A DNA stretch of 40,589 nt, taken from contig JABXHI010000004.1 of assembly GCA_013393415.1 (NCBI GenBank), forward strand, positions 1-40,589. Reading direction: 5' to 3'. The notes below the pieces were generated by a model, which saw only the letters and a program-made list of their open reading frames with translations, did no database searches and had not been told where the DNA came from. This DNA is from Micrococcaceae bacterium (GTDB taxonomy: Bacteria > Actinomycetota > Actinomycetes > Actinomycetales > Micrococcaceae). A program made the translations under genes and the position numbers. This document shows, piece by piece, positions 1 to 40,589 of this stretch (position 1 is its first letter; each line of letters begins with the position of its first letter).

Positions 1-10
1 CTGAATCCAG

Positions 11-60
11 CACCCGGATGATTAACCACGCGTCACTGTTACTGGATGGTCATCCGGGTG
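11..60. repeat. 11-bp inverted repeat (hairpin)
   Basis: Positions 11-21 (CACCCGGATGA) and 50-60 (TCATCCGGGTG) are perfect inverted complements separated by 28 nt. The hairpin overlaps the stop of the small minus-strand ORF at 50-187 and could end its transcript, but no T-run follows, so the role is open. Confidence 0.5.
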
Positions 61-187
61 TTACCCGGTCGTCAGACCGCTGTTTCCCGAAGCCCAGACA
101 GCTGTTACTAAATACACGCTCAGAACAGTATGCCTGCTCTTCGTCTTCAGTCACGTTGCCGGGAGCATTGAGTCTTGTGAAGCCCAT
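50..187 (-). CDS. Small ORF behind an element promoter, 45 aa, unknown function
   Basis: An ATG at 187 opens a 45-codon frame ending TGA at 52-50. The product is polar, has two cysteines (one in each half) and shows no signal peptide or known motif. It is proposed as a gene mainly because a copy of the element promoter motif (229-237) points at it, with the predicted transcript start at 219, 32 nt before the ATG. A weak GGAT-type ribosome site precedes the start. It lies downstream of the terminator of the CAP-domain gene. No homology is recognised; it could be a leader or a chance ORF. Confidence 0.3.
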   Translation of the reverse strand: MGFTRLNAPGNVTEDEEQAYCSERVFSNSCLGFGKQRSDDRVTPG

Positions 188-219
188 AGTTCATCCAATC
201 CGTTGTCTGTTCTGGGGTT

Positions 220-237
220 ACATTCCCAGTGTCCGGC
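220..237 (-). promoter_or_regulatory. Element promoter motif GCCGGACAC (copy N)
   Basis: GCCGGACAC on the minus strand at 237-229. Nine nt later comes T then A (219), a pyrimidine-purine start like the other copies. It would transcribe leftwards into the small ORF at 50-187. Confidence 0.6.
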
Positions 238-252
238 ACAATGGCGCGCCAA

Positions 253-283
253 AGCCCCCGAAAGAGCATGTCTTCCGGGGGCT
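253..283 (-). terminator. Terminator hairpin of the CAP-domain gene
   Basis: AGCCCCCG (253-260) pairs with CGGGGGCT (276-283), giving an 8-bp GC-rich stem just after the stop of the minus-strand gene ending at 300. Only a short T-run (TTT) follows in the direction of transcription. Confidence 0.65.
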
Positions 284-299
284 AGCTCACCTCAGAGTT

Positions 300-2573
300 T
301 TAGGAGTTCTGGGTGTTGTTTCGGCGCTGGTTTGCATAGACCGCACCTGCACCGGCTAGTGCCAGCAACATGCCGGCAGCGAGCATGGCGGTGTTGTCTG
401 CACCGGTGTCAGCTAATGCTGGAGCATCTGCCTGGGCAGCTGTCTCATCATCGGTGTTCTCATCTTCGGTGACAATGCTGTCATCGGTGAGGTCTTCTTC
501 TGCAACGAAGCCGTCATCCTGATTGTCCTCGAAGAATGCTTCGTAGGAGCTTGTGACATCGTCGGTCACATCGGCGTCGAAGATGACTTCTTCTACGAGG
601 TCTTCATCAGTGTCCTGGCCGATGTCGGTGGTTTCGATGGTGTCGAGTCCGAATCCGACCATTTGCAGCGTTGGGGTGACGCCTTCGACGGTGTCATCGG
701 TTCCATCGGTGAGGTCGATTTCAACATCAATAGTGTTGTCGTCTTCGATCTCATCAGCTGGATCTTCCTCGACCTCTGGGGTTTCGGTTTTGTCTGGCTC
801 GTCGGTTTCAGGATCAGTGACCTCTGGATCAGTGGTCTCGTCTTCACCGTCGTTACCATCACCTGGTTCTTCGGTATCTTCACCGTCACCAGGAGTTTCT
901 GGCTCTTCTGGCTGCTCAGGTTCGGTGACCTCTGGATCAGTGGTCTCGTCTTCACCGTCGTTACCATCGCCTGGTTCTTCGGTATCTTCACCGTCACCAG
1001 GAGTTTCAGGCTCTTCGGGCTGCTCAGGTTCGGTGACCTCTGGATCAGTAGTCTCGCCTTCACCATCGTTACCATCACCTGGTTCTTCGGTATCTTCGTC
1101 TTCACCAGGGGTCTCAGGCTCTTCGGGCTGCTCAGGTTCGGTGACCTCTGGATCAGTAGTCTCGCCTTCACCATCGTTACCATCACCTGGTTCTTCGGTA
1201 TCTTCACCGTCACCAGGAGTTTCTGGCTCTTCTGGTTCTTCAGGCTGCTCTGGTTCTTCAGGTTCTTCTGGCTGCTCTGGTTCTTCTGGTTCTTCAACCT
1301 CGGGCACATCTTCAACCAGGCAATCCCGGCCAAAGCGGTGGGTGTTCCACAGGCTCATGAATGGATCGCCATCGGAAACTACCGAGACCGACAGGTGGTG
1401 GGTGTATCCGGCGTTGAGGATATTTGCACGGTGACCTGGTGAGTTCATGTAAGAATTCAGAGCGCGGTCAACCATGGTTGGAACATCGTTGACCCAAGAC
1501 GTCGTCATGCCCGAGGACAGGACGTTCTCGCCGCCACCAGAGAAGCAGCCACCAGCAATTATTTGATCGCTCAGATCATCTGGGTGACTGATCTGACCAG
1601 CGTCAGCCATCTGGTTGGACCAATCCAAGGCGTTTTCTTCAAGGTCAGGAGCCTGGATCAGTGCGTCGAGGCCGTTTTCGATACGAATCTGGTTGACAGC
1701 ATTCATGAACAGGCTGTCAAACTCTTGCCACTGCACAGGGTTGGTTGAGCCTTTGACTGTATCCGAGAAATTCTCGTCGGCAGATGCGGACAGGACTTCA
1801 AGGCGTGGCTCTTGGCCATCCCACGTTTCGTCCTGCTGATCGGCTTCCGCAGCGTCGTCTTGGGTGTCTTCTTCGACTACGTTAGTCTCGGATGCTCCGG
1901 TGATGTCAGCCTCTTCAGCATCAGTTTCGTCGTTTTGCTCGGTGTCAGCTTCTACGACTTCGTCAACTTCTTCTTCGGCTGGCTGGGGTGCAGGCTTCTG
2001 AGACTCAACCTTTTCTTCGGCAACGTCCGCAACGGGTGCCTCTTCAGCAACAGGCGCTTCTTCGACCGGGGCTGGGGCAGGTTCCGGTGTAGGTGCTGGA
2101 GCTTCTTCAACGACCGGTGCTGGAGTTTCAACAACTGGTTCTGGCTGTGGAGCTGGTGCGGGAGCCTCTTCTACAGCAGGTGCAGGAGCTTGCTCAACCA
2201 CTGGCTCTGGTGCAGGCGGTTCAACGGGCGCCGTTGCGGGAGCCTCTTCGACCACTGGGGCTGGAGCCTCAACGACTGGTTCTTCGACTGGTTCCGGTTC
2301 AGGTGCTGGAGCCTCTTGGGCAACTGGCTCTTCGACAGCGGGTTCGAGGGCTTCTTCAGCGACAGGTTCAGAGGCAGCAGCTTCTTCGGTGATTGCCTTT
2401 TCAGCGACTTCTTCAACCGCATCAATCTGCTGTTCGACGCCCTGTTCAGCTGGCTCGACTGGAGTCTGCTCTTCAGTGGCGAAAGCCGTGCCAACGGTCA
2501 GTGGGAGCGACATGGCAGCAAGGACTGCTGCCGACAACACCTTAGAGGTGCGGTTGCGATTCTGTTTCTTCAT
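300..2573 (-). CDS. Sortase-anchored CAP/SCP-domain surface protein
   Basis: A 757-aa secreted wall-anchored protein. It has an N-terminal signal peptide (MKKQNRNR... then a hydrophobic core ending TAFA, about residues 1-32), a long Pro/Glu/Ala-rich stalk (about 33-280) and a CAP (SCP/YkwD) domain at about 285-418 with the His330, Glu349 and His381 set and the SPGHRANIL signature. A Pro/Glu/Asp repeat region follows, then a sorting signal: LADTG (about 720-724), a hydrophobic segment and a basic tail. LAXTG is the form used by class E sortases of actinobacteria. The start at 2573 is chosen for AGGA spaced correctly before ATG and for the signal peptide; a longer frame would begin inside the promoter. 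Two element promoter copies lie upstream. No sortase is encoded here, so a host enzyme must be used. A role in surface attachment or mating contact is an inference. Confidence 0.85.
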   Translation of the reverse strand: MKKQNRNRTSKVLSAAVLAAMSLPLTVGTAFATEEQTPVEPAEQGVEQQIDAVEEVAEKAITEEAAASEPVAEEALEPAVEEPVAQEAPAPEPEPVEEPVVEAPAPVVEEAPATAPVEPPAPEPVVEQAPAPAVEEAPAPAPQPEPVVETPAPVVEEAPAPTPEPAPAPVEEAPVAEEAPVADVAEEKVESQKPAPQPAEEEVDEVVEADTEQNDETDAEEADITGASETNVVEEDTQDDAAEADQQDETWDGQEPRLEVLSASADENFSDTVKGSTNPVQWQEFDSLFMNAVNQIRIENGLDALIQAPDLEENALDWSNQMADAGQISHPDDLSDQIIAGGCFSGGGENVLSSGMTTSWVNDVPTMVDRALNSYMNSPGHRANILNAGYTHHLSVSVVSDGDPFMSLWNTHRFGRDCLVEDVPEVEEPEEPEQPEEPEEPEQPEEPEEPETPGDGEDTEEPGDGNDGEGETTDPEVTEPEQPEEPETPGEDEDTEEPGDGNDGEGETTDPEVTEPEQPEEPETPGDGEDTEEPGDGNDGEDETTDPEVTEPEQPEEPETPGDGEDTEEPGDGNDGEDETTDPEVTDPETDEPDKTETPEVEEDPADEIEDDNTIDVEIDLTDGTDDTVEGVTPTLQMVGFGLDTIETTDIGQDTDEDLVEEVIFDADVTDDVTSSYEAFFEDNQDDGFVAEEDLTDDSIVTEDENTDDETAAQADAPALADTGADNTAMLAAGMLLALAGAGAVYANQRRNNTQNS
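809..1240. repeat. Four tandem 108-bp coding repeats
   Basis: Units begin near 809, 917, 1025 and 1133, each 108 bp (36 codons, in frame), and encode an acidic Pro/Glu/Gly/Thr unit (for example PEVTEPEQPEEPETPG) in the CAP-domain protein. Units two to four are nearly identical, the first is more diverged, and shorter PEEPEQ repeats follow to about 1300. Copy number is likely to vary by slippage or recombination. Confidence 0.9.
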
Positions 2574-2633
2574 TTTTCCTAAAACTTCCGGTGAGGTGTA
2601 AAACTGTTTTAACTCTGGCGCGTGCCAGGAGGT

Positions 2634-2651
2634 AGTTTCACTGTGTCCGGC
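2634..2651 (-). promoter_or_regulatory. Element promoter motif GCCGGACAC (copy L)
   Basis: Motif at 2651-2643 on the minus strand, predicted start A at 2633, about 60 nt before the ATG at 2573. This is a leadered transcript, consistent with the clear ribosome site of that gene. The motif plus 12 nt downstream is identical to copy P inside the nuclease gene. Confidence 0.65.
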
Positions 2652-2701
2652 ACACATTGTTTCGTCAGAGTCTCACCACAACAGGTTGCTGTGGTGTTCT
2701 A

Positions 2702-2719
2702 GCTCTTACTGTGTCCGGC
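2702..2719 (-). promoter_or_regulatory. Element promoter motif GCCGGACAC (copy M)
   Basis: Second, upstream copy at 2719-2711, tandem to copy L with 68-bp spacing and the same orientation. The predicted start falls on T (2701), so it may be a weaker promoter or a protein-binding duplicate. Confidence 0.5.
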
Positions 2720-2773
2720 GTCCGAGAAGTTCATGAATTATGGATTGTCAGGACACATGTGACGCCACCCTGT

Positions 2774-2785
2774 TAGGGTCAAAAC
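2774..2785 (+). promoter_or_regulatory. Housekeeping-type -10 for a leaderless gene
   Basis: TAGGGT (2774-2779, matching TANNNT) lies 6 nt before the ATG at 2786 and no Shine-Dalgarno is present, the usual arrangement for a leaderless actinobacterial gene. A convincing -35 was not found. Confidence 0.5.
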
Positions 2786-3406
2786 ATGAGCATTGCTGCA
2801 CTTTCACTCCCTAACCAGGAAGACATCAAAGGGTCCGAATACTATATCGCTGGACATACAGCGAACCTGAAAGACAGAGCCCAAGACTTTGCCGAAAATA
2901 TCGGGTTGGTTCGTGGTCCAGACTTTGAGATTTTTCAGCCGGAGACCAGCGGTGAGTTGGTCGAGTCATTGGACGATGTTCGTCAACGCAGCGTGGTTTA
3001 TCTCGACATCCACGGCGATAAAGGATTTGTTGAAATTCCGGTTTCGGACAGTGATCGTGAATTCCGAGATAATGTCCACCCTATTAACCTTGGACTCAGA
3101 AAATCAGCAGTTGAATTTGCTGTTGCTGGCGTGTGTTTTCAAGACTCTGCCATGTGGGAGTATGCCGTGCCGCCGGGCTGTGTTGTGATCGGCTATGAAG
3201 GCAAGCTCGACCACACCCACTATCGTCACTTATTTGAGCGATTCACCGATCTGCGACAACTCCTCAAAGATGAGCGCGCACCCCAGCCTCACGAAATGCG
3301 GGAGTGGCTTGACCATATCTTGGACTGGTTCGAGCTGCACCTGCACCCTAGTACGAAGAAGCGGACCAAAAGCTCCGACTGGTTCATAACCGTCGGCAAG
3401 GATTGA
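2786..3406 (+). CDS. Small putative caspase/CHAT-like cysteine peptidase
   Basis: A 206-aa cytosolic protein without signal peptide or TM segment. Two spaced motifs recall the caspase-fold (C14/CHAT) dyad: a beta-strand then His-Gly in VVYLDIHGDKG (His76) and a second strand ending in Cys in FAVAGVCFQDS (Cys117). Both strands are followed by polar loops as expected for a His-Cys dyad. It is short for the family and has no recognisable partner domain. It is transcribed divergently from the CAP-protein gene from an ordinary leaderless -10, not from the element motif, and converges on the membrane-protein gene at 3422. The peptidase call rests on these two motifs only; a non-catalytic caspase-like or unrelated alpha/beta protein is possible. 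Confidence 0.45.
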   Translation: MSIAALSLPNQEDIKGSEYYIAGHTANLKDRAQDFAENIGLVRGPDFEIFQPETSGELVESLDDVRQRSVVYLDIHGDKGFVEIPVSDSDREFRDNVHPINLGLRKSAVEFAVAGVCFQDSAMWEYAVPPGCVVIGYEGKLDHTHYRHLFERFTDLRQLLKDERAPQPHEMREWLDHILDWFELHLHPSTKKRTKSSDWFITVGKD

Positions 3407-3421
3407 CAGCGATTCATCTGG

Positions 3422-4072
3422 CTAGAGTTGAAATGGCTCAAACTTTCGAGTTTTACGGTCTAAAGGGTTAATGAACTCACTGATCAGCAAGCCAGGAAAC
3501 AGCCTCTCTACGATCTGATAGGAGCTCAGTTCTTCTTTAGGTGGCTGTGCTCCGATCAGATGCTTTTTAGCCGGCACCATCAGCCCGAACGATGCCGCTG
3601 CACCAGTAACAACGATCAGCGTCCAGAAGATAGTTGGGTGATGCAGTGCGAAGCCGGCATACGGCACGGTGGACCCAAAGATTGGCGCATCGGTAACCAC
3701 CGTTTGCACGACCTGGGCTGATGCGATCATCTCGTCGTCGGCCCCGGTGAGTTCTGGCACGATCTGCACCATATCAGGTTGACCATAGTAGTCATCATGA
3801 ATTTCATGCACCGTTGCATAGGTCAGCTCATCGCTGTGATCCGGAAAATACCCGATGGTGGTATTGGCGGCTGGGAGACCATCAGCTGGCGTGGTGATCA
3901 CTGCATCTGCGGTGGAGCCGTATTCGGCTAGCGGCTCCTGGGCGATGCTTTCCAGCTGGCACTGGGACGTGACGAACCACACTGAGACCGCCGCAACCCC
4001 GACCAATGCCAACATCATCAAACCCGAGAGCATCTTGATGGCGAGAGCCCCGCTGAATTTCAACCATTTCAC
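3422..4072 (-). CDS. Two-TM membrane protein, unknown function
   Basis: A 216-aa protein with a TM segment at about 12-35, an extracytoplasmic loop of about 110 residues and a second TM near 148-168, then a basic cytoplasmic tail. It starts with GTG overlapping the stop of the upstream HExxH gene as GTGA, so translation is probably coupled and the products may act together. No known family is recognised. Position beside other secreted and membrane proteins suggests a role in the cell envelope or mating apparatus, but that is only context. Confidence 0.6.
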   Translation of the reverse strand: MKWLKFSGALAIKMLSGLMMLALVGVAAVSVWFVTSQCQLESIAQEPLAEYGSTADAVITTPADGLPAANTTIGYFPDHSDELTYATVHEIHDDYYGQPDMVQIVPELTGADDEMIASAQVVQTVVTDAPIFGSTVPYAGFALHHPTIFWTLIVVTGAAASFGLMVPAKKHLIGAQPPKEELSSYQIVERLFPGLLISEFINPLDRKTRKFEPFQL

Positions 4073-5715
4073 TGCTCAAAGGTCTTGTCGAAGAAGTTGA
4101 ACAGCTTTTCTTTGAGTTCGGGGTTTTTGGCATACGGTGCGTAGTCGTTGCCCTGGAAATTCTCGGGATTCACCAGCCGGTTGTTCACCCCAAGACGCTC
4201 GTGCGCATACATCTCAAAACCTCGGGCAAACTGCTCAGTGGGAGTATTCAAATACCCGCGGCGCTTCGGATCGGACTCTTGTAAAGCGCTGGAGTAGGAG
4301 TTAGATATGGACCGGAACTCATCGGTCAACGAAGCGTTACCCTTGTCAGTCAAATCATAGAAATGAGCCATCTCGTGGACATACGCCTCGGAGGTGCGGA
4401 CATCGACGGCCACCGTGTTGTGCGACGGACTGTAGATACCTTTGGCCCGGTGCTTGCCGAGGTAACGGACACGTAGATCGGGCTGTCGGCCTGATGGGAC
4501 GGGTGGCAGCTTGTCCGAGACTTCTTTGATGGCGTTTTCAAAGTCGGCTGCCTCAGCTGGGTCTACGTCGTTGTCGTACTCGATCTTGGAGAATGATCCT
4601 CCGTTGGCGGCCACGACTTTGGAGTTTTCCATCATGTCTTGGCGGGTCTGGTCCGGGTTTTTCTTGTCATCGAAGGCGGTAGCGATAGAACCACGCTGAT
4701 CTTTGACATATTTTTGCTGCGCTTTGAAGTTGCGTCCAGCCAGCTGCTTGTCTTCTACCGCAATCAGCGCATCGATGGCTGCGGATTTGGCTTGGGCTTC
4801 GTGGTCTAGATGTAGCTGCATCCGGCGACCAGTGACCTCGTTTTTCAGTCGGGTGTACTGCTTGCCAGTGCGGGGGTCGGTGGCAAAGACCTCCATCTGC
4901 TCTTCGCCGTCGTTGGGGTAATCACCCTTGTTCACGAAGCGGATGCCTGTGGCAGGTGCCATCGCTTGTGCGGCCAGAATGTTGTCCCCGGTGAGATTTT
5001 CGATCCGTTTGGCGCCCACTACCGAGCGAAGGTCAGTGTGGGTGATTTGCTGGTCTGCTCGGATGCCGTCACGTGCACTGTGCAGCGTTGTGGCACTCAT
5101 CTTGTTGTTGCCGGCATCAGACACCAGCATCAGTCGTTCAACGTCCTCGCCATCCTCGTTCGTATCGCTGAGCGTGACAAGCCAACCACGATTGGCGTTT
5201 TTGGCATAGGAATACATCAGCTGCGGATCGTCAACGCGCTTGACGTTCGTGGCGCCGGGGAGGTCCTGGAGCAGTTCTTCGGCCTGATCATCGTCGAGCT
5301 TATTGTCTGCCGGGGCGGAAACGGCATGACACAGTCTGCCGGAAATCAGTCGGTGGTCAACATATTTAGCCAGATACCGTCCATCTCGGAGTTCTCCAGC
5401 AGCATCACGGAGCTCTTCAAGGTCATCGCACTTGTAGTAGGACATCACGCTGTCCACAGGTCTGCCACGCAGATCGGCGTTAAAGAAGCGGGTAGGAACA
5501 CCATCGAAGTCGGCGTTGAACTGTTCTTCTATCGCCTCGAAGTCGGCCAAAAACGAGTATTTGATGCTCTGGTCGTCATCGGCAACATCATCTTCAACTG
5601 GATTGGCCACCAGCAGTGTGGTTTCCGCTTCGGAGTGTTCTTTTTCCTGGTACTTGCCGCGCTTATCGCGGTTTATGTTCTGTCGGCGCTGCGCATCTGT
5701 CATCTGAGCTGTCAT
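4069..5715 (-). CDS. HExxH zincin-like metallopeptidase-domain protein
   Basis: A 548-aa soluble protein. The C-terminal part carries HEMAH (residues 447-451) after a hydrophobic strand, with a downstream helix TEQFARGFEMYAHE (about 493-506) that can supply the third zinc ligand, typical of gluzincin-like domains found in large polyvalent or MuF-type plasmid and phage proteins. The first 400 residues are acidic and unrecognised. The ATG at 5715 sits exactly 9 nt after an element promoter motif and no Shine-Dalgarno is visible, so the mRNA should be leaderless. It is followed by the two-TM gene with overlapping stop/start. It could be a protein delivered to recipients, a toxin-like peptidase or a wall protein processor; the catalytic motif is seen, the role is not. 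Confidence 0.65.
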   Translation of the reverse strand: MTAQMTDAQRRQNINRDKRGKYQEKEHSEAETTLLVANPVEDDVADDDQSIKYSFLADFEAIEEQFNADFDGVPTRFFNADLRGRPVDSVMSYYKCDDLEELRDAAGELRDGRYLAKYVDHRLISGRLCHAVSAPADNKLDDDQAEELLQDLPGATNVKRVDDPQLMYSYAKNANRGWLVTLSDTNEDGEDVERLMLVSDAGNNKMSATTLHSARDGIRADQQITHTDLRSVVGAKRIENLTGDNILAAQAMAPATGIRFVNKGDYPNDGEEQMEVFATDPRTGKQYTRLKNEVTGRRMQLHLDHEAQAKSAAIDALIAVEDKQLAGRNFKAQQKYVKDQRGSIATAFDDKKNPDQTRQDMMENSKVVAANGGSFSKIEYDNDVDPAEAADFENAIKEVSDKLPPVPSGRQPDLRVRYLGKHRAKGIYSPSHNTVAVDVRTSEAYVHEMAHFYDLTDKGNASLTDEFRSISNSYSSALQESDPKRRGYLNTPTEQFARGFEMYAHERLGVNNRLVNPENFQGNDYAPYAKNPELKEKLFNFFDKTFEQ

Positions 5716-5733
5716 GCACAGCTAGTGTCCGGG
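5716..5733 (-). promoter_or_regulatory. Element promoter motif CCCGGACAC (copy E)
   Basis: Motif at 5733-5725, then 9 nt, then the ATG at 5715. It lies in the 30-bp gap after the stop of the upstream gene, so the HExxH gene has its own leaderless promoter. Confidence 0.75.
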
Positions 5734-5745
5734 CGGGTTGTAGCC

Positions 5746-6987
5746 TCACTCGCCCCACGCTGCTCTAGCACGCAGTCGGTTGATGATGTAGGCGGCGATG
5801 CCCATGCCGGCAACCGAGATCATGGTGATGCCGGTCCACAGCGGCCACATAGAGGTTGGGGTGGTTGCGTTGCCGGAACTGATGTTGATTGGTTCGACCC
5901 GGTCGGGGTTGTCAAAAGCGCTATATTTGGTGGGTTCAGGAGTAGGAGTGGTGGTTACCGGAGGGGCTGCGACAGCCTCTTGGGTTTCGAGTTCTTCCAC
6001 TTCTACAGGCGGTTCTTCTACCTCGGGTTGCTCAGGCTCCGGGGTTGGCTCGCTGGTACCTTCAAGCTCGGGTTCCTTTTCATCAGGTGCGCACTCCACG
6101 TCGGCAACTGTTCGTACAGATGCTGAACCATCTGCTGCCAAGTCATCGCCTTTTGCTTCAGGAGTTTCACTGGTCAACGGGGTCATTGAGGTATCGGATT
6201 GCACGAGTCCGTAGTTCGAGGTGGCAGTGGAACCAATGGTGCATATGCCGTCATCGTCTTGCGTGACATCATCTTCAGTGATGACGTACTCGAACTGCAT
6301 CCGCGCCACGTACTCGGGAAACTTCACATCATCCAGCACATCGGGATCAATTTGGTCTGTGAAACCCTGTGGGATCAGTGCCCAGCGGAACCCGCTGTCT
6401 TGGAACACATCGGAGGTGTTGATGGCGTCTGCAACAAACTCAAAGTGCTCTTCTTGCGCATTGAAGTGCACCTGGGTGTCGGCGTTGAACGCTTCCTCAT
6501 CGAATATCGTGGCTCCCAGTTCATCGGTGGTCTCGTAGTTGGACTCCATTGGCAGCGGTGGGATATTGCCCAACTTCTTCAAGGCATCACCCTGTAAAAC
6601 TTTGCGTACTGCATCCAAATCTTCAACTGTCTGTGGGTCTGGCTGGATGGTTTTGCTGTCGATGGAGAAGTCCTCGTCGCCAAAGATCATGGGGTCTTCG
6701 ATGGTGAGTTCTTGCGTTGGATCGGCTACAGTGCCGCCGCCATAGAAGTTCCAGTAGGAAGTGTCGCCGGGATCGCCAAGCGTGCCGTTTTCGTTTGTGT
6801 CTTCGATACGGTCAAGCTCTTTCCAAAACACGGTGGCACTTTGCTCAGAATGGTCATCTTGGTCTGTTGCTGCGGCGTGATCAGCGGTCAGCATGGATGC
6901 CCCACCGATGAACGCGGTCAGTGCACAGGTGGCAGCGAGACGTTGCACGCTGCGGCCCACGTTGCGTGGTTGTCTGCGTGTATTCAA
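5746..6987 (-). CDS. Secreted C-terminally membrane-anchored protein, unknown
   Basis: A 413-aa exported protein. It has a twin-arginine-free signal peptide (about 1-40, basic start, hydrophobic core, ending near AAAT), an acidic ectodomain to about residue 290, a Pro/Glu/Val/Thr stalk (about 295-350) and a single TM segment near 378-400 followed by RLRARAAWGE. Starts at TTG (6987-6985) with a strong GGGAGG ribosome site 6-7 nt upstream, which decides the start. An element promoter copy (7025-7033) gives a predicted start at 7015 and a 27-nt leader. No domain recognised in the ectodomain. It lies directly after the VirB4-like gene but with its own promoter, so a surface part of the transfer apparatus is plausible. 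Confidence 0.65.
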   Translation of the reverse strand: MNTRRQPRNVGRSVQRLAATCALTAFIGGASMLTADHAAATDQDDHSEQSATVFWKELDRIEDTNENGTLGDPGDTSYWNFYGGGTVADPTQELTIEDPMIFGDEDFSIDSKTIQPDPQTVEDLDAVRKVLQGDALKKLGNIPPLPMESNYETTDELGATIFDEEAFNADTQVHFNAQEEHFEFVADAINTSDVFQDSGFRWALIPQGFTDQIDPDVLDDVKFPEYVARMQFEYVITEDDVTQDDDGICTIGSTATSNYGLVQSDTSMTPLTSETPEAKGDDLAADGSASVRTVADVECAPDEKEPELEGTSEPTPEPEQPEVEEPPVEVEELETQEAVAAPPVTTTPTPEPTKYSAFDNPDRVEPINISSGNATTPTSMWPLWTGITMISVAGMGIAAYIINRLRARAAWGE

Positions 6988-7015
6988 TGCTGCCTCCCTT
7001 CAGATGTGGCACTGT

Positions 7016-7033
7016 GTCTCTACAGTGTCCGGC
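7016..7033 (-). promoter_or_regulatory. Element promoter motif GCCGGACAC (copy K)
   Basis: Motif at 7033-7025 between the VirB4-like gene and the anchored secreted protein. The tenth base downstream is A (7015) after C, so the start site fits the common spacing although translation begins later, at a TTG with a ribosome site. Confidence 0.7.
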
Positions 7034-7051
7034 TCTACAGGAGCACCAGTA

Positions 7052-10000
7052 TCATGCTGATGCGCGGTCCATTTCTTTGCGCTGTGCCACATCCGATGCA
7101 CGAGTTGAGGCCATCCGCAAGAAGCTTTGTGGAATGCGAATCTCCACCGGCACGGCACGTCCGTGAATATCTACATCAATCGCCACGGTCCCTCGGACCA
7201 CTCCCCCGGTTTGGGGATCACGTAATGCGCGCAGAGAGTTGTAGTTCGGCGAACTTTCATCGTCATCCAACGTTCCAGCTGCGGTGATGCGACCAATGCG
7301 CTCCGGTGTTGGTTCCAGTCCAAAGATTTCACATGCTGCCCTGGCTTCATCCACACTCTTCAAGTGCAAGATGACACCGCGGGTCACGCTGTCGTTCAGA
7401 TTGGCGTTGGTGATGTCGGTGACGCGCTGAGTGTAGAGGTTCACGTCCGTACCCTGGGAGCGTGCCAGACGACCCAGTTTGATCAGCTCCTCTGGGTTCG
7501 AGGACAGGAATACCCACGCTTCGTCGAGTCGGATGATGCCGTTACGACCGGTCAGTGCCATCGAAGAACCCTGCACAATGTTGCGGATCAGTGCGGTGGT
7601 AATGCGCTGGTTGATGGACTTTGGCGGCTGTCCTGGTGCTGGTAGGTCAAGCTCTTGTTGGCCGGCCATGATCAGTGTCGTGCCGTCGTGAACACGAAGA
7701 CCAACAGTGTCATCATCGGAACCGACCAGGGCTTGGAACAGTGGGGAGGACTGAGACATCATCTCGATGCGTTCCACCAGGCTGGGTTCGATAACTGCAT
7801 CGGCTACTGCGCGGCGTAGAGCGGTCAGCGTTGAGGTGTGGCCCTTTTCGGCACCGTAACGCAGAGCGTATTGCAGTAGCGGCTCAGCCTGGGACATCTC
7901 GATGGTTGAGCCATATGGGTTGAGTTCGGCCAGGTTGGAGATCGCCATTTCGATACCCACCTCGATAGTCGAGGCGTATTTGATCGGGTCGAAAATGCCG
8001 TTTTCCTCAGCCAGTCGGTCAAGACCAAAGACGCGCCCGTTATCCATGGATTCCACGGTCGGGGTGAGGTCCGAGTCACGCTTAGGGTCAATGATGACCT
8101 GTGGGTAACCCAGCTTGTCGGCCTGAAACGCTTCCCACTGCATCAACATCGTGTTGTGGTTCGGCACATAGCCAGCCATCAGGTAGGTAGAGTCAACGGA
8201 GTCCACGGTGATGCAACGCATCGGCTCAGACTCTGCTGGCTCGATGGACTCGATGTAGAGCCACTGGTTTGTACCGCGCACCGTCTCGGGCAGTCGCTGA
8301 GCTTTGCGGGGCAGCCAGAACACAGGTTGGTCGGTGGTGAAGTGGATACGATGGCGATCCTTCGTCTGCACGTAGACACCATCGGCGTCCCGGTAGCCTG
8401 CTGTGTTGACGTTCAGCGAAGCTTTGATGCCCAAAGAGCGAATGAGGTCGAGTGCATCTTCGGCCAGTCGCTGGTGAGACAGGGAGAGCTCACAGCTGCC
8501 AGTCTTGTCAATCGAGCCGTCGGAATCCATGAGGCCACGCAACAGCTCGAACCTTTGCTCCACGGAGGCAGTGGCGTAGTTGGTCGGAATATGCTTATCC
8601 CCCACCGCGCCAGTCTTATTCAGGTCAAGGCCCCAGTTGGTGACATAGTGAACACACCAGTTCTCTGGGTGAGTCTCCTTATTCATCGAGCCGCGGCGGA
8701 TGTCGTAACCGACAGATTCAATGCGATCAAGAATTTCAAATTCAGGACTCACCAGAGAGCCGAATCCATCGGTTGCCCCGTCGCCGAGCCAGACGCCGAA
8801 AACATACGGGTCCATTGGAAGATCGCGGTGCGTACCTTGGACTGGCTGGGTGAGCTTGATGGCGAACTGCGACCCTGCATTGTCCGCTTTGAGGCCGCGA
8901 CCTAGCATTTCGCCGACCGATAAGACCTGCTCATCGTCATCCGAGGTGCGCAGCAGCGTATTTTGAGCAATTTGCTCTAGTCGGATGGATAGACCGAGTA
9001 GCGCCTTGCGGTGCTGGTAGAGGTATTTTGCTCCGCCAAACTGCGACATGCGGTCATGGTTTTCGACTTCGACTGTCTCAGTGGTGAATGGCACCTTGTA
9101 TTTCTTGGCGACCAGACCAAGGTCCGACCGTACCGATGACACCTCGCGGGTCATACCGGCATCAACCATCATCTTGGCAATGCGGCGAATATGCGCCCGT
9201 CCACCGAACGGCGCGACTTTCTGAGCAGCCTCAATCGCATCGGTCTTGAACGGGTGGCCACGGTGCTTCACTGGGACATCGTGCAGTAGTCCAAGCATTT
9301 CTTCGGCTTTGTAGTAGCGCGGCTTTGGAGCCTTCCCGCCGTCGTGCCAGGCATCATGGTTTTGTGCAACTTCTGTGACGCTGTCGGCGATGAATCGGGC
9401 ACCTAGCGGTGAGCCTGCTGCAACCAGGCCATCACGCAGCTCACGTGAAGAGATCAGCTGATCGGAGTGACTTTCGGCCAGCTTCTCGACAGCATCTTTC
9501 CACTGCTGGTTTTTAGCCTCGTGCTTGGTGATCGGCAGCGTCCAGTCCTCGATGCATCGCTCTAGGAGTTGACGAACGTCGTAGACCTTCGTCTCGTGCT
9601 CGGCGGTGAATCCCTTGGCCAGCTTTGGCTGTGATGCTGCTTTGGCGACAGGCTCGATATCCACCATGCGTAGTGCTGAGCGAACCGTCTGTGCGTTTGA
9701 GAAGGTTGACTCGTCCACAATTGGTGCAACCTTCTGAGCTAACGTCTGTGCGTCCACCTGCTGCTCATCAGTGTGTTGCACGGCAAGTTCACGCAATGCC
9801 TCAACCTGATCCATCAGGCGCTTCCGACGGGCGATGCCGCTCTGGTGTTTCTTGGCAGCACGGTAGTTTCTTGCGCGGAAGTCAGACACCACGAACTGGT
9901 GGTTCGAGTCCACCGTGAGTACCTGACCATCCGAGAGGCGCAATTTGTAGGCGTCAATGGTTTTGGCGGCATGATCGAAGATTTCCAGCACATGGCAGGG

Positions 10001-11539
10001 CTTACCGTCACGCCCGTAGACGATATCTCCGACCTTCAGATCACCCATAAGTACATTCCCACTAGGGGTTTTGATGATTTCTCTCAGAGAGGAGGCTTTG
10101 CCAGAGCCACTGGACCCACAGTTGATGCTCACCGGCGGGGCATCTTCCTCGTTGTATGCCTCCTGTGGGTTGGTGTAGACCGGCGTCCCGTCCCGCTCAG
10201 CGAAGCCGCGAAGGATACCGTGGCGGTCCCCTGACCGTGAGGCGTCTTGGATGCCCGATGCAGCGATATTCTGGATCGGCATATCGTGGATATTGGGGTT
10301 GGCTTTGACCGTGGAGGCGATCATCATCTCAACCCAGGACTTATCTTGCCGGTGCTCCATGGGGCGGATTTCGGCAGCCGTCTCGATGGCACCAAAGTCT
10401 CGTATTTTGCCGTCCATGGCTACCAGTACCGAGGATTCCACCAACGTCGGTGAACCGTGGCCACCGGCATAGACATCTTCAATCTGCTGGAGTCGTGAAA
10501 CCTTTTCCTCTTGCTCACCACGACTCATGCGACCATGTTGTTGCTGCTCAGCGCGGTCATTGAGGTAGTTTCGGCGGTTGCGGCGAATCTCGGCACGAGT
10601 CATCTGCTGTGGCTCTAGCGACCCGCGAATCGAGGTGGCTAACGCACCGGCATCCATCAATGGAATCAGCCAGTTTGCCCTCGGGTCATCTGGGCGAATG
10701 AATTCAAGCTCAATGTCAGCCACGGACCCAAACGACACCATCGATTGGCCTGCTCGTGTGCCCATGCCGCGGGTGAGATCATCTGGCCACTCTTCACAGT
10801 CCACGCCGTCTTCTTCAAGTCGTGCAATAGAGCGCACGGTGCGCGAATCTCGGATAATGTGCATGTGCTCGGGGTGGGCCAGGGTTGGCACGTCGGGGTT
10901 ACTGCCAGGGTTCCACCAGGAGTCGGCAGCAGCAATATCTGCCGGTGATGGCTGGTTAAGGCCAGCGCGTGCAAAGATACGGTTGAGCCGCTCCAGATCG
11001 TGGTCATAGTCAGATAGTGGTGTCCCGCCCTCAACCAAGGTGTAGGTGAAGGAGTCCACCAGGTGCTTCAGTCCACCGGAGGTCATGGAACCAGCTAGTT
11101 CAACGCCCAGCAGCAGCACGGACTCTCGGGTGATCTCCCCATGCATCACCGAGTTCAGATAGCGGTTGAGATTTTGCTGGCCGTGGCGCATCTGTCGGGG
11201 CGCATCAATGTCGGCCTCCCAGACTTTTGGCACGCTGGTGCGCAGCAGATGGATGCGTCGGTAGGAGTTCTTTGATGCACTGCGACGCTTGATCGCTGAA
11301 CGTGGGGTGAGCTTGGCAATATCGCTCAGCGCATCGTAGAGCGGCATGTAAGCAGACAGCAGGCGGGAAGTGTCACGCGCATCAGCAACTGGGACCAGAG
11401 GCACTTTGGCGTAGAGCCAGATGGAGTGCTCATCGGAGACCGAGGTGATCATCCCATTACCCATCACCTGACGCTTCATGGTGGGCATGATGCCCATGGA
11501 GTCAAGATCAAAGTCTTCTGAATGTTGCTTATTGCTCAC
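7052..11539 (-). CDS. VirB4/TraC-like conjugation ATPase, interrupted by an intein
   Basis: A 1495-aa precursor; without its 648-residue intein the mature protein is 847 aa, usual for VirB4-type ATPases that power type IV secretion at the inner face of the membrane. The N-terminal domain (1-470) leads to the Walker A GSSGSGK (475-481), where the intein follows immediately; the host sequence resumes with TMLMQWEAF. Walker B is IIRLDEAW (Asp1339-Glu1340), and the conserved Arg/Gln-rich motifs near LYTQRVTDITN match VirB4 C-terminal domains. The start overlaps closely with the end of the TcpC-like gene (3-nt gap), so both lie in the minus-strand transfer operon. The intein interrupts the P-loop itself, so ATPase activity depends on splicing. 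The VirB4 assignment is by motif and context. Confidence 0.85.
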   Translation of the reverse strand: MSNKQHSEDFDLDSMGIMPTMKRQVMGNGMITSVSDEHSIWLYAKVPLVPVADARDTSRLLSAYMPLYDALSDIAKLTPRSAIKRRSASKNSYRRIHLLRTSVPKVWEADIDAPRQMRHGQQNLNRYLNSVMHGEITRESVLLLGVELAGSMTSGGLKHLVDSFTYTLVEGGTPLSDYDHDLERLNRIFARAGLNQPSPADIAAADSWWNPGSNPDVPTLAHPEHMHIIRDSRTVRSIARLEEDGVDCEEWPDDLTRGMGTRAGQSMVSFGSVADIELEFIRPDDPRANWLIPLMDAGALATSIRGSLEPQQMTRAEIRRNRRNYLNDRAEQQQHGRMSRGEQEEKVSRLQQIEDVYAGGHGSPTLVESSVLVAMDGKIRDFGAIETAAEIRPMEHRQDKSWVEMMIASTVKANPNIHDMPIQNIAASGIQDASRSGDRHGILRGFAERDGTPVYTNPQEAYNEEDAPPVSINCGSSGSGKASSLREIIKTPSGNVLMGDLKVGDIVYGRDGKPCHVLEIFDHAAKTIDAYKLRLSDGQVLTVDSNHQFVVSDFRARNYRAAKKHQSGIARRKRLMDQVEALRELAVQHTDEQQVDAQTLAQKVAPIVDESTFSNAQTVRSALRMVDIEPVAKAASQPKLAKGFTAEHETKVYDVRQLLERCIEDWTLPITKHEAKNQQWKDAVEKLAESHSDQLISSRELRDGLVAAGSPLGARFIADSVTEVAQNHDAWHDGGKAPKPRYYKAEEMLGLLHDVPVKHRGHPFKTDAIEAAQKVAPFGGRAHIRRIAKMMVDAGMTREVSSVRSDLGLVAKKYKVPFTTETVEVENHDRMSQFGGAKYLYQHRKALLGLSIRLEQIAQNTLLRTSDDDEQVLSVGEMLGRGLKADNAGSQFAIKLTQPVQGTHRDLPMDPYVFGVWLGDGATDGFGSLVSPEFEILDRIESVGYDIRRGSMNKETHPENWCVHYVTNWGLDLNKTGAVGDKHIPTNYATASVEQRFELLRGLMDSDGSIDKTGSCELSLSHQRLAEDALDLIRSLGIKASLNVNTAGYRDADGVYVQTKDRHRIHFTTDQPVFWLPRKAQRLPETVRGTNQWLYIESIEPAESEPMRCITVDSVDSTYLMAGYVPNHNTMLMQWEAFQADKLGYPQVIIDPKRDSDLTPTVESMDNGRVFGLDRLAEENGIFDPIKYASTIEVGIEMAISNLAELNPYGSTIEMSQAEPLLQYALRYGAEKGHTSTLTALRRAVADAVIEPSLVERIEMMSQSSPLFQALVGSDDDTVGLRVHDGTTLIMAGQQELDLPAPGQPPKSINQRITTALIRNIVQGSSMALTGRNGIIRLDEAWVFLSSNPEELIKLGRLARSQGTDVNLYTQRVTDITNANLNDSVTRGVILHLKSVDEARAACEIFGLEPTPERIGRITAAGTLDDDESSPNYNSLRALRDPQTGGVVRGTVAIDVDIHGRAVPVEIRIPQSFLRMASTRASDVAQRKEMDRASA
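8153..10096 (-). mobile_element. Intein with LAGLIDADG homing endonuclease in the VirB4-like ATPase
   Basis: 648 in-frame codons from Ala482 (ASSLREI...) to Asn1129 (VPNHN), inserted between the Walker A lysine and the next Thr. Block A reads MGDLKVGDIVYG, block B TVDSNHQFVV, block F RCITVDS...TYLMAG, block G VPNHN then Thr+1. Two LAGLIDADG-like motifs are visible (VWLGDG and LLRGLMDSDG), so a homing endonuclease is likely active or recent. The first residue is Ala rather than Cys or Ser, which points to a class 2 or class 3 splicing route; the Cys of block F and Thr near the end fit class 3, but the Trp expected in block B is Phe here. Confidence 0.9.
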
Positions 11540-11542
11540 GTT

Positions 11543-12781
11543 TTACTCCTCCGTCTCCGCTTTCAATTCGCGGTACTCAATGCCGTTTGAGAATTCGGCT
11601 AAATCATCGGATGATCCAACAGGACCCCAAGACACCACCTGTGGGGTGGCGGTATCTGCGCCGAACAGCAGCACGTCGTAGGAGAATTCGGCCACGTGCT
11701 CTTCAGCTTCGGCAGCCTCTTCATCGGAAGACTCTTCGTCTGAGGAGTTGACCAATCCGGCAATGCCGTTACTTGCATCTGGCCAGGTCACAGTGATGGT
11801 GACTCGGGCGAGGAGGTGGTCGAATTGCTCTTGTTCTTCGTTGAAGGTTGCCTCGTCTGCTACTGCCATGGAGTTGACCGATACAGAGGTGTTTGCAGCC
11901 TTTGGCATCGGCATATAGGCGGTGTTGTCACTACCATCACCCACCGCTTGCTTTAGCCGGACTGGGTCTGCTGAGAAGTAGCTTTCAGACCAGTTTTGTA
12001 CCGCTGATTCGATATCGGTGGTATTTCCACTGACCGAGGCGCGTCCGGGGAATGTGTCGCCACCGGCGATAGTGGTGTCAGAGGACACTGGCGCTTGGCT
12101 GGTCACAGAAACTGGGGCGGTCACCCATGCCCCATCAGTGTCTGAAAAAGCGACCTCAACAGAGGCCGTGTAGAGTGCGCCAGTCTCGGAGACTAGCGAT
12201 AGGTAGTGCGTTTCGTGGGAGACCGCTTCGGCTAGTGCTTCATCAAAATCTTCTGGCTGGTTGTCGGAGCTTTCCAGCGCAAGCTTCCCGTTGGAAGTGG
12301 ACTCAACATAATCCCAGCCTGACAGACTGACCCCTGGCAGTGGTGCAGGGTCCTGGTTGAGATAGCTGGTGACTTCTTGGACGGCCATGGCCTTGTGGGG
12401 GCTGTGGGTGGCGGTGGTGTCGATATCCACAGGCTCTTGGTTGCCGACGGTATTGCCGACGTGAATGAAGTTGACCAGCGCCGAGACCGGGAACAAAAAC
12501 AGCAGCACCGCATACATGTAGACCCGTAGCCATTTCGACCGCTTTTGACGCTTACGGTACAGCTCAGCGGTGTCGGTGGGCTCTTCCACGAGGTCACGCT
12601 GAAAGAACTCATCGGCGATGTCGGCACCCTTGCCCTTGGTGCCAGTCAGGTCGGGGCGACCATCGCTTTGGCCTTTCGAGCGTTTTCCGCGGCGCTTCTT
12701 TTCGTTGCCCTTTTCAGGAGCAGGGCGGCTTGGTAAACCATCCTGCTCCTGAATCATGGCATTGAGGTCGAAATCATTCAC
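11543..12781 (-). CDS. TcpC/VirB8-like conjugation membrane protein
   Basis: A 412-aa protein with a basic, disordered cytoplasmic N-terminus (1-83), one TM segment (about 85-107) and an extracytoplasmic region of about 300 residues that appears to hold two NTF2-like alpha/beta domains (about 130-240 and 250-390), the architecture of TcpC and VirB8-family proteins that scaffold Gram-positive type IV secretion channels. The second domain begins with the helix AVQNWSESYFS that is common in this fold. The gene is 17 nt after the preceding gene and 3 nt before the VirB4-like gene. Recognition is by architecture and context, not by a catalytic motif. Confidence 0.65.
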   Translation of the reverse strand: MNDFDLNAMIQEQDGLPSRPAPEKGNEKKRRGKRSKGQSDGRPDLTGTKGKGADIADEFFQRDLVEEPTDTAELYRKRQKRSKWLRVYMYAVLLFLFPVSALVNFIHVGNTVGNQEPVDIDTTATHSPHKAMAVQEVTSYLNQDPAPLPGVSLSGWDYVESTSNGKLALESSDNQPEDFDEALAEAVSHETHYLSLVSETGALYTASVEVAFSDTDGAWVTAPVSVTSQAPVSSDTTIAGGDTFPGRASVSGNTTDIESAVQNWSESYFSADPVRLKQAVGDGSDNTAYMPMPKAANTSVSVNSMAVADEATFNEEQEQFDHLLARVTITVTWPDASNGIAGLVNSSDEESSDEEAAEAEEHVAEFSYDVLLFGADTATPQVVSWGPVGSSDDLAEFSNGIEYRELKAETEE

Positions 12782-12798
12782 TGGTATTCCCTGTGGAT

Positions 12799-13425
12799 CT
12801 AGTTCAACAAATCAAGCAGCTGGTCAAGCTCTTGTGGAAGATCGTCCAGTACGCGAACGAACTCGGCGGCGGTCTTGGTGTCGTTACCCGGTGTCTGGCG
12901 CGAGACCAGGTCCAGGGCGTGCAAGAAGCGCCAGGCTGGAGTGGTGGTCTTCTTGGCGTCCCAGGTGGAGACCAAGACCATCCGGTCCAGAGCATCTTCG
13001 GTGTCTCGAAGCTCGATCAACGATGAGACGACGCCGACGGTGTCTTTATCGACCGTGGCGATAGCTGCTGCAATGGCATCCACCTCGTTCTCCAGCGTGA
13101 AGAGCGTTGCGGCAAGCTTGCGGGTTGCACTGTCTGCTGCTTCGACATCGCGGACAACCTCGATGACTTCGTTGGCAATTTTTAGCGTGGTGCGTTGCGG
13201 TGTGCGTGCCCGACGCCGTGGCTTAGAAACTTGTTGTTTCGCCGGGGTCTTCTCGGCAGACTGACTTGGAGAAGTGGCGTAGTCTGTTGCTGGCTTGGCA
13301 TCGTTCTGCACGGTGGCAGGCTTCTGCGGTGTTGGCGTCCCGGTGTTTTGCTGTCCGCCAAAGTTGGGTTTTGGGGCGGTTGACTGGTTGCCAAAAGCGT
13401 TGGACTTTCGGGTGTCAGTGCTCAT
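12799..13425 (-). CDS. Transfer-operon protein of unknown function
   Basis: A 208-aa soluble protein. The first 75 residues are low complexity (Gln/Pro/Thr) ending in a basic patch PRRRARTPQRT; residues about 78-208 are predicted to be helical. An AGGAGC ribosome site precedes the ATG. It is co-directional and closely spaced with the TcpC-like gene, so it is likely part of the transfer apparatus or its regulation. No family recognised. Confidence 0.6.
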   Translation of the reverse strand: MSTDTRKSNAFGNQSTAPKPNFGGQQNTGTPTPQKPATVQNDAKPATDYATSPSQSAEKTPAKQQVSKPRRRARTPQRTTLKIANEVIEVVRDVEAADSATRKLAATLFTLENEVDAIAAAIATVDKDTVGVVSSLIELRDTEDALDRMVLVSTWDAKKTTTPAWRFLHALDLVSRQTPGNDTKTAAEFVRVLDDLPQELDQLLDLLN

Positions 13426-13535
13426 GGGTTGGTGCTCCTAGGTGGTTTGAATCCTTCTACCTGGGCATCATGCAGGGCTTTTGTTTTGCAGTCTTCCCCA
13501 ACCGTTCTGACAGCGTTTTGGGCTGACCATGACAA

Positions 13536-13587
13536 AGCCACAGGGTGCCCAAGAACGTCTCACAACACTCTCAGACAGCCTGTGGCT
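13536..13587. repeat. 9-bp inverted repeat in a 240-bp gap
   Basis: AGCCACAGG (13536-13544) and CCTGTGGCT (13579-13587) pair across a 34-nt loop in the gap 13426-13667. The gap holds no other convincing gene or promoter; the repeat may attenuate transcription between the operon parts. Confidence 0.45.
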
Positions 13588-13667
13588 GGTTTCAGCGTCA
13601 ATCCCCCACTCAGTGCCTTCAAGCGCCTATGAAGACGTTCTGTCGCCTCTGCGGGGCGCTGGAGGGG

Positions 13668-14237
13668 TTAGCGTCGGCGTCCTGCGGTCTGGGCTTTGCC
13701 GATGGATTCGACGTGATCCAACAGATCATCTTCGAGTTCCTGGTCGGAGAATTCTGAATCGTCGCCTGGTCCAAGGTTCTTCACATGACCCAGCGAACGG
13801 TATTTCTTCTCACCCTTGGCTTCGACGAGCTTGTAGACCAGCACGTTGTTGCCCATGAGGTCATCTTCAATGATTTCCATCAGCAGATCGACTGAAGCGT
13901 CAGAGTCCACGCGGTTGGTGTTGATGTATTCGAGCTTGGGGCCATCTTTGTCTTTGGATTCCAGCTGGATGACGTAGCGCTGTGAGCTTTCATGGAATTC
14001 AAAGCCGCGGATGATGGCAGCAAACGGTGTGGCGTCCTCGGAGAGCAGGTCGTTGACCGTGTCGCGGAACTTCCAGTCGCGAGCCATGGTTGCCACCTCA
14101 CGGATGTTCATCAACATCTGAGCATTCCAGTCGGCATGGTCATTGGGTCCGCTCATGGAGGCTGCGGCAGCGATGATGGATGCTTCGACAGCGCCTGGTT
14201 CAAAGTATTCGCGTTTGGTGCGGGTCTGGTTGGACAT
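13668..14237 (-). CDS. Operon protein of unknown function
   Basis: A 189-aa acidic soluble protein without TM segments. It begins at ATG 14237 with AAGGAACC upstream and follows the nuclease gene by 29 nt, so it is cotranscribed. The middle part (about 75-150) looks like an alpha/beta domain (IRGFEFHESSQRYVIQLE...) and the C-terminus is Asp/Glu-rich ending in a short basic tail. No known family. An internal promoter in the upstream gene could give extra transcription. Confidence 0.55.
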   Translation of the reverse strand: MSNQTRTKREYFEPGAVEASIIAAAASMSGPNDHADWNAQMLMNIREVATMARDWKFRDTVNDLLSEDATPFAAIIRGFEFHESSQRYVIQLESKDKDGPKLEYINTNRVDSDASVDLLMEIIEDDLMGNNVLVYKLVEAKGEKKYRSLGHVKNLGPGDDSEFSDQELEDDLLDHVESIGKAQTAGRRR

Positions 14238-14266
14238 TGTGATGGTTCCTTGTCGTGGGGTTGGTG

Positions 14267-14707
14267 TTATTCGTCGGAGACTGCTGGGGGCATAAGCTGA
14301 TCGAACAGATCGAGCACGGTGCCAGTGGCAAAGCCGAGTTCGGTAGCAAGCTCATCGAGCCATGCCGTGACTTCGCCTTCGTCATCAAAGTCGCACTGGA
14401 CGTTGTGGATGTGTGTATCTGCGACATGGCTTAGTCGGGTGAATGCGCCGTTTTGTGGGGTGGAGTCGATTCCAGTCCAGGAGTTGACCCCGGCGGTGAT
14501 GACTTCGGCCACATCGGTCAGAGTCAAGGCTGTCAAGTTGCGTTGGCGGTCACGGTCAAAGTCTGGGTGGGCACTTCGGATCGCTTCATCGATGCGGCTG
14601 TAGAGCCGGAACATCGAGTTTGCAGCCCAGCTGTTGGGATTGAGTTCATCGGTGTCGGTCAGCAGCTCCCAGGGTTGCAGCTCTTCGATGAGTGGTCGGG
14701 TTTTCAT
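14267..14707 (-). other. Possible internally started C-terminal protein of the nuclease gene
   Basis: In frame with the nuclease, an ATG at 14707 (codon 402) has AAGGA just upstream and lies 54 nt after the predicted start of an internal element promoter (copy P, start 14761). It would make the last 146 residues alone, from MKTRPLIEELQPW. This C-terminal region has no nuclease residues, so a separate small product is reasonable. Inference from signals only. Confidence 0.35.
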
Positions 14708-15910
14708 GGTGTCCTTCTGCGGGGTCGATGTGTCAGTCTCGCCGGTGGGTTTCTCCGGCGTAGTTTCACTGTGTCCGGCATCGAGGTCTTCGTCCTGATC
14801 GTCAACGACTTCGTCATCTTCCTCTTCGGCTGGAATGAATTCGATCCCGGCATCGATAGCTTTTGGCGACGGCCCAAAGCCTGCATCTTGGGCAGTTGCG
14901 CAGATGTTAGCTAGGGGGCACCAGCCGCACAGGGGGCCTGCTTTGGTCGGGAACGCGGATTCTTCGATGGCGGTGTTGTGAATATCCCAGGCGTCAACAA
15001 GGTCATCTTTGGTTTCTTCCAGCATCTCGTCTGAGACATCAACTTCGACCTCATGCTGGGCTGCGGTGTAGAGCAAGTATGCGCCCACAGGTCGGATACC
15101 TGTCTGGGCTTCTTTGAGCAACGTGTAGGTGCGCATGGCTCGCTCATAGCCACCGATGTACTGGTCGCCCTTCCACTTTCCCGTCTTGTAGTCCATCACC
15201 AGGAGATCATCATTTTCGACTAGGTCAGTGCGGTCAACGGTTCCGGTCACCGGTACACCGGCGATGGTTTCTTCGATCTTTTCCTCAACGCGGTCCACGT
15301 CGATGGTCTTGGGGTCTTCAAGATCAAAGACTCCGCCGGCCAAGTGATTGAGCTTCTGTGTCAGCAAAGCTGTCTTGGCGGCATCGCCGGGAAATGTCTT
15401 GGCAACGACCTTGGAGATTTCCTCTGCTAACGCAACACCGTCACGCTGCTTGCGAGGCAGTTCGTAAAAGCTTTCCAGCGCCTCGTGTGCAAGCCCTCCA
15501 GCTCCGGCTGGGCTGAACGGTGAGTCGTCGAAGGGGATCATTTTCCCAAACGCCCACGATGCAGCACAGTTGTCCAGCAGGCTTGATGCGGTGGAGGGAC
15601 TGAGCTTGAAACGTTGAATCTTGGAGGTCACCAGATCGCGGTCCGTCACGTGCATTTTGTCGTCGCGGAACTCGACGAATTGTGCCATCGCCAAAGCGTC
15701 ATCTTCATAGCTACTGGGAGCATCGGATGGTGGCGTTTCTGTGGTGCTGTCATCAACAGATGCAGTCGGTTGAACAGCTTCAGTTTTTAGATCAGGTGCG
15801 GTGCCGTTGACGGGAGCTGGAATAGCGTCAGCGGGTGCACCTTCGGACGCCTTGTACCCGACGATTAGATCGTCGAACAGGCTGTGGGTTTTCAGAGGGG
15901 TTTGCGTCAT
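14267..15910 (-). CDS. Cas4/AddB/RecB-type PD-(D/E)XK nuclease with Fe-S cysteines
   Basis: A 547-aa protein. Residues about 100-340 show the RecB-family nuclease set: His142 (AHEAL), Asp226 (GTVDR), Asp240 and Lys242 in LLVMDYKTGK, and Tyr residues of the Q/YxxY motif after it. Cys115, Cys328, Cys331 and Cys337 (CGWCPLANIC) match the split 4Fe-4S cluster of Cas4/AddB nucleases. The domain is expected to cut DNA with a metal-dependent exonuclease or endonuclease mechanism. The first 90 and last 150 residues are extra and unrecognised. The ATG at 15910 lies 9 nt after an element promoter copy with no ribosome site, so it is leaderless. Beside the VirB4 operon and the origin candidate, a role in DNA processing for transfer or replication is likely. 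No cas genes are near. Confidence 0.8.
   Translation of the reverse strand: MTQTPLKTHSLFDDLIVGYKASEGAPADAIPAPVNGTAPDLKTEAVQPTASVDDSTTETPPSDAPSSYEDDALAMAQFVEFRDDKMHVTDRDLVTSKIQRFKLSPSTASSLLDNCAASWAFGKMIPFDDSPFSPAGAGGLAHEALESFYELPRKQRDGVALAEEISKVVAKTFPGDAAKTALLTQKLNHLAGGVFDLEDPKTIDVDRVEEKIEETIAGVPVTGTVDRTDLVENDDLLVMDYKTGKWKGDQYIGGYERAMRTYTLLKEAQTGIRPVGAYLLYTAAQHEVEVDVSDEMLEETKDDLVDAWDIHNTAIEESAFPTKAGPLCGWCPLANICATAQDAGFGPSPKAIDAGIEFIPAEEEDDEVVDDQDEDLDAGHSETTPEKPTGETDTSTPQKDTMKTRPLIEELQPWELLTDTDELNPNSWAANSMFRLYSRIDEAIRSAHPDFDRDRQRNLTALTLTDVAEVITAGVNSWTGIDSTPQNGAFTRLSHVADTHIHNVQCDFDDEGEVTAWLDELATELGFATGTVLDLFDQLMPPAVSDE
14762..14779 (-). promoter_or_regulatory. Element promoter motif GCCGGACAC inside the nuclease gene (copy P)
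   Basis: Motif at 14779-14771 within coding sequence for DAGHSETT; predicted start A at 14761. Motif and 12 nt downstream are identical to copy L at 2651. Could drive the C-terminal ORF and the downstream transfer genes. Confidence 0.5.
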
Positions 15911-15928
15911 GCACTACCAGTGTCCGGC
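15911..15928 (-). promoter_or_regulatory. Element promoter motif GCCGGACAC (copy D)
   Basis: Motif at 15928-15920, 9 nt before the ATG at 15910. Likely main promoter of the minus-strand transfer operon. Confidence 0.75.
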
Positions 15929-15945
15929 GCAAGACTTGAGTGTGG

Positions 15946-15973
15946 TTGACATACCCCCTGGGGGTATTAATTT
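15946..15973 (+). promoter_or_regulatory. Housekeeping-type promoter with a G/C-tract palindrome in its spacer
   Basis: TTGACA (15946-15951) and TAATTT (15968-15973) are spaced by 16 bp, and the spacer is filled by the perfect palindrome ATACCCCC-T-GGGGGTAT (15951-15967). G-tract palindromes of this form resemble operators of CsoR-family copper or persulfide repressors, so repression by blocking RNA polymerase is suggested. It faces into the origin candidate and no real gene follows. No CsoR-like gene is in the window. Confidence 0.5.
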
Positions 15974-16059
15974 TGCTGGTTAACAGTATGTATGTGTTAA
16001 GAAACTCTTTCACATACACATACATACAGTTCTGCTGTTTTCATGCCCCACATTCCTCT

Positions 16060-16454
16060 GACCATGTTATTTCGCCTATAACCATGCTCTGTGCACTCTC
16101 AACCATCCTTTGTGTATATCTGTCCATGCTCCATACACCCCTACTTCGGCTCTATTGCAACGATGTATGCACATCTGACCATGAAGACCATGCTATTTGT
16201 AACCCTGTTTCCTACCTGTATCAACCTTCTTCACATGCTCCCTGTTTTCTGACCTCGTGTATGTGCTAATTATTTGTCTTAATTAGGACATACTTTTTCC
16301 TCCTTCTTTTTCTCTTCTCTTTAATTCCCTATACACATGGTTCCGCAAAAACCATGGTTTCATGGTCAAGATCGCCTACATCGTTGCAATAGAAGGCATC
16401 CGCTCTGACCATGCTGCAAATATTTTCATGCCCATGACCATGCTTTTCATGGTC
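16060..16454. repeat. RACCATG / CATGGTY iteron-like repeats
   Basis: Copies on the plus strand begin at 16060, 16080, 16177, 16186, 16349, 16407 and 16436 (the longest form GACCATGCT at 16186, 16407 and 16436), and on the minus strand at about 16336, 16353 and 16448, with CATGGTC also at 16361. Spacing is irregular. They may bind the replication protein encoded downstream. Confidence 0.55.
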
Positions 16455-16530
16455 GAGGTCAAAAAATCGTCCAAAAACTCCAAATTTGACCGAAAAGTAG
16501 TGTGACGGTCGTCACTGGTGTTTGGTTCGA

Positions 16531-16650
16531 TATGTCCTAATTATGGGCGAATTTGCAGAACTGACTTGACAGCATGTGCTACGCTTACTGATGAAATATA
16601 AATTATTCACACATCTAAAGTAAGCGTAGCAACCCAATAATTAGGACATA
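16531..16650. repeat. Nested 14-bp and 13-bp inverted repeats flanking an AT-rich loop
   Basis: TATGTCCTAATTAT (16531-16544) pairs with 16637-16650, and inside them TGCTACGCTTACT (16577-16589) pairs with 16619-16631. The 29-nt loop contains AAATATAAATTATT and TTATTCACA. A third copy of the outer arm, AATTAGGACATAC, occurs at 16281-16293 in direct orientation. This looks like an unwinding or single-strand initiation structure. Confidence 0.7.
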
Positions 16651-16764
16651 CGCTTTCGGACTGCTCAAAACACCGATTTTCTCACTTCTGTCACGTCGCA
16701 CGCTCTAACATCGTTGCTGGTTTTTGACAATAAACGCGATTTTCCCTGTTTTTCGCCCTCCGGC

Positions 16765-16782
16765 GCCGGACACTGTCAGGGT
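16765..16782 (+). promoter_or_regulatory. Element promoter motif GCCGGACAC (copy C)
   Basis: Motif at 16765-16773, 9 nt before ATG 16783. It decides the start of the replication protein as a leaderless gene. Confidence 0.75.
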
Positions 16783-19700
16783 ATGGAACAGTCAAAAAAT
16801 AACGCGAAAAGCAATTCACCAGCACCTGACAAAGCATCTTCACGGCGTGCAAAACCGAAAAATGTGCCATCAGAAGGCTCGAATCCTGCGAAAAACACTA
16901 CCTCTGAAGCACCATTATGGGCGGTAGACGACTACGGTCCAGACATGACAGGTGCTGCTGCGGAGAAGTTATTCGACTCGGCAGTGGCTCCAATCGTTGC
17001 TGCATCACGAGGATATTGGCGAGCAGAAACCGATGAAGAATACCACGAGTGGGCCACCTATGTTGGTCTGAAAAAGACCCATAAAATGTACCGCTCAGTC
17101 CGAGATGGAGTCGTTGGCACCGACGACAACGGACACCCTCTTGATGGGCTGGTCATGCCCTGGTATTCGGTCAAGTACACCGACCTTTTACGAAATGATA
17201 AATCCACTGAAGGGTTCGAGCCAGAATGGCAGTTGCGCCCTGCTGAACCAGTTGACCTGGGACAGGGAAAGAAGATGAAATATATCTTCGCAAAAAACGC
17301 CTCCATGCCACTGGATATCCACCCTGCAACTCCCACCCAGTGGCTGACTAAAGCCCCGGTGATTCTGTTTGCCGAAGGTCTGCTCAAAGGCGACTCAGCG
17401 ATGACTGCGCATCTGATAGCCCACGGTGCAGACATGGACCTGCTGACCGACACCTCTGACGATGCGCTTGACCGTCTCATGGACTTCATGGAAGACCTAC
17501 CGGTGGACTCCCAGGTGCTCATCTTGCGCTCAGCATCAGCTACAACCTTCCACTCTGACCCAGTCTCACTGGGCCAACTCAACCTGACTGGTCGAGTTGC
17601 ATGGATGGGCTTTGATGCAGATATTGAAACCAACCCTATGGTCTGGGATCAAGCTCGAAAGTTCCACAATCACCTCGTCAACAATCAGAAGGTGCGCGAG
17701 GTCAAACTGCTCTCCCCCACCGCTGACGATGGCGGGAAAGACGGCATCGACGACTTTCTATCTCACCGTGGTACCTGGGATACTCTGATCGACCCTGACG
17801 GCGGTCACTTGCGAAGGAAGCTCCCTGAACGTCCACGGATTTCAGACCACAACCAGAAGCCAGGTAGCTGGCGGATCACTGAAGACTTCGCTGACACCGA
17901 GGAACTGAAAGTCCTCACCGATGAGCATGGACTGCAAGCAGGCTTTGAATGGGTGCCAGCTGAAGTTTCTCTAGGTGGTCAGGTTGTCTACATTGAAGAC
18001 CGCCGTGAACCCACCGGCCAAGAGCTGATGACTGGCCAAGCACTAGACCCAATCGAAGCAGGGTCAGCCGATGCTTATGTTGGCATTGAGGTTTCGTACC
18101 GGGTTGATGACCACGAGCCGATCACGCATCTGGTTGAAGGACCAATCACCATTCTTCGCAAACTCCCCGCGGAATGGGATCAGTTTGATGCACACATCCC
18201 CCACGGCCTTTCTATGCACCCCCACTGGCCGCCACGTGGTCAAAAGGGTGAGAAGTGGCTGGAAGCTGTAAAGCGCGCTTCGAGCAACACTGAGACTTAC
18301 ATCGAGTGGACCAAGATGGGCTGGGTGCCAGTAGAGGGTGATATGCCAGCATTTGTAGTCGGCGATACAGTCACCGCCTGGTCACACGAATCCGCAGCAT
18401 CAGTACGGCCCGGCATCACCACAGATGACCTGCACAACCTTTCAAGCTTTGGCATCGGGGGTCGTCCTGATCACCAGGTCATCCATCCAGCAGACGACTT
18501 GGAAGGCTGGCGTGCCCAGGCGGTCGAGGACTTCAATGAGGTTCGGAAACTGTACCTAGACAATGAGCCGTGGACTGACCTGGGTGTTGCTGGCATTGTC
18601 CTGCTGTCTGCTTTACGTCCAGTGGTCCCCGTCTTTGAACCAGTGGCCAACCCCAGGTCCACGTTGTTCATCCACGGTCCCGCCGGCGGTGGCAAGTCGA
18701 TGACGGCAAAGCACATCATGGCATTCTGGGCTGCTAATGGCTCAGACTTCACCTCGGCACTGCCAGGCTCAGCAGAGGACACCAGAGCCGCTATGGAGCA
18801 CGCCGTGTCCATCACACCGATCTGGACCATTGATGATCTCGCCCCAAGCCCTTCTCGACGCGCTGCGGAGGCCCAGGAGACTGCGATCACCGATATTATC
18901 CGCTCCACATTCAACGCTTCCCCAAAGATGCGTATGACTCGGGAGATGGGGGTTCGCAAAGCGGCCAAACCAGCAGCTCAGTTGATCATCACCGCCGAAA
19001 ACGAACTCTCTGTCCCATCGGCAGCACAGCGGTCGATTACTCTGCGAATCGGTCGCGGGTCGCTGAGTCCATCACCGGCTGTCACCAACGCTATCTTCAA
19101 CGCTTCGGCAACAGGCTTACAGGCTCGGGTGACCCAGCACGCCGTCCTGGGTTTATATGACAGCTTGGGTCCGATGGGGTGGCAAAGAATCACTAAACTC
19201 TTCACAGAGTATTACGCCCAAGAGCAAGAGCTGATTCAGCAAATGCTGATTACGCGAAGCCTGCCAAAGTCCAAGGTTCAGCGACTGTCCGAGGTGATCT
19301 CAGATATCACTATTGTCATCCCATATCTGGAGACTCTGGAACAGGGTCTTGGTTTTGGGGTCGAATGGGGACAGTACCTGTTTGAAGACAGGGCCGGTCG
19401 TTGGGGTAATGGAAAACTGCTGCGAGAAGCCATCGTGGACTACATGGTCTCCAATTATCAAGAGCAGCAAGACACAACACCGGGCAAGTCAATCATCACT
19501 GCGATCCGACTTGCGCTGGATATGAACCAGGCGCACATCGAATCTGCCGAGGACCCTTCGCGCCCTCCGTATGTCACCGACACTGCGGTGAGTGGACTGA
19601 CCGATGGTCACATCAACTCTCAACTGGGATGGCTCATCGATGCTGAAGGTAATGCACGCCCCCAGGGGCCAACGATTGGCCGACTCGTGCGATCATCCAA

Positions 19701-19959
19701 GTATGGTGACGTTGTATTGCTGGACGCTCACGCAGCGTTCACTGTAGCCTCCCGCCACCATGATTCCATCATCATGCCAGGCATGAAACAGGGTGCTGCG
19801 ATGAGTAGCATCTGGGAAGAAGGCCTGGCACCAGAAGCGCTGCATAGTCTTCGTGGTGATGCAGGAAACTCTAGGAACTCAGTTCGCATTCGAACTGATG
19901 CAAACGCACGCTTCTCAGGTGTTCCAGTCGATGTCCGAACACTGCTGGAGCTGGAATAA
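16783..19959 (+). CDS. Replication protein: Toprim-like primase domain plus P-loop ATPase
   Basis: A 1058-aa protein. After a basic, disordered N-terminus (1-55), residues about 185-345 resemble the Toprim-like DUF3854 domain of phage and plasmid primases: VILFAEGLLKGD (about 193-204), WMGFDADIETNP (about 274-285) and KDGIDDFL. A middle domain leads to an ATPase with Walker A GPAGGGKS (632-639), Walker B IWTIDDLAP (680-688) and an arginine-containing sensor region RSITLRIGRG, similar to DUF927/SF3-type helicases. It probably primes and unwinds DNA at the adjacent origin. The start at 16783 follows an element promoter by 9 nt; a longer frame from 16714 would run through the promoter. A terminator follows. 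Replication role is well supported by domains and place; the exact family is uncertain. Confidence 0.8.
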   Translation: MEQSKNNAKSNSPAPDKASSRRAKPKNVPSEGSNPAKNTTSEAPLWAVDDYGPDMTGAAAEKLFDSAVAPIVAASRGYWRAETDEEYHEWATYVGLKKTHKMYRSVRDGVVGTDDNGHPLDGLVMPWYSVKYTDLLRNDKSTEGFEPEWQLRPAEPVDLGQGKKMKYIFAKNASMPLDIHPATPTQWLTKAPVILFAEGLLKGDSAMTAHLIAHGADMDLLTDTSDDALDRLMDFMEDLPVDSQVLILRSASATTFHSDPVSLGQLNLTGRVAWMGFDADIETNPMVWDQARKFHNHLVNNQKVREVKLLSPTADDGGKDGIDDFLSHRGTWDTLIDPDGGHLRRKLPERPRISDHNQKPGSWRITEDFADTEELKVLTDEHGLQAGFEWVPAEVSLGGQVVYIEDRREPTGQELMTGQALDPIEAGSADAYVGIEVSYRVDDHEPITHLVEGPITILRKLPAEWDQFDAHIPHGLSMHPHWPPRGQKGEKWLEAVKRASSNTETYIEWTKMGWVPVEGDMPAFVVGDTVTAWSHESAASVRPGITTDDLHNLSSFGIGGRPDHQVIHPADDLEGWRAQAVEDFNEVRKLYLDNEPWTDLGVAGIVLLSALRPVVPVFEPVANPRSTLFIHGPAGGGKSMTAKHIMAFWAANGSDFTSALPGSAEDTRAAMEHAVSITPIWTIDDLAPSPSRRAAEAQETAITDIIRSTFNASPKMRMTREMGVRKAAKPAAQLIITAENELSVPSAAQRSITLRIGRGSLSPSPAVTNAIFNASATGLQARVTQHAVLGLYDSLGPMGWQRITKLFTEYYAQEQELIQQMLITRSLPKSKVQRLSEVISDITIVIPYLETLEQGLGFGVEWGQYLFEDRAGRWGNGKLLREAIVDYMVSNYQEQQDTTPGKSIITAIRLALDMNQAHIESAEDPSRPPYVTDTAVSGLTDGHINSQLGWLIDAEGNARPQGPTIGRLVRSSKYGDVVLLDAHAAFTVASRHHDSIIMPGMKQGAAMSSIWEEGLAPEALHSLRGDAGNSRNSVRIRTDANARFSGVPVDVRTLLELE

Positions 19960-19969
19960 TAAGACCTAT

Positions 19970-20012
19970 CTGCTCACAATGTTGACTGTTCCACGCTGCC
20001 TGTTGTGAGCAG
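19970..20012 (+). terminator. Hairpin after the replication gene
   Basis: CTGCTCACAA (19970-19979) pairs with TTGTGAGCAG (20003-20012), 10 bp, starting 10 nt after the stop. No T-run follows on the plus strand, so it may act together with the next hairpin. Confidence 0.5.
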
Positions 20013-20019
20013 GTAAAAA

Positions 20020-20065
20020 CCACAAGGCCGGTGCAACGAGATGTTATGTTGCGCCGGCCTTGTGG
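20020..20065 (-). terminator. Strong intrinsic terminator between converging units
   Basis: CCACAAGGCCGG (20020-20031) pairs with CCGGCCTTGTGG (20054-20065), with further pairing GCAAC/GTTGC inside. On the minus strand the stem is followed by GTTTTTACC, a T-run, so it ends the ParA-to-sigma operon and may work in both directions. Confidence 0.85.
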
Positions 20066-20091
20066 CGTTCACTGGGGGTCTTGTGATGAGC

Positions 20092-20952
20092 TCACACTGA
20101 ATCGATCCCGTAATGCTCTCGAAGTACCACGATGGACAGTCGTCGGATTGCTTCAACTGCCTCGCGAGCCTCAGCTAGGTTGCGGTAGTTCCCGGCCAGC
20201 TTGATCGCCTTGTAGATACCGTGCTCTGTTCGTGCTCCAGCCTGGGACTCATCCAGCCAGACTCCAGCCGCTATGCCCAGTTGTTGGTCCTTTTGCCCAG
20301 CGTAGTCCACCACGGTATCGCGAAACTCCTGAGATTCTAGGGGCATCAACACAAAGTCTGGCTCGTCATGGTACTCGACGTATGAATGCTCGTGCTCCAT
20401 CGGTGGTGGAGTGTTCTCATGGAATCCAAAGTGCATCCCGTCAATCGTCCTGCCTTGGCGCCGTGCGTCTTTGCGGACCGATGCTCGGGCATTCCACTCA
20501 GCGACCACTTCTGCACGTGTGGGCATCCGATGTAGGTCTTGGGCCATTTCGGATTCGAGGTTGTCGAGCTCTCGGGCGTTGCGGTACATGGATCGCACAC
20601 CGCGGACACCTTTGGTCTCATCTCGCTCAAATTCATCCCGGACATTATTTCGAATCTGAAGCCTTAGCACAGCACGCAACGACACGACCTTGGCGGCTTT
20701 GTCCGGGTTATCACAGTAATACTCCAACAACTGCCAGGCAGCCATGCGGGTTATTTGTATGATGTCATCTTCTTTATGGCGTGCCAGTCCACGTCCAAAG
20801 GCAGTTTGCGCTCCGGCGGCCACCTGTTTCACCCATGGGTCAAATACGACAAGCCACTGCTCGATGGCTTCACGTTGCAGTGTTGCATCCAATGTACAAA
20901 TATCGATGGCAGCTTGCTGAGGGTCAGTGTGATCAAACAGTTCGGTCATCAT
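20092..20952 (-). CDS. Sigma-70-like RNA polymerase factor (element-encoded)
   Basis: A 286-aa soluble protein. Residues about 33-112 read like sigma region 2: an amphipathic helix, then EDDIIQITRMAAWQLLEYY (region 2.2, core binding, about 61-79) and SLRAVLRLQIRNNVRDEFER (regions 2.3-2.4, -10 recognition, about 91-110). LESEMAQDLHRMPTRAEVV (about 132-150) resembles region 3 of group 3 sigma factors. The last 85 residues are helical and could form a diverged region 4 (AIKLAGNYRNLAEAREAV...AIRRL). It is last in the ParA-like/unknown/mIHF-like operon (2-nt gap to the mIHF gene), which itself lacks the SCCGGACAC motif seen before most other genes. I infer it recognises that motif. Region 4 is weak, so a sigma-related regulator without -35 recognition is also possible, which would suit the absence of a conserved -35. 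Confidence 0.65.
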   Translation of the reverse strand: MMTELFDHTDPQQAAIDICTLDATLQREAIEQWLVVFDPWVKQVAAGAQTAFGRGLARHKEDDIIQITRMAAWQLLEYYCDNPDKAAKVVSLRAVLRLQIRNNVRDEFERDETKGVRGVRSMYRNARELDNLESEMAQDLHRMPTRAEVVAEWNARASVRKDARRQGRTIDGMHFGFHENTPPPMEHEHSYVEYHDEPDFVLMPLESQEFRDTVVDYAGQKDQQLGIAAGVWLDESQAGARTEHGIYKAIKLAGNYRNLAEAREAVEAIRRLSIVVLREHYGIDSV

Positions 20953-20954
20953 TT

Positions 20955-21362
20955 TCAGTTGTATGCCTTTCCATACGTGAACGGGAAGCCGTCATGAAAA
21001 GCGACTTTCCGTGTATCGTGCACGGCGTCGAGGAGGGCTTCAAAACGTCGGCCAGATGCCCACTGGGAAACGACCCAGCCGACAGTAATCCGCTTGGGAG
21101 TCTGGCGAATGTGGGGATACAGGGTTTTGAACGCATCATTGACGATGGTCCGGGCTTTGTCGTATCCAATGTGAGGGTCACACGAGATGATTTGCACCAG
21201 AGATTGGTTTCTCAGCTGAGGGTCCTGGGCGGCAGCACGAAGGTAGTCCGTCCAAGGGGTGCGACCCTCCATGATAGCTACTCGTAGTGCGGTGCGCTTA
21301 CGTTCAGCTTCAGCTTTGCCGGCCATCAGGTGGGCGTTGGAGCCAGGTTGAGCTAAAGCCAT
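20955..21362 (-). CDS. mIHF-like actinobacterial integration host factor homologue
   Basis: A 135-aa basic protein. Residues about 15-115 follow the actinobacterial IHF (mIHF/sIHF) pattern: an Ala/Arg-rich helix (AEAERKRTALRVAIMEG), a linker helix with DPQLRNQSLVQIIS, a helix-two-turns-helix DNA motif DPHIGYDKARTIVNDA where the chromosomal family has LPGVGKxxA, and the final ITVGWVVSQ where it has RRVxGLGxxQ. mIHF proteins bend DNA and shape nucleoids and replication; a plasmid copy may organise the origin or promoters, or act as a stealth nucleoid protein. The ATG overlaps the end of the preceding gene by 10 nt and the sigma gene follows after 2 nt, so expression is coupled. The C-terminal 20 residues are extra. 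Confidence 0.75.
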   Translation of the reverse strand: MALAQPGSNAHLMAGKAEAERKRTALRVAIMEGRTPWTDYLRAAAQDPQLRNQSLVQIISCDPHIGYDKARTIVNDAFKTLYPHIRQTPKRITVGWVVSQWASGRRFEALLDAVHDTRKVAFHDGFPFTYGKAYN

Positions 21363-22339
21363 ATCTGACCGCCTTGTGACATGCGGATGTTCTCTAGTTC
21401 ATTGCCGTCCATGGCCTCTGCTGCGCTGGGCACCGGGTTCAGTGCGGTGACTACAGATGACCGGTGGTGTCGCACGTCGGTCATTCCGTGGTCCAACATC
21501 AGCTGCGGTAGCGTCTCTGGGTCTTTGCACTTCAGTTGCAATGCAGCATTGCGAATCTTTGTTCCACGTCCATCGGAAAGATCGCCAATGGAATCATAGA
21601 TGAGACGCTGTGCCGCCTGGTGAACTTTTGTCACCATATGTCGTTGCGGGTCAACGTTGTCGAAGACCTCTTGATCGTGTATCTGTGACTCCAAAGCTCG
21701 CATCAGCGATTGGTCTGGGTTGTGAATAGCCGTAGAGGCTAGGTGCTCTATATCCTGTGACGACACCCAGCGGTCAGACCACATGCCGATGGTTGCATAT
21801 ATCTCTGATCGCATGTTGTGGTGCGCTAGTTCTAACGCTGAGATGAGCTGACGTTCCATATCTAGCAAGATGTTCCACAGGGCTTCATGGCCCTTTTTTA
21901 GGACGCTGTTATGTGCAGCCTTGGTGGAGATTACCGTCGGCGAATCAACAATGAGTCCACCGTTGCCCATGACCTGTGTCCCCACAGAGCCAACGCTTTG
22001 TGCAGATATTTGCCACGACAGATTTTCCACGAACCCTCCCGGTCCAACAGCTTGTGCTTGCACCTGATGTGGCCCACCCCCTAAGAGCACTTGCTGCTCG
22101 TGTAGATATTGGAGTCGTACCGGCATCAAATAGCGCTCTTGGCCATCGGCGAGTTCAGATGAGTGTTCGGGTTGAGACTTTTTCCCCACCGCATCTCCAA
22201 GATCAGCCCAACCAAACATTGGCGAGATCATCATCGGAACGGTGTCAAGGTCTTTGACTAGGCGCTGTGCACGCACGGCAGACAGTTGACGGCAGTAAGA
22301 GGCCAGGTGTGGGTTGGCCACCCATTGTGAAATGGTCAC
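21353..22339 (-). CDS. Unknown protein between ParA-like and mIHF-like genes
   Basis: A 328-aa soluble protein with no TM segment. It starts at GTG 2 nt after the stop of the ParA-like gene, so it is translationally coupled. The central part (about 145-260) is strongly helical (KKGHEALWNILLDMERQLISALELAHHNMRSE...), and residues about 255-300 could form a DNA-binding HTH (GTKIRNAALQLKCKDPETLPQLMLDHGMTD). By place it could be the ParB-like or adaptor partner of the ATPase, but no ParB motif is seen. Confidence 0.5.
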   Translation of the reverse strand: MTISQWVANPHLASYCRQLSAVRAQRLVKDLDTVPMMISPMFGWADLGDAVGKKSQPEHSSELADGQERYLMPVRLQYLHEQQVLLGGGPHQVQAQAVGPGGFVENLSWQISAQSVGSVGTQVMGNGGLIVDSPTVISTKAAHNSVLKKGHEALWNILLDMERQLISALELAHHNMRSEIYATIGMWSDRWVSSQDIEHLASTAIHNPDQSLMRALESQIHDQEVFDNVDPQRHMVTKVHQAAQRLIYDSIGDLSDGRGTKIRNAALQLKCKDPETLPQLMLDHGMTDVRHHRSSVVTALNPVPSAAEAMDGNELENIRMSQGGQIWL

Positions 22340-22341
22340 TG

Positions 22342-24186
22342 TTACCCACGTCCAAACAGTCGCGAGAACAAGCTGGGTTTCTTTTCCGCAACTTCTTTCT
22401 CATCGGGCGCTAGGGTGTCGGTATCGAATTGCTGATCGAACTTTTCGTACCCGGTTGCCCGGAATAATGCACGGTAGACCACTTGGTCAATTTGCCGGTT
22501 GTTGAGATCGGGTTCCCCAGCGATCATCCTCGACCACACCTGCTGGTCGTTGTTGATGATGCCCACATAGACGCCGATGCGTCCGTGAATCATTTTCTGC
22601 AACTTCTCATCAATTCGACGGGTCGCTGCTCGAAGCGGAGTCACGTTGTTCATCGCCACTAAGATACGACGACGGTCAATATCCTGCTGGACCATCACTG
22701 CAATGCGGTCCACGAGGTCTTCAAGTGCAGAAGTGGAGTCATCTGCCAGACCTAAGAAGAATGCTCCGTTGTCTCGGACCTCTGGGATGATAACGCTACC
22801 GGTGAGTTTGAATTCGTCGGTGGTCTTCATGATCTGACTATCAAATATCACCATGTCGAAGCGTTCGCGCACATCGGCGATGACCTGAATGTAGTGCTGG
22901 GCTGTGACACTGTTGACATCGAGGTCATCGGAGCCTGGGGCTAGAACGACCGAGAGTTTATCGGGCACCGGGGTGGCGTTGTCTGGACGGAGTTCATCAA
23001 TGACATCGGAGGTGATGACGACTTCTTCCAGCGAGGCGTCACCCAAGGCGAAGTCAGAGATGGTTGGCACCTTGTAGCCGCGGGTATCCATCTTCAAGAA
23101 TTTCGGGACGTTCGCCTGTCCGAGGTCACCATCAATCAGTACCGTGCGGTAGCCGTGAGCTGCGGAGGTGATGGCCAGCTGTCGGGCAAACGTTGTCTTG
23201 CCGATGCCACCTTTGGCTCCGGAAACAAAAATCATGGGTGCTTGACGAGTTCTGACACGAGCCTTGCGGATACCACGCTGACCATATTCGACTGGTCGCT
23301 TTTGAACCGGCTGTTGTGGCTGCTGCGGCTGAGCAGGTGGCGGTGTCGGAGACTGAGTTCGACGATTTGGTCGGCGAGGTGGCTGCGATACGGGTGATGC
23401 AGGTGGCTGGAACTGATCTGCTGATGGCCGCTGAGCAGGACGCGGTACAACGGGTGGGGGTGGTTCAGGGTTCAGACCGTTTGCATAGACATCATCTTCT
23501 TGCGGTTCGCCACGATAGTCCACTGGTTGGTCTGGCATCGGGGGCTGAGCATGAGGGTCGTATGCTGGCTGGGCTGTAACAGGCTCAGTCGGTTGATGCT
23601 GTTCTCGCTGCTGAGCTAGTCGTTGACGGTGAGCTGCGGTGGCATCCCAGACATCATCAACTGGCTCTTGCGTACTGGTGTCCCCAGGTGCTGAGTATTG
23701 CTGTTGAGGTGAATCTTGGGCTGATTGGCCATCGAAGGCAGGTAGGTCTGGCAATGCTGGAACCGGTGCCTGCTCTTGCTCGATTTCAGTCTCTTGGTCA
23801 TCCTCTGGCCACGAGACTTCCGCCCACTGCTGGTCCACAGGTGCAAGGGCTGCTTCCTCTGCAAGTTCGGACAAAGTGAACGGCATGGGTACAGCCATGA
23901 TGTTGTCGTGGATGATGTGTTCAGCATTCTCATTGGCGGACAGCACCGAGACATCGGGGCCACCATCCATCGAGGCAACGGCGGTAATCCATTTGTCTAG
24001 CCCCTGGGTGTTGGAGTCGGCGACCACAATAGGAAACGACCCTGACGAGAACGCACCCTGGATAGCTGCGACTGCATCGGCCACCGTGTCACCGGTGACC
24101 ACTTCATATCCGGCATCGGTCAACACTGGCACTAGGTCTGGGACTTCTATGATCCCAACGCGACGATCTTCAATGTTTTGGCTCAT
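22342..24186 (-). CDS. ParA/MinD superfamily ATPase, CpaE/TadZ-like
   Basis: A 614-aa protein. The N-terminus (1-115) looks like a degenerate receiver domain (VGIIEVPDLVPVLTDAG... with IVVADS), followed by a Pro/Gln-rich linker (about 130-305) and a P-loop ATPase with the deviant Walker A KGGIGKTT (about 325-332; Lys330), then DGDLGQANVPKFL and VIFDSQIM as later motifs. This layout matches CpaE/TadZ and plasmid partition ATPases that position cargo at membranes or nucleoids. It leads the operon that ends in the sigma-like gene. A bare TANNNT-like box just upstream of the ATG and no ribosome site suggest leaderless translation from an ordinary promoter. Partition is the likeliest role; spatial regulation of the transfer apparatus is possible. 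Confidence 0.75.
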   Translation of the reverse strand: MSQNIEDRRVGIIEVPDLVPVLTDAGYEVVTGDTVADAVAAIQGAFSSGSFPIVVADSNTQGLDKWITAVASMDGGPDVSVLSANENAEHIIHDNIMAVPMPFTLSELAEEAALAPVDQQWAEVSWPEDDQETEIEQEQAPVPALPDLPAFDGQSAQDSPQQQYSAPGDTSTQEPVDDVWDATAAHRQRLAQQREQHQPTEPVTAQPAYDPHAQPPMPDQPVDYRGEPQEDDVYANGLNPEPPPPVVPRPAQRPSADQFQPPASPVSQPPRRPNRRTQSPTPPPAQPQQPQQPVQKRPVEYGQRGIRKARVRTRQAPMIFVSGAKGGIGKTTFARQLAITSAAHGYRTVLIDGDLGQANVPKFLKMDTRGYKVPTISDFALGDASLEEVVITSDVIDELRPDNATPVPDKLSVVLAPGSDDLDVNSVTAQHYIQVIADVRERFDMVIFDSQIMKTTDEFKLTGSVIIPEVRDNGAFFLGLADDSTSALEDLVDRIAVMVQQDIDRRRILVAMNNVTPLRAATRRIDEKLQKMIHGRIGVYVGIINNDQQVWSRMIAGEPDLNNRQIDQVVYRALFRATGYEKFDQQFDTDTLAPDEKEVAEKKPSLFSRLFGRG

Positions 24187-24194
24187 ACTATGTA

Positions 24195-24449
24195 TTACCC
24201 ACCGCCACGATGAAACGTCTTCCCGGTCAAATACGAGCCACGTGTTGAAACAGCCCTGGAGCCGCTGATTGGTACAGGATACCGAGTGCCGAGCTTCGTC
24301 CCAGATGCAGTAGTGGGGTTGGCCTCGTGTTCAGATATAGCATTAGCTTCTTTCACCTCCACGGTGACATTGCCACACATTGAACCACGTACTGAAAACA
24401 GTGTGCGCTGTGCAAAATCACTGCCTGTCCCCAACGTTGACCTCACCAT
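24195..24449 (-). CDS. Small hypothetical protein at the head of the partition operon
   Basis: An 84-aa frame ending 8 nt before the ParA-like gene, in the same orientation. Rich in Gly/Ser/Thr, no TM or known domain. The ATG lies within the spacer of a 10-bp inverted repeat, an operator-like place. Whether it is translated is uncertain; it may be a leader or a chance frame. Confidence 0.35.
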   Translation of the reverse strand: MVRSTLGTGSDFAQRTLFSVRGSMCGNVTVEVKEANAISEHEANPTTASGTKLGTRYPVPISGSRAVSTRGSYLTGKTFHRGGG

Positions 24450-24475
24450 ACGATGTCAACGTTGCGGTGACATCG
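24432..24475. promoter_or_regulatory. Nested palindromes: probable operator or centromere-like site
   Basis: CAACGTTGAC (24432-24441) and GTCAACGTTG (24455-24464) form a perfect 10-bp inverted repeat with a 13-bp spacer; overlapping it, CGATGTCA (24451-24458) and TGACATCG (24468-24475) form another. They sit on the first codons of the small ORF heading the ParA-like operon, a usual place for autoregulation by partition proteins. A TTGACA (24460-24455, minus strand) lies within. Confidence 0.6.
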
Positions 24476-24781
24476 TTTTGAAAAAGGCTTGAGCAGCAGA
24501 CACGACCTGTCCCGACGATTAGACGCATCGTTGATCAATGTTGCCCCGGTGTTGTCATTGCATAGAGCAATTGGGATTGAACAGTGACCAGGTGGCCCAG
24601 TGGACGGCCTAATCAAGATGCCGCCAACCCTCGTATTGTCACCTCGCCTAGGCAAGCTGACCCCTGCCAGCCAGGACATCTGCCGAGCTGACCTGGTGCG
24701 AATCTATGGACAGGTAAGGTTACGTTGAAATATAAACTGTAGCGCGGTGGTGACATTTCACATTCGCCGACACTTCGCGGA

Positions 24782-25567
24782 TTGTGCCCGAAGACTGTTC
24801 ATCTGAACCCGAAATCGTGGTTTGATAGGTTCAGCCAGTTACTGACGGATTTTCTGGAGCATTGGAGCATAAAACACATGGGGAACCCTGACCACACAGC
24901 GGTCACACTGCATCATTACTTTCACAGTCTTGTGGAACCACTTTTGTCGCCAGAAGTTTCCCTACAGCGGCACCAACACATCATTGATGTCCTAACTGAT
25001 GCATCGACCTCAACTATCGGATTGCGTCGGATGAGCGGTCTGATTATGACGTTGATTGCATCGCTTGATCCAGAAGACCCACACCGCAACCTTGATCTCG
25101 CCGACCCAACCGACTTCACATCGCAGCTGACCATCCGTGTGTCAGGCAATAGCCGACCGTTTGATACCGCGACCATGATTGGCGATGTGCACAACCTGGA
25201 CGCCACCGATCCGGCTGAACGACTAGAGTTCGAAGCTATAGCCGATGTCAGCGTCGAGTCACTGGCCACATATCTTTTCCTCTGCACTATTTCGCCAGTG
25301 CAAGCACAGCAGTGGATCGCCGATGACCACCAGGAGGCCAGACAGACGGAAGCAGTCTTTGTCACTCAAGCCTTGCGATATGTGCTGCACCGGCGCCGAG
25401 TATTTGTCGGCAACGATGATCCGGGTACATTGATCGCGATGTATGAATGGCAGTCAGCAGATGTCAGCGCGTCGGGCATGACCGAGGCGATAGCAAACGG
25501 TCACGAGATCGCAGAAGAAATCAGCGTCGGCGACAACGTGTACCGCGCCAGGCGCATCAGCGACTGA
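24782..25567 (+). CDS. Soluble protein of unknown function
   Basis: A 261-aa protein, mostly helical, without signal peptide. The TTG start at 24782 has no clear ribosome site; an ATG at 24878 (residue 33, MGNPDHTAV) is an alternative that gives 229 aa. Codon use in the body (for example 25060-25550) is like its neighbours, supporting a real gene. It is divergent from the ParA-like operon across a 330-bp gap that contains an AT-rich TTGAAATATAAACT segment near 24730 as the only promoter candidate. No family is recognised. Confidence 0.6.
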   Translation: MCPKTVHLNPKSWFDRFSQLLTDFLEHWSIKHMGNPDHTAVTLHHYFHSLVEPLLSPEVSLQRHQHIIDVLTDASTSTIGLRRMSGLIMTLIASLDPEDPHRNLDLADPTDFTSQLTIRVSGNSRPFDTATMIGDVHNLDATDPAERLEFEAIADVSVESLATYLFLCTISPVQAQQWIADDHQEARQTEAVFVTQALRYVLHRRRVFVGNDDPGTLIAMYEWQSADVSASGMTEAIANGHEIAEEISVGDNVYRARRISD

Positions 25568-25574
25568 ACATTTC

Positions 25575-25591
25575 CACCAGCCATGCTGGTG
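25575..25591 (+). terminator. Short hairpin after the 24782 gene
   Basis: CACCAGC-CAT-GCTGGTG, a 7-bp stem with a 3-nt loop, 8 nt after the stop. No T-run follows, so termination is only suggested. Confidence 0.4.
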
Positions 25592-25786
25592 ACGGTCCGG
25601 CGATAGCCGCAAACTTTCCCGCTTCACGGTGACGGGGCCATAGTTAAGATGCTCGCCGCTCCCTGGCGGGATCGGCTCGCCATCATCTGCCCAAGTAGAT
25701 AGTTGGTTGTAACATTCTTTGGCCCAACCGACCTGCTATCTATCCCCATGATCTTGACTCCCCTATTACCTGTGCGACATTGGACC

Positions 25787-26336
25787 CCGCGCTACGCGCG
25801 GTGTCGCTGGCTTGTCTTAGGAGAGGTGAGCTCTTTGCATGTGGCTTCTGCTTGTAGGGCGCTATGCGCCCGGTGCCTTCTACGGTCAGTCCGTCTTCGG
25901 CAGTTTCAGCATTCCATCCGTTAGACCATCGCACTACGTGCAATGACTTTCCCTGAAGTTGCCCAACCATTTTCTGTCGCCAGTCGCTTGGTTTCATAAG
26001 CACTATGTGCTTGTCCGTCGTCGGGTCAGCGTGGCGGTCAGTTGTGCGCGCTGTTGCATTGTCTTATCTCGGTTCTTCTTGGGTAGGTGTGATGATATCT
26101 TTCTGTTCACCTGCCTGCACGCCTCGTGTCCCGTTTCATTTTCCGCTGCGACCAGCCACTTCTAGCTTCGCAGTTGCTGTCATTGTGTCTCGGCCACTGT
26201 TGTCGTGGATGCGACGCTGCGTTACACGTTGTGCTGAACATGGTGGTGGACATGTTGCGCTACGCGCAATGGCCGCTGACTTGCTGGGCATTTGGACAGT
26301 TGAGCATTTGATGAATTCCATAATGCACTACGTGCA
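25787..26336. repeat. Array of six covarying palindromes GCRCTAYGYGC
   Basis: Eleven-mers at 25789, 25859, 25931, 26000, 26257 and 26325 read GCGCTACGCGC, GCGCTATGCGC, GCACTACGTGC, GCACTATGTGC, GCGCTACGCGC, GCACTACGTGC. Each is a perfect palindrome around TAY; when the left arm has A the right has T, and G goes with C. Flanking bases often extend the stem (CCGCGC, GGGCGC, AAGCAC, TTGCGC). Four of the five gaps measure: 70, 72, 69 and 68 bp between starts, the other 257 bp. The sequence between is unrelated. The array lies in a 1.5-kb gap (25568-27081) without a credible gene. Confidence 0.8.
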
Positions 26337-26436
26337 ACTCTGTTGCCCACCACACTGGGAAGTGATCGCCCTGCACTCCACCCAGTCGCCGGCCCGATCA
26401 CCGAATTGTTCACCAGTGCAACCAACACTTATGTCA

Positions 26437-26454
26437 CCCGGACACTGACAGTCT
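26437..26454 (+). promoter_or_regulatory. Orphan element promoter motif CCCGGACAC (copy O)
   Basis: Motif at 26437-26445; predicted start G at 26455 after T. No start codon or convincing ORF follows, so it would make an untranslated RNA across 26455 to about 27060, or a long leader for the coupling-protein gene. Confidence 0.55.
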
Positions 26455-26600
26455 GAACCCAAGATTGATCCCGCACACCGTGACGTAGTGCCGAGAAGTT
26501 GAACGCTACGCAGCACTCAAAGCCATCAGCTATGCACCACAGGTGCACCCAGTACAACCAGCAGATCATTGCAACTCTGTACGACAAACTCGCAGCTCAT

Positions 26601-26779
26601 CGTGCCGTAGGCGCGAACAGTCCAACCACGCACCCAACCTGCCAACAAGCCCAGCCCCACCACGTAGTGGTCGAACCGATGCATCCGCATATGGGGCACA
26701 CCAAACCGGACATGACGCGCAAACAGATGACACGATGAAACGCAACGACACACAGATAGGCACACGCACCGCGTAGCGG
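26601..26779. repeat. Inverted-orientation members of the palindrome family
   Basis: CGTGCC-GTA-GGCGCG (26601-26615, one G-T pair), ACCAC-GTA-GTGGT (26659-26671) and CCGC-GTA-GCGG (26769-26779) have the reverse-complement loop (GTA instead of TAC) of the array to the left. Weaker relatives are at 26483-26491 and 26504-26513. If transcribed from the orphan promoter they would form GUA-loop hairpins. Confidence 0.55.
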
Positions 26780-27009
26780 GGCCGGTGACAATAGAAGTCG
26801 TTGCACATCGTCGTCAGATGGGCGGCATGGACGGTGCAGGTGTGAACCGCGGATCAACGGTGAGTCAGCACACCCGAGCGTGTCTGCAATATGAGATGAC
26901 GGGACCACGAAGTGACAAGGCGCGTCTCATAGTGTGGACATCCGAGGGTTGCTTGTAGGGCTGGGCGGAGGATTCGTAGAATACACCGGGTAACTGGAAG
27001 GAATTTTCG

Positions 27010-27064
27010 CATTTTTGACCCGCGTGGATTCGGGACTTCCCGTAAAAACGGTCATTTTTGACCC
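27010..27064 (+). repeat. 12-bp direct repeat CATTTTTGACCC before the coupling-protein gene
   Basis: Copies at 27010-27021 and 27053-27064, 43 bp apart; the second abuts promoter copy B. Between them CCGT-AAAA-ACGG followed by TCATTTTT (27040-27059) is a small terminator-like hairpin. Confidence 0.5.
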
Positions 27065-27081
27065 CCGGACACTCTCTGGGC
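27064..27081 (+). promoter_or_regulatory. Element promoter motif CCCGGACAC (copy B)
   Basis: Motif at 27064-27072, 9 nt before the ATG at 27082; decides that start and makes the gene leaderless. Confidence 0.75.
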
Positions 27082-29490
27082 ATGAATCAAGCTGCCTTTT
27101 ACACCTTTCAGCGCGCGACCGGGGTGCGTCCAAACCCCCAGGAATTTGCCACCAGAGCTAATGCTGCGATCAATGGTGCAGCCAGTTCTGGCCCGACTTC
27201 GTTGATAATGCACCGAACAGCTGGGGCTTATACGACCTACTTTGCGGTCAGCGACTCTGCGGCCAAATCGAAGAAGGGTTTGGAACTCGCTCAGGCCTAT
27301 GGTGCCCGAGCAAAAGAAGTCGATGAGCTGCCAGAAGATGTCATCAATGCCCCGCACATTGTGAAGCTAGTCTTCCGTTCTGCCGAGCATGGAATTGACA
27401 CTCAGTATGGTGCTGATCCTGCTGAGATGGCGCGCGGTTTATCCCAGGCAATGCCAGATGATTCGTGGGTTGGGTTCTCAGTTCGTCGGGTCAAACGCTT
27501 TGAAGCAAAGCGCAACCGAAAATATGTTGACCACCGGATGGGAGCAAATCTCAGACACCTGTCCAAAACGAAGGCAGCGGTGGTGTTCAGTGTCTATGTT
27601 GGTGCTCAGTCGCGTTCTGAAGCGATCAGTTTGGCGCGTGATGTGCCCGAGATGATGACGGGCTTTGATGTTGCAACACGTGCAGTCTCTGTCACCCACA
27701 TCAACAAGAGATCAGCAGCAGTTTTCGGCTCAGGTGTGGCCGCCGGCGCATTGACTATGGTGGCCAATGCAACCTTCGGCAATCTCCCAGAACCACTGCT
27801 TCGCATCGGGTGGATTATCACCGGTGCACTGCTCCTTGTCGGCGTGCTGGGGCTGATCTTTGGTGCACCGAAACGCAAAATGTACAGTCACTTGCGGCGC
27901 GGGTTTTTACCAGAACCCAAGAGGTCACCGTCCGTAGTTCGCAGTCCACGCAAAGAGCGGACCAAGTGGGTTCGGGATTCTGATGGTGACCAGCGGGAAA
28001 AGGTGTATAAGGAATTCTCCGGTGACTATCCGTTGAGAAAAGACGCCTTCTTATTTGAACCAACGGTCTTTGCTCCAGCCGGTAACCCGCACGGCTCAAC
28101 GCTGGCCGGGGCGATCACCGCATCGGATCGTGAAGTCACGCCGGAACTAGCCCAGGCAAACGGTCCGATCATCGGCAAGACAGTTCACGGTGCGCCAGTA
28201 CCGATTCCTGCATCGTCACTGCGGTTTTCTACCATGATTTTTGGCGAGCCAGGCTCCGGAAAGTCCGTCACCTTGCAAGGCTTGTGGAGCTGGCTGTGTA
28301 AAGAACGAGTCAATCCTTCCGGCCTTCGACACCACCCAGGTGCCGATTCCACGCTGATTGCTTTCGAGACCAAGGGCGGTGGCGTTGAGGGGTATCTTTC
28401 ACATTCGGCTTTGCATAATGACAAGGCAATACTGGTCGATGCTCTGGACTATCGGACTCCGGCTATTGACCCGTTTGATTTTGGTGATCTGCCGATGCGC
28501 GAGCAGTCCGAACGTATGGTGTCTGCACTTCAGTACGCTTTCGAGGATGGTGCCATCATGGGTCGGTCTGCCGAGTCGTTGCGCGCCGTCTACCCTGCTG
28601 CACTTGCTGCCGAGCATTACCAGATCGCATACGAAGATTGGATGGGCGATGAAGAAACTCACCGGATGTTTGCCAGCGAACACATCACCGTCCACGACTA
28701 CGCTCACGGTCTGTTGATGGGTAAGACTCCTGAAGCCTTCGATGCAATCATGGCAACGTTGTCCACCCTTGCCGACCGGTATAAGCGTGACGGCGATCTG
28801 GAAGCCTACGATGAGATCATTGAAGCAGTCGATGACATGTCACCGTTGATGCAGATGACACCATCAGCTCGCCGGTCATTCACTGAAGCACCTCGAAACA
28901 AAATTGATGTGCTGCGTCGGATGAACTACTACATGCGACCTGACCGACCAACCACCAATTTTGAAACGGTGCTGCGCAAGCACCACGCTGTAGTGATCAA
29001 CGTCGGATCATCCGGTGATGACCGAGTCATCGACGATGAACAATCCAAACTGTTGTCGGGACTTCTGGTGTATAACTTGCGCTCAGCAATCCAACGGGTA
29101 TGCATGAATTGGGAAGACCAGGGACGCTCCGTATCGGTGCTGTGCGATGAGTTCTCGATGCTGGCTGGCTCCAATGATGATGTGATGATGTGGATGCGAG
29201 ACCAGGGCCGCGCCTACGGTCTACGGATGCACTTTGCGACACAGTTCCCAGCCCAGCTATCACATAATATGCGCGAGAATGTTTTCGGATATCACACAGT
29301 TGCCACCTACACCATGGGGTCCAATACTCCATCCGAGGTGGTGGCAAAAGAACTCTCCGATGATGTGACGGGTGAAGAAATCCGCAACCTCGCAAAGTAC
29401 CACCTGCTGATGGTGACCAACGTTGAAGATGAAATCCAGCCGCCGGTCACCGTGGAAGTGCACAACTTCAATGAGGATGTGATGCTGTGA
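27082..29490 (+). CDS. VirD4/TraD-like type IV coupling ATPase
   Basis: An 802-aa membrane-bound ATPase. The N-terminal 205 residues are soluble, followed by two TM segments (about 210-256) and a HerA/FtsK-type ATPase with Walker A FGEPGSGKSVT (about 387-397), Walker B VLCDEFSML (Asp689-Glu690) and the conserved Gln in MHFATQFPAQL. Coupling proteins dock the relaxosome to the type IV channel and pump DNA. The start at 27082 is set by promoter copy B; a frame from 27058 would begin inside the promoter. Its stop overlaps the GTG of the following replication-relaxation gene (GTGA), so they are coupled. The soluble domain before the TM pair is unusual for VirD4, which begins with TM segments, and may contact other element proteins. 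Confidence 0.8.
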   Translation: MNQAAFYTFQRATGVRPNPQEFATRANAAINGAASSGPTSLIMHRTAGAYTTYFAVSDSAAKSKKGLELAQAYGARAKEVDELPEDVINAPHIVKLVFRSAEHGIDTQYGADPAEMARGLSQAMPDDSWVGFSVRRVKRFEAKRNRKYVDHRMGANLRHLSKTKAAVVFSVYVGAQSRSEAISLARDVPEMMTGFDVATRAVSVTHINKRSAAVFGSGVAAGALTMVANATFGNLPEPLLRIGWIITGALLLVGVLGLIFGAPKRKMYSHLRRGFLPEPKRSPSVVRSPRKERTKWVRDSDGDQREKVYKEFSGDYPLRKDAFLFEPTVFAPAGNPHGSTLAGAITASDREVTPELAQANGPIIGKTVHGAPVPIPASSLRFSTMIFGEPGSGKSVTLQGLWSWLCKERVNPSGLRHHPGADSTLIAFETKGGGVEGYLSHSALHNDKAILVDALDYRTPAIDPFDFGDLPMREQSERMVSALQYAFEDGAIMGRSAESLRAVYPAALAAEHYQIAYEDWMGDEETHRMFASEHITVHDYAHGLLMGKTPEAFDAIMATLSTLADRYKRDGDLEAYDEIIEAVDDMSPLMQMTPSARRSFTEAPRNKIDVLRRMNYYMRPDRPTTNFETVLRKHHAVVINVGSSGDDRVIDDEQSKLLSGLLVYNLRSAIQRVCMNWEDQGRSVSVLCDEFSMLAGSNDDVMMWMRDQGRAYGLRMHFATQFPAQLSHNMRENVFGYHTVATYTMGSNTPSEVVAKELSDDVTGEEIRNLAKYHLLMVTNVEDEIQPPVTVEVHNFNEDVML

Positions 29491-31295
29491 GTCAGTCATC
29501 AACCGGATTTCACCTACCCGATCTCGATACCGTCACCGAAGATGAGACAACCGATCTCCCCGACTTCGACCCGGACACCGGCGAGATATTGGATGATGCA
29601 GGCGTTGAGTTACCAGATTTTGGTGCACCAGAAACCCAGGACCACCAACCGGCTCTGCCCGACTTTCCATCCCCAGCTCCAACAGCGCTACCCAGCTTTA
29701 ACGATACAGCTGATCCAACGCATACAAGGGACACCAGTGACGCCACGCAGGGTGCCCCAACCATCGAACAGATAGGCTTCCGCAATGCCGATGATTCTGC
29801 TGTACCCACCACCGGTTACCAGGCACGATTCGACCCACGAGTCGCAGACCTTCCCGACACTCGACCCCAACTTGGCGAGCAGGCGTTGAAGAACCACGGC
29901 GCGCATACCCATCGTGCTGATCCGTTTTATGACCGACTGTGGCAGTTCGGTTCACAGGCGGCTTGGGCATCGTATGAGGGTGTCGTCAAACACCAGAAGG
30001 ACGGTACGACGTTGATGCTGCCATCCGGTGTGATGAAACGGGATAAGGCTATCGAGATGGTTAAATATGGTGACTACCGTTCACAGCGGATCGCTATTTT
30101 GTCAGCCCTAGATTCCTGGGGCACGGTGACTGCTGAGCAAATGGTGGCTTTGACCGGTTACCGCAACGTATTGCATCCCGATCACGATGTGACCATGTCA
30201 CTGTTCTCGTCATCGCTGGTAGATATTGGCAGACTGCAAAACTCTATGTTGGCCGTCAAAGAGGACCCCCGCTCCACAGTCTTTCGACAGCGCGCACCAC
30301 GCGGACGGATACGTTCAATTGCCAAACGTGCATGGACTTCAGCCGAGTATTTGCAGGTCGATGCCGGGGTGAACTTTGCACCGTCGTTGGGCTTCATGGA
30401 CCGCCACAACATCATGGCGACCGAATTCTCCCTACGATGCGCCGAGTCACACCCTGATGTCAACATGATCTTGGGTGAGAAGTGGTCTTCTGGTGATTCG
30501 CTGCTACCGCATACCCGTCGAAAGATTGGTTTTCACCGCACCTCGGAACAGCACCCGGTCCGCGGTGATTCCACCATCATCATGCGTAACGGGCTGCGTG
30601 TTGTCATCGAGATGACTTCTGGCCACTCCGCCAGCATTTACAAAAAGCTCAACCGTTGGGCACAGTTTTTGACCCGTCATTCACTAGCCGAGTCAGGTGT
30701 GGTTGTGCTGTTTGTGATGGCATCATCCAAATACTCTGATGGTCGAGATTATGAGACATCGGTATCGACGTTTCGGTCGTGGATGAAGTATGTTCTGCGT
30801 AAATTCCCGTCACGTGGACAGGACTCTGCTGCCGCTCGGATGGGCCTTGCACGATGGACCGATATGTTTCCGGCGAAGCACGAACTGAGCGAAGACTTTT
30901 ACTCTCTATCCGCCGAATACCACGACGTAGGCTGGGACAAGAAGCCCATTGATGCTTTCGACTTCCAGTTCAACGACCCCGATGTCGCATCGGCTCCGAT
31001 TGCGATGGCACCGGTCCTGGCTGCAACACCGCACTGGTGGCGCCGGGGCGATCAGACCCCGATGATCGGTCTACCCTCAATACGAGCCAACGAAGCACCG
31101 CTGACCGATGAAGATGAGCACCTAACCACCACCGGAGCAGTTGATGAGGTCAATCCCCCGTCGCGTCTTCGAGCTGTTGGGGCGCGACGCAAGTTCAACT
31201 CCGCCGACGATGTGACCGGCCCCGAGGTGGTCGATGAGACCGATGATCAGGCAGCACACGATGGAAGAACGAAAGCAGACGATGATGAGCAGTAA
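29487..31295 (+). CDS. Replication-relaxation family protein (relaxase-like candidate)
   Basis: A 602-aa protein starting at GTG overlapping the coupling-protein stop. Residues 1-130 are acidic and disordered with repeated LPDF motifs. At about 195-265 a winged-helix-like domain (SQRIAILSALDSWGTVTAEQMVALTGY) resembles the N-terminus of replication-relaxation proteins, and about 365-420 has an alpha/beta core LRVVIEMTSGHSASIYKKLNRW with Glu and Lys spaced as in nuclease-like folds. Replication-relaxation proteins are found beside coupling ATPases in actinobacterial mobile elements and are thought to process DNA for replication or transfer. No classical HUH or MobA motif is seen, so it is the best relaxase candidate here but not proven. 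Confidence 0.55.
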   Translation: MSQSSTGFHLPDLDTVTEDETTDLPDFDPDTGEILDDAGVELPDFGAPETQDHQPALPDFPSPAPTALPSFNDTADPTHTRDTSDATQGAPTIEQIGFRNADDSAVPTTGYQARFDPRVADLPDTRPQLGEQALKNHGAHTHRADPFYDRLWQFGSQAAWASYEGVVKHQKDGTTLMLPSGVMKRDKAIEMVKYGDYRSQRIAILSALDSWGTVTAEQMVALTGYRNVLHPDHDVTMSLFSSSLVDIGRLQNSMLAVKEDPRSTVFRQRAPRGRIRSIAKRAWTSAEYLQVDAGVNFAPSLGFMDRHNIMATEFSLRCAESHPDVNMILGEKWSSGDSLLPHTRRKIGFHRTSEQHPVRGDSTIIMRNGLRVVIEMTSGHSASIYKKLNRWAQFLTRHSLAESGVVVLFVMASSKYSDGRDYETSVSTFRSWMKYVLRKFPSRGQDSAAARMGLARWTDMFPAKHELSEDFYSLSAEYHDVGWDKKPIDAFDFQFNDPDVASAPIAMAPVLAATPHWWRRGDQTPMIGLPSIRANEAPLTDEDEHLTTTGAVDEVNPPSRLRAVGARRKFNSADDVTGPEVVDETDDQAAHDGRTKADDDEQ

Positions 31296-31563
31296 CGACC
31301 CTTCGCCAGACGACCGTTTAGAAAATATGTTGGCACGCTACGGTGTCAAACCAAATGGCACTTCTCCGACTCCGGTGCCAGCTGAAGATCAGCTATCTCA
31401 AGATGTCCAACCATTGTCTCGGCGGGAAATAAAAAACCGGCAGAGCATAGATCGCAACGAAGATATGGAAGACCAGAGTTTCTGGAATCGTGCGAAACGG
31501 TATGCTCTGCCGGCGGTCTTAGTGCTCGGTGTGTTGCTGAGCTTGTTCACCAACCTGTTTTAG
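31282..31563 (+). CDS. Small C-terminally anchored membrane protein
   Basis: A 93-aa protein if started at ATG 31282; ATG at 31261 gives 100 aa. Hydrophilic, basic and charged (DDRLENMLARYGVKP...) with one C-terminal TM segment (about the last 20 residues) ending SLFTNLF, a tail-anchor pattern. Overlaps the previous gene and converges on the helicase gene with a 4-bp overlap. Likely part of the coupling-protein transcript; function unknown. Confidence 0.55.
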   Translation: MMSSNDPSPDDRLENMLARYGVKPNGTSPTPVPAEDQLSQDVQPLSRREIKNRQSIDRNEDMEDQSFWNRAKRYALPAVLVLGVLLSLFTNLF

Positions 31564-34500
31564 GCCATTTGGGCTACCTGTTCGGCGTTGACTTCGGCTC
31601 GTTCTTCTAACCAGTCCAAAGCGTCATCGAGGTGGTCCATGTCGTGGCCGTAGACATCTACAGCTTCGAGGTACATCTTCCGGGTGGCGGCGTTGTAGCT
31701 GATCGGTGAGCCAGGACGTAGGCGCGGGTCCAGTACGGCCACCATCCCGCGATCATTTGCCGAGTTACCGGCAATAAACGTCCTGCCATTTCGACGAGCA
31801 ACAACACTACCAAGCTCAGTGTTGACACACCACGTTTTTCCAATGCCGTGCTCGGCAATATCTTTTCGAGTGGTATTAACAGATCCGCGAGCTGCAAAGC
31901 GCACCTCCCACTGGGTTTCACTGCGATTCACGATATTGCTGCGGTAACCAACCAGAGCGCATATCTCTTGAAATCGGTCGGCGTTAAGTTTTGTACCAGT
32001 GTAGAAGGTTCCAGATTTACCTTCCCTGAACCAACTGTACGTTCCGTCTCCCAACATGAGTCCGCGAAATAGCGCGAGGAGATTTGGTCTAGACGCGGTG
32101 TTGATAATCCACCGGGGGATAACTTTCTTTGCATCAAGCCAATTCCAAACATCTCGGTATGCAGAATATTGAACGGATCGGTGCGACTTCACTTCAGATT
32201 TTCTACGGCGCTGCCCAAGGACCAGGAGGTCTCGGATTCGAGATGAGTCATGTCCGTTTATTACCCACGTAATGATGTCGCCATTTCGGGTGTATTCCTT
32301 GCCCCCACGAATCGACATCTTTGTACCGTTCTTCTCCTGAACGTATCGGTTGAACTTGATATCCGTCCGACCCAGGAGTTCGTCAATTTCGTCAACCACT
32401 GCCTGTTTTGCGGTGCTTTGAGACAGTGCGATGCTGTTCTTATACTTTGAGATATATCCATCACTTATGACCAGTCCAAGGAGTGTGAACCAGTCTCTTG
32501 GAAGTTTCGACTGACCTCTTGAAACTCGACCAGCTAGCGGGAGCTGGAATCTGTGTGGAAGGCTGTCGAATCTTGTTTTCATATAGTCAGGTGATTTGCT
32601 GACGTAGTATTCTTTACTGCCGTCAGCGCGAGTATTTATCGGTCGGATTTCCTGAGGTTGGACGAACATGGTGTGGTCGGGAGTTGCCACGATGTCAGCT
32701 ACCCTATTTTTGAAACGAAGCAATGGCTCTGGCTCATCGTTGACCTTGATCGCTTTGACTTGATGCTGTTCGATTGACGGCGCACCATTAGAGGTGGCAG
32801 TCCTGGTTCCCCGAGCTTTCAGCATCTGTGGAGGAATGCCGTAAACTGTGTCACCAACCTTAATTTCGTTATATGACTTCCATCCATCTGTTGTAAGTAT
32901 CTCTGTTTCAAGGTCGAAGCATCTAATAAGTCGGCCAGCAGCCTGTTCTAGCAGTACAGCAGCATCTTGAACATAAATCCGGGTGTCTGCTGCCCACCTG
33001 TTCACACCAGCTTCGATCAGTGCAGCGCACCGGGCTTTGTCCACCGGGTTCATCGGTGCACGAGCTGGGCGATCAATGACAACCAGCGTATTGGTGACAC
33101 CGGATGCATCAACACCAGTCATCAGCGACCTGGTGCCCACAATGACCGATGACACGTCGTTCTTCCAGTCCTCGATAGCCTGGGCGCGTCCGCGGCGGTC
33201 CCACTGTGTGTAGACGTTGAACGGCAGGTGTGGATCATCTTCGATAGCTTGTGCATAAGCTTTGGCCGCTGTTGAGGTGGCGCAAATGACCATGGCAGCG
33301 CCACGGTTTGCAAAGATCAGTTCCAACATATGTTCTTTGGCCCAGTCGTGGTGCAGCTTGGTGTCCATACGCAGTTTGCCCCACCGATCATTGGCGATCA
33401 CATCGAGGTCTTCATCTTCTGGGTAGGGAATGTAGATCGCTGACTGATCATAGGCTTCGGCAAATGGTGTTTCCACATCGACGACATCACAGCGCAGCCC
33501 GGCTTCATACGGGAAGTCATCGGATAGGGTGGCCGAGACGGCAACGACCGTGGACCGCACCCGCTCGGGGTTGGCATCCACATCGGTGATGTCCTGGTCA
33601 TCTTCCAATGATTGCAGTGCTTCTTCAAGTTGTTGCTGTGCCTTATCTGAGTCTTCGATACGGTGGGCCATGGGGTCGCGGGTCCACAAGCGGTGGAACA
33701 GGTTTGATGAAACATCAATCGGTGATGCTGCAAAACTTGCCACGACACCGCCAGATGGCATGGACTGTCGGATCGCCCAGCGAGCCGTGTCACGAATCGT
33801 GGTGGAGACCAGATCAATGTCGTCAATTAAGGATTCAATCGAGGACACATGACGCATCCGAATGTCCTGTGACAGCATTCCGTCGTCTTTGACCGCTTCT
33901 TTCAGTGATGCCAAGCGAACACCCAGGGCATCCAGTTCAGCGAACTCTTCATCTTCTTCGATCCAGACTTCTTCATCGGTCTTGGCGTCGCCAAGGTAGG
34001 TGTTGATCGCCTGGGTGACAAAGGGCAACAGTTCTTTGACCTGGGCACCGGCAGTCTTGACCATGGGCGAGGGCTGGGCGTCGGGATCATCAGAGTCAAT
34101 GATGCGGTTGAGTGCTCGGGTGATGCGGGGCTCGGAGATTTCCACAGCCCCATTGGATCGCACGACCGAGGGCAGGGCGTGGGCTTCGTCAATGATGATG
34201 TGATCGAACGCGCCAAGAGTTTTGGAGTCCACGAGCACCGGAATGTTTTTGGTGGCTTGAATGGCGACCAACGTGTGGTTGGTAACGACAATGTCTGCTG
34301 CGGCTGCGGCCATTCGTGCCTGGTGACCTGCACAGGCGTTGTATGGGTCTTCGTCGTTGGAGCATTGGCCTGATGGCACGGAGACCAAGGACCATTCACG
34401 ATCCATTGGTACAGGGCATTCGTCACGTTGACCGTTGATGGCATCTGTTGAGTGCATCAGCGCCCAGGTGAGCAGATCGACCAGGGTGCCGACCGTAGAC

Positions 34501-35009
34501 TGGATGCCTGAGATTTTCATCGGGGCGGCTTTGCCTAGCGCGTCTTTGACCTTGGTCAGACGGGTGAACAGGTCTTCGTTCGATGATTGGCCGGCCTGTC
34601 GGAGGACACGCTGAGCAGTTTCGGTAGCAGCTTCACCACACACGTAGTTGCTGAATCCTTTGAGTACTGCCACCTGGGGTTCACGACCGTAGATCGCTTC
34701 GGTCGCCTTCGCGACAGCCGGAGCGTCTTTGGTGATGATCTGGCGCTGCAAGGCCAGGCCCTCGGTAGTGATCAGCGTACGCTGACGGTGCTCCACTGCT
34801 GCGCGGAAGGCGGGGGTAAGGTAGGCAATCGATTTACCAGTGCCAGTTGGTGCCTGCGCTGCCAGGTGCTTTCCTTCAGCTGCAAAAGCTCTTTCGATCC
34901 AGCGGGATAGGGTTGCTTGCGGTGCACGCGGCTTGGCATCGGGTAGGCCGGTGGTCTCGATGACCGCCTGGGTTAATAAGTCTTGTTGAGTTACATTCTG
35001 ATCTTCCAT
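31560..35009 (-). CDS. DinG/XPD-like superfamily 2 helicase, interrupted by an intein
   Basis: A 1149-aa precursor; 763 aa after removal of a 386-residue intein. Walker A APTGTGKS (53-60), motif II DEAH (274-277) and motif VI QAAGRLIR / SANDRGMVAVLDPR identify a DinG/XPD-type 5'-3' helicase. Four cysteines between motifs Ia and II (NYVCGE, ECPVP, GQCSN, NACAG) fit the Fe-S cluster of this family. The intein lies between Arg and Ser of motif VI, so helicase activity requires splicing. The start at 35009 (MEDQNV) is exactly 9 nt after promoter copy F and no ribosome site is seen. It likely helps replication or removes R-loops on the element. It is convergent with the coupling-protein unit. Confidence 0.85.
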   Translation of the reverse strand: MEDQNVTQQDLLTQAVIETTGLPDAKPRAPQATLSRWIERAFAAEGKHLAAQAPTGTGKSIAYLTPAFRAAVEHRQRTLITTEGLALQRQIITKDAPAVAKATEAIYGREPQVAVLKGFSNYVCGEAATETAQRVLRQAGQSSNEDLFTRLTKVKDALGKAAPMKISGIQSTVGTLVDLLTWALMHSTDAINGQRDECPVPMDREWSLVSVPSGQCSNDEDPYNACAGHQARMAAAAADIVVTNHTLVAIQATKNIPVLVDSKTLGAFDHIIIDEAHALPSVVRSNGAVEISEPRITRALNRIIDSDDPDAQPSPMVKTAGAQVKELLPFVTQAINTYLGDAKTDEEVWIEEDEEFAELDALGVRLASLKEAVKDDGMLSQDIRMRHVSSIESLIDDIDLVSTTIRDTARWAIRQSMPSGGVVASFAASPIDVSSNLFHRLWTRDPMAHRIEDSDKAQQQLEEALQSLEDDQDITDVDANPERVRSTVVAVSATLSDDFPYEAGLRCDVVDVETPFAEAYDQSAIYIPYPEDEDLDVIANDRWGKLRMDTKLHHDWAKEHMLELIFANRGAAMVICATSTAAKAYAQAIEDDPHLPFNVYTQWDRRGRAQAIEDWKNDVSSVIVGTRSLMTGVDASGVTNTLVVIDRPARAPMNPVDKARCAALIEAGVNRWAADTRIYVQDAAVLLEQAAGRLIRCFDLETEILTTDGWKSYNEIKVGDTVYGIPPQMLKARGTRTATSNGAPSIEQHQVKAIKVNDEPEPLLRFKNRVADIVATPDHTMFVQPQEIRPINTRADGSKEYYVSKSPDYMKTRFDSLPHRFQLPLAGRVSRGQSKLPRDWFTLLGLVISDGYISKYKNSIALSQSTAKQAVVDEIDELLGRTDIKFNRYVQEKNGTKMSIRGGKEYTRNGDIITWVINGHDSSRIRDLLVLGQRRRKSEVKSHRSVQYSAYRDVWNWLDAKKVIPRWIINTASRPNLLALFRGLMLGDGTYSWFREGKSGTFYTGTKLNADRFQEICALVGYRSNIVNRSETQWEVRFAARGSVNTTRKDIAEHGIGKTWCVNTELGSVVARRNGRTFIAGNSANDRGMVAVLDPRLRPGSPISYNAATRKMYLEAVDVYGHDMDHLDDALDWLEERAEVNAEQVAQMA
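31764..32921 (-). mobile_element. Intein with LAGLIDADG endonuclease in the DinG-like helicase
   Basis: 386 codons from Cys697 (CFDLETEILT) to Asn1082 (FIAGN), followed by Ser+1. Block A CFDLETEILTTDGW, block B TPDHTMFV, LAGLIDADG motifs LLGLVISDGYIS and LFRGLMLGDGTYS, block F TWCVNTELGS, block G RTFIAGN|S. Standard class 1 residues except that Gly replaces the usual His before Asn, a known natural variant. The coding sequence is visibly more A/T-rich than the helicase, suggesting recent transfer. Confidence 0.95.
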
Positions 35010-35027
35010 ACCAATACCGTGTCCGGC
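35010..35027 (-). promoter_or_regulatory. Element promoter motif GCCGGACAC (copy F)
   Basis: Motif at 35027-35019, 9 nt before the helicase ATG at 35009, just after the stop of the small zinc-ribbon gene. Confidence 0.75.
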
Positions 35028-35032
35028 ATAGG

Positions 35033-35266
35033 TCAGCGCTGCGTGGTGCCGCCAGAGCACCCCGCACCACGAGCACAGTAGTTGATACCCAGCGGGTTAT
35101 CCTGGGACGGTGGCTCATCATCGGCGTATGGCGAGACGCTGTTGACCTCCAGATTGTCCGCGAGGTTGTCATCGCACTCTGGGCACCAATCGCACACGTA
35201 TATCTGCTGGTCAAGCTGGTCTTCAGGAATCTGGGATAGGGTTTCAAGGAGTTCTCGGATCGTCAT
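35033..35266 (-). CDS. Small CxxCPxC zinc-ribbon-like protein
   Basis: A 77-aa acidic protein with CDWCPEC (residues about 25-31) and two later cysteines (YCARGAGC, about 62-69), enough for a zinc ribbon. Leaderless start 9 nt after promoter copy G. It precedes the helicase gene but each has its own promoter. Unknown function; small zinc ribbons often bind nucleic acid or protein partners. Confidence 0.6.
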   Translation of the reverse strand: MTIRELLETLSQIPEDQLDQQIYVCDWCPECDDNLADNLEVNSVSPYADDEPPSQDNPLGINYCARGAGCSGGTTQR

Positions 35267-35284
35267 AGCTCAACCGTGTCCGGC
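35267..35284 (-). promoter_or_regulatory. Element promoter motif GCCGGACAC (copy G)
   Basis: Motif at 35284-35276, 9 nt before the ATG at 35266. It is divergent from copy A 38 bp away, so the two promoters share a very short control region. Confidence 0.75.
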
Positions 35285-35321
35285 AGCATGAAAACCGCAT
35301 GAGCATCATGTTCGAAAAGTG

Positions 35322-35339
35322 CCCGGACACTACCTGTGC
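35322..35339 (+). promoter_or_regulatory. Element promoter motif CCCGGACAC (copy A)
   Basis: Motif at 35322-35330, 9 nt before the ATG at 35340; its 9-nt spacer is nearly the same as that of copy E (5716-5724). Confidence 0.75.
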
Positions 35340-36788
35340 ATGACACCATCAACTACACTTGCAAACCGTCCGTCCATCGCACCGTTGAACACACCGCTGC
35401 CCGGCTATCAGTCCATTGAAACATTCGGCTCAGGAGCTGGCCACCACCGCGCCATCTGCGATGACAACCTCAACGTCCTCACCGAGCTACACAAGACCGG
35501 TGAGGTCTTTGACTTCATCTTCATCGACCCGCCGTATAACACCGGGCGCAGCCGAGACGCTTACCAGAACCGTTTTGACAGTCAACAGTGGCAAGCTGAC
35601 CTGTTAGAGCGTCTACGGGCGTCCCAGCGCGTTCTAAGCCTTTCTGGAGCGATGGCGTTGACCATTGATTCCCGTTCACTGTCAGATGCGCTGGCTGTCG
35701 TGGAGCAGTTCATCACCAGGCGCTCTGGCTGGTGGTATCAGCTGATCACGATGACGACCAACCCCTCGGGTTCTGCCATGAAAGGGTTTCGCCGATCTCA
35801 CGAATTCATCATCTGCATCCACCCGGCCTCCGGTGGACCACAGCCAACGAAACTGGGCGACCATTGGGGGCACACCTCCGACAAGAAGGTGGCTGGCACA
35901 GTGCAGTGGAACCGTTTATTGAAATCTGGCATCGGCCACACCGCACAGTCTTCCCCTGGTTGCTTCTATCCGATCTATATCGACCGCGCCACCGGAACGG
36001 TAGTGGGGATTGGTGAACCGGTGTCCCCTGAGAGCTATGAGAAGTTCAATGACCCAGACAGGGGTATTGCCACCTGCTGGCCAATCCGAAAAGACGGGAC
36101 ACTAGGACGGTGGCGTGTAGCAGCCGGCACTGCCCGAGAGCTCCTAGAGCGCGGCTTTGTCACTACCGGTCGGCTGGTGCGCGGTGATGAGCACAAGACG
36201 GCGATCAAGTACCTGACCTCTGGCATTGTGGACAAGATCGACCGCGGCGAATTCCAGGTCACTGATTACGATGAGACGACCGGCGCTGCCATCGTGGAGA
36301 GTGACCAAGACCCTTCGGTGTTGCCAACTACGGTATGGACTGTCCCTTCCCACAATTACTCTGTGTATGGCTCCTGGTTGCTGCGTAAATTGGTGCCACA
36401 GTGTGCGTTCTCCCACCCCAAGTCGATCTATGCGATGGAAGACCTTCTGCGTTTCTATGCTGCCAACCCCGATGCCAGGATTCTTGATCTCTATGCCGGC
36501 TCGGGCACGATTGCCCATGCGACCATGCTGTTGAACTCGACCGATGGCGGTTCGCGCGACACAACGTCCATCACGCTCAACGAGGTAGCAAAGCAAGGTC
36601 ATGTGCCAGGTAACAAGTCCGGGGTCTTCCATGGTGTGCTGGTACCCCGTCTGGCCGCTGCATCATCTGGCACCACTAAGGCGAAGAAGCCCGTAGCGGG
36701 TGACTATGAGTTTCCGCTACGGGGTGCGATGGCTGATGGGTTAGCCGGGTCGGTTGAGGTGTTGGTGCCGGTTGATTCGGCATCGTGA
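35340..36788 (+). CDS. Orphan DNA N6-adenine/N4-cytosine methyltransferase, beta class
   Basis: A 482-aa protein with the catalytic motif IV DPPY (63-66, in FIFIDPPYNTG) before the AdoMet-binding motif I DLYAGSGT (383-390), the order of beta-class enzymes such as type III Mod subunits. The long central part (about 130-370) would hold the target recognition domain. It transfers methyl groups to adenine N6 or cytosine N4 within a specific DNA site. No Res subunit or endonuclease lies nearby, so it probably protects the element from host restriction or alters gene control. Leaderless start 9 nt after copy A; a longer frame from 35319 would start in the promoter. An inverted repeat (36690-36699 with 36714-36723) lies in its 3' end. 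Confidence 0.85.
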   Translation: MTPSTTLANRPSIAPLNTPLPGYQSIETFGSGAGHHRAICDDNLNVLTELHKTGEVFDFIFIDPPYNTGRSRDAYQNRFDSQQWQADLLERLRASQRVLSLSGAMALTIDSRSLSDALAVVEQFITRRSGWWYQLITMTTNPSGSAMKGFRRSHEFIICIHPASGGPQPTKLGDHWGHTSDKKVAGTVQWNRLLKSGIGHTAQSSPGCFYPIYIDRATGTVVGIGEPVSPESYEKFNDPDRGIATCWPIRKDGTLGRWRVAAGTARELLERGFVTTGRLVRGDEHKTAIKYLTSGIVDKIDRGEFQVTDYDETTGAAIVESDQDPSVLPTTVWTVPSHNYSVYGSWLLRKLVPQCAFSHPKSIYAMEDLLRFYAANPDARILDLYAGSGTIAHATMLLNSTDGGSRDTTSITLNEVAKQGHVPGNKSGVFHGVLVPRLAAASSGTTKAKKPVAGDYEFPLRGAMADGLAGSVEVLVPVDSAS

Positions 36789-36846
36789 AAATATTTGTAC
36801 TGATCAGTTCCACTGGCTTCCCAAAACGAAAGGTTGATATCATCAC

Positions 36847-37236
36847 ATGAAGCGTAAGCACATTATCCTGGCCGCTCTCACCACGGCAGCTCTGACTCTC
36901 ACCAGCTGTGGCGAACCCTCTGCCACTCAGCAGACCTGTGACCAGATTGCTGACCTCTACGAGTCGGTGGGCAATCAGTGGCTTCCCGAGATCACAACTG
37001 GTATCAAAGACCGTGACGCGGCACAGCACGCCGAGCGTGTCGCTGACGAGTGGTCTAATATTGCTCAGAGCTCAGACGACACTGAACTACAGCAGCTAAT
37101 GGGGCAACTTCAGCCGGTGCTAGATGTCTACCGTTACTACGCTGACCAGCCGATGGGTGATCACCCGAAAGACGATGCTGAAATCCAGCAAAAGTGGTCT
37201 GAGACTAGTGAAGCTATTGGTGACCAGTGTTTATAG
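36847..37236 (+). CDS. Small lipoprotein (paralogue of the gene at 37958)
   Basis: A 129-aa protein with a lipoprotein signal peptide ending in the lipobox LTSC (Cys21), then an acidic helical domain with two more cysteines (QQTCDQI and DQCL) that could form a disulfide. It has the same build as the lipoprotein at 37958: lipobox, ETC/QTC plus QKI/DQI helix, N..P spacing and a terminal Cys. No element promoter motif precedes it. Small surface lipoproteins on conjugative elements can serve in surface or entry exclusion, but that is speculation here. Confidence 0.65.
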   Translation: MKRKHIILAALTTAALTLTSCGEPSATQQTCDQIADLYESVGNQWLPEITTGIKDRDAAQHAERVADEWSNIAQSSDDTELQQLMGQLQPVLDVYRYYADQPMGDHPKDDAEIQQKWSETSEAIGDQCL

Positions 37237-37244
37237 GTCAAGCT

Positions 37245-37889
37245 TCAGACGGTCAGCTCGATAAGTCCAATGATCCGGTCTGCCGATGACCGACGAGGTA
37301 GCACATCGTTGATATTTGGCTCATCTACTGTTTGGAACCACTGTTGAGCGTCTTCAAGTGTTTTACCGCTTTGAATCTGCCGATCAATCAGTCTGCGTTG
37401 CACTGTCTGGAGCTCAGCGTCCAAAAACCATGTGTGGTCACACTGTGCTGCCACACCGGTCCATGCCCCGCCGTTGAACAGATAGTTGCCCTCGGTGATA
37501 ATCACCTGAGTCTCCGGCGTGATGCGGATAGACCCTGCTATTAGCTCACCAAGCTCACGTGAAAAGTCTGGTGCATACACATTGTCGTCACGATCTTGCC
37601 TAAGACGTTGCAGAAGATGCTTATAGCCGTGCACATCAAAGGTCTCTGGAGCGCCTTTACGCTCAGATAGCCCTTGAATGCTCAGCTGCCGATTTGATAG
37701 ATGAAACCCGTCCATCGGCACGTGCACAGCGAAGTCGAGTCTGATCATTTTGTTAAGTTCATGGGCAAAAAGTGCGGCAAAGGTCGTCTTCCCCGCAGCT
37801 GGAACGCCGGCGATGCCAACGATGGTCCGGGTTGGCTGTGGGGTGTGGTTCTGAAGGAAATCTATGGCGATGTCTTGCAGCTGTCTCAC
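37245..37889 (-). CDS. P-loop kinase, uridine/pantothenate-kinase-like fold
   Basis: A 214-aa cytosolic protein of the nucleoside kinase/phosphoribulokinase group: Walker A GVPAAGKT (28-35), the substrate-binding PMDGFHLSN (about 58-66), ITEGNYLF in the third strand and a lid helix with RRLIDRQIQSGK. Such YggC/FrcK-like enzymes phosphorylate nucleosides, pantothenate or sugars. Starts at GTG exactly 9 nt after promoter copy H, which confirms that start and the leaderless pattern with a GTG codon. It may be a metabolic cargo gene; substrate cannot be told from sequence. Confidence 0.75.
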   Translation of the reverse strand: MRQLQDIAIDFLQNHTPQPTRTIVGIAGVPAAGKTTFAALFAHELNKMIRLDFAVHVPMDGFHLSNRQLSIQGLSERKGAPETFDVHGYKHLLQRLRQDRDDNVYAPDFSRELGELIAGSIRITPETQVIITEGNYLFNGGAWTGVAAQCDHTWFLDAELQTVQRRLIDRQIQSGKTLEDAQQWFQTVDEPNINDVLPRRSSADRIIGLIELTV

Positions 37890-37907
37890 ACCTACCTAGT
37901 GTCCGGC
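37890..37907 (-). promoter_or_regulatory. Element promoter motif GCCGGACAC (copy H)
   Basis: Motif at 37907-37899, 9 nt before the GTG at 37889. The only case with GTG at the predicted start. Confidence 0.75.
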
Positions 37908-37957
37908 ACAGTTCACGTGCATCACTGGTGTCCCCAGAATAGGCTAATGTCAGCAGC

Positions 37958-38380
37958 ATGAAAACAAAACGCCTTGTCACAACAACTTTCATCTCACTGC
38001 TCGGCATCACAGGCCTTACCGGTTGCGGAGGATCAGATACCGCTGCGGAAACCTGTCAAAAGATCGAATCGATCCAAGACGAGCACGGTGACAACATCTT
38101 CCCCAGAGTGAGCGGTGCCAGCATTCGAGGTGGCGAGGCCGCTGAAGAACTCGATGCCGTGTATTCGGATTGGCAAGAGGTTGGCAATGCCGCATCGGAT
38201 GAGGAGCTTTCCTCAGCGATGTCTGACATGGAATTGGTCTTTGACGATTACCAAGAGTACATCTCCGCCTATCTTGCCGAGGACGCCGATGAAGGCAACT
38301 CTCCTGACGGTAAGAAAGACAACCGTGAGATCGCCCAGTCATCAGGTGCGATCATCGACGGGGTCTGCGACGAGGCCTAG
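37958..38380 (+). CDS. Small lipoprotein (paralogue of the gene at 36847)
   Basis: A 140-aa protein with a signal peptide and lipobox LTGC (Cys about 23), then an acidic helical domain beginning AAETCQKIESIQDEHGDNIFP and ending with Cys near GVCDEA. Related in layout to the 36847 product. A TAGGCT (-10-like) lies about 12 nt before the start and no element motif is present, so both lipoproteins appear to use the host sigma factor. It is divergent from the kinase gene across 68 bp. Confidence 0.65.
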   Translation: MKTKRLVTTTFISLLGITGLTGCGGSDTAAETCQKIESIQDEHGDNIFPRVSGASIRGGEAAEELDAVYSDWQEVGNAASDEELSSAMSDMELVFDDYQEYISAYLAEDADEGNSPDGKKDNREIAQSSGAIIDGVCDEA

Positions 38381-38413
38381 ACCGCAACACCGCACAGCGC
38401 GCCGTCCACAGCC

Positions 38414-39466
38414 TTACTGATCGTCTGGGACAGTGGCGGCGGTACACAGTTGCCTAATCTGCCGGTATTGGGCTGCCACAGGCCCGTGTAGCGCCATGAC
38501 GGATGGAACACCGGTCAACGCTGCGGCTTCCTCCACGCTGATCCTGCGGACAGTCCGGGGCACATCGTCAGAGGTTGCCGGCACTCCACCGGATTTCAGG
38601 TGGGCAAAGTAGTCATCGTGCCATGAGGTGTCCCGGTCACCGTCTATGAATGCCTGATCCACGAATGGTCCCCGTCCGCCATCCATATTGGCTGTCAGAG
38701 TGCGCGATGGTCGTTGCATATCCAGCGGTCGGCCTGGTCCATTGACGAAGATGCCCTGGTACGGGTTCCGTGCACGACCGGTGATCGGACGTTTTGAAGG
38801 AATCACTCGGCAGCCGTAGTGGGTGTCATTTCCAGGGGTGCCAAACTGTGGCAGATTGGCAAAGACTTCGGCCACCGTCATGTGCTGACCATCAGACGCT
38901 GGCATCTCAATAGCTTCGCCGTCCAATGTGCCGATGATAATCGCCCGTTTCCGGTGCTGCGGTGTGCCATAATCTGCTGCATCAACAATGTGAGTTGCCA
39001 CGGTATATCCTGCTGTTTCTGCACGAGCAATGAACGTCTCGTAGACCTCTGAGAACCGCGCACCGGTGGCAAGTGTCGAGACATTTTCCATCACGAAGGC
39101 GCGGGGTTTTACCGCTGCCACAACATCCATGAAGACATGCACGTGGGCAGAACGAGGGTCATTTGGGTCTTGTGCACCAGCTCGGGAGAATCCTTGGCAG
39201 GGTGGACCACCGGCAATGACATCAACCTGTGGAAAGCCCAGGGTGCCGTTTTCCACATCTGCTTGCAGTTCTAGAACATCGCTGTAATGCTGCGGTGCTT
39301 CGTCCTGGAAGTGGGTCAGCCAGTTGTGGTGCGTAGCGGCAGCGTGCTTATCCGCTTCGGCAGTAGCCAAGGTCCTGTAGCCATGTTGGGCAAAGCCATA
39401 ATCAAGCCCTCCTAGGCCGGAGTACAGGGAGATCATCGTCTTGGGGGATTCAGTATGCGGGGTCAT
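38414..39466 (-). CDS. dcm: Orphan C5-cytosine DNA methyltransferase
   Basis: A 350-aa m5C methyltransferase: motif I SLYSGLGGLDYGFAQ with AdoMet-binding glycines near the N-terminus, motif IV GGPPCQGFS (catalytic Cys90), motif VI FVMENV, and the C-terminal QRP/N-type motifs (about 225-330) around the variable target region. It methylates cytosine C5. Leaderless ATG 9 nt after copy I. No cognate endonuclease gene is visible. With the beta-class enzyme it gives the element two modification systems without restriction. The dcm symbol denotes family only. Confidence 0.85.
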   Translation of the reverse strand: MTPHTESPKTMISLYSGLGGLDYGFAQHGYRTLATAEADKHAAATHHNWLTHFQDEAPQHYSDVLELQADVENGTLGFPQVDVIAGGPPCQGFSRAGAQDPNDPRSAHVHVFMDVVAAVKPRAFVMENVSTLATGARFSEVYETFIARAETAGYTVATHIVDAADYGTPQHRKRAIIIGTLDGEAIEMPASDGQHMTVAEVFANLPQFGTPGNDTHYGCRVIPSKRPITGRARNPYQGIFVNGPGRPLDMQRPSRTLTANMDGGRGPFVDQAFIDGDRDTSWHDDYFAHLKSGGVPATSDDVPRTVRRISVEEAAALTGVPSVMALHGPVAAQYRQIRQLCTAATVPDDQ

Positions 39467-39484
39467 ACTTTATCCGTGTCCGGC
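39467..39484 (-). promoter_or_regulatory. Element promoter motif GCCGGACAC (copy I)
   Basis: Motif at 39484-39476, 9 nt before the ATG at 39466. It overlaps the end of the upstream gene. Confidence 0.75.
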
Positions 39485-40330
39485 GATGTACCTCCGATAA
39501 TCATCGCTTCCCGAATCGTTGTCAGGTATCTCGATGTGCACCGTGTGGTTGACCGTGGGGTCATCAGATGACTGGCTGATCAGTCGGGCATCCTCAACAA
39601 AGGTACCGTCATCAAGTCGCAGTGCAATGGTGACGCTCTCGTACTTCCCTTCGCGGGGTTCTTTGGTTAGAGCACTGACAAAGTCGTCATGGTCCACTGC
39701 ATAGTGGCCATCAGAGCTGTCTCGAAGTTGAGTCGTGTCACCGTAGGTTGAAGCGATCTGCTCATCGACTGATCGAATTGCTTCATCGTTGCGATCCGGA
39801 ATGTTTCCCGCATCGTGCTTCAGCTGTTCGTCAGAGAGTTTGACGTACTCATGGGCACCAAATAATCCCACTGCCGCCAGCATGATAGAGAGGATGAGGG
39901 TCGGCATCAGTTGGTAGCTGAGCTGGTATTTTGCGGGAACATAAGAGCCATGTTTCATGAGCGATCTTCTCCGTGCTTCAAATCCCTCTTGCCGAATCAG
40001 CCAAATAGCTTCGCCGACCGTAGATATTCTGGCTCCGCTCAGCAACCTTTTGTGGTTAGGGTCTAGTGTCAGGGCGTTGTCAAAAAGTTCCTGAGCGTGT
40101 TTGTCTGGCAGCTCTGTGCGATCCTCTTGGCGATCCAATGCTTTGAGCAACAGGCGGTCACTGCGTTGAATAGCTCTGTTTCTACGGATGATCCAACGCT
40201 GACTGAAATGTAGAAATGCCAGTGCTGTTGCTATCAATACCACGAAGGCGACCAGCCAACCCAACAATGTCGCCGAGCCAGTGCTGGGAACCTGTTGTGG
40301 CTCGATATAGAGTTCAGGGATTTCGATCAT
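39470..40330 (-). CDS. Two-TM membrane protein, unknown function
   Basis: A 286-aa protein started at 40330 (MIEIPELY), 9 nt after promoter copy J; the frame could extend to 40381 but that runs through the promoter. TM segments near residues 17-42 and 155-178 enclose a basic cytoplasmic region, and the C-terminal 105 residues should face outside and look like a small beta-rich domain. No known family. It lies upstream of the m5C gene with only 3 bp between, yet that gene has its own promoter. Confidence 0.55.
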   Translation of the reverse strand: MIEIPELYIEPQQVPSTGSATLLGWLVAFVVLIATALAFLHFSQRWIIRRNRAIQRSDRLLLKALDRQEDRTELPDKHAQELFDNALTLDPNHKRLLSGARISTVGEAIWLIRQEGFEARRRSLMKHGSYVPAKYQLSYQLMPTLILSIMLAAVGLFGAHEYVKLSDEQLKHDAGNIPDRNDEAIRSVDEQIASTYGDTTQLRDSSDGHYAVDHDDFVSALTKEPREGKYESVTIALRLDDGTFVEDARLISQSSDDPTVNHTVHIEIPDNDSGSDDYRRYIAGHG

Positions 40331-40348
40331 GTCCCAGCAGTGTCCGGC
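40331..40348 (-). promoter_or_regulatory. Element promoter motif GCCGGACAC (copy J)
   Basis: Motif at 40348-40340, 9 nt before the ATG at 40330; decides that start. Confidence 0.75.
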
Positions 40349-40508
40349 ACCCCAAGATTCAGGGCAGCAAAATGCCCACACCAGCCGGCAGGTAACTCTT
40401 GTCTGTCGTAAGAAAAATGAAGGAAACGTCCAACAGGGTCATGGAGCCCTTGCCAAGTTTAGCCTTGATCCACCGATGAGTTGGGTGTGGTTACGGCGTT
40501 TTAACGTG

Positions 40509-40578
40509 GAGGTGCGTCTTTGACGTGGGAAAATAGTGAGTGTTGAGACCACTATTCCAAGTCAGAAAGACGCACCTC
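40509..40578. mobile_element. Inverted-repeat structure resembling an insertion-sequence end or MITE
   Basis: GAGGTGCGTCTTT (40509-40521) pairs with AAAGACGCACCTC (40566-40578), and inside AATAGTG (40532-40538) pairs with CACTATT (40550-40556). This 70-bp double palindrome at the window edge looks like terminal repeats of a transposable element or a very small MITE. The transposase, if any, would lie beyond 40589. Confidence 0.5.
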
Positions 40579-40589
40579 TGAGATGCTAT

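Follow-up and report, generated by a model that had tools for sequence, protein, structure and literature searches.

SCCGGACAC at a fixed register in a 202-kb actinobacterial element: a probable leaderless promoter and the sigma-like gene proposed to read it

The window, its motif copies and the surrounding element

The stretch of DNA analysed here (the window, 40,589 nucleotides) is the whole of contig C34 in a 3.14-Mb assembly of 92 contigs (genome G000). It encodes an AAA_10 ATPase with homing-endonuclease parts, which we take to be VirB4-like, a PD-(D/E)XK nuclease, a ParA-like ATPase, a DEAD helicase and methylases. The LAGLIDADG homing-endonuclease domains lie within the AAA_10 ATPase (7052-11539) and the helicase (31560-35009) and are probably inteins. 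Next, on the minus strand, the ParA-like ATPase gene (22342..24186) is the first of an operon, termed par-sigma, that also holds genes for proteins of 328 aa (21353..22339) and 135 aa (20955..21362; kept in Enteractinococcus helveticum and in Arthrobacter-type plasmids) and a divergent sigma-like gene of 286 aa (20092..20952), the proposed reader of the motif described below.

SCCGGACAC occurs 17 times in the window. The first-pass annotation had recognized the motif and counted 16 copies, overlooking CCCGGACAC at 29570..29578 (+), which lies inside ORF 29487-31295 and is probably there by chance. First-order Markov simulation of the window (n=1000) gave a mean of 1.06 copies (maximum 7) and a mean of 0.037 (maximum 2) for SCCGGACAC-N9-RTG.

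Ten of the 17 copies lie exactly 9 nt 5′ of an ATG or GTG, and all ten had been correctly placed. Three are on the plus strand: GCCGGACAC at 16765..16773 (predicted +1 at ATG 16783 of a 1058-aa gene) and CCCGGACAC at 27064..27072 (ATG 27082, 802-aa gene) and 35322..35330 (ATG 35340, DNA methylase). On the minus strand GCCGGACAC is found at 40340..40348 (predicted +1 at ATG 40330), 39476..39484 (ATG 39466, C5 methylase), 37899..37907 (GTG 37889), 35276..35284 (ATG 35266), 35019..35027 (ATG 35009, helicase) and 15920..15928 (ATG 15910, PD-(D/E)XK nuclease), and CCCGGACAC at 5725..5733 (ATG 5715).

The tenth base of the other seven copies is A in five, T in one and G in one; the T and the G had been reported, and the A had been given as four of six. 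One copy of leadered type, GCCGGACAC at 7025..7033 (−), has its +1 A at 7015, followed by GAAGGGAGG and TTG 6987. Two tandem GCCGGACAC copies, 2711..2719 (−), which has no start codon at +1 and lies 5′ of a CAP-domain gene, and 2643..2651 (−), are followed by an ATG about 60 nt downstream of the second. The GCCGGACAC copy at 14771..14779 (−) is within ORF 14267-15910 and may be an internal promoter or chance; that at 229..237 (−) has A at +1 and is close to the window edge. CCCGGACAC at 26437..26445 (+) carries the G as tenth base and is uncertain.

The window is one piece of an integrated element that also comprises C23, C1 from 86.5 kb on and the end of C12, 202,013 bp in sum (pieces named in no particular order; there may be more). 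The motif-rich part of C1 starts beside an excisionase-like HTH gene (HTH_17 family match) and that of C12 beside a tyrosine integrase gene (integrase family match). By our reading of the ORFs, the C1 edge would adjoin FKBP, pafB-like and tatC-like genes and the C12 edge a pafA-like gene. Both edges have a 27-bp sequence in common (C1 86280, C12 40743; about 500 bp compared per edge), oriented as expected of attachment sites, and these are the probable attachment sites of the element. Outside the window the element encodes DNA polymerase III alpha, thymidylate synthase, a SecA-like protein, methylases, the integrase, WhiB and YqaJ.

Thirteen element proteins whose genes follow the motif, that of 4069-5715 in the window and 12 more, have a common N-terminal tag (DGKYTTKSHSEADV or like) and differ in what follows it towards the C terminus. 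The counterpart in Arthrobacter-type plasmids reads VPxGxPTGGQFAAxxHAEP. The tag possibly serves in sorting or assembly.

Register of the motif and the transcription start

The element holds 101 of the 173 SCCGGACAC copies in the assembly. With N9-RTG added the motif occurs 59 times, versus 3 for the pattern read backwards, and 55 of these are in the element (C1, 24; C12, 5; C23, 16; window, 10). The remaining 2.9 Mb has 4 of the 59. The first-pass annotation had held that equal abundance in front of host genes would refute its reading, and no such abundance is seen. CCGGACAC is the most over-represented 8-mer in the element (116 copies versus 9.0 expected, among 8-mers with at least 15 copies there). 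When 6- to 8-mers were ranked at distances of 0-25 before ATG, parts of CCGGACAC in the distance-9 register led in the element and in E. helveticum alike: 63 of the 116 element copies lie at distance 9 (2.2 expected, P 8e-68), with no listed 8-mer ahead, as do 25 of 42 in E. helveticum (0.8 expected). The motif stands at the start of 62 of the element's 221 called ORFs. A spreading repeat was ruled out as the source of the copies, their flanks being unrelated.

The E. helveticum contig NZ_LXEY01000008.1, treated as one with contig C8 of G140 (same genus as the window's genome), encodes a protein 78% identical over the 1058-aa window protein, with the motif at the same spacing before the gene. 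This named relative points to Enteractinococcus as the genus of the window's genome. There are 53 reciprocal best gene pairs between element and contig, 25 with the motif on the element side and 22 on the E. helveticum side; the window copies at 27064, 35322, 35276 and 35019 belong to this comparison. All 22 E. helveticum motif genes have a partner with the motif (22 of the 25 on the element side), and about one third of the flanking positions are identical. The 22 pairs were picked by the 8-mer, so identity of the motif is by selection and it is the agreement of presence that counts; two of them, with protein identities of only 32% and 39%, may be paralogues. One of the three mismatched pairs is that of the WhiB genes, where the motif in E. 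helveticum stands at spacing 8.

The bases at and next to the predicted +1 follow a rule. Ten contig stretches of five genomes contain 106 motif copies that precede ATG or GTG and 81 that do not; a pyrimidine stands directly 5′ of the start codon in 106/106 of the former, and +1 is A or G in 89% of the latter. In the element stretches and the E. helveticum contig, 44 of 104 GCCGGACAC copies have no start codon at the set distance, and 41 of these 44 have a purine at +1. A Shine-Dalgarno sequence and a start followed by at least 40 codons lie within 100 nt of 15 of the 44; the same holds for 82 of 2000 randomly chosen places and for 1 of 60 copies at a start codon. One signal thus serves both leaderless genes and genes that have a leader and an ordinary ribosome site, as would suit a transcription start but not a translation signal. 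That the motif is instead a translation signal in a leader we consider highly improbable: the exact distance to the start codon would suit it, and it is at odds with the 44 copies that lack a start codon there and that mostly keep the purine or lead on to a ribosome site. Given the purine kept at such off-start copies, and the Shine-Dalgarno site that often follows, the motif is most likely a marker of where transcription begins. A +1 on the first base of the start codon is a prediction from sequence with which the exact register and the pyrimidine-purine rule agree. The earlier reading as a dedicated promoter starting on that base gains support from the confinement to the element and from the leadered copies, and is the best one available.

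Little else is shared upstream. The motif logo and variable-spacing searches showed no fixed sequence block upstream of −20 common to the element's copies, and at fixed spacing there was no common −35, as had been noted before. Between −60 and −20 the variable-spacing search brought out only parts of a second repeat (CTGGTGT, 8 versus 0.76) and G-rich 5-mers. The main-sigma-factor promoter of actinobacterial leaderless genes is TANNNT at −12 to −7, and the FliA/WhiG-type promoter is TAAA at −35 with GCCGATAA. The motif logo has neither, placing CAC at −12 to −10; the likeness to FliA/WhiG promoters, which the first-pass annotation had itself called weak, stays weak, although FliA and WhiG do appear among the sub-threshold relatives of the sigma-like protein. 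The logo bears a weak likeness to the sigma-A box, with A at −11 and T at −7 in 59%. This would favour an operator or activator site near the start codon that is used with the host main sigma factor, a reading that we hold unlikely in view of the exact register to +1, the purine kept there without a start codon, the lack of a common −35 block and the second block about 20 nt upstream in Arthrobacter-type relatives (below), a sigma-like layout.

The sigma-like gene and its relatives

Gene 20092-20952 probably encodes a divergent sigma factor. The first-pass annotation had called it sigma-like, and the signals, weak and consistent, agree with the predicted fold: a region 2 fold is present and the best structural matches of the fold, in one moderate model, are sigma factors. 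The 286-aa protein itself matches no Pfam family up to E 10, and 'sigma-like' is for that reason inferred. Among 34 family members, 22 show the region 3 signature G-R-x-P-T (Sigma70_r3) at E up to 1 (best 0.0018). The window protein does not, and its part around regions 2.4-3 is nearest to FliA/WhiG and SigB/F at scores far below the family cut-offs. The region 4 segment differs from the ordinary HTH of Arthrobacter-type relatives, and two helices are still predicted in it. The identification draws on weak scores and one model of moderate quality; as a sigma factor, the protein would bind core RNA polymerase and direct initiation. A possible separate promoter of the par-sigma operon at 24193..24225 (−) is weak; it has no CCGGACAC and consists of CGGGAAGAC at −39 and GGTAATA at −13, common to the window and E. 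helveticum (two sequences, 68% identical overall). A sigma-70-like promoter scan 5′ of the operon gave 2 weak matches versus 0.6 expected.

Sigma-like sequence occurs elsewhere too. A 161-aa paralogue with regions 2-3 only, itself under the motif, lies at C1:141556-142041 of G000, and in pACHL01 a 990-aa protein (L185:27249-30221) joins what we read as an SF2-type helicase to a SigA-like sigma factor.

Another element protein might read the promoter instead, either a 387-aa protein with sigma region 2 and the N-terminal tag (G000 C23:19495-20658) or WhiB (C23:8956-9294) acting with a host sigma factor. The former scores 24.4 bits against Sigma70_r2 (cut-off 24) in one search and 21.4, below it, in another, matches sigma70-ECF at E 0.00013, and has the motif at spacing 9 before its own gene; E. 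helveticum G140, with its 24 motif copies, yielded no homologue of this protein at E 0.001, and it was rejected as main reader on that account. The WhiB gene is preceded by the motif (TCCGGACAC) at spacing 9 in the element and is kept in E. helveticum; two Curtobacterium plasmids have a WhiB gene within the par-sigma operon. Sigma region 4 is the part through which WhiB proteins act, and none is known to take the place of a sigma factor. A reader of this kind is a minor possibility.

A homologue of the 20092 protein was found at E up to 0.001 in 9 of 395 family genomes. It is accompanied by the motif family in five (G000, G140, G115, G317 and G322); the other four are all of genus g4, in whose genomes no motif was found. 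The pACHL01 protein has homologues in 8 of 72,556 plasmid records (Pseudarthrobacter, Paenarthrobacter, Arthrobacter and Curtobacterium), and these distant putative sigma factors are encoded within par operons of Arthrobacter-type and Curtobacterium megaplasmids.

Related motifs occur on these sigma-bearing plasmids. Stretches of seven of the eight (CP018784.1 left out) were scanned with CCGNNCAC-Nd-ATG; contig C2 of G322 was taken to correspond to NZ_CP104273.1 from the same gene position. The distance-9 form numbers 87 in G322, 22 in 100 kb of pACHL01 and, in 50 kb each, 16 in CP053545, 8 in CP099467, 9 in CP126255 and 6 in CP126274 (1 in a second CP126274 stretch). CP061722, with 4, versus 5 and 4 at distances 0 and 4, is not outstanding by count. 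G322 also has 29 at distance 8, and distance 0 is high in pACHL01 (21), CP053545 (21) and G115 (22) because CCGCACACATG itself contains ATG. The variant in Micrococcaceae plasmids is CCGYACACAT; that in Curtobacterium, CCGCGCAC, is thin, with 5/9 and 2/6 copies only. In five annotated plasmid stretches, read by eye, 43 of 51 predicted leaderless starts coincide with the CDS start in the annotation; of the eight that disagree, three have their annotated start at the motif's internal ATG, 9 nt upstream.

Micrococcaceae plasmids have a second block, CGGNGAG, at −38 to −32. G at −37 with A at −33 is found in the start-codon promoters of G322 (63/72), G115 (23/24), pACHL01 (18/19), CP053545 (15/16), CP099467 (12/12) and CP061722 (4/4); the window's element (6/64), E. 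helveticum (1/25) and G289 (0/10) have the pair no more than neighbouring registers do. The proteins of the Micrococcaceae plasmids end in a C-terminal HTH with GVSRSTAR or DVSRSTAR and then YIRKIKEYA or like; in the Enteractinococcus proteins another segment, which contains an inserted loop, takes its place. The model still shows two helices there, and this part of the Enteractinococcus proteins may have lost its reading of DNA. A one-block promoter without −35 in this lineage would suit a phage-type single-subunit RNA polymerase, to which we give very little credence: none is among the Pfam matches listed for 178 of the 202 ORFs (best 25 families out of 90 and out of 56; six border-crossing ORFs left out), and the relatives' promoters have two blocks.

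The motif and the sigma homologue are not always found together. In a family scan with CCGYACACAT-N7-ATG the top three sigma-bearing genomes had 72, 68 and 58 copies and controls 0-1 per genome. Copies were also found in G287 (25), G035 (13), G105 (8), G037 (7), G185 (7), G038 (5) and G337 (5), where a profile search gave no sigma homologue at E below 0.02, the best sub-threshold match (G185) being a remnant broken across two reading frames. The CCGGACAC form is present in G289 and G309, where likewise no sigma homologue was found; G073 has integrase and excisionase genes and looks like a remnant. Decay or incomplete assembly may account for most motif clusters of this kind. The 11 motif copies seen on contig C19 of G287 show no CGGNGAG by eye, no Pfam sigma domain was found among 34 of the contig's 71 ORFs, and G287 may have a different reader. 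Both the several genomes that have motif clusters without a recognisable homologue and the four with the reverse count against an element-borne sigma factor with its own leaderless regulon. Bifidobacterium megaplasmids have a related AAA_10 ATPase and no sigma match; the motif formed no peak in the 50 kb scanned of a B. longum plasmid or in the 50 kb scanned of pMP7017. Further strong patterns close to ATG in pMP7017 may be CRISPR repeats.

Proposed transcription programme and related systems

We consider it probable that SCCGGACAC at its fixed 9 nt is the core of an element-wide leaderless promoter, read by host RNA polymerase with the divergent sigma factor encoded at 20092-20952. The par-sigma operon would be made first, from a different promoter without CCGGACAC. 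The sigma factor would then steer host polymerase to the motif-start ORFs and the leadered genes, turning on functions in DNA processing, methylation, helicase activity, the cell surface and others and leaving host promoters alone. In Arthrobacter-type relatives the promoter would have two parts, CGGNGAG near −35 and (T/G)CCG(C/T)ACACAT. In the Enteractinococcus lineage the −35 part appears to be missing and the sigma C-terminal helix-turn-helix altered, so that recognition would rest on the −19 to −7 part alone. We lean slightly towards a wider reading: actinobacterial megaplasmids and integrated elements would run their own transcription programme, with a new sigma family in the partition operon reading a private promoter that is leaderless by construction and drifts with the sigma factor (CCGGACAC, CCGYACACAT, perhaps CCGCGCAC) at unchanged spacing, one lineage having lost the −35 element and the sigma helix-turn-helix.

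SPO1 gp28 and T4 gp55 are phage-encoded sigma factors with their own promoters. As with them, a mobile element would here supply a divergent sigma factor with a matching promoter on its own genes; unlike them, the element is integrated or a plasmid and has genes for partition and replication, and its promoters would set +1 on the start codon. A phage origin was rejected, there being no match in a phage collection for the 1058-aa protein or, at E 0.01, for the pACHL01 sigma homologue. Extended −10 promoters (TGnTATAAT) initiate without a −35 element; the likeness is in this and in specificity shifted to bases upstream of −12, the difference in the sequence, not TGnTATAAT, and in the alternative sigma factor proposed. 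Around regions 2.4-3 the protein is nearest, far below cut-off, to the FliA/WhiG family and SigB/F, a likeness not shared by the promoter, which lacks TAAA at −35 and GCCGATAA. The usual actinobacterial leaderless promoter, with a TANNNT −10 and the main sigma factor, differs from that of the window, with CCGGACAC at −17 to −10. Leaderless genes of Actinobacteria are already described (PMC3898074, PMC4633059), and the start of the transcript on the start codon is common to them and, as a prediction, to the genes here. Phage sigma factors, such leaderless genes and extended −10 promoters are each known. The literature searched, a scope with most subscription journals and all bioRxiv preprints outside it, gave no description of this promoter and sigma family, or of a leaderless sigma regulon that spans a whole plasmid or integrated element.

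If the model is true, dozens of genes of a large mobile element are under a private promoter beyond the host sigma factors, the element marks its own start codons in the DNA itself, and its relatives form a natural series for joint change of sigma factor and promoter, including loss of −35 recognition. Practical uses would be exact gene starts on poorly annotated megaplasmids and a way to find such elements, and contig pieces of them, in draft genomes. The system is also a candidate for orthogonal leaderless expression in Actinobacteria.

Three other features recur in the element or its relative. A second repeated sequence, GGGGACACCAGT, lies at 37927-37934 (−), 29728 (+) and 23684 (−) in the window and elsewhere; its core GGGACACC has 38 copies in the element versus 8.2 expected, and 17 of 35 fuller copies in the element and the E. 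helveticum contig are between called ORFs, some just 5′ of the promoter motif. The stretch 40464-40580 (−) of the window matches the actinobacterial sRNA Ms_IGR-7 in Rfam (48.3 bits) and is 85% identical to E. helveticum. Three tandem motif copies, 56-60 nt apart, lie at and after the end of the WhiB gene in both genomes (G000 C23:8846-8967 and G140 C8 47402-47519).
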